64,000 nt of DNA from positions 744,001-808,000 of the forward strand of contig NZ_CP051204.2 of assembly GCF_012516375.2 (NCBI RefSeq). The letters run 5' to 3'. This DNA comes from Chitinophaga oryzae. GTDB taxonomy: Bacteria; Bacteroidota; Bacteroidia; Chitinophagales; Chitinophagaceae. Both the position numbers and the translations under genes were made by a program. Below, piece by piece: positions 1 through 64,000 of the stretch (position 1 is its first letter; every line of letters starts with the position of its first letter). A model generated the notes under the pieces. It saw only the letters and a list, made by a program, of their open reading frames with translations. It made no database searches and was not told the DNA's origin.

Positions 1-664
1 CTGGAATTGAAGGATAAGTACAGGTTACAGTGCTATAAAGCGACGGTCCACCGTATGAGCCAACTATAGTTACAATGCTATTGCAGACTCCACCCCATGT
101 GCAGGTAAAGTAATAATAGCATTGAGGATCAGCAGCATTTATGTCATTGGAAATAGCCGCCTTTCTGTATTTTTCATTCCCAAAGTGTAAAACATAGCTT
201 TTATGGGTTTGAAGATTTTCTAACAGTAGATCTCCTATAAAGCCTGGTATTGATGGATCTCTGGCATCCATCGCTGTCGCTTTAAAAAAGTTTGTTTTAC
301 CATTTTTCTGCTCAGCTAGGATATAATTTCTTCCAGCATTTTTATATACATAATTGAATGGGATGCCATACGTGTAGAGCTTGGGCAAAAGCCTTATATA
401 AGTATAGACAGCAGAATCCCCTTGTTTTATTTGGTAAGCCCGCTTCCAGTAGGGGTATAGAACCTGCGTAACAGAATCATTTAAATTTACTTCTAAGCTT
501 GATTGATAATTTAATGCAGTAAATTGGTTTTTAATCTCTTCAATTTCCACGGATAAGCCTCTCGGTTTAAGTTCGATTTCTCTATTATTCTTTTTGCAGC
601 TTTGAACAATAACAAATCCAATTAGGATCAGGGTCATTACAACGAAGAGTGTTATCTTTTTCAT
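1..664 (-). CDS. Lipoprotein, C-terminus cut off by window edge
   Basis: Reading leftward from an ATG at 662-664 the frame stays open for 221 codons to the window edge, so the C-terminus is missing. Residues 1-22 are hydrophobic and end in a lipobox-like VQSC (Cys23), so a lipid-anchored envelope protein is expected. Later come Cys182, Cys188, Cys194 and Cys215. The layout (lipobox, a region with P.WK.A, then a Cys cluster containing Y(F/T)TC) matches the lipoprotein at 4242-5486, so the two look like one family with different C-termini. The function is not recognised. That it could be a polymorphic surface protein or toxin carrier is an inference from the shared N-terminus only. Confidence 0.7.
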   Translation of the reverse strand, partial: MKKITLFVVMTLILIGFVIVQSCKKNNREIELKPRGLSVEIEEIKNQFTALNYQSSLEVNLNDSVTQVLYPYWKRAYQIKQGDSAVYTYIRLLPKLYTYGIPFNYVYKNAGRNYILAEQKNGKTNFFKATAMDARDPSIPGFIGDLLLENLQTHKSYVLHFGNEKYRKAAISNDINAADPQCYYYFTCTWGGVCNSIVTIVGSYGGPSLYSTVTCTYPSIP

Positions 665-1240
665 GGTAAATGCATGTTTTAAAGAAGACTTTCGAAAGGG
701 TCACTATTTGGGTATTACTCTGGGGGGTACTGATTTTGGTTCTTCTACATAAATTTAGAAGAAAATAGGAAATGAATAAAAATATTAGACGGTTTTGTCT
801 CAGAATATTCTCTTGTGGAAGAGATGTCAACCTATGCAACTTTGTTGATATATATTATATTTATATTATAATGAAAAGTGCATTTTAGCTAGGTCTAAAC
901 GTATTATCGGGGTACCTAACCTATTGAAAAACTATAATCTAAATAAACTCTGGTGAAACAAAAAATAAAACATTAGTCAAATGCGGTTAATTTCGAAACA
1001 TAATGCTCCTGCTCGAGCCCAAGTAAGGATTTGACCCTTTTGATCGGAGATATTAACGCCAGTCTATTCTATTTCAGACCTAATACTACATCGTGCACTT
1101 AAGGGCAAAATATCGGCTAGTTTAATTACCCAAAACCCATGAACTATAGAATGATGGCGTACGTTGTAGGTTCAGAATATGAAGCGGACACATGGTTGCC
1201 GTATCGCTGTGTCTTTCTATCAGAAAAAAATTGCCTCAAA
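665..1240. other. AT-rich divergent intergenic region
   Basis: This stretch separates the leftward lipoprotein from the rightward hybrid kinase. It is AT-rich with short T/A tracts around 845-880. I see no convincing gene, no RNA gene and no clear TAnnTTTG box. It should hold the promoters of both flanking genes. An upstream ATG at 1139, in frame with the kinase, would use its last 100 bases. Confidence 0.4.
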
Positions 1241-3019
1241 ATGAAAACAACAACCATTTTACCCCGGCCAGTAATTCAACTTTTGAATACTGGAGTTCAT
1301 CTCGCAAAAAGCGCTGAAGCCCAACGTGCGGTGGTCCTGATCAACGCGGCCGCCACTTTGACATGTATATTGGCCCTGATTACAGGATTGACCATATACT
1401 ATATTACAAGCTCAATTCCAATGCTTTTAGGTGTATTAGCAGAAACATCCTGTTTTGTCGGTGTAATCGTTCTGAACAAATATGGGAGGCATAATTTGGC
1501 TGCCGGTGTTACGTTGCTTATTCATTGCACATTTGCTTTGTACTTTGGCGCCCTACTAGGACCTGCTATGCCTCTAGAGTTGATAACTGTCTTTCTACTT
1601 AGCTTTTTGACAGGTGGATGCTATTTGATATACAGGGACAAAAAAATTAGGGTGTATCTACTAGTTATCATCTTGATCGTGTTTTCTGTTATGTTGACAA
1701 ATAACTATACGAAGCTAGTGGAACCCATCCACATACAATCTGGGCCGTTCTTATTGATAAAAGGGTTTTGTTGTATTAGTATTTTGACTCTGATGGGTTT
1801 TGTTGTCGTGGAGATCATTAACCAGAATGATAAGCATAAGGACCAGGCAGCTCTGAAACTAATTGAATTGAAACAGGAAAATAAAGAAATCGTCGCTGAA
1901 TCCGAAAAGCGGATTAATTATCTTTATGAAGCGGCACATGATATGAGAACACCTATAAGCGCTGTAATATCCTTTGCAGAAACTATAGAATGGGACAAAG
2001 TTAACAATCCAGATGTTGTTGATACTATCACAAAAATTTCCAAGTCTGGTACCATTGCCCGTGAAATTCTCAACAATACGTTGGACCTTGCAAAGCTAGC
2101 TACCGGGGAATTTGATGTCGTTAATTTGGCTCCCATGGATTTGAGGGCAACTATTAATGATTGTCTTCTGGTTAACAGCCATTTTGCTAGCAAATGCAAC
2201 TCTCACATTGCTCTCAACTACGGAAAGCTTCCCACCTATATTATTAGCGATGGTCTATTTATCAAACGACTTCTTAACAATGTATTTAGCAATGCAATTA
2301 AGTTTTCTCCAGAGGGTTCCCAAATTGATCTTTCAATAGCAATAACAGAGGAAAAGTTGCAAGAAAGGTTGCTATTTACCGTAAGTAATCCATCGAAAAT
2401 ACCTATTGATGAAATTCATCAGAAAATTGGCAGGTTCAAATCGGAGCGTAATCAGTTTGAAAATACTGGATTGGGAATTGGCATTATAAAGGAATTAGTG
2501 AAGAAGCTCAAAGGCAGTTGTCTAATGGAAACAGATGCCAAGAATGTACACTTCCATTTCAAGATCCCATTTACTGAATGTAGTCCGGAACAGATTGCTA
2601 GCTTAAAAGAAATGAACAAATCTTCCTTATTTAAAGATGCAAAAGACCTACTTGTGGGCCGTAGCGTTATAATAATTGAAGACGATAGTATGATGACTTT
2701 TTATTTGTCTAAGTGGTGTATCAGGCAACAAGCTAGTTATCGCACCTATAAGGATGGAAACGAGGGCTTAAATGCCTTGATGGAAGGTAGTTTGCCCGAT
2801 TTGCTGATTCTTGACCACAAAATCCCAGGATTAACCGGGGATCTTATTTTATATAACCTTCGTTATAAAGATGGTTTCGAAAGGATGAAAATAATCATTA
2901 ATTCCGCATGTAGTGACCCCGCAATACACCTTCGATACAAACAATTTCCAGGCATAACTTTTTTAACCAAGCCGTTAGACTTGGCAGTAATGAATGCTGC
3001 CATAGTGCGGTGGTTTTAA
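1241..3019 (+). CDS. Membrane hybrid sensor histidine kinase with C-terminal receiver
   Basis: This is a two-component hybrid kinase. Numbering from an in-frame ATG at 1139, residues about 65-225 form roughly six membrane segments. A HisKA dimerisation region follows with the phospho-acceptor His267 in AAHDMRTPI. The ATPase domain has its N box at about 380-389 and a reduced glycine loop (GLGIG, 444-448). The receiver at about 508-625 has the acidic pair ED515-516, phosphoacceptor Asp559 and Lys611. I chose the ATG at 1241 because the extra 34 residues are not hydrophobic and the related kinase at 14194 lacks them; 1139 remains possible. The usual D-x-G of the ATPase G1 box is not evident. 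It lies about 120 bp before a UbiA-fold gene on the same strand. The signal sensed is unknown. Confidence 0.88.
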   Translation: MKTTTILPRPVIQLLNTGVHLAKSAEAQRAVVLINAAATLTCILALITGLTIYYITSSIPMLLGVLAETSCFVGVIVLNKYGRHNLAAGVTLLIHCTFALYFGALLGPAMPLELITVFLLSFLTGGCYLIYRDKKIRVYLLVIILIVFSVMLTNNYTKLVEPIHIQSGPFLLIKGFCCISILTLMGFVVVEIINQNDKHKDQAALKLIELKQENKEIVAESEKRINYLYEAAHDMRTPISAVISFAETIEWDKVNNPDVVDTITKISKSGTIAREILNNTLDLAKLATGEFDVVNLAPMDLRATINDCLLVNSHFASKCNSHIALNYGKLPTYIISDGLFIKRLLNNVFSNAIKFSPEGSQIDLSIAITEEKLQERLLFTVSNPSKIPIDEIHQKIGRFKSERNQFENTGLGIGIIKELVKKLKGSCLMETDAKNVHFHFKIPFTECSPEQIASLKEMNKSSLFKDAKDLLVGRSVIIIEDDSMMTFYLSKWCIRQQASYRTYKDGNEGLNALMEGSLPDLLILDHKIPGLTGDLILYNLRYKDGFERMKIIINSACSDPAIHLRYKQFPGITFLTKPLDLAVMNAAIVRWF

Positions 3020-3140
3020 GCTTGCATTTTTATCTATAAATCAATTTTATAAACATTGTATGTATATTTAATTTAACTTTATTTATTGAGGCAATATTGA
3101 ACGCTAATGCTTAAATTTGGAGTACCAAATTTTTTGCCCT

Positions 3141-4052
3141 ATGGGCATGGTGCGCATCCTCAACACCGCTATCTCTCTTCCTGCCAAGGAAGCATACATT
3201 ATCTTCTTGTTCATCAGGAATGATATTTGGGATACTGTTATTCCAACTTTTCTCACTTTTATCGCTGCCTTTTTCTACAATCGGGAATCCTGGCGCCAAT
3301 TTCCCACGATGCTACTTTACGCCAGTATCTATAACCTGCTATACATTCTTACCTTTTGTATCGCAAACCAGGTAAACGGAGTGGAGGAAGATCGTCTAAA
3401 CAAGCCATACCGCCCCTTAGTAAGGGGAGTTCTAACGGTCAGAGAGGCTGAAAAAAGGTCCTATATCTATAATGCGCTTTTCCTTTTCACTGCTTACTTG
3501 CTTGATGTGTTTTGGTATGCACTTAGTTGGCAGCTGGTCACATTAATGATGTGCAATTGGGGCTTTAGTAATCATTGGTTCCTAAAAAATGTATTCTGTA
3601 TTTCAATTGGCACTATTTTACTACTCGGTGCGCAGTGGCGTATAGTCGGGGATGAAATTCAATTGCAGATATGGAATTTTATTTTCTTTTTGAGCTTTTG
3701 GGCTGGAGCTGGGCTACCGCTACAGGATTTTAGGGACCAGGACGGCGACCGGTATATGCGCCGAAAAACCCTTCCATTGGTGCTTGGCGACCTGCCGGCA
3801 CGCCGGTATATGATTGCTCACATGATGCTTCTTTCTCCGTTGCTGTACTTCTTTACCATCGCTACCCAAATAGATGACGCTAGCGAAATTTCATCCCCGA
3901 AAATGATCCTGGTAACTACCGCCCAAGTGCTGTGGCATTGGATCATTGCACTACGCATTTGGTTGTATCGTAATCCAGCTGCAGATGATACTTCTTATCA
4001 CTACTTCGTATGCCTGTTCTGTGTAACAATACCAATGATCTGTTTTTTATAA
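3141..4052 (+). CDS. UbiA-superfamily membrane protein, possible UbiA-type terpene cyclase
   Basis: This polytopic membrane protein has the two Asp-rich motifs of the UbiA prenyltransferase fold. Numbering from a TTG at 3117, the first is N84-xxx-G88-xxx-D92 followed by NKPYRPL. The second is D204FRDQDGD211 followed by RRKTLP. Ordinary UbiA enzymes carry NDxxDxxxD at the first site. Here the second and third positions are Gln and Gly, a pattern I associate from memory with membrane-bound UbiA-type terpene cyclases such as fungal Fma-TC. The membership is clear, but cyclase versus prenyl transfer is inference. I chose the ATG at 3141; TTG at 3117 and ATG at 3147 are alternatives. It follows the hybrid kinase on the same strand, and a class I terpene synthase lies 12 kb away. 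Confidence 0.75.
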   Translation: MGMVRILNTAISLPAKEAYIIFLFIRNDIWDTVIPTFLTFIAAFFYNRESWRQFPTMLLYASIYNLLYILTFCIANQVNGVEEDRLNKPYRPLVRGVLTVREAEKRSYIYNALFLFTAYLLDVFWYALSWQLVTLMMCNWGFSNHWFLKNVFCISIGTILLLGAQWRIVGDEIQLQIWNFIFFLSFWAGAGLPLQDFRDQDGDRYMRRKTLPLVLGDLPARRYMIAHMMLLSPLLYFFTIATQIDDASEISSPKMILVTTAQVLWHWIIALRIWLYRNPAADDTSYHYFVCLFCVTIPMICFL

Positions 4053-4241
4053 GAATGCGTATATCTATTTTTCGGTTCTGATGAAATATCCTATATTCGG
4101 TGTATAACTCTAAAGCTCTCAGTTTAACCCGAAGAGCGAATCGTCGATAGAAGGTATTGTCAGGTTAACCATCCATTCGCGCAGATTTCCCGCACGGGAA
4201 GATTTCCAGGTTGTTTTTTCTATTAACCCTCAATATTTTGT

Positions 4242-5486
4242 ATGAAAACATGTTTAACAACCCTTTATGTATTTTGCTGTATTATTGTTGTCCTTTCACT
4301 GTCCTGTAGCAAAAGAGACGTACGACAGGTACCCGATGAGTTCTTTCTAGACGCAAGATCTTACTTTGAAAGTTCAGTTCTTCCCGGCAGCCAAGGAGGG
4401 ACGAAAATAGCCGTTGATCAGTTGTTGCTAGAAAAATCACCAAATTGGAAGGAAGCCCGTATCCAGGAGCTACCTAGAGGAAAGACGGTCGTAGTACCCT
4501 TAAAGCATAAGGACACGACGCAATATGCGACAGTTATTGGCGGAACCTTTAAATGCCCCTTGGATAAGATCGGCTATCTGCTTCTTTCCAAAGACAAGGG
4601 CCACTTCAGGGCGGAAGTAATTTATAAGATACCTGATACCGCTAGGGTAACGGAAAAATTCTCTGGTATCGTGCTTATCGAAACCTGGGACGGCAGGTTC
4701 CTGGACGGTTACCGGTACCGCAACGACAGTGTCTTCAGGGTATCAACGCAGCTCCTCCCCGGGGGCCTGCAAACGAATTCATGGCAGACTACCTGTGAAG
4801 AAGTCGATTGGTACACCTGTGCCTACTCTGCAAACACAGACGTTTACTGTAATTATAGTCATACAACGAAGCATTGTATCGACAATCCGGACAACGGCAG
4901 CGGAACACCAACCGGAGGCGGTGTTGGCGGTGCTGGTGGCGGCGCTGGTACCCCAGTGTACCCAGGCCGTACCCCGGCCGACAGCGATCCCGCTACACGG
5001 CCAAGAAGGGAACCAACAGAGCCTACGGGCAAGTTAGATATCTGCAAAAAATCGTTTGTCTTTAAAAAAGTGATCAGCTTGGATCCTAATGGTTTCGGCG
5101 GATGGCAGATCGCCGCAGTTTCGAACGTTCACATGAATCTTGTCGATCCCGGCGACGGGGTATTAAAGATAGTTAGGCCTGGTCCGGTGCTTTACTTTGG
5201 TTTTCCCATTGTTCGGTCCAATAAGACGTTTTACTCTACAGCTCGTGCGGCAGAGCTGGCTGTAGAAATAGACAATAAAGCGTTGCTCGATGTGATGGCT
5301 AGATATCATTCTGGTAAGCCGATTGATTGGGAAGGAATGAATGCGTTATACAGGGAAAAACTAAATGAATATGCTAAGCAGTACGGAGGCAGGGTTACCT
5401 TGAGTCCAGGTATCGGCAATTTGACGGAAGACCTTCCGGTTACCCCAGCGAAATATTCCGGCATAGCGGGTATAGGATGTCTCTAA
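4242..5486 (+). CDS. Lipoprotein with Cys cluster, Gly/Pro linker and separate C-terminal domain
   Basis: The product has an N-terminal hydrophobic segment with lipobox LSLSC (Cys22), so it is likely a lipoprotein. Residues about 30-180 form an N-terminal domain resembling that of the truncated lipoprotein at 1-664. A cluster Cys185, Cys193, Cys203, Cys212 follows. A low-complexity Gly/Thr/Pro linker spans about 217-264, and an unrecognised C-terminal domain runs from 265 to 414. A conserved N-terminus, flexible linker and divergent C-terminus is the layout of polymorphic toxins and surface-displayed effectors, but no catalytic motif is visible. A strong hairpin terminator at 5501 separates it from the exported protein at 5550, which could be its partner. 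Function unknown. Confidence 0.8.
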   Translation: MKTCLTTLYVFCCIIVVLSLSCSKRDVRQVPDEFFLDARSYFESSVLPGSQGGTKIAVDQLLLEKSPNWKEARIQELPRGKTVVVPLKHKDTTQYATVIGGTFKCPLDKIGYLLLSKDKGHFRAEVIYKIPDTARVTEKFSGIVLIETWDGRFLDGYRYRNDSVFRVSTQLLPGGLQTNSWQTTCEEVDWYTCAYSANTDVYCNYSHTTKHCIDNPDNGSGTPTGGGVGGAGGGAGTPVYPGRTPADSDPATRPRREPTEPTGKLDICKKSFVFKKVISLDPNGFGGWQIAAVSNVHMNLVDPGDGVLKIVRPGPVLYFGFPIVRSNKTFYSTARAAELAVEIDNKALLDVMARYHSGKPIDWEGMNALYREKLNEYAKQYGGRVTLSPGIGNLTEDLPVTPAKYSGIAGIGCL

Positions 5487-5500
5487 TAACAGCGTTATAA

Positions 5501-5534
5501 TATAGGGTGGCATAGCCACCCTATATTAATTTTT
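5501..5534 (+). terminator. Hairpin terminator after the lipoprotein gene
   Basis: A perfect 11-bp stem (TATAGGGTGGC, 5501-5511, with its complement at 5515-5525) closes a 3-nt loop and is followed by TTAATTTTT. It sits 15 bp after the stop codon at 5486. Confidence 0.75.
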
Positions 5535-5549
5535 GGTATATTACAATAA

Positions 5550-6095
5550 ATGATAAAATTATTTTCATTATTCACCATGTCCATGATGTTATACATGTCA
5601 GCGGAAGCCCAAATTACGGCGATCGGCATAAACCATGTCCACTTGCATACTCCGATTAGTGAAATTGCAAGGAAGGTGCGGTTCCTTGATTCGCCATACC
5701 GGAAATTCTTCAGCGCAAAACCAGCAAACAATTTCTATTTTTTATTTATGGACCAGGAGGAGGACAGCAGTAATATCGTAAGGTTCCTGATTGCACAGAC
5801 GGGGAAAGCGGGAACCATCATCAAGCTGTATGCGTATCTCGAAGCTAATGATCTTAAGCGTCTGATCGATCAAATCAATACCTTCAGCAATAAACATACA
5901 ATAGCAACCAGTAGTATCGGGGAGCAATTCGGTAGCTTTGTACACGGCTGGTCCACCGATGCTGGTACGACGATACTTGCCGGCCGCAGTGGTATATGGG
6001 ATCAAACCGTTGGCTTTGTGCCTACGATCGTTTCTATCTTTTACAAATCGGATCTTGATGAAATTGATGGCACCTTTGTCGATACGAAAAAATAG
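5550..6095 (+). CDS. Small exported protein of unknown function
   Basis: The 181-residue product starts with a cleavable signal peptide (residues 1-21, ending SAEAQ), so it should be periplasmic or secreted. The mature part is soluble and mixed alpha/beta by appearance. It contains GINHVHLHTP near the mature N-terminus, but I recognise no family. It lies just behind the lipoprotein terminator and in the same direction. An exported protein directly after a candidate displayed effector could be an immunity or accessory partner; this is inference from position only. Confidence 0.6.
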   Translation: MIKLFSLFTMSMMLYMSAEAQITAIGINHVHLHTPISEIARKVRFLDSPYRKFFSAKPANNFYFLFMDQEEDSSNIVRFLIAQTGKAGTIIKLYAYLEANDLKRLIDQINTFSNKHTIATSSIGEQFGSFVHGWSTDAGTTILAGRSGIWDQTVGFVPTIVSIFYKSDLDEIDGTFVDTKK

Positions 6096-6149
6096 CAATA
6101 GTACTTTTTTGCGTAATGTTCGTTCTATTTAAAAGCAGCTATTGGATTT

Positions 6150-6824
6150 ATGTACAAGTTGAAAAAATATTCTGTGCCGGAATATGCAGAAATGGTGTGG
6201 ACGATATGTAATAAGCAATTCTCTATAGAGCATTTTAATAACCTTAGGTTTTTGAGTAAAACCAGAATGGAAATAGGTGACGCGAAATATGTTCTTACTG
6301 AGCATGACAGGCGGGAAGTTGACAATGCTATGATGCACCGGATCATGCGCATATGTGTGACGCAGGTTAACCTTGGAAGAGTACCTGAAGTTTACTGGTG
6401 TGGAGATTCCGGTTTCTCACCTCATGTTTCTGGAAGAGACGGCTTCCTACCGTTGGACGTTGGTGGTTTTGCGGAGGTACTGCACAACAATGATATTGAA
6501 CTAAGGAAAAACTACCAGGGACGGCTTATTGCTATCGAGCGGTATATTCATCCTACAGGTGATCCCAATTTTGTTATTCTCCTGGGAACGAAACACTATG
6601 GCAAACTTGTGGAAGTGGATGCACTCATGAATAAAATCAACGAGATTGATCCTGCAGTAAATCCTTCTTACGAGAAGGGGCAAATAACAGGCTTTTACAA
6701 TGGAAGCTATTCCCAAAAATATATATACAGTCTGAGACCTTGTTTTGTAACATTGAATTTTTCAAAACAAGCAATAACCGCCATTGAAAAGGCGATTGGG
6801 GAAATGGTAACACCTCTGGAGTAG
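6150..6824 (+). CDS. Conserved-looking protein of unknown function
   Basis: This 224-residue protein starts at an ATG 55 bp after the preceding gene. It has no signal peptide and no clear membrane segment, so it is probably cytoplasmic. The sequence is well balanced, with a central VPEVYWCGDSGFSPHVSGRDGF segment split by Gly and Asp residues. I do not recognise a domain. It is co-oriented with the exported protein at 5550 and may be part of the same cargo cluster. Confidence 0.55.
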   Translation: MYKLKKYSVPEYAEMVWTICNKQFSIEHFNNLRFLSKTRMEIGDAKYVLTEHDRREVDNAMMHRIMRICVTQVNLGRVPEVYWCGDSGFSPHVSGRDGFLPLDVGGFAEVLHNNDIELRKNYQGRLIAIERYIHPTGDPNFVILLGTKHYGKLVEVDALMNKINEIDPAVNPSYEKGQITGFYNGSYSQKYIYSLRPCFVTLNFSKQAITAIEKAIGEMVTPLE

Positions 6825-6971
6825 AATGACCTTAAATCGGTATGACCTTTTTTGAATTTTTTACCAGATCAGTTTATGTTTAACAGAGATTTGAACTGCC
6901 TTTTCCAGGGCGGTTGTTTATTATCTCATCCTGGGGGTTGGCAGCTATCACGTATTTAATCTATTGCATTA

Positions 6972-7343
6972 ATGGAAAACTCGATGCTCATTTCAAAAAA
7001 ATCATGGAGGCGTTTTGTCTTTTGCAGACGTGACTCAACAACTATTGTTCAGTATTCATATCAGGGAATTACGGTGAGGATTACGGAAGGAACGAACAGA
7101 ACCATCAATATGGTGGCCCCGATGCTTATCGCATATAAAGTAAAAAACATAACCGTTTGGATAACATCTTTACCTGTCCAGGGAAAACTGATGGACCAGT
7201 TTAAACTCGCCGATACGTTCCGGCAATATCATTCATTCAGTCGGAGAATAGCTCCAAAGTACCAACCGGCTAAAATAATGAAGATTGAGCATTGTCCTGT
7301 CCCAGTGGCGGCAGCCCCGGCCATTCCCAGAGCGTGTATTTAG
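6972..7343 (+). CDS. Doubtful ORF converging on the SRAP gene
   Basis: An open frame of 123 codons begins with ATG at 6972. Its last 24 codons overlap the 3' end of the oppositely transcribed SRAP gene. Residues about 20-90 look protein-like, but the tail is alanine/proline-rich and is explained by the opposing gene. It may be a truncated gene whose original C-terminus was replaced when the repair cassette was inserted. Without it, 6825-7269 holds nothing I can name. Confidence 0.3.
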   Translation: MENSMLISKKSWRRFVFCRRDSTTIVQYSYQGITVRITEGTNRTINMVAPMLIAYKVKNITVWITSLPVQGKLMDQFKLADTFRQYHSFSRRIAPKYQPAKIMKIEHCPVPVAAAPAIPRACI

Positions 7344-8061
7344 GCATGCCGTCAGGCCTGACTTTACCGCCCCGGATGGAATACACTGGGTGATATTCCA
7401 GGTCCTTATCTGGAATTTTGTATGCCAGGATTTCTTTCATTTCATTTTCCTGAAGGCTGGCCGAAATCCAGCTTTGGGCCATTTCCTCAGTGAGAAATAG
7501 GGGCATTCTATGCTTGTTGGTTCCGGAATTATGAATCCCAGCCATAGTAGTGTTCGCGCCCGTAGTTAACAACCCAAAGCTGAGGTTTTCGGTTACCACT
7601 CCGTCATTGTCTACTACGGATGCTTGCTGATATAGGCCGGGCAGGTAAAAGGGCTTTCCATCTGGATAGAAAACAAAATACGGGACCATATTTTTGATCC
7701 CATTTACCTTCCGATGTTCATATATGCCATTTACCGGTATCAGTAAACGCCGTTTCCGCAGTTTGTGAGCAAGGGAAGCAGTTTCAGTAAATATCTTTTC
7801 ACTTCTCAAGTTCAACTGGTTATTCCTACGAATGTCTCGCTCTTTTCTGTCGGTTATCCAGGTCGGAAATACTCCCCATTCCATAGTAGTAGCTTCCTGT
7901 CTGCCATCTGTACTAACGATAACACTGCATTCCGGGAAAAGTGGGCCTAGAATCTGCTCATTAAATTCAATGCTATACGCAGGTGTTCTTTTGATTACTA
8001 ATCCTGGAAATGCCTCTTTCGTAATCTGGATATCACTGTGAAATGCTATGTCAACGCACAT
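7270..8061 (-). CDS. SRAP/YedK-HMCES family abasic-site DNA-protein crosslinking protein
   Basis: SRAP proteins trap abasic sites in single-stranded DNA through the N-terminal Cys2 that is exposed after Met removal. The key residues are present: Cys2, Asn84 in LNLRSE, Glu115 in NGIYEH (usual form GFYEW) and His184 in KHRMP. The 263 residues are slightly longer than E. coli YedK. It is the last gene of the leftward repair cassette, starting 4 bp after the stop of the 164-residue gene, so it is surely co-transcribed. SRAP genes commonly travel with translesion polymerases on mobile elements, which fits. Confidence 0.92.
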   Translation of the reverse strand: MCVDIAFHSDIQITKEAFPGLVIKRTPAYSIEFNEQILGPLFPECSVIVSTDGRQEATTMEWGVFPTWITDRKERDIRRNNQLNLRSEKIFTETASLAHKLRKRRLLIPVNGIYEHRKVNGIKNMVPYFVFYPDGKPFYLPGLYQQASVVDNDGVVTENLSFGLLTTGANTTMAGIHNSGTNKHRMPLFLTEEMAQSWISASLQENEMKEILAYKIPDKDLEYHPVYSIRGGKVRPDGMPKYTLWEWPGLPPLGQDNAQSSLF

Positions 8062-8065
8062 AAAA

Positions 8066-8560
8066 CTATGTTTTTAGAATTTGATCAACTGGAATTTTCA
8101 CAGGCTCCTTCTCACTAGCATGAATTTCCGCCATAAGACGACCATATTCAAAGTATAGGTTTACCTGAACAGGACCTTGCAGTGGGGTGGTGTTCGTCTG
8201 CTTTGTAATGTAGGAAACAAATTGTTTTTTGTACTTCGAGTGCATCCGCTTCTTCCAATCTCCTCTTTGAAACGTGTTGATGAAGACGTGGTATTCTGAT
8301 CCCGGTTGAAGCAATGCTTTCAATTTTTCAGCATCTTCAGATACATCCAGCATTTTACCTTCCCCGACCTGAAGATGTTGGTAGTGCACAAGTGCATTTT
8401 CTTTTTTTGAATAACGACTGACCATAAACCCTTTGCCAGAAGGCACACCAGGCCATTCGAACCTCTGTACGATCCAATATTTTTCTCCCATTATTACGCT
8501 AAACTGAATCATTGACTCAGTCAGGCGATCAAAGGGATTATAGAAAAAAGTGGTGCGCAT
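8066..8560 (-). CDS. Small protein of the mutagenesis cassette, function unknown
   Basis: The 164-residue product has no signal peptide or membrane segment. It is rich in aromatic and basic residues (for example KKRMHSKYKKQF near residues 103-114), which would suit nucleic-acid contact, but no family is recognised. It sits between the DnaE-type polymerase and SRAP genes, 51 bp after the first and 4 bp before the second, so it belongs to the repair operon. A role as an accessory factor for the polymerases is inferred from position. Confidence 0.7.
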   Translation of the reverse strand: MRTTFFYNPFDRLTESMIQFSVIMGEKYWIVQRFEWPGVPSGKGFMVSRYSKKENALVHYQHLQVGEGKMLDVSEDAEKLKALLQPGSEYHVFINTFQRGDWKKRMHSKYKKQFVSYITKQTNTTPLQGPVQVNLYFEYGRLMAEIHASEKEPVKIPVDQILKT

Positions 8561-8611
8561 ATTTCTAAATTACGAAATTTTTGTATGTCTGCCTCGAATC
8601 CGGCTTTTCCC

Positions 8612-11584
8612 TCATGAAAGCTTAGGATGGCGGATCACAAATCTCGGGTCTGGCCTGATCGGTAATTTGCTCATACTTTCTACTGTTATCGAAGGAAACC
8701 CGAAACTGGTGGTCACTGTTCCCTGAATACGGTAAATGCCCGACTTCTGAAAAGGATAGCGCTGGTAAACATGCGGAAAATGGACCGTATCAAAGAATTG
8801 TCCATCACGATCCAGGAATGTCCCAAATGCCATTGTTTCGCCATTACGGGTCCGGGTCTGCTTCATTGTTACAAAAAGGCCGGTAATTGTAACAGGTGCG
8901 CCGGCATGATTCAGCAGGTCGGAGACCATAATACCGAGATTTTGCTGACTCTTTAGCAGGAAGAATGGTGACAAGCTGACGGAAAAGCCCAAGAGTTCCA
9001 TTTCGTCATAAAAGTCCTCGTCAGAAGCCCATTCAAAGTTGGGGACAGTTGGCAGCTTCAACGCTGGTTGAAAAAGAAGCTCCATACCCGCGTATTTGTT
9101 TTGAGTTGCCTTTTTGCTGGCAAGCAGTAGATGGGCCTTCCAGAGTAGTGACTTTTTCGTCTCACCGGTAAAACGTAGCGCCCCTACGCTGACCAAAAGT
9201 AACAATTGTTCCAGTCCCGGGGTGCAGCGGGTAACAAAGTCCTCCAGGCTGCTGAAGGCAGCAGCCTTACGCTGCTCGAGTATTGTTTCAATCATCTTCA
9301 CTTCCAAACGATCGACCATATTAAACCCTAAGAATATGTCTTTGCCATAAAGCCGTGTTTTCAATTCAGAATAATTAACACAGGGAAGATTGATCGTCGC
9401 TCCGGCTTTTCGCGCCTCGGTTACGTATAACCAGCGAGCATAAAAGCCTCCCTCATTGTTAATGACAGCCGTCATGAATTCTATTGGGTAGTGCGCTTTC
9501 AGGAAAAGGCTCTGGTAGCTTTCCACGGCGTAGCTGGCAGAATGAGCCTTGGAAAAGCTGTAACCTGCAAAACTTTCCATCTGGCGCCAGACCTCGGCGG
9601 TAATCTTCGCGTCATGGCCAACTGCTGCACAATGGCCGAAAAACTTCTCCCGTATCTCTTCAAGATGATGGCGCCCACGGTTCTTGCCCGACATCAGGCG
9701 GCGCAGCACGTCCGCATCCGCCAGGTCCAAGCCCCCAAAGTGGTGGCCAATCTTCAACACATCTTCCTGGTAAATCATTACCCCGAAGGTCTCGCTCAGC
9801 TGCTCTTTAAGGATGGGATGCAGGTACGTGAAACCATGAGGGTTGTGATACCGCTTTATATATTCGTCCATCATCCCCGAGGATCCGACACCGGGTCTGA
9901 TAATGCTGCTGGCAGCCACCAAGGTCAGATAGTCGCTGCAGCGTAGCTTTTTCAGCACACCGCGCATAGCCGGGCTTTCAATATAGAAGCAGCCAATGCT
10001 GTCGCCGGACTGTAACTGCGCATTGACTTTTACGTCGCTTTTGATTGTCGCTACAGCATGCACATCAACATCCTTTTCCTGGTTCTGCCGAATGATCTCC
10101 ACCGCTTCTTTAATATGCCCGATGCCGCGCTGGCTTAGGATATCCAGCTTTTCAAAGCCAATATCTTCAGCAGTATACATATCGAACTGCGTTGTTGGTA
10201 GCCCCTTGGGAGGAAGATCCAGTGCTACATAGGCGGTAATCGGTAGCTCGGATATCAATACTCCGCCAGCATGGATGCTGCGAAGGTTAGGGAAATCCTT
10301 CGGCAGCATTTCATAGGTAGCCATGATCTTGTCGACGATCTCATTGCGATTCTGAAAAGAAGCCGGATACTCGATCAGTCGATCGATCTCTCCTTTAGGA
10401 AGGCCATATACCTTAGCAATTTCCCGGATAATGCTCCTGTCCTTGAAAGTGGACATCATACCCAGCAATGCCGTATGCTTTTTACCGTACCGCATGAAAA
10501 TATATTCGAAGACCTCGTCACGGTCGCGCCAGGAAAAATCGATATCGAAATCCGGCGGCGTCTTTCTCTTTGGGTTCAAGAAGCGCTCAAAGTAAAGGTC
10601 AAGCTCCAAGGGACAGACGTCCGTTATCCTGAGGCAGTAGGCCACTACGCTATTAGCGCCGCTTCCTCGGCCTACATGATAGAAGCCTCTATGAGCAGAA
10701 TACCGTATAACATCCCAGGTGATTAGAAAGTAGCAGGAAAAGCCGAGGCGATCGATCACTGCAAGTTCCTGCTGGACACGCTCAAGCGCCACCCTATTCT
10801 TTTCACCGTACCGCTGCTTCCAGCCATCCAGCGCCAGCTTTTCTAGCAGCAGCCGGTCGTTATAAGTATTGCCGGTGTATGTCTTTTTGTTCTTTACAGT
10901 GGTAAAGTCAAAATCGAAACGACATTGCTCCAGCAGCTTACTGGTGTTGATAATGATTTGTGGAAAGCTGCTGTATAATGAAATCAGCTCCGGCTGCGAC
11001 AGCAGCACCTCATTCCGGGCGCCGGCCTGTGAAGGTTGAAGCTGAGACAGCAGGATGTTATGGTCGATAGCCCGAAGCTGGCAGTGCAGCTTAAATTCCT
11101 TTATTTCAAGAAAACTCACCGGAGCCCAAATCACCAGCCGCTCCTGAAAAGCTTTCGGCCTCATCACGATCCGCGTCAACTGCTCCGGACGGATACCAAT
11201 ATACTCGTTGTCACGTAATGCCTGGTCCTGATCTGGCCGGAAAGGATAAATGAAGAAAGCGTCAGTCAGCTCGGGGGCCTGTGCAGGTATCGCCTTCCCT
11301 TCTAAGTTATGTTCCGTTAGAAATTCATTGAGCTGCTGGAATCCTGCATTGTTACGAGCAACGCCGATGTACAGCAATGCGTTCCCATGACGAAATTCAA
11401 TACCGCCAAGGCCATTGAAGCCTTTCTGCCGACAGTATCTAATAAATTCCAGCACACCAGTACTGTTATTGATATCGGTAAGCACTGCAGTATCATAACC
11501 TTCCTGTTGCAATGCATCTACCAGATCTGCTACGGGTATGGTACCATAGCGAAGCGAATAGTATGTGTGACAATTTATAAGCAT
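8612..11584 (-). CDS. dnaE2: DnaE-type DNA polymerase III alpha subunit, error-prone class
   Basis: This C-family replicative-type polymerase has 990 residues. The PHP domain is at the N-terminus (NCHTYYSLRYGT, 4-15). The palm follows with RGSGANS at 306-312 and the catalytic Asp motif PDFDID at 344-349. The fingers come next, and an OB-fold (VTITGLFVTMKQ) lies near the C-terminus. It is shorter than a housekeeping alpha subunit. Its place directly behind a Y-family polymerase and in front of SRAP is typical of DnaE2/ImuC-type translesion cassettes. It starts 79 bp after the Y-family gene and probably acts in damage-induced mutagenesis. The gene symbol reflects class, not proven orthology. 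Confidence 0.9.
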   Translation of the reverse strand: MLINCHTYYSLRYGTIPVADLVDALQQEGYDTAVLTDINNSTGVLEFIRYCRQKGFNGLGGIEFRHGNALLYIGVARNNAGFQQLNEFLTEHNLEGKAIPAQAPELTDAFFIYPFRPDQDQALRDNEYIGIRPEQLTRIVMRPKAFQERLVIWAPVSFLEIKEFKLHCQLRAIDHNILLSQLQPSQAGARNEVLLSQPELISLYSSFPQIIINTSKLLEQCRFDFDFTTVKNKKTYTGNTYNDRLLLEKLALDGWKQRYGEKNRVALERVQQELAVIDRLGFSCYFLITWDVIRYSAHRGFYHVGRGSGANSVVAYCLRITDVCPLELDLYFERFLNPKRKTPPDFDIDFSWRDRDEVFEYIFMRYGKKHTALLGMMSTFKDRSIIREIAKVYGLPKGEIDRLIEYPASFQNRNEIVDKIMATYEMLPKDFPNLRSIHAGGVLISELPITAYVALDLPPKGLPTTQFDMYTAEDIGFEKLDILSQRGIGHIKEAVEIIRQNQEKDVDVHAVATIKSDVKVNAQLQSGDSIGCFYIESPAMRGVLKKLRCSDYLTLVAASSIIRPGVGSSGMMDEYIKRYHNPHGFTYLHPILKEQLSETFGVMIYQEDVLKIGHHFGGLDLADADVLRRLMSGKNRGRHHLEEIREKFFGHCAAVGHDAKITAEVWRQMESFAGYSFSKAHSASYAVESYQSLFLKAHYPIEFMTAVINNEGGFYARWLYVTEARKAGATINLPCVNYSELKTRLYGKDIFLGFNMVDRLEVKMIETILEQRKAAAFSSLEDFVTRCTPGLEQLLLLVSVGALRFTGETKKSLLWKAHLLLASKKATQNKYAGMELLFQPALKLPTVPNFEWASDEDFYDEMELLGFSVSLSPFFLLKSQQNLGIMVSDLLNHAGAPVTITGLFVTMKQTRTRNGETMAFGTFLDRDGQFFDTVHFPHVYQRYPFQKSGIYRIQGTVTTSFGFPSITVESMSKLPIRPDPRFVIRHPKLS

Positions 11585-11663
11585 AACACCTCCCTTGTTT
11601 AAACAAAAAGGGCGACATAGGATTGGTGAGTGTTAGCCAGTAAGCATTTGGTTGGTATTGATT

Positions 11664-12803
11664 TTAAAGACACGCAGCCTTTTTCAGTAATTCGGGGCCG
11701 AACCGTTTTTTAATTCCATCTATAGCCTGATACAGATTTATCTTTCCAACGGAATCGGAGAACAAATCGATCTGGTAAGAACCGCTGACAAAATCACTGA
11801 ACTTCACGCCTACCAGGCGCACCAACATCCGCCGGTCATATAGCTTTTCAAATAGCTGCAGTGCTGTTTTTACAAGTACATCATCAGTTGAGCTATACGG
11901 TATTTGACTTTGTCGGCTATAGGTATTCCAATCCGCATAACGAATGGTTATCGTCACGCAGCCAGTGAGCCGCTGCTGACTGCGCAATTCAAAACCCAGT
12001 TCATCGACAAACCCGATGATAGTTTTATGCAAGATGTTCATATCTGTTGTATCCCGTTCAAAAGTTATCGACCGACTGACACTCTTCTGTTCCTGGTAGG
12101 GGATTACGGGTGATTCGTCAAGGCCATTGGCTTTGCTGTAAATCATTATGCCTGCCTTACCAAAGGTGGCTTCCATCAGCTCCGGCTGTAGTGCCTGAAG
12201 GTGGTAAATGTGAGAAGCCCCCATTTTGCAGAGCATTTTATATGTTTCTGGGCCAATTCCAGGGATCTTATTGGCGGGTAAAGGCGCCAAGAATGCTCGC
12301 TCCATGCCATGGCCAACCTCTAACGATCCAGCAGGCTTGGCTTGACCAGTGGTAATTTTGCTAACCGTCTTATTGGGTGACAGGCCCATGCTGATCGATA
12401 GCCCGGTTTCCCGGATTACCTTCTTGCGTAATTCCAGCGACCATTTCCAGCATCCGAAAAAGCGGTCCATGCCGGATAAATCTAGGTAAAATTCGTCGAT
12501 GGATGCCTTTTCTACCAACGGAGCTTTTTCTATCAGGATATCGGTCACTAGCTTGGAATACTTACTGTACTCATCATAATCCCCTTTCCGTATGACTGCG
12601 TCGGGGCAGAGCCGCTGAGCCAGACGCATCGGCATGGCGCTATGTACCCCGAATTGCCTGGCTTCATAACTACAGCTGGCCACAACCGCCCGGTCACTGT
12701 TTCCTCCGACTAAGACGGGCTTTCCTATAAGAGAGCGATCTCTAAGTCGTTCAACGGAAACGAAGAACGTATCCATGTCCATATGCACAATATTGCGTTC
12801 CAT
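11664..12803 (-). CDS. dinB: Y-family DNA polymerase (DinB/Pol IV type)
   Basis: The 379-residue product has all Y-family catalytic carboxylates: Asp9 and Asp11 in HMDMDTFF, and Asp103 and Glu104 in ASIDEFYLDLSG. A helix-hairpin-helix (IPGIGPETY) and the little-finger domain follow. DinB/UmuC-type enzymes copy past DNA lesions. It is the promoter-proximal gene of the leftward cassette dinB - dnaE - 164-residue protein - SRAP. Two palindromic boxes at 12823-12862 lie just upstream of the ATG. ImuB-like proteins lack the catalytic triad; this one keeps it, so it should be active. Confidence 0.93.
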   Translation of the reverse strand: MERNIVHMDMDTFFVSVERLRDRSLIGKPVLVGGNSDRAVVASCSYEARQFGVHSAMPMRLAQRLCPDAVIRKGDYDEYSKYSKLVTDILIEKAPLVEKASIDEFYLDLSGMDRFFGCWKWSLELRKKVIRETGLSISMGLSPNKTVSKITTGQAKPAGSLEVGHGMERAFLAPLPANKIPGIGPETYKMLCKMGASHIYHLQALQPELMEATFGKAGIMIYSKANGLDESPVIPYQEQKSVSRSITFERDTTDMNILHKTIIGFVDELGFELRSQQRLTGCVTITIRYADWNTYSRQSQIPYSSTDDVLVKTALQLFEKLYDRRMLVRLVGVKFSDFVSGSYQIDLFSDSVGKINLYQAIDGIKKRFGPELLKKAACL

Positions 12804-12822
12804 GTTCTTCTTTTAATATTTT

Positions 12823-12862
12823 TGGCACTAATAATGCCATGATTATGTCATCAATAATGACA
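12823..12862 (-). promoter_or_regulatory. Tandem 17-bp palindromes, candidate damage-response operator
   Basis: Two palindromes of equal length and the same shape lie upstream of the polymerase operon: TGGCA-N7-TGCCA at 12823-12839 and TGTCAT-N5-ATGACA at 12846-12862. They align as TGKCA-N7-TGMCA with a shared AATAATG core, and their centres are 23 bp apart, about two helical turns. The first is 20 bp from the start codon, so a bound dimeric repressor could block the promoter. A LexA-like regulator is the natural candidate by context, but none is encoded nearby. Confidence 0.6.
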
Positions 12863-13124
12863 AAATTTTTTGAAAGGACAAAATTTTAATGGTGACTGGA
12901 AATTGAAGATGTAGAAAGAAACGTTACAATTATATCAGGATCAATTCCTTGCGAAGGCAGGCCGCCATGTAAAGTTGGCTGATTTAAACGCAAAATTTCG
13001 GTATACTTTCGAAACTCTCAAAATCTCCACATAGGCGGTGTCCCATTTTTGTTGCATCCTTTAGCCAGAACCGAAGCGAATCGGCAAAATCAATTTGATC
13101 AACACCTATACAGGAACCGTCTGA
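12863..13124. other. Intergenic stretch with apparent decayed coding sequence
   Basis: No intact gene. Short protein-like stretches appear in different plus-strand frames, for example from about 12967 (KLADLNAKF) and from about 13055, broken by stops. This suggests degenerate remnants of former genes. Confidence 0.3.
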
Positions 13125-13328
13125 AAAACAGCGGGACCCCAGCATCCGGGTTGCCAAATTTTAGTTAGAATTCTCCGAAATCATTATGCATTCTTATATG
13201 AAGTTGATGAAAAAAGGCTGTGGGCCGTTGTTGATTTGTTCAATGCACTGGAAGCATATAACGGCTTCGGATATCGGAAAAAGAAATCCAACACTTCCTA
13301 TAATTTCCTGTCATTTACATTTGGTTAA
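13125..13328 (+). pseudogene. Remnant reading frame without a start codon
   Basis: An open frame runs from after an in-frame TGA at 13122 to a TAA at 13326-13328. It has no ATG, but its product (containing YEVDEKRLWAVVDLFNALEA) looks like genuine protein. It is most likely the 3' end of a decayed gene. The overlapping ATG frame at 13186-13371 is explained by it. Confidence 0.35.
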
Positions 13329-13357
13329 CATTCTTCTCGATTCCAATATTTACTTTC

Positions 13358-13561
13358 ATGATCTGTTTTAATTCAAACACTCAGAGAGAATGGAGACTAT
13401 CAATACAAAACAATCAGGATTCTACGAAACAGTATTTGCCAAACTTAAAATATTGCATACACATAGGCGATGACGAAAAGTTAGGAAACTATCTCATTTC
13501 TATATATAGGAATTTGCCCCTAGTATCGATTAAAATTATACAACCAAAAAAACAGCGATGA
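13358..13561 (+). CDS. Small protein of unknown function
   Basis: A 67-residue product, polar with a basic C-terminus (IIQPKKQR). Its stop overlaps the ATG of the next gene by 4 bp (ATGA at 13558-13561), which suggests translational coupling and is the main reason to believe it is real. No domain recognised. Confidence 0.45.
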   Translation: MICFNSNTQREWRLSIQNNQDSTKQYLPNLKYCIHIGDDEKLGNYLISIYRNLPLVSIKIIQPKKQR

Positions 13562-13992
13562 ACTTGCACGAATTCTCAGTGATAATACAACAGAAGGAAT
13601 CAGATAGATTCATCGAAATTGAGACTATCCTTATAAATGCTCCCATAAACTACACTGTAAAATACGATACACGTGACGGTTTTCGATATGTCATTGAAGA
13701 CGCTGACTCATTAGCTCCATACATTTATGTATTAAATTCTATTAAAAGTAAAAGAATAGTCCTGTCGTTGTATACTGTTAGCAACACGTCTTACTCGGAA
13801 CTTGTGTTGAAAAAATTTAAAGTATTTTCCAAACTACCATTTGGATGGAAAAAGGATAGCTATTTCCCTTGTTTTTTTGGTAATATCCAAAAGCTTTATG
13901 CACATGAGCTATTTTTGAAAAGGAAGCTTGCAAAGACAACTACTATAAATTACTTTCGAAATTGCATTGGTACCTACACAAAAGCGTTATAA
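13558..13992 (+). CDS. Protein of unknown function, coupled to the small upstream gene
   Basis: The 144-residue product has no signal peptide or membrane segment and is rich in aromatic and lysine residues, especially in its second half (FKVFSKLPFGWKKDSYFPC). It starts within the stop codon of the preceding small gene. I recognise no family. It lies in AT-rich cargo sequence between the repair cassette and the second sensor kinase. Confidence 0.55.
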   Translation: MNLHEFSVIIQQKESDRFIEIETILINAPINYTVKYDTRDGFRYVIEDADSLAPYIYVLNSIKSKRIVLSLYTVSNTSYSELVLKKFKVFSKLPFGWKKDSYFPCFFGNIQKLYAHELFLKRKLAKTTTINYFRNCIGTYTKAL

Positions 13993-14193
13993 ATCGTCAG
14001 AACATGAGAGTAACAAACTACTTAATTTTTAAAAAGACCAATAGAATAATTTTATTTTGACAATAAAAAGAAAGCGTAAAAAAGAACTTTTTTCTGTAAA
14101 TTGTATGTGACCCAATGATAACCTGCACTGAAAATTAAAGCACTTAGTAGATCGGCAAAAGTAACTCCCCTATTTTTTACAACCCTCAATAAA

Positions 14194-15582
14194 ATGAATA
14201 TGAAACCGCAACAAACGAACGATCGGACAGTAAGTAAAGAAAACTTCATTCGTGCGTTTTTTGATTATGTAACTAATGCAGGCGCAAAGCAAACAGATCA
14301 ATATGATACGAAGTTAGAAATTAGCAAGGGAATAAATATTCTAACGGCTTGGGCCATCCTCATAAATATCATCACCGGACCCGCCCTTACAAAAATGACT
14401 GGTGATTACCGGATAATTATCGGAGCGGCTATCGAACTGCTATGTTTGATACCGATTTTCTCGCTAAACAGGCAACGAAGATTTCGAACCGCAAACCTAC
14501 TATTTTTCTTTGTCATGAATACTTCAATGCTTTACTTCGGCCTAATCTTAGGTAAAAGCGTAGGAATTACGCTTATGGCGATTTTTCTAGCTGGACTAAC
14601 AATGTTTGTATTTACTAATAAAAAGCACATCATAACAAGTGCTACAACTACATTTTTAATTCTGATAATGCTTGAATATAATTACAAGCACTCATTTGTT
14701 CCTCCGGTATCTGCCAATTCGAACACACATACTTTCATGGAGTTTACAGCACTATGTGTAATGTTCTCCCTTGTTGTTATGGTGTTTCATTTTTTTGCGA
14801 AAATAAAAAATAAAAATATTGCCAAGGAAAAAGAAATCAATAAAAGCAAGTCAAAAGAGATAGCGCAAGTTAAAGACATCAGTGAAAGCAAAACCTTTTT
14901 TATTCGTTCTTTCGCCCATGAAATGAAGACCTATGTTTATCATGTCTGTTTCGCATGTGGGCTTTTGGAATCAAAAGACCAGGACGTTCCCAACGAGCAA
15001 AAAATGTTCATTTTAAAGTCTGGTAGTGAGAACCTTCAAAGATTTGTCGAAAACATGCTGATCTACAGCAAACTAGACGCCGGAAAAATTGATCAACCAG
15101 ATTATAAGAGAATTGAAACAAAGTGGTTTATTGACAATGCGTTGAATTTGAGTTTTTTTATTCATGCGTCCGAGAAGGAAATAACGCTTAGGCTAGACAA
15201 GAATTTCCCAGCTACCTTTGTAACCGACCCTACGAAATTCCAAATTATCTTAAATAATTTAATCAGTAATGCTGTAAAATTTACAACGACAGATACTCCC
15301 ATTGTTATATCCTTTCAAAGTGAAAGCACTTATTGGTGTGTTGGGATTGAGAATTCAGGTAACGAAATCCCGAAAAACGAAATGCAAGAAATATTTAAAC
15401 CATTTGTTACAAAGAGAATCAAGGAAATAAACAAAAATGGTTCAGGAATTGGGCTGTATGTTACCAAAAATTATGTAGAAAATATGAATGGGAAAATTAG
15501 CGTATACTCCGAAAATGGCGTCACTCGTTTTACAGTTATGTTCCCATATTCAAATGAACTATTACTGAAAGAAACCGCATAA
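14194..15582 (+). CDS. Membrane sensor histidine kinase
   Basis: This 462-residue kinase has an N-terminal cytosolic stretch, about six membrane segments (residues 48-200), a short charged coiled region (205-232), a HisKA region with His242 in FAHEMK, and an ATPase domain with N box LNNLISNAVKF (353-363) and glycine loop NGSGIGL (415-421). There is no receiver domain. Its membrane layout resembles the hybrid kinase at 1241-3019, so the two are probably paralogous sensors. It is followed within 15 bp by a 110-residue gene and then a terpene synthase on the same strand. No cognate DNA-binding regulator is adjacent. Confidence 0.9.
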   Translation: MNMKPQQTNDRTVSKENFIRAFFDYVTNAGAKQTDQYDTKLEISKGINILTAWAILINIITGPALTKMTGDYRIIIGAAIELLCLIPIFSLNRQRRFRTANLLFFFVMNTSMLYFGLILGKSVGITLMAIFLAGLTMFVFTNKKHIITSATTTFLILIMLEYNYKHSFVPPVSANSNTHTFMEFTALCVMFSLVVMVFHFFAKIKNKNIAKEKEINKSKSKEIAQVKDISESKTFFIRSFAHEMKTYVYHVCFACGLLESKDQDVPNEQKMFILKSGSENLQRFVENMLIYSKLDAGKIDQPDYKRIETKWFIDNALNLSFFIHASEKEITLRLDKNFPATFVTDPTKFQIILNNLISNAVKFTTTDTPIVISFQSESTYWCVGIENSGNEIPKNEMQEIFKPFVTKRIKEINKNGSGIGLYVTKNYVENMNGKISVYSENGVTRFTVMFPYSNELLLKETA

Positions 15583-15596
15583 AATTTATTAAATAG

Positions 15597-15929
15597 ATGT
15601 TCTATGTATACTACTTCACGTTTCCTGATCAAGAATGCAAAAATCTGGTTGAAGGATTGTATAGCACTAGTATAGGAGACTTCGAAACTAAAATGAAGTT
15701 TCACAGTATGCTACCGAATCTGGAATCAATTAGATTTTTCAGCTATATAGCTGCCGAACATTTCGGACGAACTCTAGCCCCCAGGCAAATGCTGTTTGCG
15801 ATAACTAACGCCAATCACCAATTCTTAGTACGAAGCAGAGACTGCATAGCCATGTGTGATGAATTTTACCCGATACCAGCAACAAAAACCCTTTTATACA
15901 TGATAAACAAGCATTTATCTAGAAATTAG
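15597..15929 (+). CDS. Small protein between sensor kinase and terpene synthase
   Basis: The 110-residue product starts 15 bp after the kinase stop, so it is probably co-transcribed with it. It has no membrane segment and no Asp pocket of a receiver domain. It includes a CDEFYPIPATKTLLYMI segment near the C-terminus. I do not recognise a family. From position it could be an output or accessory factor of the kinase; this is inference. Confidence 0.6.
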   Translation: MFYVYYFTFPDQECKNLVEGLYSTSIGDFETKMKFHSMLPNLESIRFFSYIAAEHFGRTLAPRQMLFAITNANHQFLVRSRDCIAMCDEFYPIPATKTLLYMINKHLSRN

Positions 15930-16050
15930 TAGGATACAATTTTTCACTGCAATAGGATAGCATTGAAATAAAAAGTATTCGAATATAAAAAATAAGAATT
16001 TGTGCCTTATATTTATTGTATTTGTCACAAATTCCACTGATTCATTTGCT

Positions 16051-17025
16051 ATGCAACTTTATCACATTCCTAAATTGTACTATCCATTCCCGTCTTATAC
16101 CGACGTACAGTTAGAAAAGAAGGTAGAAAGTCACACATTACACTGGCTGCGAAGATTTGAACTACTTAACGAGGATCAGGTGCAGTTCTATGCAGATCAA
16201 CGGTTTTCGGCTATGATAGTGCGAAGTTACCCATTCGCCGATTTTGAAAAATTATGTATTTGGTGTGATCTTAATACCTTGTTATTCATAGTCGACGATA
16301 GATTGGATGAAGATTTCGTAATTCAGGATCGAGCTTCATTAACAGCGTATACTGATACATTCCTCCAGGTTTTGCACGACGGAATTGAATCGATTCCTAT
16401 CAATAAGCAGAGCAGTGAATTAACCGCATTAGATGACTTTTGGAAACGGGCGAAAAATATCTCCCCGTCAGCCTGGCAGGATGTCTTTATTCAAAACATC
16501 AAAGATATGTTTGCCGGTGGTTCATGGCAGCTCGAACACATTTTGGAGAACAAAAAACCAAAATTAAAAGACTATAAAGAGTTTCGACAATATCTTGGCG
16601 CTGCGCATCTCGCAACAGATTCACTTCCCTTCATGTCTGATATCGATTTGCCGTATACAATATATTCTGCCCCTGATGTGAAGTTATTGACCGAACAAGC
16701 GAGAAACATTGTCTGCTATTCAAATGATCTATTCTCTCTTGCAAAGGAAGTAGAGCAGTCGGAAGGAGGTGCTGAATTCAATCTTGTTTCAGTAATCTCG
16801 AATGAGGAAAATTGTTCTTTGCAGGAGGCCATTCTTAGGGCGGTCACCCTACATGATGAAACTGTTCGCGATTTCATAAAAACGGAAAAGCGCATCTATA
16901 CTTTTGACAGCCAAACAAACGAATCGCTTAAAAAATATGCCAGATCGCTCGAATTCTTCATAAAGGGGAATGAGGATTGGAGCACCAAGGAAACCACACG
17001 CTACCCTCATGTATATTTAGCGTAG
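16051..17025 (+). CDS. Class I terpene synthase (terpene cyclase)
   Basis: The enzyme should ionise and cyclise a linear isoprenyl diphosphate. From the ATG at 16051 it has 324 residues. The Mg-binding motif D82D83RLD86 is present. So are the NSE triad N225Dxx-S229-xxx-E233, the pyrophosphate-sensing Arg179 exactly 46 residues before the NSE Asn, and the C-terminal R317Y318 pair. This full set is diagnostic of bacterial type I cyclases. An upstream in-frame ATG at 16000 would add 17 residues; I prefer 16051 because the cyclase fold normally starts near MQLYHIPKLYYPFPS. The product cannot be predicted. It follows the 110-residue gene and sensor kinase in the same direction. Confidence 0.93.
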   Translation: MQLYHIPKLYYPFPSYTDVQLEKKVESHTLHWLRRFELLNEDQVQFYADQRFSAMIVRSYPFADFEKLCIWCDLNTLLFIVDDRLDEDFVIQDRASLTAYTDTFLQVLHDGIESIPINKQSSELTALDDFWKRAKNISPSAWQDVFIQNIKDMFAGGSWQLEHILENKKPKLKDYKEFRQYLGAAHLATDSLPFMSDIDLPYTIYSAPDVKLLTEQARNIVCYSNDLFSLAKEVEQSEGGAEFNLVSVISNEENCSLQEAILRAVTLHDETVRDFIKTEKRIYTFDSQTNESLKKYARSLEFFIKGNEDWSTKETTRYPHVYLA

Positions 17026-17125
17026 GTAGAAAGATCAAATTTCATAGTTTTTTCTGAAATCCAGTAAGTATATATATAATACGTTCTGACAATACAACCT
17101 TTTCCAGTCAAAGTACTGTACGGTA

Positions 17126-17794
17126 CTATGGAAGCACATTCAGATTTTCTAGGGAAAAAGTATCATCAAATAGAAAGCTGAAAATGGGATAATTTCCAGC
17201 AATTCCCTGTCCCTCCAGTCTAATACCGGAATAAATTTTTTTATCGAAAAGGGTTGTATGGTTTATATACTGATAATCAGAGAAGTGATGAGACACCAGG
17301 GAATTTATCACCTCAAATGCCATCTTTCCTGTTTGTTCTCGTTGGCCAATTTCGCCAGAAAGCATCCTAAAGTTCGGAGTTAATTCTTTGTCTGATGGCT
17401 TCATCCCATCAAAACGATAGTGGTCGGCAAAAAACTGTGTATAATAAGGACACAACAGCGATACGAATAAAAATAAATCTCTCCGGTACCTGGTCCCAGC
17501 AATGATTTCCTTTTCAGCAATAATTGGAACGAAGAAGCTGTAACAGGGAGCTTGTCGATAATTTGTGGTGAATTTATGGAGGTGGCGTGAGACATCAGCG
17601 AGCAGTTCAGTCCATGGCGTTGCTTCTTTCGTATTTGCCTTTTTAATCATATCAGAGATGAGTAAATCCCTGGTATTACTTGCGCGTGGATGGTCATATA
17701 GCTCAGGTAAACCGATAGGGTAATGCTGTTGCACACAATGAAGCAGACTAGACAATTCGTTTTCGTTGTTCAAAATTACGGAAGTTTCTGCCAT
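17126..17794 (-). CDS. Protein of unknown function, convergent with the terpene synthase
   Basis: This 222-residue product has no signal peptide. A moderately hydrophobic stretch (DLFLFVSLLCPYYTQFF) lies mid-protein but is not a clear membrane helix. No catalytic motif or family is recognised. It converges on the terpene synthase with 100 bp between the stops. A link to terpene modification is not supported by any motif. Confidence 0.6.
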   Translation of the reverse strand: MAETSVILNNENELSSLLHCVQQHYPIGLPELYDHPRASNTRDLLISDMIKKANTKEATPWTELLADVSRHLHKFTTNYRQAPCYSFFVPIIAEKEIIAGTRYRRDLFLFVSLLCPYYTQFFADHYRFDGMKPSDKELTPNFRMLSGEIGQREQTGKMAFEVINSLVSHHFSDYQYINHTTLFDKKIYSGIRLEGQGIAGNYPIFSFLFDDTFSLENLNVLP

Positions 17795-18371
17795 AACATT
17801 TATGGTTAATTGCTGGTAGTATTCTAATTAAAGACAGCCGAGGGTTTATAAATCTTGTTTGTATGGTTATTTTCAACTAATATATGCCTGTTTAATGTAA
17901 AAAAAAATTATATGCCATGACCCACCTCGAATTTTCTTTTATTGGAATTCATCAGATATCTGTTTCGGGAAGATCGGACAAACCCGGTTTCGAAGCTGTG
18001 GCTTCCTGAACTATTTATAATAAGTACTAAATCAACGCTTATTGCACAATCTTATCTAGATGTTTTTTCGGTATTTAATTTCCATTTCAATTGGTATATT
18101 AGCATATCGATAATATTTCCGGCCATTTTCCCCAATTTAACCTTTGTTCCTTCCTAAGTGTCAAGGACCAGCCTTACTTTTGCCATCATATTGAGGCGAC
18201 AGATTTCTAAACCAATTACCAAAAAGAACGGCGACCTATTCTGCTTTCTAATCCATAATCGTGTCATAATTACATATAGGATGTTTTGCTTATAACTGAC
18301 CCATTAGCATTGTTTTTCGGTTCAACGGAGAGAATAGGGCGTGGTTCTCTATCACTGCAAAAGTTAACCAT
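17795..18371. other. AT-rich intergenic region
   Basis: Divergent spacer between the 222-residue gene and the LytTR gene. An open frame of 71 codons at 17942-18157 has no protein-like features and is discounted. I see no hairpin terminator or consensus promoter that I would defend. Confidence 0.35.
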
Positions 18372-19313
18372 ATGAAAAAGATTGTAATTGTATTGGGTGT
18401 TATCGCTCTTTCTGTACTTGGTTTTCTCTCTTGTAAAAGGTATCAGGAAAGAGATAAACAGTTTACCACCAAAGGAAAACCTGATCCTAAGATTGCGATG
18501 ATCATTGTTACCGACAATGGAGAGGCGAACTCCTTATACTCGCGACATCTTTCTTCTTATTACCTCGAGCTTTTTAGCGCCCTGGCTATCGCTGTATTAA
18601 CCACTTCTGTTGTTTACCTGGTTACAAGGTTGCTAGATCGGAAGTTTCAATGGAACGAGGTATTTTTTAGCCGTATAATTTTACAAGCAATATTGGGTCT
18701 AGCTATACCATCCGTGGTAGCCTACTTGTTGATGATAATGATATGCAGGCTTTTAAATTTAAATACTATTGGATCCGGTTATGATCTGGTTTTGATTCCT
18801 ATTATTCTAGTACTGGTCATCGGTTTTAATGTCTATTTGCTTGCCGAAAAAATTGGCATACCGATTAAAGACAGTATACCAATTATTGATCCCCCTGATA
18901 CTCAAAGCACGCCAATCAGAGGAAACCTTTTTAGCCGCCAACCTGACGAGTTTACCGTACATACTCCAACAGGAGTCTTTTCATTGCCGCTAGATGAGAT
19001 CGCCTACTTTTACCGCAGAAAAGGGTACGTATACCTTCGCCGTAGCAACGGGACAAATCATATTGTGGCCCAAAGCCTTGATCAAATTCAAAACAACATA
19101 CCGAAAGACAAATTTTTCCGTACATCACGTCATATGTTGGCTAGCTATAATTCGATTGCAGATTACTATTCGCTTGATCATGGAAAACTTGGGCTAAGGT
19201 TAAACCCTGTATATGAGGCAGAGGTCACCATAAGCAAACTTCAGAAAAATAGTTTTAAGAACTGGTTGGAAAAAGGAAAAGTAATTATTGACAACTCAGC
19301 TTCCTTAGCCTGA
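18372..19313 (+). CDS. Membrane-anchored LytTR-type DNA-binding regulator
   Basis: The protein combines an N-terminal hydrophobic segment with a lipobox-like LGFLSC (Cys21), three further membrane segments (about 64-87, 98-122, 135-157) and a cytosolic C-terminal LytTR DNA-binding domain (about 195-300: FSLPLDEIAYFYRRKGYVYL and FFRTSRHMLAS). With the signal segment cleaved or not, the count of helices puts LytTR in the cytosol. It lies 135 bp before RteC, so it is probably part of the control region of the conjugative element. There is no receiver domain, so the membrane part may itself sense the signal. Confidence 0.85.
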   Translation: MKKIVIVLGVIALSVLGFLSCKRYQERDKQFTTKGKPDPKIAMIIVTDNGEANSLYSRHLSSYYLELFSALAIAVLTTSVVYLVTRLLDRKFQWNEVFFSRIILQAILGLAIPSVVAYLLMIMICRLLNLNTIGSGYDLVLIPIILVLVIGFNVYLLAEKIGIPIKDSIPIIDPPDTQSTPIRGNLFSRQPDEFTVHTPTGVFSLPLDEIAYFYRRKGYVYLRRSNGTNHIVAQSLDQIQNNIPKDKFFRTSRHMLASYNSIADYYSLDHGKLGLRLNPVYEAEVTISKLQKNSFKNWLEKGKVIIDNSASLA

Positions 19314-19448
19314 TAACCGCATAATTAAAACACTTAAACTGCCATGAAAACCCTATTTTATTTGGTACAAATGGAATTTGTGTCTAACCCTCCTTTAGCC
19401 ACTCGGGAATGAACCTTAATTCAGTTAATCGAGATTTATATCTCACAA

Positions 19449-20345
19449 ATGGATGCAAGCCGGCACCATTTTAAAAACCAAACTGTTAATCCGATGGAAC
19501 AATTCTGCAGAAACCATTTTGCAAAGCTTCAATCTGAACTGGAGGATAACTCACGTACAATGGCTAAGCCGATTCAGAAGATTGAAAAAGCGATAGAAAT
19601 AGCGAAAGAATATTTGAAAACACTGAAAGATTTCATATCAGGATATAGCTTTTCCGATAGTGAAGAACAGATCAATTTTTTCAAATTCCACAAACCTTTA
19701 TTCCTGCAAGACCTGCTCTATTATCAGCAGTTGTTTGAGATAGAGTCTAATTGTCCTATCGGGGATACGGAAGCAGCAATAGCCTTTCTAAAGGGAGAGC
19801 TGCGCCATATCAGTAACTACTTCGACCGCCATCACCTACTGCATGTTTATTTCCAGACGGGGAAGACTTTTTTTGACGCCGCCATGTTTGGCAACAGCGG
19901 AGATCCAATTCCTCTTCTCAATGAATACGACCTGGAGGGTGATGGACGATTTTCAAATACCTACAGCTACCGTCTGGCTAAGTTCAGTGCCTATGAACAT
20001 TTGGCTTCTTATCTTACGAATCTAATCGTTGCATTAGACAAAGGAGAGGCTGCTATACCTCCATCCGAACTTGACAAGTTGCCCAAAGTGTACTGGAAGG
20101 GGAAAAAAGCGGCTTTCTATGAAGTTGTACTCGGCATGGTCGAGGCGGGACTTATTACCGGCAATATTCAAACAGCAATGGAATATCTTGGATTTTGCCT
20201 GTCTATCAAGCCCGGAAACTACTGGAGCTATTTCCAGGCCATGCGTATTCGAAAAAAAGACCGTACTCCTATTTTGTCACAAATGATCACTAGCGTTACC
20301 CATCGCTGGGATCTTCAAGACGAATTTCCACAACAAAGGAAATGA
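19449..20345 (+). CDS. rteC: RteC-family conjugative element regulator
   Basis: RteC in CTnDOT activates the excision operon. The 298-residue product shows the family pattern: a helical N-terminus, an INFFKFHKPLFLQDLLYYQQLFEIE block (residues 76-100), and a C-terminal winged-helix-like part (YWKGKKAAFYEVVLGMVEAGLI). The ATG at 19449 is used; ATG at 19494 (MEQFCRN) is an alternative. Its place just before the XRE/RNA control region and the tra operon supports a role in element activation. The CTnDOT partners RteA/RteB are not adjacent; a LytTR protein takes their place. Confidence 0.85.
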   Translation: MDASRHHFKNQTVNPMEQFCRNHFAKLQSELEDNSRTMAKPIQKIEKAIEIAKEYLKTLKDFISGYSFSDSEEQINFFKFHKPLFLQDLLYYQQLFEIESNCPIGDTEAAIAFLKGELRHISNYFDRHHLLHVYFQTGKTFFDAAMFGNSGDPIPLLNEYDLEGDGRFSNTYSYRLAKFSAYEHLASYLTNLIVALDKGEAAIPPSELDKLPKVYWKGKKAAFYEVVLGMVEAGLITGNIQTAMEYLGFCLSIKPGNYWSYFQAMRIRKKDRTPILSQMITSVTHRWDLQDEFPQQRK

Positions 20346-20426
20346 TGATTTCTTTTTTCGAAAATCTGTATAAACATAGTATCCTCCATCAGGTTGTGTA
20401 GTTTTACTAAGCTAATTAGTAATTAC

Positions 20427-20660
20427 TCACTTTTGTGACTGAGAAATAGGGTAGAGTGAGTTGATCTCAACACCTAAGGCGATTGCAAGTTTAACTAGCT
20501 TTGTAACTTGGATGTCAGTTTTGCCATTTTCAATTATGCTCAGATTCGGCCCAGAAATCCCTGTGGCTACTTCAATATCAATTTGGGTTAATCCTTTGGC
20601 TTTCCTAATCCGGCGGATATTTTCACCCATGATTTTCAATATTTCGTCATCCTTAATCAT
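20427..20660 (-). CDS. XRE-family HTH repressor
   Basis: The product is essentially one Cro/C1-type helix-turn-helix domain of about 77 residues (IRRIRKAKGLTQIDIEVATG, ISGPNLSIIENGK). The ATG at 20660 is preferred over a GTG at 20666. A 17-bp palindrome at 20662-20678 abuts this start, which suggests autoregulation. It is divergent from the structured RNA and tra genes, so it may be the switch repressor of the conjugation genes. Confidence 0.85.
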   Translation of the reverse strand: MIKDDEILKIMGENIRRIRKAKGLTQIDIEVATGISGPNLSIIENGKTDIQVTKLVKLAIALGVEINSLYPISQSQK

Positions 20661-20661
20661 A

Positions 20662-20678
20662 ACCACGAAATTTGTGGT
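20662..20678. promoter_or_regulatory. 17-bp palindrome at the XRE start, candidate operator
   Basis: ACCACGAAATTTGTGGT is symmetric at all positions except one pair. It touches the ATG of the XRE gene, a normal place for an autoregulatory operator. Confidence 0.5.
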
Positions 20679-20696
20679 ATGCCGGCGACTAAAAAT

Positions 20697-20710
20697 TATA
20701 GAATTCTATA
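20697..20710. promoter_or_regulatory. Perfect 14-bp palindrome next to the RNA promoter
   Basis: TATAGAATTCTATA is fully symmetric. It ends 3 bp before the -33 TTTG of the promoter at 20714-20747, so a protein bound here could control that promoter. Confidence 0.45.
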
Positions 20711-20713
20711 AGT

Positions 20714-20747
20714 TTTGAAAATAATTCCTTATATTCGATTATCTTTG
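20714..20747 (+). promoter_or_regulatory. Bacteroidota-type promoter (TTTG ... TATCTTTG)
   Basis: A -33 TTTG at 20714-20717 and a perfect -7 TAnnTTTG box (TATCTTTG) at 20740-20747 are 22 bp apart, close to the Bacteroides sigma consensus spacing. Transcription should start near 20752-20755. Confidence 0.7.
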
Positions 20748-20788
20748 CGACCCTTCAAGGGAATACCCAAAGGATATTGCAGAGGCAT

Positions 20789-20801
20789 CCTATAGTAAAA
20801 T
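20789..20801 (+). repeat. 13-mer shared with the tra leader, copy 1
   Basis: CCTATAGTAAAAT occurs here inside the structured RNA, just 5' of the closing stem, and again at 21707-21719. Both copies are in the same orientation and are soon followed by CGCC. Confidence 0.6.
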
Positions 20802-20918
20802 GGTCCAGTCGCCAAAAATATCGGTACCATTAGCTATAAGGAGGCCCGCTCACTCTGTGCGCGGGCTCTTTCGTGTACGCTTACCGAGTTTGGCGACTGG
20901 GGGCGGAAAGATTGAGTC

Positions 20919-20950
20919 CCGCGCATTTTATTTTATACCGCGCGGTTTTT
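20919..20950 (+). terminator. Intrinsic terminator of the structured RNA
   Basis: CCGCGC at 20919-20924 pairs with GCGCGG at 20940-20945 across a 15-nt AT-rich loop, followed directly by TTTTT. Confidence 0.65.
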
Positions 20951-20973
20951 ATTGAGTGTAAAAACCCAACTCT

Positions 20974-21396
20974 ATGTCCCAAATCCACAAAGTGAATGCC
21001 ACAAGCACTTTAATTACCAAAACGATTAATGCTGTTTGGATAGACGATGATAATTTCTTTCTTAAATGGCTTATACCGGAAATGTTTAAAATAGCGGGTA
21101 CCACCTTAAAAATCACAGAGTTTACCTCCGCCGTTCCTGCAATTGAAAGAATTAAAACAGGTCGCCAGGATATAGTGCTTACAAATCTTTTTATGCCGCC
21201 ACCAGATGGAATGGACTTAATTAAGATGATACGTGAGTTTAACAAAAAAATACCGATAGTCGTGGTTTCCGCTAGATTTAATCCCAAATTGTACGCCGAT
21301 GCAATTTCTGCAGGTGCGATCGACTACTTTTTTAAAAAAGATCTTAATCTGTGCGACTTGTGTGAAAGGATAGATGTGTTAACTAGTACATCATGA
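20974..21396 (+). CDS. Stand-alone receiver domain lacking the phosphoacceptor Asp
   Basis: The 140-residue product is a single CheY-like receiver. The acidic pocket (WIDDDN, Asp24-26), the MPPPDGMDL loop and the switch Lys121 are conserved. At the position of the phosphoacceptor Asp stands Asn71 (IVLTNLFMP, codon AAT). Such pseudo-receivers usually act without phosphorylation by the standard route, as adaptors or constitutive-state regulators. It has no output domain, so it should work through protein contacts. It sits between the structured RNA and the tra operon and is probably part of the control of transfer. Confidence 0.85.
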   Translation: MSQIHKVNATSTLITKTINAVWIDDDNFFLKWLIPEMFKIAGTTLKITEFTSAVPAIERIKTGRQDIVLTNLFMPPPDGMDLIKMIREFNKKIPIVVVSARFNPKLYADAISAGAIDYFFKKDLNLCDLCERIDVLTSTS

Positions 21397-21603
21397 TTTA
21401 CAAATGTCGAATAGTGAAAGAGAAGATTAGGGAACGGTTGGTATGGACAGAGGTAATTTTTGATGACTGCTAGGTATTGTGGTTCACCTGTTCCTTAGGG
21501 CATGTCACCACTTTAATGCAATAATTTCCATAGTTCCGCAGTTCCTCAGTTTATATAAACAGAGGATTTTTTTCATAATCCATTTTTATTTGCAGAATAG
21601 GAA

Positions 21604-21627
21604 AGCCTCGGGTATTCACCCGAGGCT
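21604..21627 (+). terminator. Perfect 9-bp hairpin in the tra leader
   Basis: AGCCTCGGG (21604-21612) pairs with CCCGAGGCT (21619-21627) over a 6-nt loop. No strong T-run follows (GGTGTGTTTAAAC), so it may be an attenuator or processing hairpin rather than a simple terminator. Confidence 0.4.
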
Positions 21628-21706
21628 GGTGTGTTTAAACATATGAGTGTAAATTGTTTCCGCCCCTTATCCTTGAATCGAAATTTATTTTTAGTACCTA
21701 ATACCA

Positions 21707-21719
21707 CCTATAGTAAAAT
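21707..21719 (+). repeat. 13-mer shared with the structured RNA, copy 2
   Basis: Second copy of CCTATAGTAAAAT, 72 bp before the first tra-region start codon. Same-sense repeats of this kind can bind one shared protein. Confidence 0.6.
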
Positions 21720-21780
21720 CGCCTTCACATTGCCACAATTTTGCTAACGTAATTCATGCGGTAACTCATCCGCAAACTAA

Positions 21781-21786
21781 AGGAGG
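21781..21786 (+). promoter_or_regulatory. Canonical Shine-Dalgarno AGGAGG, unusual for this phylum
   Basis: AGGAGG lies 5 bp before the ATG at 21792. Bacteroidota genes rarely use a strong Shine-Dalgarno sequence, and other starts in this window lack one. Confidence 0.55.
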
Positions 21787-21791
21787 TCGAA

Positions 21792-22217
21792 ATGATTAGC
21801 AATATTACCTGGTCGCAATATTTTTTAGCATTAGCCTTTATGATGGTTACATACTATACCATCATCATATTATTATACTACCGTACGAGGGTTTCTACTC
21901 TGATACGACTTGAAAAGCTGCTACCCAGAAGGTACGATGAACTGGAGCAAGATGAAAGGCCGGATTACGATGGGTTAGCAAAAACGGTAGCAGATCTTAA
22001 AAGCATCCTGGAAAGTGCGGGGGGAGAAGAAAAGGGGGCTGTTCTCTCCCGTCTGAAGCAACGGTTAGTTACCTATTCGGGGCTTCAGCTTCCCGCCTTC
22101 CGGGTTGCGATATTCCAGTTTATTATCCGCAATGCCACCTCATCATGTGGCTTTTCTGTCACTGAAAAGGAGCTAGACGTTCTGATACAGGCGTCTTCCT
22201 TGCCAGGTACAAATTAA
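21792..22217 (+). CDS. First gene of the tra operon, small membrane protein
   Basis: The 141-residue product has one N-terminal membrane helix (about 8-30) followed by a charged cytosolic part (LEKLLPRRYDELEQDERPDYDG). No named family recognised. It begins with a strong ribosome binding site and precedes TraE by about 60 bp, so it is the leading gene of the conjugation operon. It may be an inner-membrane accessory of the secretion system (inference). Confidence 0.7.
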   Translation: MISNITWSQYFLALAFMMVTYYTIIILLYYRTRVSTLIRLEKLLPRRYDELEQDERPDYDGLAKTVADLKSILESAGGEEKGAVLSRLKQRLVTYSGLQLPAFRVAIFQFIIRNATSSCGFSVTEKELDVLIQASSLPGTN

Positions 22218-22280
22218 ACTTACTGTACAGTTACTATTATATAGATGCATGGCCATGCACCGAAATTTCAAACGGTGCAT

Positions 22281-22604
22281 ATGAGAAAACGCATTCCTTT
22301 CACAACTCCGGCAGGCGCCGTTATACTTACCGTCTTGCTGGTTACCATTTCAGTGTCGGTGTTTTGCCAGGATGGCAATGCCGGTATAACCAAAGCAACA
22401 ACTGAGATTAAACGCTATTTCGAGACAGGACAAAAATTGCTTTATGCAATTGGCGGGATCGTTGGACTCATCGGAGCAATAAAGGTCTACAATAAATGGA
22501 GCGCAGGGGAACCAGATACCGCTAAAGTCGCCAGTGCTTGGTTTTCGGCCTGTATCTTTTTGGTTGTCGTAGCCACTGTCCTAAAAGCCTTCTTTTCTCT
22601 ATAA
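22281..22604 (+). CDS. traE: TraE-family protein (DUF4134), VirB2-like subunit
   Basis: The product carries a signal peptide (ending SVFCQ) and two further hydrophobic helices (KLLYAIGGIVGLIGAIKVYNKW and ACIFLVVVATVLKAF), the layout of the small pilin-like TraE proteins of Bacteroidota conjugative elements. The ATG at 22281 puts the signal peptide at the N-terminus; an upstream ATG at 22245 would add 12 residues. The gene order TraE-(131 aa)-TraF-TraG matches the CTnDOT type, here with one extra gene. Confidence 0.85.
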   Translation: MRKRIPFTTPAGAVILTVLLVTISVSVFCQDGNAGITKATTEIKRYFETGQKLLYAIGGIVGLIGAIKVYNKWSAGEPDTAKVASAWFSACIFLVVVATVLKAFFSL

Positions 22605-22616
22605 ACTTCAAATTTT

Positions 22617-23012
22617 ATGAAGCGGAAACTCCCATTAATCGATATAGAAGGAACATGGTTCCTTGTCGATGTGCTCCACGAAGAGTTGCGCCAGAAAGAT
22701 AATCCGGTTAATCGCATTTCCTTCAGCGCATTTTACCAGGAAGGTGAAGGTTATACTTTCCTCTATGATAAAGTAGAGAAAAACTCACCGCCGGAACTCT
22801 TTTCAGATCAGATGGATCCGAATGATCCACTCCCAGACCCGGACCGCTACGTTTGGGTAACTCTTGCGGCGCTGATGGAGCTTGATCCGATAGGCATCGC
22901 TCTCAAATACGACATTCCAATAGAACTCCTCTGCGGTGATCAGGCGCCTCCAGGATTGCCACCTGACAGGGAAGACAGTGACGAAGACGAGCAGGAAGAT
23001 ATATTCCATTAA
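22617..23012 (+). CDS. Acidic protein of unknown function in the tra operon
   Basis: The 131-residue product starts 12 bp after TraE. It is soluble and strongly acidic, with a C-terminal tail DREDSDEDEQEDIFH. No domain recognised. It is inserted between the TraE and TraF genes, which are normally adjacent, and may be an element-specific accessory. Confidence 0.7.
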   Translation: MKRKLPLIDIEGTWFLVDVLHEELRQKDNPVNRISFSAFYQEGEGYTFLYDKVEKNSPPELFSDQMDPNDPLPDPDRYVWVTLAALMELDPIGIALKYDIPIELLCGDQAPPGLPPDREDSDEDEQEDIFH

Positions 23013-23023
23013 TACGGAAGCTT

Positions 23024-23362
23024 ATGATCCGCTATCCAATTAATAAAGGCGTCAATCGACCCATTGAGTTCAGAGGACTTAAAGGTCAGTACATCTATAT
23101 TATGGCCGTAGGGCTGGCGGTGCTCCTGATCATCTTCAGCATTTTATATATAGCGGGGGTACCCAACGCCCTGTTGCTACCGGTAGTTGGAATAGCAGGG
23201 TTTGGTTTGTTAAGTGCGATCTTCCGGTTAAGCCATAGATATGGCGTATATGGGCTTATGAAAGCCATCGCCAGGCGTGGGGTACCGTCTGCTATTTACT
23301 GCAATACGAAAAAGACGTTCACGCAATTACTTCAACATAATAATTGCACGACAAAAGACTAA
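23024..23362 (+). CDS. traF: TraF-family protein (DUF4133), VirB3-like
   Basis: A 112-residue inner-membrane protein with the family start YPINKGVNRPIEFRGLKGQY and two membrane helices (about 26-44 and 49-66). It plays the VirB3 role beside the VirB4-like ATPase. It ends only 4 bp before the ATG of TraG, so the two are translationally close. Confidence 0.88.
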   Translation: MIRYPINKGVNRPIEFRGLKGQYIYIMAVGLAVLLIIFSILYIAGVPNALLLPVVGIAGFGLLSAIFRLSHRYGVYGLMKAIARRGVPSAIYCNTKKTFTQLLQHNNCTTKD

Positions 23363-23366
23363 CAGC

Positions 23367-25898
23367 ATGGTTATTATATTCATTCTTGCGGCCATTGTAC
23401 TGGCCGCAGCTATACTCAATGCCCGGCCACCAGCCAAAACTGAAAGGGACCTGCAGGCAATCTTTCCATTATGGAAGCTCGAAAAGGGCATCCTTCTCTC
23501 AAAATCTGGTGATGCAACTGTAGTACTTAAAATTGATCTTCCGGAGATATTTACTTTATCGGAGCAGGAATACGAATCTTTACATATCACCTGGCTTAAG
23601 GCTATCAAAGTTTTACCACCTGGCAGTATCCTGCACAAGCAAGATTGGTTCACCTCTGAACGGTATGCTGCATCGGCACAAAGATCACAGGGCAATTTCC
23701 TGCAACAAAGCAGCGACCGGTTCTTCAACGAGCGCCCCTACCTTGCCCATCAATGCTATTTATACCTCACCCTCAAAACCCCGGGACGGAAGCCCGCCAC
23801 CTCGGCGTATTCCAGCCTGCTGCGCAAAAACATTGTTGCCCGTGAGCTGACCGGCAACACTGTCGTTCAGCAGCTGCAGAGCTGTATCGGGCAATTTTGC
23901 AGGATCCTGTCGGATAGCGGCTTCGTAACGGTTTCTGTACTCAGCCCGGAGGAGATCGCCGGATCCGGTAACAAACAAGGCATTATCGACCGGTATCTTT
24001 CTTTAGGCCGCGATCAGGGTCCTGCTGTCTTAAAAGACATCCACTTTAAGCCGGAACTTAAGATCGGCAGCCAGTATTGCCTGCTGTTTTCCGTCGCCGA
24101 CGCCGATCAGCTCCCCGGCTTCTGTGCGCCAAAAATCAATTACGACAAATATGCTACTGACCGTACCAAATTTTTCGTCGGCTTTGCTACACCGCTCGGA
24201 CAGCTGCTTCCCGTCAATCACATCTACAACCAATACCTCGTCCTGGAAGATCCTGTACAGACGTTAAAGACAATGGAGGCAAAACGCAGAAGACTGCAGT
24301 CGCTGAGTGCCTACAGCCGGGAGAATACCATCAGCAGGGATGCTACGGCTGAGTACCTGAACGAAGCTATCTCTGAGGCACGTATGCCAATCACCGCGCA
24401 TCTGAATTTGCTTTGCTGGACAGACGATCCGTCACAGCTCAAGGAGATCCGCAACGCCGCCTCTTCGGCGATTTCCAAAATGGAGGTGATCCCGCACGAG
24501 GAGACTGTCGGTGCCGCACAACTCTGGTGGGCTGGTATTCCGGGCAACGCTGCCGAGCTACCGGAAAATGAGTGCTTCTATACGTTCGCGCAGCAGGCTA
24601 CCTGTTTCTTTAACCTAGAGACCAGTTACCGTTCTTCCAAAAGCCCCTTCGGTATCCGGCTGGGAGATCGGCTGACAGGCGTCCCCCTGCATGTGGACAT
24701 CAGTGATGAGCCGATGAAAACGGTGTGCACGAATAGAAATAAGCTGGTGATCGGGGGATCGGGTTCGGGCAAATCGGTATTCATGAACCATCTCTGCCAC
24801 AGCTATGTGTTACAGGGGGCTCACTGCGTGATCCTGGATGTTGGTCACAGCTACGAAGGTTTATGTAAACTGTTGGGCGGATATTATTTCACCTATTCAG
24901 AGGCCAACCCCATTAAATTCAATCCGTTTTATATCCCCGCCGGCGACTATCTGGATACAGAGAAAAAGGAAAGCATCAAATCCTTGCTGGTGGGGCTTTG
25001 GAAGGCCAACGATGAGAACTTCCGCAGGAGCGAGTATGTGGCCATCAGCAATTCGCTGCAGTCCTACTTCCATTTTCTATCAGGTCATAAAGAGATCTTT
25101 CCCTGCTTCAACTCCTACTACGAATTCCTGCAGCAGCATTATATAAAGGAGTTGGAAGCGGAGAAGGTTAAGGACAGGGATTTTGACATCCACAACTTCC
25201 TGTATGTGCTGCGGCCGTTTTTTAAGGGTGGCGAGTTCGACTATATTCTCAACGGTACCGAGAACCTGGAGCTGCTTTCTCAGCCGTTCGTGGTCTATGA
25301 GCTGGATGCGATCAAAGATCATCCGACGCTCTTCCAGGTAACGACCCTGGTGATTGCAGAAATGTTCATTTCCAAGATGCGCAAGCTTAAGGGCATTCGT
25401 AAGGTGATCGTCATAGAAGAAGCCTGGAAAGCCATATCCAGGGCAGGCATGGCCGAATTCATCAAGTACCTGTACAAAACAGTCAGGAAGCATATGGGCG
25501 AGGCCATCACCGTCAGCCAGGAAATAGATGACCTGATCAGCAGCCCGGTCATTAAAGAGGCCATCATAAACAACTCTGACTGTAAGATCCTGCTTGACCT
25601 GAAAAAATTCGCCAACAAATTCGATGATATACAGGCAACGCTCGGCATGACCGACAAGGGCAAAGACCTTGTCCTAAGCCTGAACCGCGCCAATGAGCCA
25701 GGGAAAAGGTACCGGGAAGTCTATATTGAATTGGGCAACACGATCATGAAGGTCTACCGGTACGAGCCCAGTATCGAGGAATACTACGCTTATAGTACCG
25801 AACAAAGTGAAAAGATGAAGGTGCAGGAGTATACCGAAAAATATGGTGGCGATATCCGTAAAGCCCTCCGCGCCATTGCCCTGGAGCAGGTAGCCTGA
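23367..25898 (+). CDS. traG: TraG-family conjugation ATPase (VirB4-like)
   Basis: This is the large ATPase of the conjugative type IV secretion system. From ATG 23367 it has 843 residues with an N-terminal membrane anchor (MVIIFILAAIVLAAAIL). The Walker A motif GGSGSGKS is at 463-470 and Walker B VIVIEEA at 680-686, followed by a Gln-containing sensor region (VSQEIDDLI). An upstream in-frame start at 23277 would overlap TraF by 86 bp and is rejected. In this nomenclature TraG is VirB4, not the coupling protein. Confidence 0.93.
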   Translation: MVIIFILAAIVLAAAILNARPPAKTERDLQAIFPLWKLEKGILLSKSGDATVVLKIDLPEIFTLSEQEYESLHITWLKAIKVLPPGSILHKQDWFTSERYAASAQRSQGNFLQQSSDRFFNERPYLAHQCYLYLTLKTPGRKPATSAYSSLLRKNIVARELTGNTVVQQLQSCIGQFCRILSDSGFVTVSVLSPEEIAGSGNKQGIIDRYLSLGRDQGPAVLKDIHFKPELKIGSQYCLLFSVADADQLPGFCAPKINYDKYATDRTKFFVGFATPLGQLLPVNHIYNQYLVLEDPVQTLKTMEAKRRRLQSLSAYSRENTISRDATAEYLNEAISEARMPITAHLNLLCWTDDPSQLKEIRNAASSAISKMEVIPHEETVGAAQLWWAGIPGNAAELPENECFYTFAQQATCFFNLETSYRSSKSPFGIRLGDRLTGVPLHVDISDEPMKTVCTNRNKLVIGGSGSGKSVFMNHLCHSYVLQGAHCVILDVGHSYEGLCKLLGGYYFTYSEANPIKFNPFYIPAGDYLDTEKKESIKSLLVGLWKANDENFRRSEYVAISNSLQSYFHFLSGHKEIFPCFNSYYEFLQQHYIKELEAEKVKDRDFDIHNFLYVLRPFFKGGEFDYILNGTENLELLSQPFVVYELDAIKDHPTLFQVTTLVIAEMFISKMRKLKGIRKVIVIEEAWKAISRAGMAEFIKYLYKTVRKHMGEAITVSQEIDDLISSPVIKEAIINNSDCKILLDLKKFANKFDDIQATLGMTDKGKDLVLSLNRANEPGKRYREVYIELGNTIMKVYRYEPSIEEYYAYSTEQSEKMKVQEYTEKYGGDIRKALRAIALEQVA

Positions 25899-25953
25899 AA
25901 GTGATTCTAATTTTTTCAACGATTGTAAATAACGATAGTTAATATTAAAGATC

Positions 25954-26526
25954 ATGGGTCTGAAAGCAGTAGTGGAGCTATATAAAGCGCATGCATCAGA
26001 GGATGGGTTACCGGCCCGCCAAAGCGGAAGGTTGCCTATGCTGGTCATTGACGGAATACCGTATTATATTGAGACACGTTTTAATGTGCTCCGACCAGTT
26101 AATATTTACCTTCCGGAAATCGATTATGGGGCCTGCAGCCGCTTAACTAATGACGGCCAGCACCAGCTGTTCTTTTATGACAAAAAATGTGGCAAGGGCA
26201 TCAATGACCTTAGCGGATATATCCCAGAAAACGTGTTGTTGGTAAAGGTTCCTGAGAACCGCTTCCTTGACCCCTTTATGCACTCCATGCTCACTAACCT
26301 GCCGGTTTCACGCTTCCTTGAAAATGGCCGTTTGCTGATGTACCGGGTCGCAGAGACCGTTCCGGTAACCCAGCGGATGATCAACCGTGTTATCAACAAA
26401 ATGGGTCCCAGGGAGTCCTTTGAGAACCTGTTTAATAATGCTAAGCGAATTGCACTTGCGGCAAACAGCACCTTACAGACCACTTCAGGCACAAAACATA
26501 AAAAGCGACGAAACAGCCTCCGGTAA
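25954..26526 (+). CDS. Unknown protein of the tra operon with basic tail
   Basis: This 190-residue soluble protein has no signal peptide and no known domain. The last residues (KHKKRRNSLR) are strongly basic. It lies between TraG and the first TraI-like gene, 55 bp after TraG. Its basic end is reminiscent of the tails on other unknown proteins of this operon. Confidence 0.7.
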   Translation: MGLKAVVELYKAHASEDGLPARQSGRLPMLVIDGIPYYIETRFNVLRPVNIYLPEIDYGACSRLTNDGQHQLFFYDKKCGKGINDLSGYIPENVLLVKVPENRFLDPFMHSMLTNLPVSRFLENGRLLMYRVAETVPVTQRMINRVINKMGPRESFENLFNNAKRIALAANSTLQTTSGTKHKKRRNSLR

Positions 26527-26568
26527 CCTTCGCCCATCTCTATTTCATCCACAGCAAAAACGATAGTC

Positions 26569-27243
26569 ATGAAAAGGCTTTTACTCCTGTTGTTCCTGGC
26601 AGGGGCACTGACCGTCCTGCCGACGCAAAAGAGCCATGCCGTTGTATGGGTTGTCGTCAAGGCCGCACTCAAAAAGGTGATCCGGGCCATCGACCTGGGT
26701 ATCCAGCGGCAGCAAAACAAAGTCATCTGGTTGCAGAATGCTCAGAAGACACTGGAAAACACCATGTCCAAATTGAAGCTGAAAGATATTTCCGAATGGT
26801 CTGAAAAGCAACGCCAGCTTTACGATCAGTATTTTAAGGAACTCTGGAAGATCAAAAATGCGATCCATACCTATAAGGAGGTGCGCGATATCATACGCCG
26901 GCAGGCAGGGCTGGTACAGGAATACGGGCACGCCTGGTCGTTGCTGCAGCGCGACAGCCATTTTACGCCCCGTGAACTCCGGCAGATGTATCGTATTTAC
27001 AGCGGCATCCTGGAGGAAAGCATGAAAAATGTCGAAGAGCTGACCATGGTGGTGAGCAGCCTTACTACCCAGATGGGCGATGGGCGCCGCCTGGAGCTTA
27101 TCGCTTACGTCAGCCGCCGGCTGGAACAGAACCTGGTCGACCTGCGGAGCTTCAATAACCAGAACTTCCGTATCAGCCTATCCAGGGCCGCCAGTGTGGA
27201 CGAGCAGAGGCAATTAAGGTTGCTTTATGGTATTGAAAACTGA
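26569..27243 (+). CDS. traI: TraI-like exported helical protein, copy 1 (VirB5-like)
   Basis: The 224-residue product has a signal peptide (ending SHA) and a long helical mature part with heptad character. A signature FTPRELRQMYRIYSGILEESMKNVEELTMV is shared in altered form with the gene at 29766. This fits the DUF4141/TraI-type periplasmic proteins of Bacteroidota elements, thought to take a VirB5-like role. It is one of three related genes in this operon. Confidence 0.75.
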   Translation: MKRLLLLLFLAGALTVLPTQKSHAVVWVVVKAALKKVIRAIDLGIQRQQNKVIWLQNAQKTLENTMSKLKLKDISEWSEKQRQLYDQYFKELWKIKNAIHTYKEVRDIIRRQAGLVQEYGHAWSLLQRDSHFTPRELRQMYRIYSGILEESMKNVEELTMVVSSLTTQMGDGRRLELIAYVSRRLEQNLVDLRSFNNQNFRISLSRAASVDEQRQLRLLYGIEN

Positions 27244-27248
27244 GGCTA

Positions 27249-27692
27249 ATGGAGATCGATGAAAAGCGATATGATCAAATGGCGCAGCGCTTTGCCCATG
27301 TATTGAGACGCAAAGGGTACAGGGGTAAATTTTTCCTGATGGATAGCCGCACCGAGCAACGGATACAGACAGATGGCACAATTGAGGACTGTTTAGGAAT
27401 GCTGCGCAAGGAATTTGAACGTAATGATGACTGCCAGGATGTACTGCTCTCCACATTCTCGGATCCGGCGTCCAGGCAGTACCGGTGTACCTTTTTACTG
27501 GACTACTCCGCTACTGACGGCTTTCATATCCGGATAGGGCATCTGTATGATGTGAAGCAGGAGCTCAGCCACATCATGAAACATCTGCCCATGGAGCAGG
27601 TACCGGGCGCTGCAATGATACCAACCTACTTTCCCAAGAAGAAGCCATGGGATGATTTCCAGCGCGGGAAAGGGTTTAAGCCAAAATACTAA
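27249..27692 (+). CDS. Unknown soluble protein with GKGFKPKY tail
   Basis: A 147-residue protein starting 5 bp after the TraI-like gene. It has no export signal. The C-terminus is basic and ends GKGFKPKY. No domain recognised. It is clearly part of the operon; its role is unknown. Confidence 0.7.
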   Translation: MEIDEKRYDQMAQRFAHVLRRKGYRGKFFLMDSRTEQRIQTDGTIEDCLGMLRKEFERNDDCQDVLLSTFSDPASRQYRCTFLLDYSATDGFHIRIGHLYDVKQELSHIMKHLPMEQVPGAAMIPTYFPKKKPWDDFQRGKGFKPKY

Positions 27693-27697
27693 TTATC

Positions 27698-28135
27698 ATG
27701 AATCAGGAGCGACTAATGGAGTATATAAGATCCTACCAGGAACTTTTAGCGGAAAAGCATTACGATGATGCCACATTAGGCAACGGTCATCCTGCCGATA
27801 CCATAAAGTTGAATCTTCAGAAGGGATTCCTGGAATACTTCAGTGATGGGAATTCCAATGGGGAAGGCTTTCTTACCTTGCAGACCTATGGTAAGCTGGG
27901 ACCCGGCAAGGAGCTTGTAGGAATTACCTTTGATTTCTATTGTAATGAAAATCTGGGAACGATTGACCTGAAGCAGATGGCTATCTACAATAATACTGGT
28001 ACCATAATTATTGAGACGCATAGCAATTCTGGTATTCCCGACCTGGAGGAAATATATACCCTTCTTAAAGAAAACGAGAAAGCAGACCAGAAACTGGGAT
28101 GCGCTACGAACAGGCGCGGTTTCCGCCCATTTTGA
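27698..28135 (+). CDS. Unknown soluble protein with RRGFRPF tail
   Basis: A 145-residue protein starting 5 bp after the previous stop. It is acidic overall but ends in the basic tail NRRGFRPF. No domain recognised. Together with the preceding gene it forms a pair between TraI-like copies 1 and 2. Confidence 0.7.
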   Translation: MNQERLMEYIRSYQELLAEKHYDDATLGNGHPADTIKLNLQKGFLEYFSDGNSNGEGFLTLQTYGKLGPGKELVGITFDFYCNENLGTIDLKQMAIYNNTGTIIIETHSNSGIPDLEEIYTLLKENEKADQKLGCATNRRGFRPF

Positions 28136-28183
28136 ATGTAGATCCTTTTAGCCCCCCATTTCATCAACAGTAAATACCAGCTT

Positions 28184-28810
28184 ATGAAAATGGGTTTATT
28201 ATTGTTTTTTTTCTTGTTGGTTGTCTACAGCGCTTCGGCCCAACTGCTGGGCGGTATTTTCAGCCAGAACAAGACGCAGGTTAAATATTACATGGAGCAG
28301 ATCGCGGTGCTTAAAGCTTATAAGGGTGTTTTGAAAACCGGCTACTGCGTAGTCAAGGATGGCGCCGGCCTGGTCAGCGATATCAGGAACGGCGAATTCA
28401 GCCTGCATAAAAACTATTTCAACAGTCTTTCCGCCGTAAGTACCCGCGTCAGCAGCAACTCCAGGGCAAAGGCTGTCTATGAAATGGTCTCGGAGGTAAG
28501 CAGGGGCACCTCGCGGATCGGACCCTATCTTTCCAACCTGCCGTACAGCACCTCCGAAACCTTACGCGATATGCTACTCCGCGGTAGCGAGTCGGCCTCC
28601 CGTGAGCTGGATGAAATGCTGCTGATCATCGAAGACGGCCAGACCGAGATGACGGAGGATGCCCGTCTTCAGGCCATTGACCGGATCTACTTCCAGCTAC
28701 AGCGGTTGTATGGTCACCAGATGCAGCTGCTGCGAAACATCTATGCGCTGTCGGAGTACTACCGCGGGCGACAGGCTGATATTGACCGCTATAAAAAAAT
28801 ATTCGACTGA
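28184..28810 (+). CDS. TraI-like exported helical protein, copy 2
   Basis: The 208-residue product has a signal peptide (ending SASAQ) and a helical mature part. It shares with copy 3 the pattern TEMTEDARLQAIDRIY / LRMADDERIKAIDRLY and a similar N-terminal half (GYCVVKDGAGLVSDIRNGEF versus GYDIVSKGYGTIRNITEGNF). It is thus a diverged paralogue in the same operon. Confidence 0.7.
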   Translation: MKMGLLLFFFLLVVYSASAQLLGGIFSQNKTQVKYYMEQIAVLKAYKGVLKTGYCVVKDGAGLVSDIRNGEFSLHKNYFNSLSAVSTRVSSNSRAKAVYEMVSEVSRGTSRIGPYLSNLPYSTSETLRDMLLRGSESASRELDEMLLIIEDGQTEMTEDARLQAIDRIYFQLQRLYGHQMQLLRNIYALSEYYRGRQADIDRYKKIFD

Positions 28811-28872
28811 ACATTTACTGATCACGACTTCCGGCGCCGCCCCCATGCTGAGAGCCTAAACGGTTATTCATT

Positions 28873-29709
28873 ATGCTAAAAATTATCTTGCTCGGTCTTG
28901 GCGTGCAAAGCACTGCATTGTACCTGATGTCTTCGATGGGAATGCTGCCGAAAGCTGACATGGCCATTTTTGTGGATACCGGCAAAGAAGGTACCGGCAC
29001 CTATCAGTATTTGCATTTTCTGCAAAATTGGCAGGCCTGCAACAATGGCCTGCCGTTGACCGTGCTTGCCGGCAAAAACCTGTACCAGGACTTGCTGCAT
29101 CCCTCCTACAGTGAGCGACCTACAAGCATCCCGGCATTTACCTATAGTCCCGATGGTACCATTGGCATGCTGCGCCGGCAATGCACTTCCGAATACAAGA
29201 TCAAGGTTATGGATGATTATATCCGGGATACGATCTATGGCCTGCCCAAATATGCCCGCAGGCCTGAGACAGAGCTCTGGTACGGTATTACCACCGATGA
29301 GATAGAACGGCTCTCGATTCCGCGCGAAGCCTGGAAGGTCAATTGTTACCCCTTTGCAGGATATTATACCACGCACGGTGGTGCGACAGAAGCGCTTTTA
29401 TGGGCTAGGCCGATGTCCCGGCAGGACGTCATCCATTGGTATGTGCTTCGTGAGCTGCCGGTGCCGCCCAAAAGTGCCTGTGTCTTTTGTCCCTATCAGT
29501 CCGACGCCAGTTGGGCCAGGCGCAAAAAACTCTTCCCGGAAGACTTTGCAGCGGCTGTTGCCGTGGATAAGGCTATCCGCAACAGCACCAGGGCGGGCGT
29601 GCTCTATCCTGTATTTCTGCACCGATCCTGCAAGCCACTGGAAAGCGTTGAGTTTGACAGCCGCGGTGATAAAGATTGGGGCGAATGCTCCGGTACCTGC
29701 CACGTGTAA
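28873..29709 (+). CDS. PP-loop ATP pyrophosphatase-like protein (PAPS reductase superfamily)
   Basis: The N-terminus LGLGVQSTALYL is the variant PP-loop (usual SGGxDS) of adenine-nucleotide alpha-hydrolase enzymes related to PAPS reductase. Cys residues occur in RRQCTSEYK, CVFCPYQSDASW and the C-terminal GECSGTCHV, which could bind metal or take part in sulfur chemistry. Its 278 residues have no membrane part. The substrate is unknown; such proteins occur on phages and mobile elements. It interrupts the tra gene order between TraI-like copies 2 and 3 and is followed by a GC-rich hairpin, as if inserted as cargo. Confidence 0.75.
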   Translation: MLKIILLGLGVQSTALYLMSSMGMLPKADMAIFVDTGKEGTGTYQYLHFLQNWQACNNGLPLTVLAGKNLYQDLLHPSYSERPTSIPAFTYSPDGTIGMLRRQCTSEYKIKVMDDYIRDTIYGLPKYARRPETELWYGITTDEIERLSIPREAWKVNCYPFAGYYTTHGGATEALLWARPMSRQDVIHWYVLRELPVPPKSACVFCPYQSDASWARRKKLFPEDFAAAVAVDKAIRNSTRAGVLYPVFLHRSCKPLESVEFDSRGDKDWGECSGTCHV

Positions 29710-29722
29710 CGGGCATTAACCC

Positions 29723-29750
29723 GCGCCGCCCTGCCTGTGGCAGGCGGCGC
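29723..29750 (+). terminator. GC-rich intra-operon hairpin
   Basis: GCGCCGC (29723-29729) and CTGCC (29731-29735) pair with GGCAG (29739-29743) and GCGGCGC (29744-29750), with one bulged C. There is no T-run. It sits 16 bp before the third TraI-like gene and may dampen expression or stabilise an RNA end. Confidence 0.5.
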
Positions 29751-29765
29751 CGCAAACAGTGAACA

Positions 29766-30395
29766 ATGAAAAAAATACTGTTGTTCCTGCTGCTTTTGGT
29801 GGCAGGCGCGAAAATACAACTGGCTTCCGCCCAGGCGGCGGAAATTCAACAGCTGGCACTCAATCTTGAAAAGCTCGCCCAGCTTAAAAGTATCCTTAGT
29901 GATCTGAAAAGAGGCTATGACATCGTCTCGAAGGGCTACGGTACGATCAGAAACATTACAGAAGGCAATTTCAATGTCCACCAGGCCTTTCTGGACGGGC
30001 TGCTGGCCGTTAACCCTAAGCTCGTCCGTTATAGCAAGGTGCCAGCCATCATCTCCGGGCAGGTCCATATCCTCTCTGAGTATAAAGAAGCCTGGCGACA
30101 GCTGAAGGCCGGTGGCCGCTTTACCGATAAGGAGCTGGATTATATGCTGCGTGTTTACAGCAACCTGTTGGAAAGAAGCCTGAAAAACCTGGACGAGCTG
30201 ACGATGGTGCTTACCGCCGGGGAGCTGAGGATGGCAGATGACGAAAGGATCAAGGCTATTGACCGGTTATATAACGACATGAATGAAAAGACCGCCTTCC
30301 TGCGGGCATTCAATAAAAGGGCCTTTGCGATCGATGGACAACGCCGGGTCTACCTGCGGGAAAACCAATCCCTCAGATCCCTTTACCGCAACTGA
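29766..30395 (+). CDS. TraI-like exported helical protein, copy 3
   Basis: The 209-residue product has a signal peptide (ending LASAQ) and a coiled mature part. The segment FTDKELDYMLRVYSNLLERS followed by LKNLDELTMV is clearly homologous to copy 1. It sits directly before TraJ, where TraI normally lies in CTnDOT-type operons, so this copy may be the functional positional equivalent. Confidence 0.75.
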   Translation: MKKILLFLLLLVAGAKIQLASAQAAEIQQLALNLEKLAQLKSILSDLKRGYDIVSKGYGTIRNITEGNFNVHQAFLDGLLAVNPKLVRYSKVPAIISGQVHILSEYKEAWRQLKAGGRFTDKELDYMLRVYSNLLERSLKNLDELTMVLTAGELRMADDERIKAIDRLYNDMNEKTAFLRAFNKRAFAIDGQRRVYLRENQSLRSLYRN

Positions 30396-30420
30396 TCTTA
30401 TAGGACAAATACAATTTCCC

Positions 30421-31431
30421 ATGCAACTAATTTTTAAAAATAACCGTGCTTTACTGCTGCTGTTTACTGCCGCCCTGGTGCTTTTACCATCTTTTGCGGG
30501 AGCTGCAGGGCTGAGCGATGCCATCTATAAGTACAACGATATCCTCAAGCGAATACTCGATGAAATGCTTCCTTCCTGCGACCGGCTCATTAACGTAGGT
30601 CGGGTGATCGGGGGTGTCGGCGCCTTCCTCTACATCAGTGTGCGGGTATGGAAGCACCTGGCACGTGCGGAAGCTATTGATTTCTTTCCGCTGCTACGTC
30701 CCTTCGCGCTGGGTATGGCCATTGTGCTGTTCCCGTTCGTGATCAGGATCATGAACGGCGTACTCGAGCCTATCGTAGACGGCACCCGTGAGATGAGCAG
30801 CGATGCCCTGACTGCAATCTATATCAATATCGACGAGCAGGAAAAGGCCCTGAAGCAGGACGCACCAGTCGGTGTAGATCAGGCGCCTGCCGATATGGGA
30901 AAGTACGAGCAGCCTGATGGCAGTACGGAGGACGGCGTATTCTCCGGCCTTCGCAACGCCTTTTCCTGGTTCAATATCAAAAGCTTTGTAAAGATCTTCG
31001 TCCTGGAGATTGTCCAGATCCTGTATACAGCGGTGGGCCTATGCATCAACACCATCAGGACATTTTACCTGATCATCCTAGCCATCATTGGCCCGCTTGT
31101 ATTTTCGCTTTCTATATTCGATGGTTTCCAGAATTCGCTCTCCAATTGGTTTGCGCGGTATATCAATGTCTCCCTGTGGCTTCCGATCTGCAACATCGTC
31201 GGTGGCATCAGCTCAAAAATATTGGTCAACCTATCCACGATGGACCAGGGATTTTTCAGCAGCACCGTGTACATCATCTTCATGATTATATCTATTGTTT
31301 GCTACACCACCGTACCCAATGTCGCCGGCTTCATTGTACAGGCCGGAGGGCGGGATACGCTACTGCATAAGATCAACAACATGACCCAGGCCGGAGGCAA
31401 GGCCGCCATGGCGGTTATCGGGAAGCTGTAA
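30421..31431 (+). CDS. traJ: TraJ-family protein, VirB6-like inner-membrane channel component
   Basis: From ATG 30421 the product has 336 residues with a signal-like first helix and at least five more hydrophobic segments, as expected for the polytopic TraJ. Characteristic blocks are LSDAIYKYNDILKRILDEM near the N-terminus and IGPLVFSLSIFDGFQNSL followed by WFARYINVSLWLPICNI. An upstream frame from 30283 overlaps the preceding gene and is rejected. TraK follows after 63 bp. Confidence 0.88.
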   Translation: MQLIFKNNRALLLLFTAALVLLPSFAGAAGLSDAIYKYNDILKRILDEMLPSCDRLINVGRVIGGVGAFLYISVRVWKHLARAEAIDFFPLLRPFALGMAIVLFPFVIRIMNGVLEPIVDGTREMSSDALTAIYINIDEQEKALKQDAPVGVDQAPADMGKYEQPDGSTEDGVFSGLRNAFSWFNIKSFVKIFVLEIVQILYTAVGLCINTIRTFYLIILAIIGPLVFSLSIFDGFQNSLSNWFARYINVSLWLPICNIVGGISSKILVNLSTMDQGFFSSTVYIIFMIISIVCYTTVPNVAGFIVQAGGRDTLLHKINNMTQAGGKAAMAVIGKL

Positions 31432-31494
31432 GGCTGGCATAGAAAACACATTTTATTTACTGAAAACTGCCCCCAATGAAACATTTAGCTCGTA

Positions 31495-32112
31495 ATGTTC
31501 AAGCAGTTCCACAATATAGAAACGGCGTTCCGGCATGTCCGGCTGTTCACCTTCGTTCTGATCGCCGCCTGTATGACCATAGTGTGCTTTGTGATCATCG
31601 AAAGCTACAAGATGGTCACCAAAGCGCAGGAGCGCATCTATATCCTGGCCAGCGGCAAAGCACTGGAAGCCCTTGCCGGTGAACGGAAGGATAACATTGC
31701 CGTCGAAGCCCGGGACCACATTAAAATGTTCCACTTCTACTTCTTTCAACTCGACCCGGACGATAAGCTGATAGCCAGCCATATCGGGCAAGCGCTGTAC
31801 CTAGCTGACGGCAGCGCCAAGAAGCAGTACGATGACCTTAGCGAAAGCGGCTATTATACCGGCCTTATCAGCGGCAATATCAGCCAGAATGTAACAATGG
31901 ATTCCATTGTGCTGAACATGGACAGCTATCCTTTTCAATTCCGGTATTTCGGTAAACAGCAGATCATCCGCCCAACGGCTGTCCTGACCCGTAACCTTAT
32001 AACAGAAGGTTATTTACGCAGCGTCGGACGGTCCGATGCCAATGCGCACGGCTTCCTGATCGAAAGGTGGCGGATCACGGATAATCATGACCTAGAAATC
32101 AAAAACCGATGA
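31495..32112 (+). CDS. traK: TraK-family protein, VirB8-like
   Basis: A 205-residue protein with a short cytosolic N-terminus, one membrane helix (about 17-37) and a periplasmic domain beginning SGKALEALAGERKDNIAVEA. This is the standard TraK layout, a VirB8-type scaffold of the secretion channel. Its stop overlaps the TraL start by 4 bp (32109-32112). Confidence 0.9.
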   Translation: MFKQFHNIETAFRHVRLFTFVLIAACMTIVCFVIIESYKMVTKAQERIYILASGKALEALAGERKDNIAVEARDHIKMFHFYFFQLDPDDKLIASHIGQALYLADGSAKKQYDDLSESGYYTGLISGNISQNVTMDSIVLNMDSYPFQFRYFGKQQIIRPTAVLTRNLITEGYLRSVGRSDANAHGFLIERWRITDNHDLEIKNR

Positions 32113-32441
32113 TGATGTGGACCTTCTTTAAAAACAGATCACGCAGCGGGATAGGAGATAGAACGGCGGCTACCATCGCGGCTGCCATCATCCGCGGCCA
32201 GCTGCGGCTCTCCGACTGGCTTGCCGCTAAAGACCGTAAGCTCAGGACCAGCCAGCGAAAAATCCTCTTCCTCCTATTCTTCGCTCTTTTTTTCTATTGG
32301 GCGGCATGGACAATCGTATCCGTCTTTAGCCCGGACGCTAAAACAATAAAAGCCGAATTGATCCTATTCCACCGTGACAGTACGGGGCATGCGTCCCGGA
32401 CATACCCCCATAACGCTTCTCACTTACCCATACAACGATAG
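32109..32441 (+). CDS. traL: TraL-like small membrane protein
   Basis: The 110-residue product has a basic N-terminal half and one membrane helix (about 52-72, ILFLLFFALFFYWAAWTIV). Position between TraK and TraM with start/stop overlap identifies it as the TraL equivalent; sequence alone is weaker evidence. Confidence 0.75.
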   Translation: MMMWTFFKNRSRSGIGDRTAATIAAAIIRGQLRLSDWLAAKDRKLRTSQRKILFLLFFALFFYWAAWTIVSVFSPDAKTIKAELILFHRDSTGHASRTYPHNASHLPIQR

Positions 32442-32445
32442 CAAT

Positions 32446-33753
32446 ATGACCACGACCGTACAGCAAAACAAAAGCAGAAAAAGGCTGCTTATCTATCCGC
32501 TTCTCTTCTTACCCTTCGCAACGCTGGCCTTCTGGGCGTTGGACGGCGGTAAGGGCGCGGCCCAGACTGCGCCTCAACAACAAGGCCTAAACCACCAGCT
32601 TCCACAAGCGCACCTATCAGAGGATCCGCTGGACAAAATGAGCCTTTACCGTAAGGCGGCGGCCGATTCCGCTGCACTCCGGGAAAGGAAGGCGATGGAT
32701 CCGTTCAATATGGGTACCGCTGACGGCTTGTCTTTCACCATCGACTCCATACCGGCAAGCGACAGTATGCTGCCCGCCGCAGAAGGTCTCAGCCGCAGCA
32801 CTTGGCGATACGGCCCGGATGCCAATGAACTGAAGGTGACCGAAAGGCTTAAAAAGCTGGAGGATATTATGACAATGCCCCCACAGCCTCCTGTACCCGC
32901 AAGCCCCCAGGCTTACCAGCCAACTGCTGATCATGCCAACCTGGACCGGCTCGAACAAATGATGCAGTCCATGACGACCTCGGCCGGCGGAGACCCCGAA
33001 ATGAAACAGCTGGGACAGATGCTGGAGTCGATCAAGGACATCCAGAACCCTGCCAGGGTGCAGCAACGGCTAAGAGAACAATCGGAAAAAAATCGCGGCA
33101 GGGTGTATACCGTCGACCGGCCTGTCCGTCAGACCACTGCCGGCTATTTATCCAACGGGGCATCGGCTGTACTTGGCCGGAAAGTAGACAGTAAGGATGG
33201 TATCCCCGTTTACGAGCCACTATCGGAGCGCAACGGCTTTTATGACCTGGAAGATGCGATGGCTTACCGGGAAACGGGACAGACGGCCATCCCTGCCGTC
33301 ATACACGAAACACAAACCGTTGTCTCCGGGTCCACGGTCAAGATGCGGCTTACGGAAGAGGTGATGGTCAATGGCGTTCTTATCCCACAGGGAACCTTTA
33401 TTTACGGCAGCTGTGCCATCAGCGGGGAGCGGCTGACAATAGACATCCCCGGCTTAAGGTACGGCAAACGGCTGTTTCCCGTGTCCTTGGCCGCCTTCAG
33501 TCTCGACGGCCTGGAGGGGATCAGCATCCCGGGGGCATTGACCAGGGACGCCGCTAAGGAAGGAATGGACAGGACGGTACAGAGCCTGAACCTGATGAGC
33601 ATGGATCCCTCGATTGCTGCGCAGGCCGCAGGAGCAGGTGTGGAAGTAGCCAAAGGCCTTTTCGGCAAAAAGGTAAAAATGATCCGCGTTACCCTGAAGG
33701 CAGGTTTTCCCTTGCTGCTTATGGACGCCAAAGCAAAGCAGGATCTCGAATAA
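32446..33753 (+). CDS. traM: TraM-family protein, VirB10-like
   Basis: From ATG 32446 it has 435 residues: a short basic start, one membrane helix (about 14-32), a long Pro/Gln-rich periplasmic linker, and a conserved C-terminal domain (VKMRLTEEVMVNGVLIPQGT ... ERLTIDIPGLRYGKRLFPV). This is the VirB10-like energy-sensing core component. The upstream in-frame ATG at 32374 lies inside TraL and is rejected. Confidence 0.9.
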   Translation: MTTTVQQNKSRKRLLIYPLLFLPFATLAFWALDGGKGAAQTAPQQQGLNHQLPQAHLSEDPLDKMSLYRKAAADSAALRERKAMDPFNMGTADGLSFTIDSIPASDSMLPAAEGLSRSTWRYGPDANELKVTERLKKLEDIMTMPPQPPVPASPQAYQPTADHANLDRLEQMMQSMTTSAGGDPEMKQLGQMLESIKDIQNPARVQQRLREQSEKNRGRVYTVDRPVRQTTAGYLSNGASAVLGRKVDSKDGIPVYEPLSERNGFYDLEDAMAYRETGQTAIPAVIHETQTVVSGSTVKMRLTEEVMVNGVLIPQGTFIYGSCAISGERLTIDIPGLRYGKRLFPVSLAAFSLDGLEGISIPGALTRDAAKEGMDRTVQSLNLMSMDPSIAAQAAGAGVEVAKGLFGKKVKMIRVTLKAGFPLLLMDAKAKQDLE

Positions 33754-33792
33754 GCCTGTAAAACAACATTACACAACAACACACGATAGAAT

Positions 33793-34620
33793 ATGAAACA
33801 CTTATTGTTTGTTTTTATCTGCTTCCTCGTAGGAATGCACAGCACAGAGGCCCAACAGGACCATGCCATGGATAACGCCCAGCTTCCCACCTTTCCGCTG
33901 GACATCACCTGGCACAAAACATCTTTACTCATCTTCCCGCAGCCCATCAGGCATGCAGACCGCGGCGATGCCTATGTGCTGGCCGAAACCGTTAAGGACG
34001 CAGATAACATCCTGAAGGTAAAGGCAGGAAAGAAAAACTTTGAAGAAAGCAACTTGCAGGTAGTGACCTGCGATGGGAAGGTGTACAGCTTCACCGTAAG
34101 CTACAGAGATCATATTTCCGGCAAGCCGATCGATATGGGCAGGGCCGTGCCTTATGCCCCTGTTACGTTTCCCGGGATCTCGCTCAACAGTAAGCAGATC
34201 GAAGACCTTTCCCGCAAAGTGGCGCAGTCTTATGCTTTCCTGCATGGCGGAATGTTCCACCGGTATGGGATCAGGCTGGAAACGCAAGGCATTTATGTCA
34301 GGGACGATGTGTTGTTCTTTCAGTTTCGGATAAAAAATGAAACCAATATTCCCTTTGAGCCAGCGACCATCCGGTTTTATATAAGGGACCGCAAACGGGC
34401 AAAGCGAACCGCGGTGCAGGATACAGAAGTAACGGCCCTGAAGGTGCTGCAGACCGGCAGTCCGGAGTCGGATAAAGGAAAGACCATCGTCGCTGCCTTT
34501 CCCCGCTTTACCATAGCGGAGAACAAATACTTCGGTATCGAGATCATAGAAAAGCAGGGTGACAGAAATCCCACCAACCGCATCAAGCAGAAAAAACTAC
34601 TCAAGGCCCGGGGCCTTTAA
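33793..34620 (+). CDS. traN: TraN-family protein (DUF4138), VirB9-like
   Basis: The 275-residue product has a signal peptide (ending STEAQ). A beta-rich periplasmic domain follows with the family blocks WHKTSLLIFPQPIRHADRGD and FRIKNETNIPFEPATIRFYI. TraN is the outer part of the channel core. TraO, TraP and TraQ, which usually follow, are not found after it. Confidence 0.9.
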   Translation: MKHLLFVFICFLVGMHSTEAQQDHAMDNAQLPTFPLDITWHKTSLLIFPQPIRHADRGDAYVLAETVKDADNILKVKAGKKNFEESNLQVVTCDGKVYSFTVSYRDHISGKPIDMGRAVPYAPVTFPGISLNSKQIEDLSRKVAQSYAFLHGGMFHRYGIRLETQGIYVRDDVLFFQFRIKNETNIPFEPATIRFYIRDRKRAKRTAVQDTEVTALKVLQTGSPESDKGKTIVAAFPRFTIAENKYFGIEIIEKQGDRNPTNRIKQKKLLKARGL

Positions 34621-34641
34621 ACCCGGTTAATCCGAAATACT

Positions 34642-35151
34642 ATGTTAAACGAAGGCATCACTCCCTATGATAAAACAGTCATGGGGGAAATCAGTAACTG
34701 GAAACGGATCGAGGCCACCATCAGGGATCTGTCGGGACCGAAGGTCCTGGAAGAGCGGGAATGGCTGCAACTTCGGCTACAGGAATACGAGCGTATTGTC
34801 CGGCAGTTCCGGGGCACCGTATCCACCCGGGATGAAAGGGCATGGCTGATCGTAGCATCTATCGAACGTAAGCGGCTGGAAAAGGCCCTTTATCCTTCTA
34901 TGATGGCCAGGGTTATCCGCAGGTTCAAAAACGCACTGTTTGAGCGGCTGGATAACGGCAGAAAGCAGGAACAAGGTTTTGATCCTGTATTTAACGATGT
35001 GTTATTCCATCAGCGCGATATCACTTCGGGACGGGCACAATCTACCACGCCTGCAGAAAACCAGCAGCAGGATATTTTTATTAAAAAACCAATAGGCCCG
35101 GACCTAAGTGGACGGCAGGAAAAGAAAAACGACAATGGCCTGCATATGTAG
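34642..35151 (+). CDS. Helical protein of unknown function in the tra operon
   Basis: A 169-residue soluble protein, mostly helical and rich in Arg/Glu (REWLQLRLQEYERIVRQFRG). It starts 21 bp after TraN. It ends in NDNGLHM after a lysine-rich stretch. No family recognised. It takes the place where TraO would be expected but does not resemble it. Confidence 0.7.
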   Translation: MLNEGITPYDKTVMGEISNWKRIEATIRDLSGPKVLEEREWLQLRLQEYERIVRQFRGTVSTRDERAWLIVASIERKRLEKALYPSMMARVIRRFKNALFERLDNGRKQEQGFDPVFNDVLFHQRDITSGRAQSTTPAENQQQDIFIKKPIGPDLSGRQEKKNDNGLHM

Positions 35152-35203
35152 CTCCGTTCAGGTAGTACCATCAACCCATTTTGACCTTTAAGCGCATAGA
35201 CCA

Positions 35204-35599
35204 ATGGCAAGCTTCGAACAGCTGAAGGAAAGCCTGTTCCGGTTGGGGTTTAACGACCAGCAGCTGGCACATCTGACAGAGCCCTCCTACCTATATGGTA
35301 GGATGCCGCCACTGCTTCTATATACGTCCCGACCCGGAATGGGGCTGATGCGCTGCCGCTTTGAATTTAGCCCGACCGATAAAAAAGGAAGGACCCTTAC
35401 GGCGTATTTAGGCCTGTTGAACCAAGGCGGAAAGTGGGTAGAAATTTTTGGCCGCATTTTCCCGGAGAACCTTTCCTTGCAGGAGGTCATGTCGAAGCTG
35501 AGAATAACCTTTCCCGCAATTATTGAGTTGGGCAAGCCTGCCTGCCGCAACACGGTTACTGCAAGGATAGCCAGACACCACAGGTGCCGCCGGATGTAG
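35204..35599 (+). CDS. Small unknown protein, related to the N-terminus of the next gene
   Basis: The 131-residue product begins FEQLKESLFRLGFNDQQLAHL, which matches the start of the following gene (LENLKEQLYRKGFGTELNAEL), so both carry the same N-terminal domain, common in unknown proteins of Bacteroidota mobile elements. The C-terminus is Arg/His-rich (ARIARHHRCRRM). Function unknown. Confidence 0.65.
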   Translation: MASFEQLKESLFRLGFNDQQLAHLTEPSYLYGRMPPLLLYTSRPGMGLMRCRFEFSPTDKKGRTLTAYLGLLNQGGKWVEIFGRIFPENLSLQEVMSKLRITFPAIIELGKPACRNTVTARIARHHRCRRM

Positions 35600-35666
35600 A
35601 CGTGATGCTACTTCTCGTGAAATAATTACCAGCCCCGGTTTTGCTCATTTATTTAAACGAAAAAGA

Positions 35667-36488
35667 ATGGACAACCTGGAAAATCTTAAAGAACAGCTCT
35701 ACCGCAAAGGTTTCGGTACGGAGCTTAATGCTGAATTGACCGACAGGATCAATTCCGGCGATGCCGAGTTCACCCTCGAGCACTTTGTAACCTTAAAGAA
35801 CGGCGACCAGATGGGCTACCAGCTTCATTTCGCCCGTGGGGGTAAAGATGATACCGTGTATTTCAATTCCTTTACCGCAGGGCTGCTCAAAAACGTAGAC
35901 CGGCCCGGCGAGATCAGGGAACATACATTTCCTGCCCGTTTTATGATTACCGCTGCGGAAGCGTACCGGATGCTGAAACACGGCCTGGATGTGGCGGTCA
36001 ATAAAAATCTTTTCGGTAAGGATGGCGAAAAGTACAACACCTGGCGCTCTATTGATATTACCGGGGAAAAGGATCAGTATAACAACTATCCTGAAAATAC
36101 CTATCACCAGAATTATTTCGGGGGACAGCCATTCCTTCCGGTCGAGGCGCTGAAGCGATTTAAAACGCCGATAAAGGAACTGAAGTCGACCATAGCTCTC
36201 CAGCGCCTTGAAGAAAAGCTGAAAAAGGCCAATATACCCCAGGTACAGTATTTCGAAGGGGGCCAGCAAAAGACCGGGACCATCGTCATCAATCCCAGGG
36301 AGCAGGGGGCCATCCTGCGCGATTTGTCCGGTAACGTGGTGGAATCCGTGTCTATTCCGCGGCAGAAGCTTGATAAAAGTAATCAGCAGGCTCCGGCAGC
36401 CGCACCCGAGCAGCGGCCGGATGGTGAAAAAAAAAAGCCGCAGAAGATTGAGTGGGGAAAATCAAGATCTAAAGGATTAAAGCCATAG
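35667..36488 (+). CDS. Mobile-element protein of unknown function with GLKP tail
   Basis: The 273-residue soluble protein has an N-terminal LKEQLYRKGFG domain, a middle part with TYHQNYFGGQPFLPVEALKRF, and a C-terminal part rich in Lys, Gln and Pro ending SRSKGLKP. It resembles the DUF3945/DUF4099-like proteins found on Bacteroidota conjugative elements; this is a recollection, not a search result. Role unknown. Confidence 0.7.
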   Translation: MDNLENLKEQLYRKGFGTELNAELTDRINSGDAEFTLEHFVTLKNGDQMGYQLHFARGGKDDTVYFNSFTAGLLKNVDRPGEIREHTFPARFMITAAEAYRMLKHGLDVAVNKNLFGKDGEKYNTWRSIDITGEKDQYNNYPENTYHQNYFGGQPFLPVEALKRFKTPIKELKSTIALQRLEEKLKKANIPQVQYFEGGQQKTGTIVINPREQGAILRDLSGNVVESVSIPRQKLDKSNQQAPAAAPEQRPDGEKKKPQKIEWGKSRSKGLKP

Positions 36489-36621
36489 GCAGTCACGGCA
36501 ATCATTTTTAATTTTTATGTTGATATGGAATTGGAGAAAGATACTGCTTCCATTGCCCCGGGAAGCCGGGCAAATTAAAGCCCTGAGCGTAGAATATAAA
36601 GGAAGGACCTAAAATTCCAGA

Positions 36622-37431
36622 ATGGATATGACAACAAGAAAAATCAGACCACCATTGACCTATTATGGCGGCAAGCAGACACTCGCGCCGTGGATCATTT
36701 CTATGATACCCGAACATGTCCTTTACGGGGAGCCATTCTGTGGCGGTGCAGCAGTACTGTTTCACAAAGAACCGTCCCGATCGGAAGTCATCAACGATAC
36801 CAATGGAGAGCTAATCAACTTCTACCGTGTGGCCAAGACACAATTTGCCAGGCTTAATAAGCTGGTACAGGATACCCTTCATAGCCGTGATGCCTTCCGT
36901 CAGGCCATGGTGATCAACCAAAACCCGGATATGTTTGACCCGGTAAAAAGAGCCTGGGCTATATGGACGATTGCTGCGATGAGCTTCGCTTCCAAACTGG
37001 ATGGCCCATTCGGTTTTGACAAGACCAATAACACTACTTCCAAAAGGATCGAGAACAAAAGGATTGCCTTTACCGAGGAGATACCTCAGCGTTTATCCAG
37101 GGTTCAAATCGAATGCGCCGACGCCCTCTATGTTATCCAGAGCCGGGATCATGATCAGGCGTTCTTTTACTGCGACCCGCCATATGTCGGTTCCGACTGT
37201 GGGCATTATAAAGGCTATACCGATGCTGACTACATGGCACTGCTGCAATCCCTTTCCCGGATCAAGGGCAAATTCTTACTTTCCTCTTACCCGTCCCCGA
37301 TGCTGGATGAATTTGTACGACAATTCGGATGGCATCAAAGGAAGCGGGCCATGCTGGTTACGGTTAATACAAAAAGCCGGAATCAAAAGGAAAAAACAGA
37401 GGTAGTAACGGCCAATTACCCGCTTCCCTGA
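36622..37431 (+). CDS. Dam-type DNA adenine N6-methyltransferase
   Basis: The protein has the alpha-class order of D12/Dam enzymes: TYYGGKQTLAPWI near residues 13-25, the SAM-binding EPFCGGAAVLF, and the catalytic DPPY at 185-188. The 269 residues fit the family. The target sequence cannot be read from this. No restriction enzyme gene is adjacent, so it is an orphan methylase, perhaps protecting the element on entry. ATG at 36628 is an alternative start. Confidence 0.92.
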   Translation: MDMTTRKIRPPLTYYGGKQTLAPWIISMIPEHVLYGEPFCGGAAVLFHKEPSRSEVINDTNGELINFYRVAKTQFARLNKLVQDTLHSRDAFRQAMVINQNPDMFDPVKRAWAIWTIAAMSFASKLDGPFGFDKTNNTTSKRIENKRIAFTEEIPQRLSRVQIECADALYVIQSRDHDQAFFYCDPPYVGSDCGHYKGYTDADYMALLQSLSRIKGKFLLSSYPSPMLDEFVRQFGWHQRKRAMLVTVNTKSRNQKEKTEVVTANYPLP

Positions 37432-37465
37432 ACGCTTAATTAGACTGATATCAAACTATTTTTAT

Positions 37466-38431
37466 ATGAAAACGAAAAACCCGGAAGAGCTGGTGGCCTA
37501 CCTTAAAGAACTGTGGTTGGATAACAGTATGCTTGAAACCCAGCTGCCAAAGCTGAAAGAAGCCCCACAAGCGGATGTCCACGGCCAATACTTCCCCACG
37601 GATACAGAAATGATCCGCTTCAACTATTCCCTTCACAACCTGGGGGAGGGTAAAGGAATCGAGATCTCCTCCTATACAATGCAGGTACATTCATTTTCGG
37701 AGATCACCCATGTCAAGGCCGGACATATCAATACGGCTGACGTAGAGGACGTATTACGACTCATTCCCTGGAACCAGGAGGCTATCACCCACAACCCTGG
37801 CGTAAAGGTCCTCTTGCAAAGGTTTATGGAGATGCGGGAAAATGAAACGGCCCGGCCGGTAATCGATGAGCTTTTGGGCAGGTACTGGAAAAATACCCAA
37901 ATGGAACAGGCGGTTTCTTTCCCCATTACCTCCAATGCCGTGGTGAAAGAAATGTCTTTTCCTATTACCGGGCAGATAACAGATATAGACCTACAGGAAG
38001 GTTTCAACCTCATACAGGGCAGGGCTGTGCTGAAGCCGGTGCTGGATGAAATGGGCATCGTTTTATCTCCTTTACAATCCCAGTGGCTGATGGAGGAAGG
38101 TGGCGCTTTAGCTGCCTATCCGGATTTTGATTTTCGCCGCTGCTTTTACGATCTTCCGGCAACAGTTAGGCCGGTGCTAAAAAGAGATTATATGGAGAAG
38201 GCAATTTCGGGCCACCTTATCCCGGCTCATATGGAAAACAAGGGCGAAAATATGCCCGGCTTTCTTTGGATAGACCCGAGGATCGCCGGATTACGTTTCA
38301 CAGATTTGAAAGGGACTGCCTTTGACGTACCTAAACCAGTTGCAAAAAAGCAGCAATCTACAGTAAAGGCGCCACCAATAAAGTCCAAAGCCAAGGTAGA
38401 CAAAAAGAAAACAACAGGTATCAAGCGGTGA
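37466..38431 (+). CDS. Mobile-element protein of unknown function with TGIKR tail
   Basis: The 321-residue soluble protein begins with a helical segment, has a middle repeat-like ITGQITDIDLQEGFNLIQGR block (a feature I associate with DUF3945-like proteins on Bacteroidota elements), and ends in a lysine-rich tail KSKAKVDKKKTTGIKR. It is 34 bp after the methylase. Function unknown. Confidence 0.7.
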   Translation: MKTKNPEELVAYLKELWLDNSMLETQLPKLKEAPQADVHGQYFPTDTEMIRFNYSLHNLGEGKGIEISSYTMQVHSFSEITHVKAGHINTADVEDVLRLIPWNQEAITHNPGVKVLLQRFMEMRENETARPVIDELLGRYWKNTQMEQAVSFPITSNAVVKEMSFPITGQITDIDLQEGFNLIQGRAVLKPVLDEMGIVLSPLQSQWLMEEGGALAAYPDFDFRRCFYDLPATVRPVLKRDYMEKAISGHLIPAHMENKGENMPGFLWIDPRIAGLRFTDLKGTAFDVPKPVAKKQQSTVKAPPIKSKAKVDKKKTTGIKR

Positions 38432-38538
38432 TGGATCACACCAGATTCTTAAGCCTGAATTATAGTTCTAAAAACAACGTGGTAACGGATTGTAATCCTC
38501 CCCTTGAAACCATATATAGTCCTACAAAATTTTAGGTT

Positions 38539-38841
38539 ATGGCTGATTTAAAAAAACGCGTGTTATCCTTCGTTTCAGGAAAGAAGATAAAACTATTCGG
38601 AATTTGTATCGGCATTAGTCCGTCCCTTGAAATCGGTGAGTGTTACGTACCCAATGTTTTTTCCTTGGAAAATTGGCCTGGAAAAGAAAAACCATCTGCC
38701 GTAAACAATCCCAATAACCTGACGGCTGATGAGCTGATGGAACTTGCCGACTATAACATCCGTCTGTGGGTGGAGTTAAAGGAAAATATACGCAAGCATG
38801 GGATAGAAAACAATAAGATTTTTAATTGCAATCACAGCTGA
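38539..38841 (+). CDS. Small unknown protein before the recombinase
   Basis: A 100-residue product with a Lys-rich start (ADLKKRVLSF) and no membrane segment or signal. No family recognised. It is the last gene of the rightward block; 183 bp of AT-rich spacer follow before the recombinase. Confidence 0.6.
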   Translation: MADLKKRVLSFVSGKKIKLFGICIGISPSLEIGECYVPNVFSLENWPGKEKPSAVNNPNNLTADELMELADYNIRLWVELKENIRKHGIENNKIFNCNHS

Positions 38842-39023
38842 CAGTCTTCAACCATAATAGTTTGCTTATCGCTAACCAATGTTTCTGTTTATGAATAATG
38901 ATGACGTCAGAGTATCACAATCTGGATTGAATCCAGAGAAAATAAACAACAATTCTATATCTGAACATGCCCTCCTCTGTTTAGTCGCTGCAATTATTGT
39001 GGAGATAATCAATAAGGAGACTT

Positions 39024-40631
39024 ATGGACGAAGCGATAGGCTATATTAGAAAAAGCACCAAAGATCAATCCCATTACTCCTTAGAATACCAGGAGGAGCA
39101 TATAAGAGCATTTTGTGAGCGAAACAAAGTGGGACTGAAAGCACTCTTTGTAGACGATGGTGAAAGTAGCTATACATTCGACAGGCCTGATTACAAAGCG
39201 CTGGAAAAATTCATTGTAGAACACAAAAAGACTGTCCGTTACCTGATTGTTCTGGATCACGATAGGTTCAGCCGGAATCTGCCGGAAGCCTTAATGAAGA
39301 TTGATCAGTTGGAGAAGAGATTTAATCTGAAGGTGATTGCTACGAACGAGTCCCTTGATATAGATACGAACGATCCTATGGTATTTATGTCACGGGCATT
39401 TAAATACCTTGTCGCCAATCAGGAATTATTTACTATTCGGAGACGGGCAAAAATGGGCATTCGGCAAGCGCAAATGCAGGGACGATATGTGAACCAGGCG
39501 CCTTTTGGCTATGTGAATGAAAAACGGTCCAATGGAAGGGGGATTATCCAGGTTGATAAAACGAACGCCCATATTGTCAAAAAAATATTCAGAGATTATT
39601 TAAGTGGTATACCTGTTTATTTGATCTATAAAGAAGTGCTTTCGCTGGGTTTCCCACAAAGGGGTAACTCTTCCATTCCCCGTATTTTAAGTAATCCACT
39701 GTATGCTGGCCTTGTTCGCGTTAATGCCAGCAATACGGAGGAGGAGCGGTTTGTCAAAGGTCTCCATGAACCTATTATCCCTGAAGAACAATTCTGGAGG
39801 GCTTATGAAATGATCCAGAAAAAGCGCCCTCAGAAATCTCAACCCAAAGATGAGTTCCCCTTAAGAGGTTTACTGCACAGCTCCTGCTGTGGCACTCCCA
39901 TGACCGCTGGATGGACAAAAGGCAGAAACAAGTATTACCTGTATTACCGCTGTATCAAACATGGAAATATTAATATCCCCGGCGACCTTTTACACGAAAA
40001 ATTTGGGCAATTGCTACGAGGCCTTAGCTTTACCAAGCAGCAGAAAGATCTTATCAAAAAAATGGTCGAGGAGGGTGTATCACATATTGCTGTTGTCAAT
40101 AAAAAGCGACTTGATACTTCAAAACAGGCACTTGAAAAGTTAGAGGAACAATTAACAAAGACCGAGGCTAAATTTATTAATGACGAAATTAACGCTGCCA
40201 CCTATAAAAAATGGCAAGCAAAGTTTGCCACGGATAGAATGCGATTAACAGCAGAGATAAAAGAGTTGCAGGGGATTGGACGTGAACAAGTGTCTGACAT
40301 GATGAAATTTCTTCCTGATCTCCTGGATTTGCAGGCGATCTTTGAGCGTTCAAGTGTTAGCCAGAAACATGCACTTATCAGGGAAATTTTTTCAGGAAAG
40401 TTAATTTTTGAAAAAGGTTATTTTAAGGTCAAAACGATTAACCCGGCATTTGGTCACAATTTATCAAGATTAAAGGAGGATAGGGTGCTCGAGGTCGAGC
40501 ACCCTCCTAATATCTGGGATACGCGATCAATAAGTAATTCAGATAAAGCAAATATCCTTGGACACCTCCAAGGAATTTTTGCGCTTTTGAATAAAAATCG
40601 TACCTCAGTAAAGCATAGTAAAAAGCTATAG
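39024..40631 (+). CDS. Large serine recombinase (integrase/excisionase of the element)
   Basis: The N-terminal resolvase domain has the nucleophile Ser11 in YIRKSTKDQ and the arginine motif LDHDRFSRN. A Recombinase domain follows (NQAPFGYVNEKRSNG ... SIPRILSNPLYAGLVR), then a zinc-ribbon-like part (CCGTPMTAGWTKGR...YYRC) with fewer Cys than usual, and a coiled coil at about 345-425. The length of 535 residues suits phage-type large serine integrases. It should catalyse insertion and excision of this element. Most Bacteroidota elements with RteC use tyrosine integrases, so this combination is noteworthy. A near-perfect palindrome lies in its 3' coding part. Confidence 0.93.
   Translation: MDEAIGYIRKSTKDQSHYSLEYQEEHIRAFCERNKVGLKALFVDDGESSYTFDRPDYKALEKFIVEHKKTVRYLIVLDHDRFSRNLPEALMKIDQLEKRFNLKVIATNESLDIDTNDPMVFMSRAFKYLVANQELFTIRRRAKMGIRQAQMQGRYVNQAPFGYVNEKRSNGRGIIQVDKTNAHIVKKIFRDYLSGIPVYLIYKEVLSLGFPQRGNSSIPRILSNPLYAGLVRVNASNTEEERFVKGLHEPIIPEEQFWRAYEMIQKKRPQKSQPKDEFPLRGLLHSSCCGTPMTAGWTKGRNKYYLYYRCIKHGNINIPGDLLHEKFGQLLRGLSFTKQQKDLIKKMVEEGVSHIAVVNKKRLDTSKQALEKLEEQLTKTEAKFINDEINAATYKKWQAKFATDRMRLTAEIKELQGIGREQVSDMMKFLPDLLDLQAIFERSSVSQKHALIREIFSGKLIFEKGYFKVKTINPAFGHNLSRLKEDRVLEVEHPPNIWDTRSISNSDKANILGHLQGIFALLNKNRTSVKHSKKL
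40482..40505. repeat. 24-bp near-perfect palindrome inside the recombinase gene
   Basis: AGGGTGCTCGA (40482-40492) and TCGAGCACCCT (40495-40505) flank two G residues. Extra AGGAGG before (40474-40479) and CCTCCT after (40503-40508) can lengthen the stem. It encodes DRVLEVEHPP, so it may be chance constraint, a hairpin or a protein-binding site. Confidence 0.5.
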
Positions 40632-40732
40632 ATATGGGAACAATACTTCATTTCATAAATGTTGATCCCCAATTATGCCATGAATCTTTGCTGAGAATTA
40701 ACAATACTGTCTTTGTCTAAAATCTGCTCCGA

Positions 40733-41845
40733 TTAATTATCATTATCCTTTTCTTCATTATTATTATATGGGTGGAAGGAGTCTAATAGGCCTGAAGGGA
40801 GAATTTGTATACGATAATAATGCCCATCATAATATGCAGCTCTTTTACCCATTCTTATGAATTCCTTGGTAGGATTATTTTTAAAGTGATCTTGAATTGC
40901 ATCCGCTTCAGTTTCAATCACCGCTTTTATTAAACGAATAATATCCTCGTACTTATATTGAAATACGGTTTTGCCTTCATATTGACCTCCTACCTGTGTC
41001 TCTGTTACATGTCTTGCATAAATATGTAAAAAGCGTTCTAAGTTTAAGTAAACCAGCTTTTCTCCGAACAAAATTATTTCTTCAGAAAATCCGTGGCATA
41101 TGTCTTTTAGATTGCTTAATTTATCTCCGTAATTTTCTGCGATTTCAGTTAATTTTAGGTTGGACCGTTTTAGTTCCTCATGGATTAGCTCCTCCCGCTC
41201 ATTATATCTACTAACAATGATCCCTGCAAACTCCTTCATTTCTTCTTCGTTAATTGTTAGTGCATTCATTTTAGCATTAAGGGAAAAGTATCGAACCTCA
41301 CTACTTTTATGCACCAGATCTTTGTAGGGTGGTTGGCTAATGTCAAGGCCAAAATGACTTCTTAATCCAAGAAATTTATTGACCTCCTCGGGAGATAAGG
41401 TTTCACCAAGAGAATATCTTTTCTCAAGAAAGCCATATTCCAACCGGTTGAGCTGATCGCGACGAGCATTTATGGCGACGTTGTGTGTTATTGAAATTTC
41501 CTTTTTGTTTTTCTCCGTGAATCTGTTTGTTCGAGGCCAATTATAAGAAGAGACTTCAATAATCTCACTACATAGAATTCCATATCGCTCGGCTTGTTCA
41601 AATTGGAGTTGGGTCACCTCCATTGCATGTGAAGGAAGTATGCGTATCTTCTTGTCTGTTCTCGGAATTGGATTTTCTTTAAGGCTTATTTCAAGTGCGT
41701 CACGTTCTTGTTGGGTGTATACAATAGTCCCCATTAAAGTCGCGCCAAAAATCTTAAATGCATTTGATCCATATTTAAAGGTTATGAGAATGTTGGTGTC
41801 ATATTGACCATACATTGCGTAAAGCTCTTCGTTGGAAAAATTCAT
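40733..41845 (-). CDS. Cargo protein with C-terminal EndoU/BECR-like nuclease domain (tentative)
   Basis: The 370-residue product has an unrecognised N-terminal part (1-200), a helical middle (200-262) and a C-terminal domain (about 265-358). The last contains LERFLHIYARHV with His274 and His279, then KTVFQYKYEDIIRLIKAVI with Lys292, then RAAYYDGHYYRIQILPSGLLDSFHP. This order (H..RH, KT.F, a helix, a beta hairpin ending near Ser356) resembles the bacterial EndoU/BECR RNase toxin fold; the match is by eye. It is the second gene of a leftward pair, 27 bp after the gene at 41873. A toxin or phage-defence effector role is inference. Confidence 0.7.
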   Translation of the reverse strand: MNFSNEELYAMYGQYDTNILITFKYGSNAFKIFGATLMGTIVYTQQERDALEISLKENPIPRTDKKIRILPSHAMEVTQLQFEQAERYGILCSEIIEVSSYNWPRTNRFTEKNKKEISITHNVAINARRDQLNRLEYGFLEKRYSLGETLSPEEVNKFLGLRSHFGLDISQPPYKDLVHKSSEVRYFSLNAKMNALTINEEEMKEFAGIIVSRYNEREELIHEELKRSNLKLTEIAENYGDKLSNLKDICHGFSEEIILFGEKLVYLNLERFLHIYARHVTETQVGGQYEGKTVFQYKYEDIIRLIKAVIETEADAIQDHFKNNPTKEFIRMGKRAAYYDGHYYRIQILPSGLLDSFHPYNNNEEKDNDN

Positions 41846-41872
41846 AGTACTTTTTATTTTCTCGATAATAGG

Positions 41873-42565
41873 TTATAAAAAGGGATCAAACATTTGATAA
41901 GTACGATTCTCATCATCCTTATAACCTTTTCTGCATTTACAACGTAGACTGCAATCTCGTCTTTCGATAGGAATGTTCAATCCGCTTTCTGACATTGCAG
42001 CCCGAAGGCCCCCATAGGCCATACTATATAAATCTACGCCGTCTTCATTTCTTAGTTTAGGATCATCAAGAACTATTCTGGTTAAAAAACGTCCAAAAGG
42101 TAATTCGCCTCCGCAGTGTCTGAATACAAGCATTTGTCCAAAGTCTCCTTTAATAAATTCTTCAGACAACTCGTGCTTATTTTGAAACCATCTATTTCCT
42201 TCGCTTTTTCCAGCCCAATACATCGGATTGCATTTTGTGACCCATATTTTCCCTGTATTTGTCTTAGGAATTAGGTCGACGTCAAAGACAAAGGTGACCG
42301 GCCCATATTCGTTATACCGACTAGCCCTGTTATGAATGTCTACTGTATCCATGAAAACATCATACCAAATGCTATATACTCTATCTTGGCTGTCGGATTT
42401 CTGGGGAGTTTGTTTCAAACCGCTTCTTTCTACAGTACCTCGGGAGAGGAGAGATTTTTCACGTAAGAACAGGCATGAGGTAGCGACACTGTTTGCGTGA
42501 TGGAGTTCTGTGACATGAAGAGCTTTTAATTCTTCATAAACGTGTTTGGAGGGAAGTCCGGCCAT
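41873..42565 (-). CDS. Cargo protein, possible ADP-ribosyltransferase-like fold (weak)
   Basis: A 230-residue soluble protein. The start (LKALHVTELHHANSVATS...SLLSRGTVE), a central YGPVTFVFDVDLI strand region and FGQMLVFRHCGGELP late in the protein recall the order of DarT-like ADP-ribosyltransferases, but no diagnostic catalytic triad is clear. A Cys cluster (CSLRCKC) lies near the C-terminus. It is the first gene of a two-gene leftward unit with the EndoU-like protein, between the recombinase and tRNA-Ser. If not a transferase, it may be the regulator or antitoxin of its partner. Confidence 0.65.
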   Translation of the reverse strand: MAGLPSKHVYEELKALHVTELHHANSVATSCLFLREKSLLSRGTVERSGLKQTPQKSDSQDRVYSIWYDVFMDTVDIHNRASRYNEYGPVTFVFDVDLIPKTNTGKIWVTKCNPMYWAGKSEGNRWFQNKHELSEEFIKGDFGQMLVFRHCGGELPFGRFLTRIVLDDPKLRNEDGVDLYSMAYGGLRAAMSESGLNIPIERRDCSLRCKCRKGYKDDENRTYQMFDPFL

Positions 42566-42996
42566 AAATTGGTATTTTTTGCACTAAATTATAACTGACC
42601 ACTCTTCTACTACATGGACTCTTTAAATATATATAAAATTTCAGGCATCACCAAAGCAGTAAGGCAACTGCAATAATCGTTAGAATTATGGAATTAGAAT
42701 TGGGACCAAATTGAAAGATTGTCCGAGCAGAAGTTAATAGACCACATCTTAAGAGTAAATCTAAAAGGGCTTTGAATATTTAAACTCAAATATGCTAGAG
42801 GAGGGGATGGTAAATAACTGTGGCTATTGTTATTTAAGTTCAGTCCAGCCGGTTCAAAGTAAAAACTGCCTATTGTAAATGGTCACTTTGAACCAAATGA
42901 GAAAGAATGGAGGGGTTGATAATGCATTGATATACAAAACGTTAAAGGCGCTCATATTTGAGCGCCTTTTGTTTGAGTCATTGGACTCCCGTATTG
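42566..42996. other. Spacer at the right end of the accessory region
   Basis: About 430 bp of AT-rich DNA between the leftward cargo pair and tRNA-Ser. It contains one strong hairpin (42944-42969) and otherwise nothing I can name. The junction between the element and the chromosome probably lies here or in the tRNA gene; no repeat marking it is visible within the window. Confidence 0.4.
42944..42975. terminator. Strong bidirectional-type hairpin terminator
   Basis: AAAGGCGCTCA (42944-42954) pairs with TGAGCGCCTTT (42959-42969) over a TATT loop and is followed by TGTTTG. It is 28 bp downstream of the tRNA-Ser 3' end in the leftward sense and may end that transcript or shield the tRNA from the element. 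Confidence 0.75.
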
Positions 42997-43083
42997 CGGA
43001 GAAGAAGGGATTCGAACCCTTGATAGGCTTTCACCTATACACACTTTCCAGGCGTGCCAGTTCAACCACTCCTGCACTTCTCC
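42997..43083 (-). tRNA. tRNA-Ser (anticodon GGA)
   Basis: The minus strand folds into a class II tRNA. The acceptor stem is GGAGAAG (43083-43077) with CTTCTCC (43004-42998) and discriminator G at 42997. The anticodon loop is CTGGAAA with anticodon GGA on the stem CACGC/GTGTG. A long variable arm and the T loop TTCGAAT are present. CCA is not encoded. Its 3' end faces the accessory region, as is common for integration-associated tRNAs. Confidence 0.95.
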
Positions 43084-43173
43084 GTGATTATCTTTGAAAC
43101 GTTACTGAAGGGGTTGAGTCTTCCGTTTCAGGGTTGCAAAGATAATCCTTTACTTTTATTTTCCAAGTTTTTT

Positions 43174-43866
43174 TTAGGCTTTATCGTAGAGCTTCCAGAT
43201 GAAGCCACCGATAAGCCCGCCAACAACAGGACCTACGATGAATATCCAGAGGTGCGCCAGTGCATCGCCGCCAACGAAGAGGGCTGGTCCGATGCTACGG
43301 GCGGGGTTTACGGATACGCCGGTGATGGGAATACCCACGATGTGGATCATGGTCAGGGAGAGACCGATGGCCACGCCGGCGAGAGCGCCGTTACCATTGT
43401 TTTTGCTGGTGGCGCCATGGATCACTACCAGGAAAATAGCGGTGAATACGATCTCGAAGATCAGCCCGCTGGTAACGTTGTAGTGGTCCTGATAGGCGTC
43501 GCCGATGCCGTTTTGCCCCAGCCCGTTAGCGGCAAGGGTGTATTCGGCCCTGCCGGAAGCCATGCAGTACAGGATACCTGCAGCGGCAATGGCGCCCAGT
43601 ATCTGCGCTACAATGTAGGCGCCGGCGTCCTTACCGGAGATCTTGCCGGTAGCCAGCATGGAAATGGTAATAGCCGGGTTGATGTGACAACCGGAGATAT
43701 GCCCGATGGCATATACCATGGTAAGCACTGACAGACCGAAGGCAAAAGAAATGCCCAGAAGACCTACGTGACTGCCGGCGATAACGGCGCTGCCGCAACC
43801 GATCAGTACCAGCACCAGTGTGCCGAAGAATTCTGCGATGAACTTTTGCGTTAACGAAACATTCAT
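43174..43866 (-). CDS. aqpZ: Aquaporin (MIP family, AqpZ-like)
   Basis: A water channel of 230 residues with six membrane helices and both NPA boxes (HINPAITIS and SVNPARSIGPAL). The ATG at 43866 (MNVSLTQKFIAEFFGT) is chosen; a longer frame to 43980 adds a non-family extension. The residues near the selectivity filter (His, Arg after the second NPA) suggest a water-type rather than glycerol channel. First chromosomal gene after the tRNA. Confidence 0.94.
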   Translation of the reverse strand: MNVSLTQKFIAEFFGTLVLVLIGCGSAVIAGSHVGLLGISFAFGLSVLTMVYAIGHISGCHINPAITISMLATGKISGKDAGAYIVAQILGAIAAAGILYCMASGRAEYTLAANGLGQNGIGDAYQDHYNVTSGLIFEIVFTAIFLVVIHGATSKNNGNGALAGVAIGLSLTMIHIVGIPITGVSVNPARSIGPALFVGGDALAHLWIFIVGPVVGGLIGGFIWKLYDKA

Positions 43867-43949
43867 ACTTTGGAGTTTTGTGGTGATAGAAAGCGCTAAC
43901 CAGGTAAGGGATGGAATAGGCTTGATAATTAAATATAATAAAATATTTG

Positions 43950-43993
43950 CAATAAAAAAGCAGAAAGTATACTGTTTCAATACTTTCTGCTTT
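43950..43993 (-). terminator. Terminator of the asparaginase transcript
   Basis: A 14-bp stem, AAAGCAGAAAGTAT (43957-43970) with its complement at 43980-43993. Read leftward it is followed by TTTTTTATT. It lies 21 bp after the leftward asparaginase stop. Confidence 0.75.
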
Positions 43994-44013
43994 AAGTCTC
44001 TTTTATATTCGTA

Positions 44014-45054
44014 TTAATATACCTCTATCGGAGTCAGCTCGCCACGGAGCGAGGTTTCTATCATTTTTCTGCTTTCTTCCCTGGAAAGCCCCTGCCCCAA
44101 TACAAACATCAGTTTGGTCACGGCTGCTTCAAAGGTCATGTCATGGCCGCTAACCACGCCGGCTTCCACCAGGTGCTGGCTCGTTTCATATTTACCCAGC
44201 TCCACGGAACCACCGTCGCACTGCGTGATGTCCACCACGATAGCGCCGTTACTGATCACTTTTTTGATGCTTTCGATAAACCAGGGCTGTGTGTTGGTAT
44301 TACCGCTGCCGAAAGTCTCCATGATCACGCCTTTCAGGCCGGGAACACTGAGAATGGCTTCCACGGCGCTGCGGGTAATGCCGGGGAACAGCTTCAGTAC
44401 GGTAATATTGGTCTCCAGCTCCTTGTGTACCTTCAGCGGCGCCGCCGGCGTAGGCAGTATAAATTGCTGTTTGTATTTGATGTCGATGCCTGCTTCCGCC
44501 AGCTGCGGGTAGTTCATGGTATAAAACGCTTCAAATTTTTCGGCGTTGTACTTTTTGGAACGGTTGCCGCGAAACAGCGAGAAGTCGAAGTAAATACATA
44601 CTTCCGGCACCATCGAAGCCTGGCTGCCGTTGTTGTGCCGCGAACAGGCTATCTCCATAGCGGTGATAATATTCTCTTTGGCATCGGTACGGATTTTACC
44701 GATGGGTAGCTGTGAGCCGGTAAGGATAACGGGTTTGGACAGGTTCTCCAGCATAAAGCTCAGGGCGGAGGCGGTAAATGCCATGGTGTCTGAGCCGTGG
44801 AGTATCACAAATCCATCGTAACGGTCGTAACGGTCTTCAATGATACTGGCCAGTTCTACCCATATTTCCGGTTGCATGTCGGAGGAGTCTATCGGCGGGT
44901 TGAATGCATACACATAGAAATCGATACCCATCCGGTATAGTTCCGGTAAATTGTTCCTTATTTCATTGAAGCCGATCGGGCGGAGTGCTTTGGTTTTGTC
45001 ATCGTAGATCATGCCTACTGTGCCGCCCGTGTAGATTATCAGAATTTTACTCAT
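44014..45054 (-). CDS. ansA: Type I L-asparaginase
   Basis: Hydrolyses asparagine to aspartate and ammonia in the cytosol. The 346-residue protein carries both catalytic Thr motifs (IIYTGGTVGMI at the N-terminus and HGSDTMAFTASAL), and no signal peptide, which points to the cytoplasmic type I form. It follows tatD by 41 bp, with its own TACCTTTG -7 box in the gap, and ends in a strong hairpin. Confidence 0.95.
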   Translation of the reverse strand: MSKILIIYTGGTVGMIYDDKTKALRPIGFNEIRNNLPELYRMGIDFYVYAFNPPIDSSDMQPEIWVELASIIEDRYDRYDGFVILHGSDTMAFTASALSFMLENLSKPVILTGSQLPIGKIRTDAKENIITAMEIACSRHNNGSQASMVPEVCIYFDFSLFRGNRSKKYNAEKFEAFYTMNYPQLAEAGIDIKYKQQFILPTPAAPLKVHKELETNITVLKLFPGITRSAVEAILSVPGLKGVIMETFGSGNTNTQPWFIESIKKVISNGAIVVDITQCDGGSVELGKYETSQHLVEAGVVSGHDMTFEAAVTKLMFVLGQGLSREESRKMIETSLRGELTPIEVY

Positions 45055-45075
45055 TGTCTAACTGCCAGTTGCCTG

Positions 45076-45083
45076 CAAAGGTA
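45076..45083 (-). promoter_or_regulatory. -7 promoter box TACCTTTG for the asparaginase gene
   Basis: On the minus strand TACCTTTG matches TAnnTTTG and lies 22 bp before the ATG. No perfect -33 TTTG is seen. Confidence 0.5.
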
Positions 45084-45095
45084 CCCTCTAAACAG

Positions 45096-45866
45096 TTAGA
45101 GCGTTTTGAATAATTTCCGGGCATTGCTGCTGGTAATAGCGGCTACTTCTTCTATTTTTAGATTTTTTATATCTGCCACCTTTTCGCCGATCAGCGGGAT
45201 ATAGGCACTTTCGTTCCGTTTGCCGCGGTAAGGCACCGGTGCAAGGTAAGGCGCGTCTGTTTCCAGTACAAGGTGCTCCAGGTCAATGTTAGCCACTATC
45301 TGGTCGAGCCCCGATTTCTTAAAAGTGACCACCCCGCCGATACCCAGGTAAAATCCCAGGTCGATGATCTCCTTCGCTTCTTCCAGCGTGCCGGAGAAAC
45401 AATGGAATACCCCGCTGAGGCTACCGTCCTGTAACTTTTTTACTTCGTTTATGCATTCCCGTGTGGCCTCCCGGCTATGGATAGACACTGGCAGCTTGTA
45501 CTGCCGGGCCAGCTGGAGCTGCTCTTTGAAGGCCAGGTACTGCTGGTCCAGCAATGATTTGTCCCAGTAAAAATCCAGCCCTATCTCACCGATAGCCCGG
45601 AAGGAACGGTGTATCAGCCAGTCTTTGATCAGCCGTAGTTGGTTCTCTACGTCCGGCTTCACATAACAGGGGTGCAGCCCCATCATGGCAAAACAGTTTT
45701 TGGGATACGCCGCTTCCAGCTTCAGCATGGCGGTGATAGAGGATTCATCTATATTCGGAAGCAGCAGCGTCGTTACCCCCGCGTCCAGGGCTCGCTTCAC
45801 CATCTCCTGCTGGTCGGTCAGAAATTCATCCGAATACAAATGGGCGTGCGTATCGATCCAAGACAT
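45096..45866 (-). CDS. tatD: TatD-family metal-dependent DNase
   Basis: The 256-residue TIM-barrel hydrolase has the metal-binding HAH motif (DTHAHLYS, residues 4-11), GEIGLDFYWD, HSREA and the C-terminal ETDAPYLAP. TatD proteins are 3'-5' exonucleases or deoxyribonucleases. Complete and of normal length. Confidence 0.95.
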   Translation of the reverse strand: MSWIDTHAHLYSDEFLTDQQEMVKRALDAGVTTLLLPNIDESSITAMLKLEAAYPKNCFAMMGLHPCYVKPDVENQLRLIKDWLIHRSFRAIGEIGLDFYWDKSLLDQQYLAFKEQLQLARQYKLPVSIHSREATRECINEVKKLQDGSLSGVFHCFSGTLEEAKEIIDLGFYLGIGGVVTFKKSGLDQIVANIDLEHLVLETDAPYLAPVPYRGKRNESAYIPLIGEKVADIKNLKIEEVAAITSSNARKLFKTL

Positions 45867-45925
45867 GATAAAAATATTTATTAAATTTTTATTTTTTATA
45901 ATATTTAATAGGTACCTTAGTTACG

Positions 45926-45933
45926 CAAAGGTA
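45926..45933 (-). promoter_or_regulatory. -7 promoter box TACCTTTG for tatD
   Basis: TACCTTTG on the minus strand, about 60 bp before the tatD ATG, in the divergent spacer with the lipoprotein gene at 45968. Confidence 0.5.
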
Positions 45934-45967
45934 AATCCTGAAAAACCTAATTTAAAAAAACTATACC

Positions 45968-46861
45968 ATGAAAAGCTATTTCAGTACAAATCGTGTGCTG
46001 GCTGTTACCATCGCCGCCGTAGGCGTGGCAACCCTTTTCTTCGCCTGTAAAAAAGAAGTGACGACCGATACGGCGTCCAATAACGAAAACGATAACAACA
46101 CCCTGGTAGTAGCTTCTCACGAAGCGCAGGCGCAGGGCATCTATGGCGATCTGTTTGAAACGGCCGCTATCGCGGCGGTGGACCAGAACGTGGCCGGCAA
46201 CGTCCGTAAGGCTGACTATGAAGACTACGCCAACGTGACGGCGTGCCCCTCCATCCTCATCAGCAGCGCCGATCCCAACGTATGGCCCAAAAAAATCACC
46301 ATCGACTATGGAGACGCCTGCCGCGATAACTATGGCATCACCCGCAGCGGTAAAATGTATATTACCCTTACCGGCCTGCTGTTTAATAACAATACGCATA
46401 TCGACATCCAGCTTGACGGCTATAAATACAACGGCATCCCGGTTGCCGGTAAAAATTCTATCTCCGGCATCAGCTATAACGCCACTACCGGCATACAATA
46501 CACCACCGAAATCACCGGTGGCCGCATCAGCTACAGCGACACGCTGATCGTAGGTTATACCAGCAAAAAAACGGTGAAACAAACCGCCGGCGCCGGTACC
46601 CCTACTCCGAACGACAATGTGTACAGCATTGAAGGGAACGCTTCCATCAACTACGAAAAAGGCGGTCCTGCCGGCAACGCTACCATCGCCTCCCAGACAC
46701 CGCTCCTAAAAGCCAACGCCTGCAAATGGGTTAGCCAGGGAAAAGCGTTGGTAGCCTATGGCAGCCTGTCTGCAACGATCGATTACGGCAACGGCGTATG
46801 TGATGATAAAGCAACCATCACCATCAACGGGGATAAAGTAAGGGAAGTGACTTTAAAATAA
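45968..46861 (+). CDS. Lipoprotein of unknown function
   Basis: The 297-residue product has a lipoprotein signal (lipobox LFFAC, then KKE) and a mature part rich in Thr, Asn and Gly, mostly beta by appearance (GKMYITLTGLLFNNNTHIDIQ). A conserved PKKITIDYGDACRDNYGITRSGK block recalls unknown Bacteroidota lipoproteins. Ends 24 bp before a strong terminator. Function unknown. Confidence 0.82.
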   Translation: MKSYFSTNRVLAVTIAAVGVATLFFACKKEVTTDTASNNENDNNTLVVASHEAQAQGIYGDLFETAAIAAVDQNVAGNVRKADYEDYANVTACPSILISSADPNVWPKKITIDYGDACRDNYGITRSGKMYITLTGLLFNNNTHIDIQLDGYKYNGIPVAGKNSISGISYNATTGIQYTTEITGGRISYSDTLIVGYTSKKTVKQTAGAGTPTPNDNVYSIEGNASINYEKGGPAGNATIASQTPLLKANACKWVSQGKALVAYGSLSATIDYGNGVCDDKATITINGDKVREVTLK

Positions 46862-46884
46862 TGACGTTCGTGCAATATATCGTC

Positions 46885-46914
46885 GCCCGGGGCTTACAGC
46901 TCCGGGCTTTTTTT
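46885..46914 (+). terminator. Intrinsic terminator between convergent genes
   Basis: GCCCGGGGCT and AGCTCCGGGC (46885-46907) form a 10-bp stem with one G-T pair over a 3-nt loop, followed by TTTTTTT. Serves the rightward lipoprotein gene. Confidence 0.85.
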
Positions 46915-46915
46915 G

Positions 46916-47539
46916 TCAATGAATGGCGGCCATGTGGTACCCCTGCTTCTTACAGAACTCCAGCACCCGCGGCAGCGCATAAGACATACGGTCCCACGCT
47001 TTGGTGCTGTCATGAAACACTACGATAGACCCGGGCTTCATCTTAAACACCACATTCTGCACACAGGCTTCCCCATCTATCGCCTGGTCAAAATCCGCAC
47101 TCAGCACATCCCACATAATGATTTTGGTGCCGGGAACGGTCCGCTGCAACTGCTTCACCTGGAAAGGCGTGATCCTGCCGTAGGGCGGCCGGAACAGCGG
47201 TGAGGCGATGTATTTGCGGGCCTCGAGGATATTTTCGATATACTTGTCGGTACTCGTCTTCCAGCCGTTCAAATGATTATGGGTGTGATTGCCGGTACTA
47301 TGCCCCGCTTCAAGGATCTGCTGGTAAATACCGGGATGCTCCACCACATTTTTTCCGATGCAGAAAAAAGTACCCTTGGCATCATATTTTTTCAGCTGCT
47401 CAAGGATAAACGGCGTGGCTTCCGGATGGGGGCCGTCGTCGAAGGTCAGATATACCGTGTTGTTGGCCGGAGAAAGGTCCCAGATGCAGCTTTTGTACAA
47501 AGCCTTCAGGATGCCGGGTGTTTTGGTAAGATAGAACAA
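46916..47539 (-). CDS. Polysaccharide deacetylase (NodB homology domain)
   Basis: A 207-residue carbohydrate esterase family 4 domain protein. It has the metal/catalytic motifs TFDDGPHP (motif 1), HSTGNHTHNH (motif 2) and RPPYGR (motif 3). Such enzymes remove acetyl groups from N-acetylglucosamine in peptidoglycan, chitin or other glycans. No signal peptide is evident, so location is uncertain. Confidence 0.92.
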   Translation of the reverse strand: MFYLTKTPGILKALYKSCIWDLSPANNTVYLTFDDGPHPEATPFILEQLKKYDAKGTFFCIGKNVVEHPGIYQQILEAGHSTGNHTHNHLNGWKTSTDKYIENILEARKYIASPLFRPPYGRITPFQVKQLQRTVPGTKIIMWDVLSADFDQAIDGEACVQNVVFKMKPGSIVVFHDSTKAWDRMSYALPRVLEFCKKQGYHMAAIH

Positions 47540-47627
47540 GCGCTTTGACTTTTAGCGGTGAGCTGATGACCGCAAGATAGGTTAAAAAGCAGTAAAGCGG
47601 ATGACAGCAATCTAAATGCTATTTCCT

Positions 47628-47635
47628 TACCTTTG
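47628..47635 (+). promoter_or_regulatory. -7 promoter box TACCTTTG for gltX
   Basis: TACCTTTG ends only 6 bp before the gltX ATG at 47642, so the transcript should be leaderless or nearly so. This also argues for the 47642 start. Confidence 0.6.
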
Positions 47636-47641
47636 CGATCT

Positions 47642-49171
47642 ATGGATAATAAAAAAGTAAGAGTGCGTTTTGCCCCCAGTCCTACTGGTGGCCTGCATCT
47701 TGGAGGTGTACGCACTGTATTGTTCAACTATTTGTTTGCAAAGCAGCATAAAGGTGATTTTATCCTGCGTATTGAAGATACTGACCAGACCCGCTATGTA
47801 CCGGGTGCTGAAGAATATATTAACGAATGTCTGCGCTGGTGCGGTCTCACTCCTGACGAGAGCCCTGCCGTAGGCGGCCCCTATGCCCCCTACCGCCAGA
47901 GCGAGCGTAAACCGCTGTACCGCCAGTATGCGGAGCAACTGGTGACGTCCGGTCACGCCTACTATGCATTCGATACCCCGGAAGAACTGGAGAGCATGCG
48001 CGAAAGGATGAAAACGCCTGAGAACCCGCAGCCGCAGTACAACCATAAGATCAGGGAAAAAATGCGCAACTCCTTCTCCCTCTCTGAGGCGGAAGTACAG
48101 GAGCTGCTGGCGAAAAATACACCGCACGTTATCCGTATTAAAATGCCCTCCGACCAGGAGCTGTCCTTTACAGACCTGATCCGCGGGGAGGTGACCATCA
48201 ACACCGGCCAGGTAGATGATAAAGTACTGCTGAAAGCGGATGGTATGCCTACCTACCACCTCGCCGTGGTGGTAGACGACTACCTGATGAAGATCACCCA
48301 CGCCTTCCGCGGGGAGGAATGGCTGCCTTCCGCACCCGTTCACATCCTCCTGTGGAAATACCTGGGCTGGGAGGCAGATATGCCGCAGTGGGCGCATCTG
48401 CCACTGATCCTGAAACCGGACGGTAACGGTAAACTCAGCAAACGCGATGGCGACCGCCTCGGTTTCCCGGTATATGCCATGAACTGGACTGACCCGCGTT
48501 CCAACGAATTCACCAAAGGCTTCCGCGAACTGGGTTTCCTGCCGGAAGCGTTCATCAATATGCTGGCCATGCTGGGCTGGAACGACGGTTCCGAACAGGA
48601 GATCTTCTCCCTGGAAGAACTGGTCAATAAATTCTCCATTGACCGCGTACACAAAGCCGGCGCTAAATTCGATTACGAAAAGGCGAAATGGTTCAACCAC
48701 CAGTACCTGCACCATAAAGACAATGAGAGCCTGGCCCGCCTCTTTGAACCCGTGCTGGAAGAAAAAGGCGTGAAAGCGGCCCCTGAATATGTGGCCACTG
48801 TAGCCGGACTGGTAAAAGAGCGCTGCTACTTTGTCAACGACATATGGGACCACGGTTTCTTCTTCTTCGAAGCGCCCGCCGCTTACGACGAAGCTGCCGT
48901 AAAGCCCAAGTGGAACGCCGACAAAGCCGCTTTCTTCGCAGAATGGTCCGCAAAGCTGGACGATGTTTCCGCTTTCACGGCGCCGGAGCTGGAAGCCAGC
49001 TTCAAAGCGTTCGCCGCTGAAAAGAACATCAAGATGGGCGAGCTGCAGCTGCCTTTCCGTATCATGCTCACCGGCGGTAAATTCGGCCCTCCCGTATTTG
49101 ACATTGCTGCCACGCTGGGCCTCACCGAGACCCGCACCCGCATCGCCAAAGGCGTAGCGGCTTTTGGCTAA
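47642..49171 (+). CDS. gltX: Glutamate-tRNA ligase
   Basis: A class I aminoacyl-tRNA synthetase of 509 residues. It has FAPSPTGGLHLGGVRT (HIGH region) near the N-terminus and KLSKRDGDR (KMSKS loop) in the middle. Start at ATG 47642; a TTG three codons upstream is not needed. Ends just before an inverted repeat shared with glnS, which is convergent. Confidence 0.97.
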   Translation: MDNKKVRVRFAPSPTGGLHLGGVRTVLFNYLFAKQHKGDFILRIEDTDQTRYVPGAEEYINECLRWCGLTPDESPAVGGPYAPYRQSERKPLYRQYAEQLVTSGHAYYAFDTPEELESMRERMKTPENPQPQYNHKIREKMRNSFSLSEAEVQELLAKNTPHVIRIKMPSDQELSFTDLIRGEVTINTGQVDDKVLLKADGMPTYHLAVVVDDYLMKITHAFRGEEWLPSAPVHILLWKYLGWEADMPQWAHLPLILKPDGNGKLSKRDGDRLGFPVYAMNWTDPRSNEFTKGFRELGFLPEAFINMLAMLGWNDGSEQEIFSLEELVNKFSIDRVHKAGAKFDYEKAKWFNHQYLHHKDNESLARLFEPVLEEKGVKAAPEYVATVAGLVKERCYFVNDIWDHGFFFFEAPAAYDEAAVKPKWNADKAAFFAEWSAKLDDVSAFTAPELEASFKAFAAEKNIKMGELQLPFRIMLTGGKFGPPVFDIAATLGLTETRTRIAKGVAAFG

Positions 49172-49173
49172 CC

Positions 49174-49275
49174 AGGAATTACGAATTACGAATTGAGGGC
49201 TCCCATTTAGAAAGGTTATTAAATAACCGCTCTATAAGGGAGCCCTCAATTCGTAATTCGTAATTCGTAATTCCT
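49174..49275. repeat. Long inverted repeat built of GTAATTC units
   Basis: The left arm (49174-49204) and right arm (49238-49275) are complementary: runs of the heptamer GTAATTC, or its complement, followed by GGGAGCCC. The right arm has one extra unit. Inside lies a small palindrome GGTTATT-A-AATAACC. It fills the space between convergent gltX and glnS and overlaps the glnS stop codon. A related element is at 56686-56800. Confidence 0.8.
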
Positions 49276-50944
49276 AATTGTTTTTTCCTTTTTCTTTAGC
49301 CCAGGCGTCTTTCAGGGTAACGGTCCTGTTGAACACCACTTTGTCAGGCGTGCTGTCGGGATCTACCGTGAAATAACCCTTACGCATAAACTGGAAGCGG
49401 TCGCCGGCTTTGGCCTGTAACAGGCCCGGCTCTACGTACGCTTCTTTGACCACCTGCAGGGATTCCGGGTTGAGGAATTCCTTGAAGTCGCCCTCTTCTG
49501 CAGCCGGGTTCTCTGATTTAAAGAGACGGTCATACAGTCTGACCTCGGCGGTGGCGGCGTGTTCGGCGCTCACCCAGTGAATGGTGCCTTTTACGGTCAT
49601 GCCGCTATGGTCTCCGCCGCTCTTGCTTTCCGGCAGATAGCTGGCATAGATAGTGGTGATGTTGCCGTCAGCGTCTTTTTCCACGCTTTCCCCTTTGATG
49701 ATGTAGGCGTTTTTCAGGCGCACATGCAGGCCGGGGCCCAGCCGGAAGAATTTCTTCGGAGGTTCTTCCATGAAGTCTTCCCGCTCTATATAAAGGGTTT
49801 TGCTGAAATACAGGGTACGGCTGCCGGCAGAAGCGTCTTCCGGGTTGTTTTCCGCACTCATTTCTTCCACCTGTCCGTCGGGGTAGTTGGAGATGATCAG
49901 CTTCACCGGGTCCAGCACGGCCATCACACGGTTGGCCGTCTTGTTCAGCTCCTCGCGGATGCAGAATTCCAGCAGGCCGAGGTCGATCATTTGCTCGCGT
50001 TTCTGTACGCCTACCCTTTCACAAAACTGACGGATGCTGGCAGGGGTATAGCCACGGCGGCGCAGGCCGCTGATAGTGGGCATACGGGGATCATCCCAGC
50101 CGCTCACATATTTTTCTTCCACCAGCTGTTTCAGTTTTCGTTTACTCATCACCGTGTAGGTCACGTTCAGACGGGAGAACTCATACTGATGGCTGGGGAA
50201 TATTTCCAGTTCCTTGATAAACCAGTCGTACAGTGCACGGTGGGGAATGAACTCCAGCGTACAGAGGGAATGGGTAATGTTTTCGATACTGTCGCTCTGG
50301 CCGTGGGCGAAGTCGTACATCGGATAGATGCACCATTTGTCGCCGGTACGGTGGTGATGCGCATGTTTGATGCGGTACATGAGGGGATCACGCATGTGCA
50401 TGTTGGGAGACGCCAGGTCTATTTTGGCACGGAGGGTTTTTTCGCCGTCTTTAAATTCACCGGCGCGCATCCGGGCAAACAGGTCCAGGTTTTCTTCCAC
50501 AGACCTGCTTCTGGCAGGCGTAGGCGTACCGGGAGTGGTAGGCGTGCCTTTGCTGGCCGCTATTTCCTCGGCGGTAGCATCTTCTACGTAAGCCAGCCCC
50601 TTCTTGATCAGCGTCACCGCAAATTCATATATCTGCTCAAAGTAGTCGGAAGCATACAGTTCTTGGTCCCACTCATAGCCCAGCCAGCGGATGTCCGCCT
50701 TGATGGAATCCACGTATTCGGTGTCTTCTGTGACAGGGTTGGTATCGTCAAAGCGGAGATTGGTTTTGCCATTGAATTGCTGGGCCAGGCCAAAGTTCAC
50801 GGCAATAGACTTGGCATGTCCTATATGGAGATAGCCGTTCGGTTCGGGCGGGAAACGCGTCAGCACACGTCCGCCGTTGACGCCATTAGCAATGTCGTCT
50901 GCTACGATCTGTTCTATAAAATTGAGTGACCTTTCTTCGCTCAT
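49274..50944 (-). CDS. glnS: Glutamine-tRNA ligase
   Basis: A class I synthetase of 556 residues. It has [19 protein letters not shown] (HIGH region) near the N-terminus, [10 protein letters not shown] (KMSKS loop) in the middle, and a beta-barrel anticodon-binding part at the C-terminus. Its presence beside gltX indicates direct Gln-tRNA charging. A TACCTTTG box lies upstream. Confidence 0.97.
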
Positions 50945-50964
50945 AAAAAAATTAAATATGTCTG

Positions 50965-50972
50965 CAAAGGTA
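50965..50972 (-). promoter_or_regulatory. -7 promoter box TACCTTTG for glnS
   Basis: TACCTTTG on the minus strand, 20 bp before the glnS ATG. No clear -33 element. Confidence 0.5.
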
Positions 50973-51038
50973 GCAAAAATAGCGCTTAGCTTTTAGTTAC
51001 GGCTAATCCTTATCTTTACGACCTTAATTTTTTTAAGC

Positions 51039-51458
51039 ATGGTCAACCAGTTAAATCGCCCCGTTCGTGTGTTGGTCGCTAAAGTCGGCCTCGATGGCCA
51101 CGACCGTGGCGCCAAAGTGATCGCTGCCGCCCTCCGGGACGCCGGTATGGAAGTTATATACACCGGGTTAAGGCAAACCCCCGAAATGGTGGTCAACGCC
51201 GCCCTCCAGGAAGATGTGGACGCCATCGGCATCAGCATCCTTTCCGGCGCACACATGACGGTTTTTCCTAAAGTGATAGCGCTCATGAAAGAGAAGGGCA
51301 TGAACGACGTACTGCTCACCGGCGGCGGTATCATCCCCGATGCGGACATGCAGCAGCTGCAGGATATGGGCGTGGGCAAACTGTTCCCCCCGGGCACCCA
51401 TACCAAAGATATTTCCGACTATATCACCACCTGGGTGGCCGGTCACAGAAATTTTTAA
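51039..51458 (+). CDS. B12-binding domain protein (methylmalonyl-CoA mutase C-terminal type)
   Basis: A stand-alone cobalamin-binding domain of 139 residues. It contains the signature [14 protein letters not shown] (DxHxxG with the cobalt-ligating His), SILSGAH and LLTGGGIIP. It matches the small subunit or C-terminal domain of acyl-CoA mutases. The catalytic TIM-barrel partner is not adjacent in this window. Confidence 0.93.
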
Positions 51459-51550
51459 AATTTTTTTCGTGTAGCCGTAACATTTCCACGGGCGGGTCGT
51501 CTTCTGGGTATAAATCACCAGAAATCTAAGAAACCACAACCGCCATTTTT

Positions 51551-52354
51551 ATGAAATACAAGTTATACCCTTCTCTGTTACTGTTGCTGTTATGCACTGT
51601 AAGTGCCTTTGCTCAGGAAAACACAGATTCCACGGACCAGAAGAAGACTGCCGACAGCAGAATATCGATCTCCTTTGGCAAATACCCTAAAAAGCGGGAA
51701 AAGAGCTATGTTACCTCCGGCCTGTCGGGCATGCTCTCTTTTGCTGACATGAAACAGAACGGGGAGCATATGCGCAACATCCCCCGCTTCAGCTTCATTT
51801 TAAATTATCATGTTAATTACAACAAGGACTTTACCCGCCACTTCGGAGCGTTTACTGGCCTGGAATTCAAGAATATAGGACTGATCTCCAAACCAGCTGA
51901 TTCCCTGAAGCTGAAACAACGGGTGTATACGCTGGGCGTACCAATCGGGTTTAAAATCGGCGACGTGACCGGAGGCGATTTCTTCTTCTTCGGCGGAGAA
52001 CTGGACCTGGCTTTCAACTACAAGGAAAAACAATTTGTGGATGGTAAAAAAGTACACAAATTCAACGAATGGTTCAGCGACCGTACACCGCTGATCATGC
52101 CATCGCTGTTTGCCGGCCTCCGGGTACATGGTTTCGGCGTGAAAGTGCAGTACTATCCGCAGAATTTCTTTAACAGGGATTTCAGCTATGGCTCCGGTGT
52201 TAATAAAGTATACCCCTACCGGAATACAGACGCCAACCTGATATTTGTCACCTTGGGTTATACTTTCAACGGCGTGAAATACTTTAAAGTGCCCAGGAAA
52301 AGGCACTACATGAAAATGAAAAGCGGAAAAGCGGAGATAGAGGTGAACTATTAA
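51551..52354 (+). CDS. Outer-membrane beta-barrel protein
   Basis: The 267-residue product has a signal peptide (ending AFAQ) and alternating beta-strands (FSFILNYHVNYNKDFTRHFGAFTGLEFK, split by turns), with an aromatic-rich later half. It fits an 8-10 stranded outer-membrane barrel. Ligand unknown. A hairpin terminator follows at 52382. Confidence 0.8.
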   Translation: MKYKLYPSLLLLLLCTVSAFAQENTDSTDQKKTADSRISISFGKYPKKREKSYVTSGLSGMLSFADMKQNGEHMRNIPRFSFILNYHVNYNKDFTRHFGAFTGLEFKNIGLISKPADSLKLKQRVYTLGVPIGFKIGDVTGGDFFFFGGELDLAFNYKEKQFVDGKKVHKFNEWFSDRTPLIMPSLFAGLRVHGFGVKVQYYPQNFFNRDFSYGSGVNKVYPYRNTDANLIFVTLGYTFNGVKYFKVPRKRHYMKMKSGKAEIEVNY

Positions 52355-52381
52355 GCCCCTGAAACGTTATTTCTTCATAAT

Positions 52382-52419
52382 TTCCGTAGCAGGCCCCGGT
52401 TTGCTACGGAATTTTTTTT
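52382..52419 (+). terminator. Intrinsic terminator after the beta-barrel gene
   Basis: TTCCGTAGCA (52382-52391) pairs with TGCTACGGAA (52402-52411), followed by TTTTTTTT. Confidence 0.88.
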
Positions 52420-52462
52420 ATGTGCAGCCATCAACCGAAAAAAAACCTCAAACAAAGGCTTT

Positions 52463-53206
52463 ATGAAGAAACAATTACTCCTCTTTGCCACCTTTTTCCT
52501 GTTAACCCACACCGTCCGGGCACAGTTTGAAATCGGTGTTTCCGGCGGGTATGTCAATAACTATGTACATACCAACGCCGGCTATCGCGCTTTTACGCAG
52601 TATCACCAGTACAGCGGCTTTACGGCCGGCCTGGTGCTGCAATACCGCTTCAACGACTGGCTGGCCATACAGGCGGACCCATCGTATATCCGCAAAAGTT
52701 ATGAGCTGCGCCGTGATCACTTCTTCGACGGCATTTACCAGTATAACCTCAACGGCTATCTGCAATTGCCGCTGATGGCGCATTTTTCCTTTGGCGGACA
52801 AAAGCTGCGAGGCTTCGTGAATGCCGGCGGTTACGGCGCCTACTGGATCAGCGGCCGTGTTAAAGGCGCTATGGCCAACGTGTTCAGCAGTAACCCGGAC
52901 GTGCCGGACGATGAGCAGACCTCGGATTTTTTCCGGTATAATACCGCTTACCATTACGACGAAAAGTACACTTTCGACAGCCGCCGCGACCGGCGGATGG
53001 AATGGGGCCTCGTTGCCGGTGGCGGCGTGGAATACCTGCTGCACAAACGTTTCCGCTTTTTCGCCGAAGCCCGCTATTACTATTCGCTCACAGACCAACA
53101 GAAAAATTACATGATCAACCAGGTGCCCCGGTATAACGATACCTACGTACTGCAGGCAGGATGCCTGTTCAACCTTCGCCACCTGTTCCACGGCGATGCC
53201 GAATAA
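52463..53206 (+). CDS. Outer-membrane beta-barrel protein (PorT/OmpA-barrel-like)
   Basis: The 247-residue product has a signal peptide (ending VRAQ). It has amphipathic strands typical of small Bacteroidota barrels (FEIGVSGGYVNNYV, FTAGLVLQYRFNDWLAIQAD, LPLMAHFSFGG). It is separated from the previous barrel by a terminator and followed after 22 bp by the S41 peptidase gene, so the latter two may form an operon. Confidence 0.8.
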   Translation: MKKQLLLFATFFLLTHTVRAQFEIGVSGGYVNNYVHTNAGYRAFTQYHQYSGFTAGLVLQYRFNDWLAIQADPSYIRKSYELRRDHFFDGIYQYNLNGYLQLPLMAHFSFGGQKLRGFVNAGGYGAYWISGRVKGAMANVFSSNPDVPDDEQTSDFFRYNTAYHYDEKYTFDSRRDRRMEWGLVAGGGVEYLLHKRFRFFAEARYYYSLTDQQKNYMINQVPRYNDTYVLQAGCLFNLRHLFHGDAE

Positions 53207-53228
53207 ATGTTGCTCACCATTAATTTTT

Positions 53229-54413
53229 ATGAAGATGAAATCTCCTGTCAGCTATATACTGCCCCTGTTGATGATAATACTGTTGATGACTGCCGCCTGC
53301 CGGAAAGACCTGCCACAGCTGAATGAACCGCAGGACTACGTCAGCGCCAATTTCAACGAAGTGTTCGATGCCTTCTGGACCGGCATGAACAATAATTATG
53401 TTTTCTGGGATATTGATACGGTCGACTGGGACCGGGTGCACCGCACCTACAAGCCCCTCTTCGCCCAACTGAATATCAATGACTCCAACGATGTCCGTAA
53501 GGCCTATACTTATTTTAAGCAGATGACGGCCGGGCTGGTGGATTCCCATTACAATATTGACTTTGCAGACACCTGGCTGGCAGACTCCAATTCCGTGAAC
53601 CCGGCCTACCAGCGGAAGCGTGCTAGCGCTGGCTATCATCCCCGCATCAGCATCTTCCATTTCTATGATACCATTCCCAGGCACTATCTCAGTGCCGGCC
53701 GCCGCGGGTTTACCAATACGCCCGACGGCCGCCAGTATGTGGCCGTTTCCGGTACCATCAATCAGAATATCCTGTACCTGTACTTCAGCGGGTTCAACCT
53801 TAAAACGCTTTTCAATACCGACACCATGAACGGTGTAAAACGGGTGGAGCAGTATTTTTTTGATAATCTGGCCCAGCGCAACGATCTGAAAGGCATCATC
53901 ATCGACGTGCGGGGCAACGGCGGCGGCAGTCTGGACGATCTGAACTTCCTGCTGGGAAAAATGGTGACCCAGCCGGTCCATTTCGGTTATACCCGCTCCA
54001 AGCTGGGCAACGGAAGGCTGGACTACACTCCATGGGCGCCCGCCTATGTGACGCCGCAGACCGGGGCCAAAGCTATCACCGTCCCTATTGTGATGCTGGC
54101 AGATGCATGGTCGGTCAGCATGGCGGAAATAACCACCATGGCCGTAAAAGCCCTGCCCAACGGGCATTTTGTGGGAGAGCGCACCTGGGGCGCCAACGGG
54201 CCGCTGACAGGTAATAAATTTTATAACGGCGGCCAGTTCGGCACCGGCTGGCTCAACCTGGTATATACCTCTTCCCTTGTGTTCAAATACATCGACGGAA
54301 ATGTGTATGAGGGAGTTGGATTTTCCCCGGACAGGGCCGTGCCGTACAATCCGGCGGCACTGCGCGCCGGCCGCGACCTGCAACTGGAGGCAGCCCTGAG
54401 CCTGATTCGTTAG
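53229..54413 (+). CDS. S41-family peptidase lipoprotein (C-terminal processing protease-like)
   Basis: From ATG 53229 the product has a lipoprotein signal (lipobox LMTAAC), an N-terminal helical region, and a tail-specific protease domain. The domain has GIIIDVRGNGGGSLDD and the nucleophile region DAWSVSMAEI, followed by VGERTWGANGP. No clear PDZ domain is seen. Likely a periplasm-facing or surface peptidase. An in-frame start at 53196 overlaps the previous gene and is not preferred. Confidence 0.88.
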   Translation: MKMKSPVSYILPLLMIILLMTAACRKDLPQLNEPQDYVSANFNEVFDAFWTGMNNNYVFWDIDTVDWDRVHRTYKPLFAQLNINDSNDVRKAYTYFKQMTAGLVDSHYNIDFADTWLADSNSVNPAYQRKRASAGYHPRISIFHFYDTIPRHYLSAGRRGFTNTPDGRQYVAVSGTINQNILYLYFSGFNLKTLFNTDTMNGVKRVEQYFFDNLAQRNDLKGIIIDVRGNGGGSLDDLNFLLGKMVTQPVHFGYTRSKLGNGRLDYTPWAPAYVTPQTGAKAITVPIVMLADAWSVSMAEITTMAVKALPNGHFVGERTWGANGPLTGNKFYNGGQFGTGWLNLVYTSSLVFKYIDGNVYEGVGFSPDRAVPYNPAALRAGRDLQLEAALSLIR

Positions 54414-54458
54414 TTATCGAATATTGCTTAATATTGATAAACTAAAAAAAGAAGGCCC

Positions 54459-55235
54459 ATGTACCAGACATTAACCACGCAACTGGATAATAATATTCTG
54501 ATCGTGACGATCAACCGCCCGGAAAAGATGAACGCCCTCAACCAGCGGATGATGGGAGAACTGGGCCTGGTGATCGACGAAATTTACCGGAACAAAGACA
54601 TCAAAGCGGCCGTTCTCACCGGCTCCGGCGAGAAAGCCTTTGTAGCCGGTGCTGACATCAGCGAATTCCTGACCCTCTCCCCCAAACAGGGCGAAGAGCT
54701 GGCCAAAAGCGGCCATGTGGTGTTTCAGCGGATAGAATGCTCTCCTAAGCCTATCATAGCAGCTGTCAACGGCTTTGCGCTGGGCGGCGGCTGCGAACTG
54801 GCCATGGCCTGCCATTTCCGTATCGCCAGCGAAAACGCCAGATTCGGCCAGCCAGAGGTGAACCTGGGCCTGATCCCCGGCTATGGCGGCACCCAGCGGC
54901 TTACCCAGCTGATTGGCAAAGGAAAGGCCACAGAGCTGATGATGACGGGAGACATGCTCACTGCCGCAGAGGCCCTGGCATGGGGGCTGGTAAACCATGT
55001 GGTGAAGCTGGAAGAGCTACTGCCCAAAGCCATCGCCATCCTGCAGAAAATACAGACCAAAGCCCCGCTGGCCGTGGCCCGCGTGGTGAAATGCGTAAAC
55101 GCCGCCCTGGATAAGGATGTAGACGGCTGGGAAACCGAAATACGGGAATTTGCCGCCTGTTTCGCTACCAAAGACCTGCAGGAGGGCGCCGAAGCTTTTA
55201 TTCAGAAAAGACAGGCAAATTTTAAGGGCGAATAA
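54459..55235 (+). CDS. Enoyl-CoA hydratase/isomerase (crotonase family)
   Basis: The 258-residue crotonase fold has the oxyanion-hole motifs GADISEF and NGFALGGGCELAMACHFRIAS, and the catalytic Glu positions in PEVNLGLIPGYGGTQRL. It probably hydrates enoyl-CoA in beta-oxidation or a related pathway. Complete, followed after 48 bp by fumC with its own promoter box. Confidence 0.93.
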   Translation: MYQTLTTQLDNNILIVTINRPEKMNALNQRMMGELGLVIDEIYRNKDIKAAVLTGSGEKAFVAGADISEFLTLSPKQGEELAKSGHVVFQRIECSPKPIIAAVNGFALGGGCELAMACHFRIASENARFGQPEVNLGLIPGYGGTQRLTQLIGKGKATELMMTGDMLTAAEALAWGLVNHVVKLEELLPKAIAILQKIQTKAPLAVARVVKCVNAALDKDVDGWETEIREFAACFATKDLQEGAEAFIQKRQANFKGE

Positions 55236-55248
55236 TAGCAGAACGCTT

Positions 55249-55256
55249 TACTTTTG
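55249..55256 (+). promoter_or_regulatory. -7 promoter box TACTTTTG for fumC
   Basis: TACTTTTG matches TAnnTTTG, 27 bp before the fumC ATG at 55284. Confidence 0.5.
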
Positions 55257-55283
55257 CTGCATTAATTCATAAAAGCTTAAGCC

Positions 55284-56684
55284 ATGGAATTTAGAATAGA
55301 GAAAGACACAATGGGTGAAGTACAGGTGCCTGTAAACGCCTATTACGGTGCTCAAACACAGCGCTCCATTGAGAATTTCAAGATCGCCCAGGACATCAAC
55401 AGAATGCCTAAAGAAATCATCAGGGCATTTGCTTACCTGAAGAAAGCGGCAGCACTCACCAACCTGGACGCAGGCGTACTGCCCAAAGAAAAAAGCGATC
55501 TGATTGGCCAGGTGTGCGATGAAATACTGGAAGGTAAACTGGACAACGAGTTCCCGCTGGTAGTATGGCAAACAGGTTCCGGTACCCAGTCCAACATGAA
55601 CGTGAACGAAGTGGTGGCTTACCGCGCGCACGTTATCCACGGTGGCCAGCTCACCGATAAAGACAAGTTCGTGCACCCGAACGACGACGTGAACAAATCA
55701 CAATCCTCCAACGATACCTTCCCTACCGCTATGCACATCGCGGCGTACAAAATGCTGGTGGAAACAACCATCCCCGGTATTAAAAAACTGCGCGACACGC
55801 TGGCTAAAAAAGCAGAAGCTTTCAAACATGTGGTGAAAATCGGCCGCACCCACTTCATGGATGCTACACCGCTCACCCTCGGACAGGAAATCAGCGGCTA
55901 TGTGGCCCAGCTCGACCACGGGCTGAGAGCCATCAACAACGCGCTGCCTCACCTGAGTGAACTGGCCCTCGGCGGTACCGCCGTAGGTACCGGTATCAAT
56001 ACCCCCAAAGGTTATTCCGAAAACGTAGCGGCGCACATCGCCAAACTGACCGGACTGCCTTTCGTGACTGCTCCCAACAAATTTGAAGCGCTGGCTGCCC
56101 ACGACGCCATCGTGGAAGCCCACGGCGCCCTCAAAACAGTAGCAGTAAGCCTGATGAAAATCGCCAACGACGTGCGTATGCTGAGCTCCGGCCCCCGCGC
56201 AGGCATCGGCGAAATCCACATCCCGGACAACGAGCCCGGATCTTCCATCATGCCCGGTAAAGTAAACCCCACCCAATGTGAAGCCCTCACCATGATCGCT
56301 GCACAAGTAATGGGTAACGACGTAGCTATCTCCGTAGGCGGCGCCAACGGGCACTTTGAACTCAACGTGTTCAAACCGGTGATGATCTATAACTTCCTGC
56401 ACTCCGCCCGCCTCATCGGCGAAGGCTGCGTGAGCTTCAACGACAAATGCGCTGAAGGCATCGAACCGATCGAAGCCAACATCCGCAAACACGTGGAAAA
56501 CTCCCTGATGCTGGTGACTGCCCTCAATACCAAAATTGGTTATTACAAAGCGGCAGAAATCGCACAGAAAGCACATAAAGAAGGTACCACACTGAAGGAA
56601 ATGGCAGTGAAACTGGGCTACGTAACTCCCGAACAATTCGACGAGTGGGTAGTTCCCGGTAACATGGTCGGCGACATTAAATAA
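55284..56684 (+). CDS. fumC: Class II fumarate hydratase
   Basis: Converts fumarate to malate in the TCA cycle. The 466-residue protein carries the superfamily signature [15 protein letters not shown], the substrate-binding [14 protein letters not shown] and [11 protein letters not shown]. Normal length. Downstream lies the second GTAATTC-type inverted repeat. Confidence 0.97.
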
Positions 56685-56685
56685 T

Positions 56686-56800
56686 AATTGCGAATTACGG
56701 ATTGCGAATTACGAATTAGGGGCTGTCCTGGGCCCATCCATGAATGGCCTGTCTGATGACGAATTCCCAATTCGTAATTCGTAATTCGTAATCCGTAATT
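56686..56800. repeat. Second GTAATTC-unit inverted repeat
   Basis: The left arm (56686-56717, ATTACG/ATTGCG units) and right arm (56769-56800, GTAATTC units ending GTAATCCGTAATT) are complementary with few mismatches and flank a 51-bp non-repeated middle. The right arm ends one base before the D-lactate dehydrogenase ATG, so it forms that gene's leader. Related to 49174-49275 in unit and layout but with a different middle. Confidence 0.78.
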
Positions 56801-56801
56801 T

Positions 56802-57797
56802 ATGAATATCCTTTTCTTCAGTACCCAGCCCTACGACATTACTTATTTTAATCAGGCTAACCCTGGTAATACGCATCACTTCCGCTTCCTGGAATACCCG
56901 CTCAACGAAGACAATACCGCGCTGATCAAAGATGAAACTGCCGTCTGCATTTTTGTGAACGATAAAGCCGATGCTGCCGTCATCCGACTGCTGAAGGAAA
57001 AAGGCATCAGGCTGATCGCGCTCCGCTGCGCCGGCTTCAACAACGTAGACCTCAAAGCCGCAGCAGAAGCAGGCATCAGGGTCGTACGCGTACCGGCCTA
57101 TTCTCCGCACGCGGTAGCCGAACATGCGGTTGCATTGCTGCTGGCGCTAAACAGGAAGTTATATAAATCGTATAACCGTGTACGTGATAATAACTTTACA
57201 TTAAGCGGACTGGAAGGGTTTGATGTGTATGGAAAAACAGTAGGCGTCATCGGTACCGGTAATATCGGCGCAGTATTCTGCCGTATCATGCTGGGCTTCG
57301 GCTGCAAAGTACTGGCACATGATGTTTACAACAACAAAGACCTGATGGAAGCCGGCGTGACCTATGTATCACCGGAGGCCATCATGGAGCAATCGGATAT
57401 TATCTCCCTGCATTGCCCGCTGACACAGGATACCAGGCATCTCATCAACGCACATACGATTCACCGGATGAAACGCGGCGTTATGCTGATCAATACCAGC
57501 CGTGGCGGTTTGATAGATACCAAAGCCGTGGTGGAAGCGCTGAAAGACGGCCATATCGGTGCGCTCGGCATCGATGTGTATGAACAGGAAGAACAACTCT
57601 TCTTCCAGAATTTCTCCGGCACTATTATCCAGGACGATGTGCTTTCGCGCCTCACTACTTTTCCCAACGTGCTCGTAACAGCGCATCAGGGATTCTTTAC
57701 CAGGGAAGCGCTCACGCAGATCGCGGAAACAACGCTGGCTAATATCACCGCCTTCGGAAAAAATGAAATCCTCAAAAATGAAATAACCCAGGGCTGA
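56802..57797 (+). CDS. ldhA: D-lactate dehydrogenase (2-hydroxyacid dehydrogenase)
   Basis: The NAD-dependent enzyme has 331 residues. The Rossmann motif is GVIGTGNIGAVF, then the signature LHCPLTQDTRHLIN, the catalytic Arg in NTSRGGLIDT, and Glu/His in FFTREALTQIAETTL and TAHQGF. It reduces pyruvate to D-lactate or acts on related acids. Its stop codon lies in a hairpin shared with the convergent permease. Confidence 0.93.
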   Translation: MNILFFSTQPYDITYFNQANPGNTHHFRFLEYPLNEDNTALIKDETAVCIFVNDKADAAVIRLLKEKGIRLIALRCAGFNNVDLKAAAEAGIRVVRVPAYSPHAVAEHAVALLLALNRKLYKSYNRVRDNNFTLSGLEGFDVYGKTVGVIGTGNIGAVFCRIMLGFGCKVLAHDVYNNKDLMEAGVTYVSPEAIMEQSDIISLHCPLTQDTRHLINAHTIHRMKRGVMLINTSRGGLIDTKAVVEALKDGHIGALGIDVYEQEEQLFFQNFSGTIIQDDVLSRLTTFPNVLVTAHQGFFTREALTQIAETTLANITAFGKNEILKNEITQG

Positions 57798-57857
57798 AGC
57801 CCTGGGCTACTCTCGCTTCAAAACAGCTAAAATAACGTAGCCCTGGCGTTAACCCAG
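57787..57857. terminator. Double hairpin between convergent genes
   Basis: CCCAGGGCT (57787-57795) pairs with AGCCCTGGG (57798-57806). A second CCTGG/CCAGG hairpin lies at 57842-57857, and GGGCTAC / GTAGCCC can join the two. There is no T-run. It overlaps the ldhA stop and the end of the permease gene. Confidence 0.6.
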
Positions 57858-58760
57858 GAGCCCGATAAGCGTACGGAGACTAAGCAGTATTATTAACGTG
57901 CCCACCAGTATCATCAGGGGCTTGCGTTTGATTTTACGTACCAGTAAAGCGGCAAACGGGGAGGCGATCACACCTCCGGTAACGAGTCCGATGATCACCT
58001 GCCAGCTGCTGATGCCGGTGAAGAACAGGAAGGTAATGGCGCTGGAAAGGGAAATGAAAAACTCTGCGGCATTGACGGAGCCGATGGTATAGTGTACCGC
58101 GCGGCCTTTACTGAGCAAGGTGGCGGTCACGATCGGGCCCCATCCGCCGCCGCCGACAGCGTCCATAAACCCGCCGGCGAAGGCCAGCGGCGCAAGCCTT
58201 TTGGTCCTGGCTTTACGCTGATGACGCCGGAATGCTTTCCGGATAACGATAACGCCCAGTACCAGCAGGTATACGCTGATATAGGGTTTGATAAGATCTC
58301 CATTGATCCGGTCGGCCAGCAGGTAAGCGCCGGTGATGGCGCCTGTCATTCCGGGTATCAGTAAACACAGGAACAGCTTTTTGTTGACATTCCCGAGTTT
58401 AAAATGTGAAAAGCCGGATGCGCCGGTGGTAAAGACTTCCGCCACATGTACACTGGCGCTGCTCACAGCAGGCGATACGCCCATGCCCAGTAATAAAGAA
58501 GATGAGGTAGCGCCATAGGCCATGCCCAGTGCGCCATCCACCAACTGGGCGCACAGGCCGGCCGCGATATAGAAAAGTATTTCAGTGGTAAAAACAGTGC
58601 CCAGGAAGTCGTGAACTTTCACTTGCGTGGCTTCCGGTGTGAGGTAAGGAAAAAGCAGCACCAGCAGGGCTATAGTAACGACCGCCGTTCCTGCGGTATG
58701 CCACCATTGCCATTTACGGCCCTGTTGTTTTACGGAAAGTGTACTGATCGATGTTTCCAT
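57849..58760 (-). CDS. TauE/SafE-family membrane permease
   Basis: A 303-residue polytopic protein with about eight membrane helices and the family block LVDGALGMAYGATSSSLLLGMGVSPAVSSASVH, split in two halves with a second FMDAVGGGGWGPIV. TauE/SafE proteins are linked to export of sulfite and other sulfur anions. It starts 23 bp after the TonB receptor stop, so the two are co-transcribed. Confidence 0.9.
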   Translation of the reverse strand: METSISTLSVKQQGRKWQWWHTAGTAVVTIALLVLLFPYLTPEATQVKVHDFLGTVFTTEILFYIAAGLCAQLVDGALGMAYGATSSSLLLGMGVSPAVSSASVHVAEVFTTGASGFSHFKLGNVNKKLFLCLLIPGMTGAITGAYLLADRINGDLIKPYISVYLLVLGVIVIRKAFRRHQRKARTKRLAPLAFAGGFMDAVGGGGWGPIVTATLLSKGRAVHYTIGSVNAAEFFISLSSAITFLFFTGISSWQVIIGLVTGGVIASPFAALLVRKIKRKPLMILVGTLIILLSLRTLIGLLG

Positions 58761-58783
58761 GCTGGTGCTTTTTAAATCGTTAA

Positions 58784-61645
58784 CTATTTTTTGAACACGT
58801 TGTCATAGGTGATGGTGAGGTAGTACAAACCACGGATGGTAGGCCCGCCAACATACTGGAAGTACGCTGTATTCAGCAGATTGGAGGCGCCCAGTTTGAA
58901 AGATGTTTTGATCTTCGGCACCCGGTAGGTGACCTGCGCGTCTACGGTGCTGTATGCCGGCACGTCAGCATTGCCGAAGAGGTTCTGCCAGTAGAAAGTA
59001 TCCTGCCAGTGCCATACAACGTTGAAGCCTATATTTTTAAAGAGGTTACGGTTGCCGACACTGATGTTGGTAAACCACTGCGGGGTGTTGAAACCTGGTA
59101 CCAGCGCATCGTCTTTGGTTTTATCCTGCGTCAGCCTGTTGAAGTTCACATTACCGCTCACCGTGTAATTTTTGTAAATGTCGTACGTAACCGCGGCGGC
59201 GAAGCCGTAGTTGTTAACCGTAGATTTGCTGTTGGCCCATACACGGTAGCGGTTCTGCAACGATTTGTCGAGCATTTGGTTCAGCACTGCGGCATCCGGT
59301 GAATTGACATTGCCGGTTTGCGGTACTACGGCTTCAATCTGGCCGATAAAGTTTTTATAGGAGCTGTAATAACCATCGAGGTCGATGAACAGCTTATTGT
59401 CCAGCAGTACGGCTTTATACCCTGCTTCGAAGGAAGTGATTTCTTCCGGCACGATGGGCTCGAGGTTGGCAACTTTCAGCACACCGGCGTTTTTGGCGGC
59501 GGCAGCTTCTTTGCTGATATGTTCCGCATTAATGGTTTTGTTGACCGCTACGTTGAAAGCGTCTACGGAAGTAGTGAGATAAGAGTTTTTAAAGTAGCCC
59601 AGCCCCTCTTCGATAAAGGCGAGGCCGCCTACACGCCGCACCTGCCCGTTGTTCACGAAAGAGAAGGCTTCAAACAGAGAGGGGAAGCGGAAGCCGTTTT
59701 GCCAGGACACCCGGAAATTGTGTTTGTCTTTTACGGTATATACAGCGGCGATACGGGGATTTACCTTGCCGGTGAACTGTTCGTTTTTATCGTAGCGCAG
59801 GGAGCCGGTCAGCTTCAGCGCATCATGGAAGAAGGACTTGCTGATTTGTGCGAAGCCGCCCACTTTGCCGTACCAGATATGTTTACCGCCTTCCTGGTTG
59901 CGTTTGTCGAGCGGCAGTGTGAAATCCACGAAGTTGTTGCCGTCGGGGATGATCTCGTAGGTGCGGTAATCGGCGCCTACCAGCACATCTGCGAAGTGGA
60001 TGTATTTGCGCAGGTTCCAGGTGCCTTCTGTGTGATAGAAGCGGCTCATTTGTTTGAGCGCGGCGCCGCCGCTGGTGTTTGCGGGGTTTTTGGAAGTGGG
60101 GTAAATATCCCAGTCGTTGATGGTTTTGATTTTATCGCGCTGCGCTTCAAAGGCGGCGGTGCCGGGTTCAAAGCGGCCGGCGTCTGCGAAGGCGCGTGCG
60201 GCTTTATGCGCGGCCACCAGGTCTGCCCCCTGTGTCAGGGCGTTGTTGAGACCGGTGGTATAATCTTTCTGCCATGTTTTATCCGACTTGAAAGACTTCT
60301 CCAGGTTGTCCGCCAGCGGGTTCATGTTGTAGGATTTACCGGTATTCTCGATAGAAATGTAAGAGCGTACGGTGAAATCGGGGTGTGTTATTTCCAGTTT
60401 GTGGTTGGAAACGGTGACGCCTCTGAGGCCGATGCGGTTGCCGCGTTGAAAGAAGCCGTCCATCTGCCCCCAGCGGGAGGCGAGGGATATTTCAATTTTG
60501 TTGGGCAGCCGGAAATTGAGGGAGCCGTCTATTTTGGTATTGCGTACGGTGTAGTCGCCTACGAGGTCTTTCTCCCAGTAGCCGGTACGGTGCACGGTAT
60601 AGGCGCGGCCATCTTTGTCGGTGATGGAGATGTTGCCCTGGTCGGCATATTTGTTCCAGTTGTCGGCGGCGATATTGTTTTCACCGCTGAGCTGCGGAAA
60701 GTCGGGGTTGATCTTGCTTTGCGGGGTGAAGTCATCGTGACTGTCAGCGTACCAGTCGGTGCCCTGCATGTAACTGGCATTGATTTTCCAGGCGAACCAT
60801 TTGGTGTATGCCTGGGCGTAGCGTATGGCCGTTTCTGTGAGTGGCTTGGGGCTGCTGCCTTTGCCATCGAAATGATTGAACGCTATTTTCTGATATACGC
60901 TGACCCCCTGGTAATCGAACGGGTTTTTAGTGACGAGGTTAGACATGCCGTTGATGGCGTTCATGCCATACAGAGCGGAAGATGCGCCGGGGGTGACTTC
61001 CACGCTCTGTATGTCCAGCTCCGTAGGGCCGATAGCGTTACCCAGGGGAACGCCGAGGGTAGCCGCCTGGTTGTCCACGCCGTCTACCAGCTGCATGAAG
61101 CGGAAGTTGTTGGGCACGTTAAAACCGCGGGTGTTGAATACTTTGAAGGTGAGGCCGGCGGTGGTCATCTGTACGCCTTTAAGGTTGCCCAGTGCGTCGT
61201 AGAAGGTAGATGACGGTGTTTCCTTCAGCGCACGGATATCGAGTTTTTCGATGGCCACCGGTGAGCGCAGCAGTTTTTCCTGCTGGCGGGAGGCGGATAC
61301 CACCACTTCGTTGACCAGCAGTGACTGGGTGAAGAGTTGTATGGCTACTTTGCTGTTGCTGTTTTTTACCTCGAACTCCTGTGGCTGATAGCCAATCAGG
61401 CGGATCACCAGTTTCAGGGGGAAACGCGTGTTGGTGGTCAGCTGAAAACGGCCCGTGCTGTCGGTAGTAGTGCCGAACGACGTGCCTTTTATCTGTACAG
61501 AAGCGCCTGGCAGGCCGGCGCTGCGATCGTCCGTGATTTTGCCTTCGATGACGTAAGAGCCGTTGAGTTGTGCCTTTGATAGGGTTGGTGTGAATACCAG
61601 TGCCAAAATGAGGATTTTGGCCAGTATTGGTAAGAACTTTTGCAT
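58784..61645 (-). CDS. TonB-dependent receptor with N-terminal carboxypeptidase-regulatory-like domain
   Basis: From the ATG at 61645 the product has 953 residues: signal peptide (ending SKAQ), a CarboxypepD_reg-like beta domain (YVIEGKITDDRSAGLPGASV), a plug domain (VASRQQEKLLRSP region to TPGASSALYGMNAINGM) and a long 22-stranded barrel ending in an aromatic C-terminus (YDNVFKK). No SusD partner is present. The adjacent TauE/SafE permease suggests uptake of a sulfur-containing ligand; that is inference. An in-frame extension to 61738 lacks a signal peptide and is rejected. Confidence 0.95.
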   Translation of the reverse strand: MQKFLPILAKILILALVFTPTLSKAQLNGSYVIEGKITDDRSAGLPGASVQIKGTSFGTTTDSTGRFQLTTNTRFPLKLVIRLIGYQPQEFEVKNSNSKVAIQLFTQSLLVNEVVVSASRQQEKLLRSPVAIEKLDIRALKETPSSTFYDALGNLKGVQMTTAGLTFKVFNTRGFNVPNNFRFMQLVDGVDNQAATLGVPLGNAIGPTELDIQSVEVTPGASSALYGMNAINGMSNLVTKNPFDYQGVSVYQKIAFNHFDGKGSSPKPLTETAIRYAQAYTKWFAWKINASYMQGTDWYADSHDDFTPQSKINPDFPQLSGENNIAADNWNKYADQGNISITDKDGRAYTVHRTGYWEKDLVGDYTVRNTKIDGSLNFRLPNKIEISLASRWGQMDGFFQRGNRIGLRGVTVSNHKLEITHPDFTVRSYISIENTGKSYNMNPLADNLEKSFKSDKTWQKDYTTGLNNALTQGADLVAAHKAARAFADAGRFEPGTAAFEAQRDKIKTINDWDIYPTSKNPANTSGGAALKQMSRFYHTEGTWNLRKYIHFADVLVGADYRTYEIIPDGNNFVDFTLPLDKRNQEGGKHIWYGKVGGFAQISKSFFHDALKLTGSLRYDKNEQFTGKVNPRIAAVYTVKDKHNFRVSWQNGFRFPSLFEAFSFVNNGQVRRVGGLAFIEEGLGYFKNSYLTTSVDAFNVAVNKTINAEHISKEAAAAKNAGVLKVANLEPIVPEEITSFEAGYKAVLLDNKLFIDLDGYYSSYKNFIGQIEAVVPQTGNVNSPDAAVLNQMLDKSLQNRYRVWANSKSTVNNYGFAAAVTYDIYKNYTVSGNVNFNRLTQDKTKDDALVPGFNTPQWFTNISVGNRNLFKNIGFNVVWHWQDTFYWQNLFGNADVPAYSTVDAQVTYRVPKIKTSFKLGASNLLNTAYFQYVGGPTIRGLYYLTITYDNVFKK

Positions 61646-61779
61646 GATGTGGTAAAAGTTATAACATTTATATAGATCCTGAATGGTGATAAAAATGGTA
61701 GGGAGCGCCGGAAAGCCGCGATGTAAAAGCCTCAACATCGATGTAACAACATGGTGTGTACAGTTTTTAAAGCCATATA

Positions 61780-61798
61780 GTCTATAGAATTAGTAGAC
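61780..61798. promoter_or_regulatory. Inverted repeat upstream of the TonB receptor gene
   Basis: GTCTA-N9-TAGAC with AT-rich centre, 135 bp before the receptor ATG. A plausible regulator site for the receptor/permease operon. Confidence 0.4.
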
Positions 61799-61920
61799 AA
61801 ATATAAAATGAGCTTTGTTCATTTCAAAGCAGAGAAAAAAAATAAATTACAAGAGGTTGATAATGAAGGGGTATGATTTCGAGATTTTGGGATTCTTTGT
61901 TTACAGGACTATTGGGAGTG

Positions 61921-61968
61921 AATTAAAAAGTGAGGGATTTCCCGATCCGAAAATCAAAAAATCCCTCA
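61921..61968 (-). terminator. Terminator of the lspA transcript
   Basis: Perfect 10-bp stem TGAGGGATTT (61931-61940) / AAATCCCTCA (61959-61968) over an 18-nt loop. Read leftward it is followed by CTTTTTAATT. Confidence 0.75.
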
Positions 61969-62011
61969 AAAAATATCTAAATAACAAAATATCCAAATAA
62001 CTAAATCTCTG

Positions 62012-62659
62012 TTAGATCTCCGCGTGGCTGGCGGCTTTCTCCTGTTGGGCGGCGGTATGCCGGGCAAAGAACCGTTTCTGGAACAGCAGGATAGTGATCA
62101 CGCCAACTGAGATGGCGGCGTCGGCGATGTTAAATACCGGGCGGAAAAACACAAAGTAATCACCACCTTTAAAGGGAATCCAGCTGGGCAGGTAACCTTC
62201 ATAGATGGGGAAGTACAGCATATCCACCACGCGGCCGTGAAGGAAACTGCCGTAACCACCGCCGGGAGGCATGAACTGTGCTACTTCGTAGCCGATACTG
62301 TCGTTGAAGATAAGCCCGTAGAACATGCTATCTATCAGGTTGCCGGCCGCACCGGCCAGGATCAGGGAGCCACAGATCAGTAAACCTGTGCTGTATTTTT
62401 CCCGGATAAGCTTTTTCATGTAGATGAAGCCGGCCACCACTGCTACCAACCGGAAGGTGGTCAGCAGGATTTTGCCGAAGTCGCCGCCAAATTTGAGACC
62501 GTAGGCCATCCCTTCATTTTCAATGAAGTGGATACGGAACCAGTTGGGGAAAATGATGAACTCCTGCTGCATGAACATGTGCGTCTTGATCCAGAATTTC
62601 AGCGTCTGATCAATAACCAGGATAAGGATAACAATAAAAACTACGTGACGATATTTCAA
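62012..62659 (-). CDS. lspA: Lipoprotein signal peptidase (signal peptidase II)
   Basis: The 215-residue inner-membrane aspartic protease has four membrane helices. The catalytic Asp motifs are GNLIDS and FNIADAAIS, with the conserved VIDQTLKFWI at the N-terminus and an Asn-rich FIENEGMAYG. It cleaves prolipoproteins at the lipobox Cys. A longer periplasmic loop than in E. coli (SIGYEVAQFMPPGGGYGSF) is typical of Bacteroidota. It follows murF-alr by 63 bp. Confidence 0.95.
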   Translation of the reverse strand: MKYRHVVFIVILILVIDQTLKFWIKTHMFMQQEFIIFPNWFRIHFIENEGMAYGLKFGGDFGKILLTTFRLVAVVAGFIYMKKLIREKYSTGLLICGSLILAGAAGNLIDSMFYGLIFNDSIGYEVAQFMPPGGGYGSFLHGRVVDMLYFPIYEGYLPSWIPFKGGDYFVFFRPVFNIADAAISVGVITILLFQKRFFARHTAAQQEKAASHAEI

Positions 62660-62722
62660 TTGATATTAAAATTTTATCAAAAATAACAGATTATTTCAAA
62701 GTCCGAAACCTGCAATATATCA

Positions 62723-64000
62723 TTATTCCTGAAAATATACCCTTTTCACCCGCTGTGAAATTCCTGTTAATATTTCGTAGGCAATGGTATCCGCCCAGTC
62801 GGCCAATTGCTGTACAGACAGGTCCTGACCGAAAACGATCACCTCATCGCCTTCCATGATATCCGGGATATGCGTCACGTCCAGCATCAGCATGTCCATG
62901 GCCACTGCGCCGATAACGGGGGCGAGTTTGCCGCGGATGAGCATTTTGCCGACACCATTGCCGAGCCTGCGGGGATACCCGTCGGCATAACCGATGCGTA
63001 CGGTGGCGGTCACTGCCGGCGCTTTGGCAGTCCAGCGGGCGCCATAGCCCACGCTGTCGCCGATTTCCAGGTTTTTAAGCTGTGCCACGGTGGTTTTCAG
63101 GGTGCTGACATTCCGCAGCTGGTCCTGGATGCCATTGCTGTAATCGAGGCCGTACATGCCAATACCCAGTCTTACCATGTCCAGGTGGAGTTCCGGATGC
63201 CGGGTGATGCCGGAGCTGTTGGAAATGTGGCGGATCACGGTATAACTCAGCGCTTTTTGCAGTTCATGGCTCATTTCATAGAACAAACGGCCCTGCTGCT
63301 GTGTCAGCGCATCTTTCTCCGGGTCTTCGCTGGCGGCAAGGTGACTGAAAATGGACTGTACCTTCAGCAGCTCGTTGGCTGTCAGCGCCTGCGACAATGC
63401 GGGGATATCCTTTTTCACAAAGCCGAGGCGGTGCATACCCGTGTCCAGCTTGATATGGATCGGGAATTCGGTCTTGCCTGCAGCACTCACTTCTTCCATA
63501 AACTGCAACAGGATGCCCATGGAATAAATTTCCGGTTCGAGGTTCCAGTGCAGGATTGCGTCAAAGCTGGCCGGCTCGGGATTCATTACCATGATCGGCA
63601 TGGTAATACCGGCGCGGCGCAGTTCCACACCTTCGTCTGCATAGGCCACCGCGAGGTAGTCAATGCCATGGAACTGCAGCAGATTGGCAATTTCAAAGCT
63701 GCCGCTGCCATAGGAGAATGCTTTCACCATGGCCATCAGCTTGGTGCCTGGCTTCAGCAACGACTGATATTGTTTCACGTTGTGTGCAATAGCGCTCAGG
63801 TTGATCTCGAGGATAGTCTGATGCGCTTTCTGCTCCAGCAGTTTTCCGATCCGCTCGAACTGGAAAACGCGGGAGCCCTTCACCAGGATGGTTTCGTTCT
63901 CGAAATCATCGGCGTTGAACTGCTGAACATATTCATCGGTGGTATTAAAAAACTGTGTTTTTAAGCCTTCCACCTGCTGGAAACTTTTCTTTTCCCGGCC
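62723..64000 (-). CDS. Bifunctional MurF/alanine racemase, N-terminal part cut by window edge
   Basis: The frame is open to base 64000, so the gene continues outside. The visible N-terminal residues (about 1-55, containing DDFENETILVKGSRVFQFERI) are the C-terminal end of UDP-MurNAc-tripeptide:D-Ala-D-Ala ligase. They run into a complete alanine racemase, with the PLP-lysine in AMVKAFSYGSG and VGYGARW later. The fusion links D-alanine production to its use in peptidoglycan and is common in Bacteroidota. A GTG at 63973 could be mistaken for the start of a free racemase. Confidence 0.9.
   Translation of the reverse strand, partial: GREKKSFQQVEGLKTQFFNTTDEYVQQFNADDFENETILVKGSRVFQFERIGKLLEQKAHQTILEINLSAIAHNVKQYQSLLKPGTKLMAMVKAFSYGSGSFEIANLLQFHGIDYLAVAYADEGVELRRAGITMPIMVMNPEPASFDAILHWNLEPEIYSMGILLQFMEEVSAAGKTEFPIHIKLDTGMHRLGFVKKDIPALSQALTANELLKVQSIFSHLAASEDPEKDALTQQQGRLFYEMSHELQKALSYTVIRHISNSSGITRHPELHLDMVRLGIGMYGLDYSNGIQDQLRNVSTLKTTVAQLKNLEIGDSVGYGARWTAKAPAVTATVRIGYADGYPRRLGNGVGKMLIRGKLAPVIGAVAMDMLMLDVTHIPDIMEGDEVIVFGQDLSVQQLADWADTIAYEILTGISQRVKRVYFQE

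What the first reader, a model, noticed from the sequence alone, without database searches (positions are those of the whole stretch)
1241..17025. Two membrane sensor kinases, each paired with a terpene-cyclase-type gene, on one mobile element
A hybrid kinase (1241-3019) precedes a UbiA-fold protein whose first motif reads NxxxGxxxD instead of NDxxDxxxD. A second kinase of similar membrane layout (14194-15582) precedes a 110-residue gene and a complete class I terpene synthase (16051-17025). Seen: the motifs, order and strand. Known: class I cyclases need the DDxxD, NSE, Arg sensor and RY set, all present. Inferred: the UbiA protein is a cyclase rather than a prenyltransferase, and the kinases sense or control a terpenoid. 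Signal-controlled terpenoid production carried as conjugative cargo would be new to me.
Basis: partly seen in the sequence, partly recalled or inferred. Interest (0 to 1): 0.7.

Follow-up and report, generated by a model that had tools for sequence, protein, structure and literature searches.

The report
Terpene-maker and membrane-sensor gene pairs
In soil bacteria of the genus Chitinophaga and some relatives, genes for terpene-making enzymes sit again and again beside genes for one family of membrane sensor kinases, built like a known quorum-sensing receptor, which suggests (not yet tested) that these bacteria make and sense their own terpene signals, sometimes from transferable DNA.

Summary

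Best reading: synthase-receptor modules in which the kinase senses the lipophilic terpene made next door, a terpene counterpart of CqsA/CqsS. Pairing is shown; product sensing is inferred. About 40% of sampled KMD kinases have no cyclase beside them. My paper searches found no report of the pairing.

The parts
1241..3019 (+). Kinase 1: hybrid histidine kinase; six-helix membrane domain (KMD), HisKA, HATPase_c, C-terminal receiver
   Evidence: Pfam; AlphaFold2 model of the membrane domain, mean pLDDT 93.5
3141..4052 (+). UbiA-type putative terpene cyclase, directly behind kinase 1
   Evidence: Pfam UbiA; motif I 3366-3392 NQVNGVEED and motif II 3723-3749 QDFRDQDGD
14194..15582 (+). Kinase 2: same membrane domain and histidine kinase core, no receiver domain
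   Evidence: Pfam; receiver HMM negative; AlphaFold2 model, mean pLDDT 93.2
15597..15929 (+). 110-aa protein of unknown function between kinase 2 and the synthase
   Evidence: no Pfam or NCBIfam match; no tblastn match outside the window in the loci searched
16051..17025 (+). Class I terpene synthase (Terpene_syn_C_2)
   Evidence: Pfam 119.4 bits; closest solved structures by sequence T-muurolol synthase, E 1e-38; DDRLD, NDLFSLAKE, RY
18372..19313 (+). Protein with an N-terminal membrane part and a LytTR DNA-binding domain; a possible output, link not shown
   Evidence: Pfam LytTR
20974..21396 (+). Stand-alone receiver-domain protein; possible partner of the receiver-less kinase 2, link not shown
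   Evidence: Pfam Response_reg 59.1 bits
23277..34620 (+). Conjugation genes of the carrying element: TraG P-loop 23277-25898, TraJ 30283-31431, TraK 31495-32112, TraM 32374-33753, TraN 33793-34620
   Evidence: Pfam and NCBIfam
39024..40631 (+). Large serine recombinase of the element
   Evidence: Pfam Resolvase and Recombinase
42996..43083 (-). tRNA-Ser(gga); its 3' end is the right boundary of the ~55-kb insertion
   Evidence: ARAGORN; similarity to four relatives begins at 42994-42996

Best explanation
Each pair is a two-gene make-and-sense module. The cyclase, either a soluble class I terpene synthase or a membrane UbiA-type cyclase, turns FPP or a longer prenyl diphosphate into a lipophilic terpene. 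The neighbouring histidine kinase has no periplasmic sensor domain; its six-helix membrane bundle is the receptor, and the terpene, dissolved in the membrane, sets the kinase/phosphatase state. The signal leaves through the receiver fused to the kinase (91 of 97 kinases) or, for receiver-less kinases such as kinase 2, through a separate receiver protein. In logic this is CqsA/CqsS with a terpene cyclase in place of the amino-ketone synthase. A genome holds several such pairs, presumably for different terpenes, plus kinases without a synthase, and the pairs travel at times on conjugative elements. Shown: recurrent pairing, motifs, architecture, predicted fold, carriage. Inferred: the products, product binding, and the output.
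Against: No product, binding or response is measured. In the fixed sample 32 of 83 kinases have neither partner, and about half of the listed synthases (75 of 150) have no such kinase. Co-divergence is weak: among 44 representatives rho 0.224 (6 of 2000 shuffles as high); given the core 0.149 (92 of 2000). A membrane fold shared with adenylyl cyclases does not prove ligand sensing; the Rv1625c domain has also been proposed to guide assembly and to bind cations (PMC9433096, passages). Foldseek alone gave no significant match (best E 0.44), and the two models share most alignment rows. A simple pattern finds the H-box His in 77 of 97 kinases. Sequence kinship with CqsS was not tested.
Confidence: 0.55

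Rival explanations
1. The kinase is a local regulator of terpene production: it senses another cue (membrane state, isoprenoid supply, a foreign molecule) and switches the neighbouring cyclase on or off through an unlinked response regulator.
For: 25 of 56 synthase pairs and the UbiA pairs run kinase first on the same strand with short gaps, as expected of co-transcription. 14 of 55 synthase pairs have a response-regulator gene within 3 kb, and L320 has a LuxR-type regulator beside the pair.
Against: 28 of 56 pairs are convergent; the kinases end in a receiver, not a DNA-binding domain; 41 of 55 have no regulator gene near. Co-divergence with the synthase sits in the membrane domain rather than the kinase core, which this reading does not predict.
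Confidence: 0.27
2. The kinase senses foreign terpenes (of fungi, plants, competitors) and the cyclase makes a reply or a mimic; the pair serves dialogue with other organisms rather than self-sensing.
For: Kinases without a synthase are common (32 of 83); UbiA-type relatives occur in fungi and actinomycetes; several divergent pairs per genome and carriage on conjugative elements fit an ecological arsenal.
Against: Nothing tested separates own from foreign terpenes; the co-divergence signal favours the own product.
Confidence: 0.1
3. The UbiA protein is an ordinary prenyltransferase that attaches a prenyl chain to an acceptor, so that pair has nothing to do with terpene cyclisation.
For: Pfam and all NCBIfam hits are to prenyltransferase models, none over its NCBIfam cut-off; solved relatives found by sequence are prenyltransferases.
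Against: Both Asp-rich motifs are those reported for UbiA-type cyclases (PMC9835599, passages): QDxxDxxxD in 120 of 120 listed relatives, in 0 of 6 other UbiA matches of the genome. Its kinases group within synthase-linked ones, and the C. tropicalis copy sits by two terpene synthases.
Confidence: 0.1
4. The neighbourhood is inherited passively or carried along on mobile islands, with no functional link between kinase and cyclase.
For: Some pairs lie on conjugative elements, and closely related pairs keep their arrangement by descent: same orientation in all 16 comparisons under 0.5 and 97% of 29 at 0.5 to 1.5 changes per column.
Against: Pairs recur at many unlinked places in one genome and in five genera, with four arrangements; the two cyclase folds are unrelated yet share the kinase family; other kinases are not enriched (0 of 76).
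Confidence: 0.04

Closest known systems
CqsA/CqsS (Vibrio) and LqsA/LqsS (Legionella) autoinducer synthase-receptor pairs
   Same: Histidine kinase with a six-helix membrane receptor without large outer loops, encoded next to the synthase of a lipophilic small molecule (PMC3285556 and PMC4821796, passages).
   Different: Here the synthase is a terpene cyclase of either of two unrelated folds, not the CqsA-type enzyme; several divergent pairs per genome; no ligand known; no CqsS sequence was compared.
Six-helix membrane domains of class III adenylyl cyclases (Rv1625c/Cya, AC9, AC5)
   Different: Output is a histidine kinase; identity in the alignments is 9-12%.
UbiA-type terpene cyclases (Fma-TC, EriG, StsC, Tps1A/Tps2A)
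   Same: UbiA family with motif I Nxxx(G/A)xxxD and motif II QDxxDxxxD (PMC9835599, passages).
   Different: Linked to a sensor kinase; activity unknown; some Chitinophaga members have Ser at the G/A place of motif I.
Class I bacterial terpene synthases of Chitinophaga (18-hydroxydolabella-3,7-diene synthase, CjCsS and others)
   Same: Same enzyme family and genus, with several enzymes of proven activity (PMC5588592 and PMC12723471, passages).
   Different: Those papers hold no mention of 'kinase' in the text searched; whether the characterised enzymes are kinase-linked was not tested here.
CTnDOT-like integrative conjugative elements of Bacteroidota
   Same: TraG, J, K, M, N, RteC-like protein, MobB and MobC.
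   Different: Carries two kinase-cyclase pairs and a DNA-polymerase cassette; the mobC gene is in two frames.

Membership tests
UbiA-type terpene cyclases | UbiA family membership | tested here: met
   Pfam UbiA 68.6 bits over residues 38-288, cut-off 34.2
UbiA-type terpene cyclases | Motif I Nxxx(G/A)xxxD in place of NDxxDxxxD | tested here: met
   NQVNGVEED in the window protein; fifth place G 91, S 20, A 1 in 112 relatives where the motif was found, of 120 listed; motif definition from PMC9835599
UbiA-type terpene cyclases | Motif II QDxxDxxxD in place of DxxxD | tested here: met
   QDFRDQDGD; 8 of 8 in A1, 120 of 120 listed relatives, 0 of 6 other UbiA matches of the genome
UbiA-type terpene cyclases | Groups with characterised cyclases in a tree | tested here: inconclusive
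   Groups with relatives from actinomycetes, cyanobacteria and fungi apart from the genome's ordinary UbiA proteins (SH-aLRT 90); no sequence known to be a characterised cyclase was in the tree
UbiA-type terpene cyclases | Cyclises a prenyl diphosphate without an acceptor | not testable with these tools
   needs an enzyme assay
Class I terpene synthases | Terpene_syn_C_2 domain with DDxxD, NSE triad, Arg sensor and RY pair | tested here: met
   119.4 bits; DDRLD, NDLFSLAKE, RY; Arg 46 residues before the NSE Asn (read from the sequence); by pattern DDxxD, NSE and RY all three in 45 of 56 partners, NSE in 54 of 56
Class I terpene synthases | Terpene product | not testable with these tools
   needs an enzyme assay
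CqsS/LqsS-type receptor with its synthase | Histidine kinase with a six-helix membrane domain and no large periplasmic domain | tested here: met
   hydrophobicity and charge profile of 97 kinases; two models
CqsS/LqsS-type receptor with its synthase | Hybrid kinase with C-terminal receiver (CqsS layout recalled, not from a call) | tested here: inconclusive
   receiver in kinase 1 and in 91 of 97 kinases, absent from kinase 2
CqsS/LqsS-type receptor with its synthase | Partner synthase is of the CqsA type | tested here: not met
   window partners are UbiA and Terpene_syn_C_2 proteins; so it is not filed as a member, only as working alike
CqsS/LqsS-type receptor with its synthase | Sequence kinship of the membrane domain with CqsS | not tested
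   no CqsS sequence was at hand
CqsS/LqsS-type receptor with its synthase | Receptor responds to the product of the synthase, with cell density | not testable with these tools
   needs an experiment
Class III adenylyl cyclase six-helix membrane domain | Shared fold | tested here: met
CTnDOT-like conjugative element | Relaxase, coupling protein and Tra operon | tested here: met
   MobB 277 bits and MobC 799 bits (both below NCBIfam's cut-offs, MobC matched from profile position 217 on), TraK, M, N over cut-off, TraJ below; TraG
CTnDOT-like conjugative element | All transfer genes intact | tested here: inconclusive
   mobC lies in two frames, L253:16745-17272 and 17298-18647; sequencing error not excluded

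The most novel reading that the evidence does not exclude
Chitinophagaceae use cyclic terpenes as autoinducers: a family of six-helix receptor kinases, each tuned to the terpene of its own neighbouring cyclase (soluble or UbiA-type), forms a multi-channel terpene quorum-sensing repertoire that also spreads on conjugative elements, and the adenylyl-cyclase-type six-helix domain is an old receptor module for membrane-soluble small molecules.
Probability: 0.35. Interest if true: 0.95.

Novelty: new variant of a known kind. Interest (0 to 1): 0.8.

Why it matters
Bacteria encode many terpene synthases and for most the purpose is unknown. A receptor gene beside the synthase makes that question directly testable: it offers a candidate sensor for each terpene. 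If the kinases bind the products, terpenes become a class of bacterial autoinducer with two unrelated synthase folds feeding one receptor family. Because each pair offers a candidate natural ligand, the system would also be a tractable model for what six-helix adenylyl-cyclase-type membrane domains sense, which the papers seen here still treat as open. The UbiA family gains a group of putative bacterial cyclases with a functional hint from context.

Tried and rejected
Passive neighbourhood: rejected because other kinases are not enriched (0 of 76; 0 of 14 non-KMD kinases in the fetched regions) and arrangements vary.

UbiA as an ordinary prenyltransferase: made unlikely by motif II, not excluded.

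Search for the family beyond Chitinophagaceae: the phylum search gave 64 of 395 genomes, but A3 includes the H-box and many weak matches cover only that end; 8 regions of such kinases outside the family (L323-L330) had no terpene synthase among the two genes on either side. Kinase 2's membrane domain found only itself in the protein search at E 1e-5 (655 candidates).

Foldseek on the membrane domain gave no significant hit (best E 0.44); the adenylyl cyclase match comes from the second-look aligner.

Att repeat at the element ends: my search for identical stretches of 10 or more bases printed no hit; only the right boundary is sharp.

The 110-aa and 144-aa genes of the window, and the stand-alone receiver, had no tblastn match in other fetched loci, so I do not build on them.

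Literature: searches (open-licence PMC only) listed no paper on a terpene synthase-kinase pair; in three papers on bacterial, mostly Chitinophaga, synthases the word 'kinase' does not occur in the text searched. Absence outside that library was not tested.
Full report
1. What is there. The window is bases 744001-808000 of a single-contig 8.36-Mb genome of the genus Chitinophaga: the nearest named relatives of its UbiA protein are Chitinophaga, and genome G106 of the same genus has the contig length given for C. horti. Kinase 1 (1241-3019) is a hybrid histidine kinase, kinase 2 (14194-15582) has no receiver, the UbiA gene is 3141-4052 and the class I synthase 16051-17025. The two kinases align over membrane region and core at 24% identity.

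2. The membrane domain recurs beside cyclases. Searching the kinases' membrane parts in 59 genomes found nine in the own genome. With the Pfam search for terpene synthases (17 matches in the own genome, 14 of them listed) six of the nine lie by a synthase, one (kinase 1) by the UbiA gene and two by neither (L106, L107). Of 85 HATPase_c matches in the genome, 6 of the 9 with this domain are within 3.5 kb of a listed synthase and 0 of the other 76. A later, more sensitive search listed two further weak matches in the own genome (E 1e-10 and 4e-9), not counted among the nine.

3. Sample. I fetched the regions of all listed kinases of the 18 odd-numbered genus genomes: of 83 kinases 46 have a synthase within 500 bp, 6 the UbiA gene, 51 either. 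In the genomes not fetched, 30 of 65 listed kinases have a listed synthase within 3.5 kb, by coordinates alone and so a lower bound. Over all 157 listed kinases the count is 76, where uniform placement would give 0.76 (it assumes 7.3-Mb genomes). Conversely 75 of 150 listed synthases have such a kinase: 2 of the 35 that rank best per genome, 73 of the other 115. All fetched regions together hold 97 such kinases: the 83, the own 9, four in regions fetched because of a synthase or UbiA hit, and one from G202. Of these 56 have a synthase within 500 bp: 28 convergent, 25 kinase first, 2 synthase first, 1 divergent; 7 have the UbiA gene as partner and 34 neither. (One search counts 55, 8 and 34 because one kinase of L128 touches both.) Synthases were called with my own HMM from 15 sequences; Pfam confirms the window one and four others tried, among them two of the distant 370-410-aa type.

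4. Beyond the genus. In other genera of the family, 7 of 12 regions around the strongest kinase matches have a synthase convergent with the kinase (L312, L314, L315, L319, L320, L321, L322). L119 has two receiver-less kinases between synthases and L263 a kinase in front of a synthase. That makes five genera with the pairing (g1, g3, g15, g35, g65). Eight regions of weakly matching kinases outside the family had no synthase among the two genes on either side.

5. The UbiA protein. A paper on fungal UbiA-type terpene synthases (PMC9835599; [quoted passage not shown] The window protein reads NQVNGVEED and QDFRDQDGD. The second motif is invariant in 8 of 8 kinase-linked or synthase-linked Chitinophaga homologues, in 22 of 22 diverse relatives including fungi and in 120 of 120 listed relatives, but in 0 of the 6 other UbiA matches of the genome. 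Some Chitinophaga members have Ser at the G/A place. In the named genome collection 49 loci encode a relative. Of 16 Chitinophaga loci, 15 have a kinase of this family upstream on the same strand, with gaps from -76 to 679 bp, 165 bp or less in 11; in two (L209, L216) the kinase frame is short, 393 and 342 codons. The sixteenth (C. tropicalis) has two terpene synthases beside it. None of the 33 loci from other genera has such a kinase. Several of these loci are the same genomes as in section 3. C. barathri has kinase-UbiA-kinase-synthase in a row (L128), a compact version of the window.

6. One receptor family, two cyclase folds. In a tree of 97 membrane domains the 7 UbiA-linked kinases form one group (95/53) beside synthase-linked ones; the synthase label needs 15 changes against 31.4 when shuffled. 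A simple reading is one exchange of cyclase type under a kept receptor.

8. Mechanism. The parts resemble CqsA/CqsS: a six-helix receptor kinase and, next to it, the enzyme for a lipophilic molecule (adjacency of cqsA and cqsS: PMC3285556, passages). Half of the synthase pairs are convergent, so a shared transcript is not the reason for the pairing; 41 of 55 have no further response-regulator gene within 3 kb; 91 of 97 kinases carry their own receiver. If kinase and product fit each other, the membrane domain should co-diverge with the synthase beyond the kinase core. Among 44 representatives membrane-domain and synthase distances correlate at 0.224 (6 of 2000 shuffles as high) and core and synthase at 0.186 (47 of 2000). 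With the core held constant the membrane domain keeps 0.149 (92 of 2000); with the membrane domain held constant the core keeps 0.078 (371 of 2000). Within convergent pairs the partial values are 0.220 (9 of 2000) and -0.021, within kinase-first pairs 0.309 (62 of 2000) and 0.050. These are several tests on small sets without species-tree correction: suggestive only. Product sensing thus stays an inference.

9. Carriage. Left of the window lie MobB and a MobC in two frames; right of the cargo TraG, J, K, M, N and a serine recombinase. Similarity to four relatives starts at window 42994-42996, the 3' end of a tRNA-Ser; to two of them it resumes on the left at L253:8115 or 8032, giving an insertion of about 54.9 kb where those relatives have 8.9 and 5.9 kb of other sequence. 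For the other two the near left flank did not align. Three further pairs lie close to conjugation genes: L257 (Tra genes 2.7-7.2 kb away), L135 (MobC 0.3 kb) and L263 (MobC 1.4 kb, another genus).

10. Novelty. Searches of the open PMC library listed no paper describing this pairing. As a device it is a new variant of the synthase plus six-helix receptor kind; if the ligand is the terpene, the signal class would be new.

Noticed in passing
window 7270-12803 (-): Between the two pairs the element carries an SRAP protein, a 164-aa protein, a DnaE-type polymerase (990 aa) and an ImuB/DinB-type polymerase (379 aa), which looks like an SOS mutagenesis cassette.
   Followed up: partly
L253:16745-17272 and 17298-18647 (G000:C1, left of the window): The coupling-protein gene mobC lies in two frames; the element may be unable to transfer by itself, or the sequence has an error.
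   Followed up: partly
L253:8310-9422 (-): An Abi_C (abortive infection C-terminus) protein sits at the left end of the insertion.
   Followed up: no
genus-wide, e.g. G000:C1:5681184 and L266-L272: The best-scoring PF19086 synthase of each genome usually has no sensor kinase beside it (33 of 35 listed), so a kinase-free conserved synthase coexists with the paired ones.
   Followed up: partly
L136, L158, L172, L181, L197; L132, L171, L179: Kinases with the same membrane domain but no cyclase keep their own conserved neighbourhoods (small secreted proteins; cytochrome bd-like genes), as if they were receptors with other ligands.
   Followed up: no
L320 4955-5719, L321 5916-6707: A 254-263-aa protein matching the histidine-kinase core profile sits beside the paired kinase, on the same strand, in two other genera; L320 also has a LuxR-type response regulator.
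   Followed up: no
L142:4243-5412; L321:1746-2912: Cytochrome P450 genes beside a kinase without synthase (L142) and beside a kinase-synthase pair (L321), hinting that some terpenes are oxidised.
   Followed up: no
L113 7716-10923 (C. tropicalis, same as L219): The UbiA-type gene without a kinase, next to two terpene synthases of different type.
   Followed up: partly
L110 7402-11389 (G000:C1:2127-2131 kb): Another UbiA-family protein without QDxxDxxxD lies about 2 kb from a terpene synthase in the same genome.
   Followed up: no
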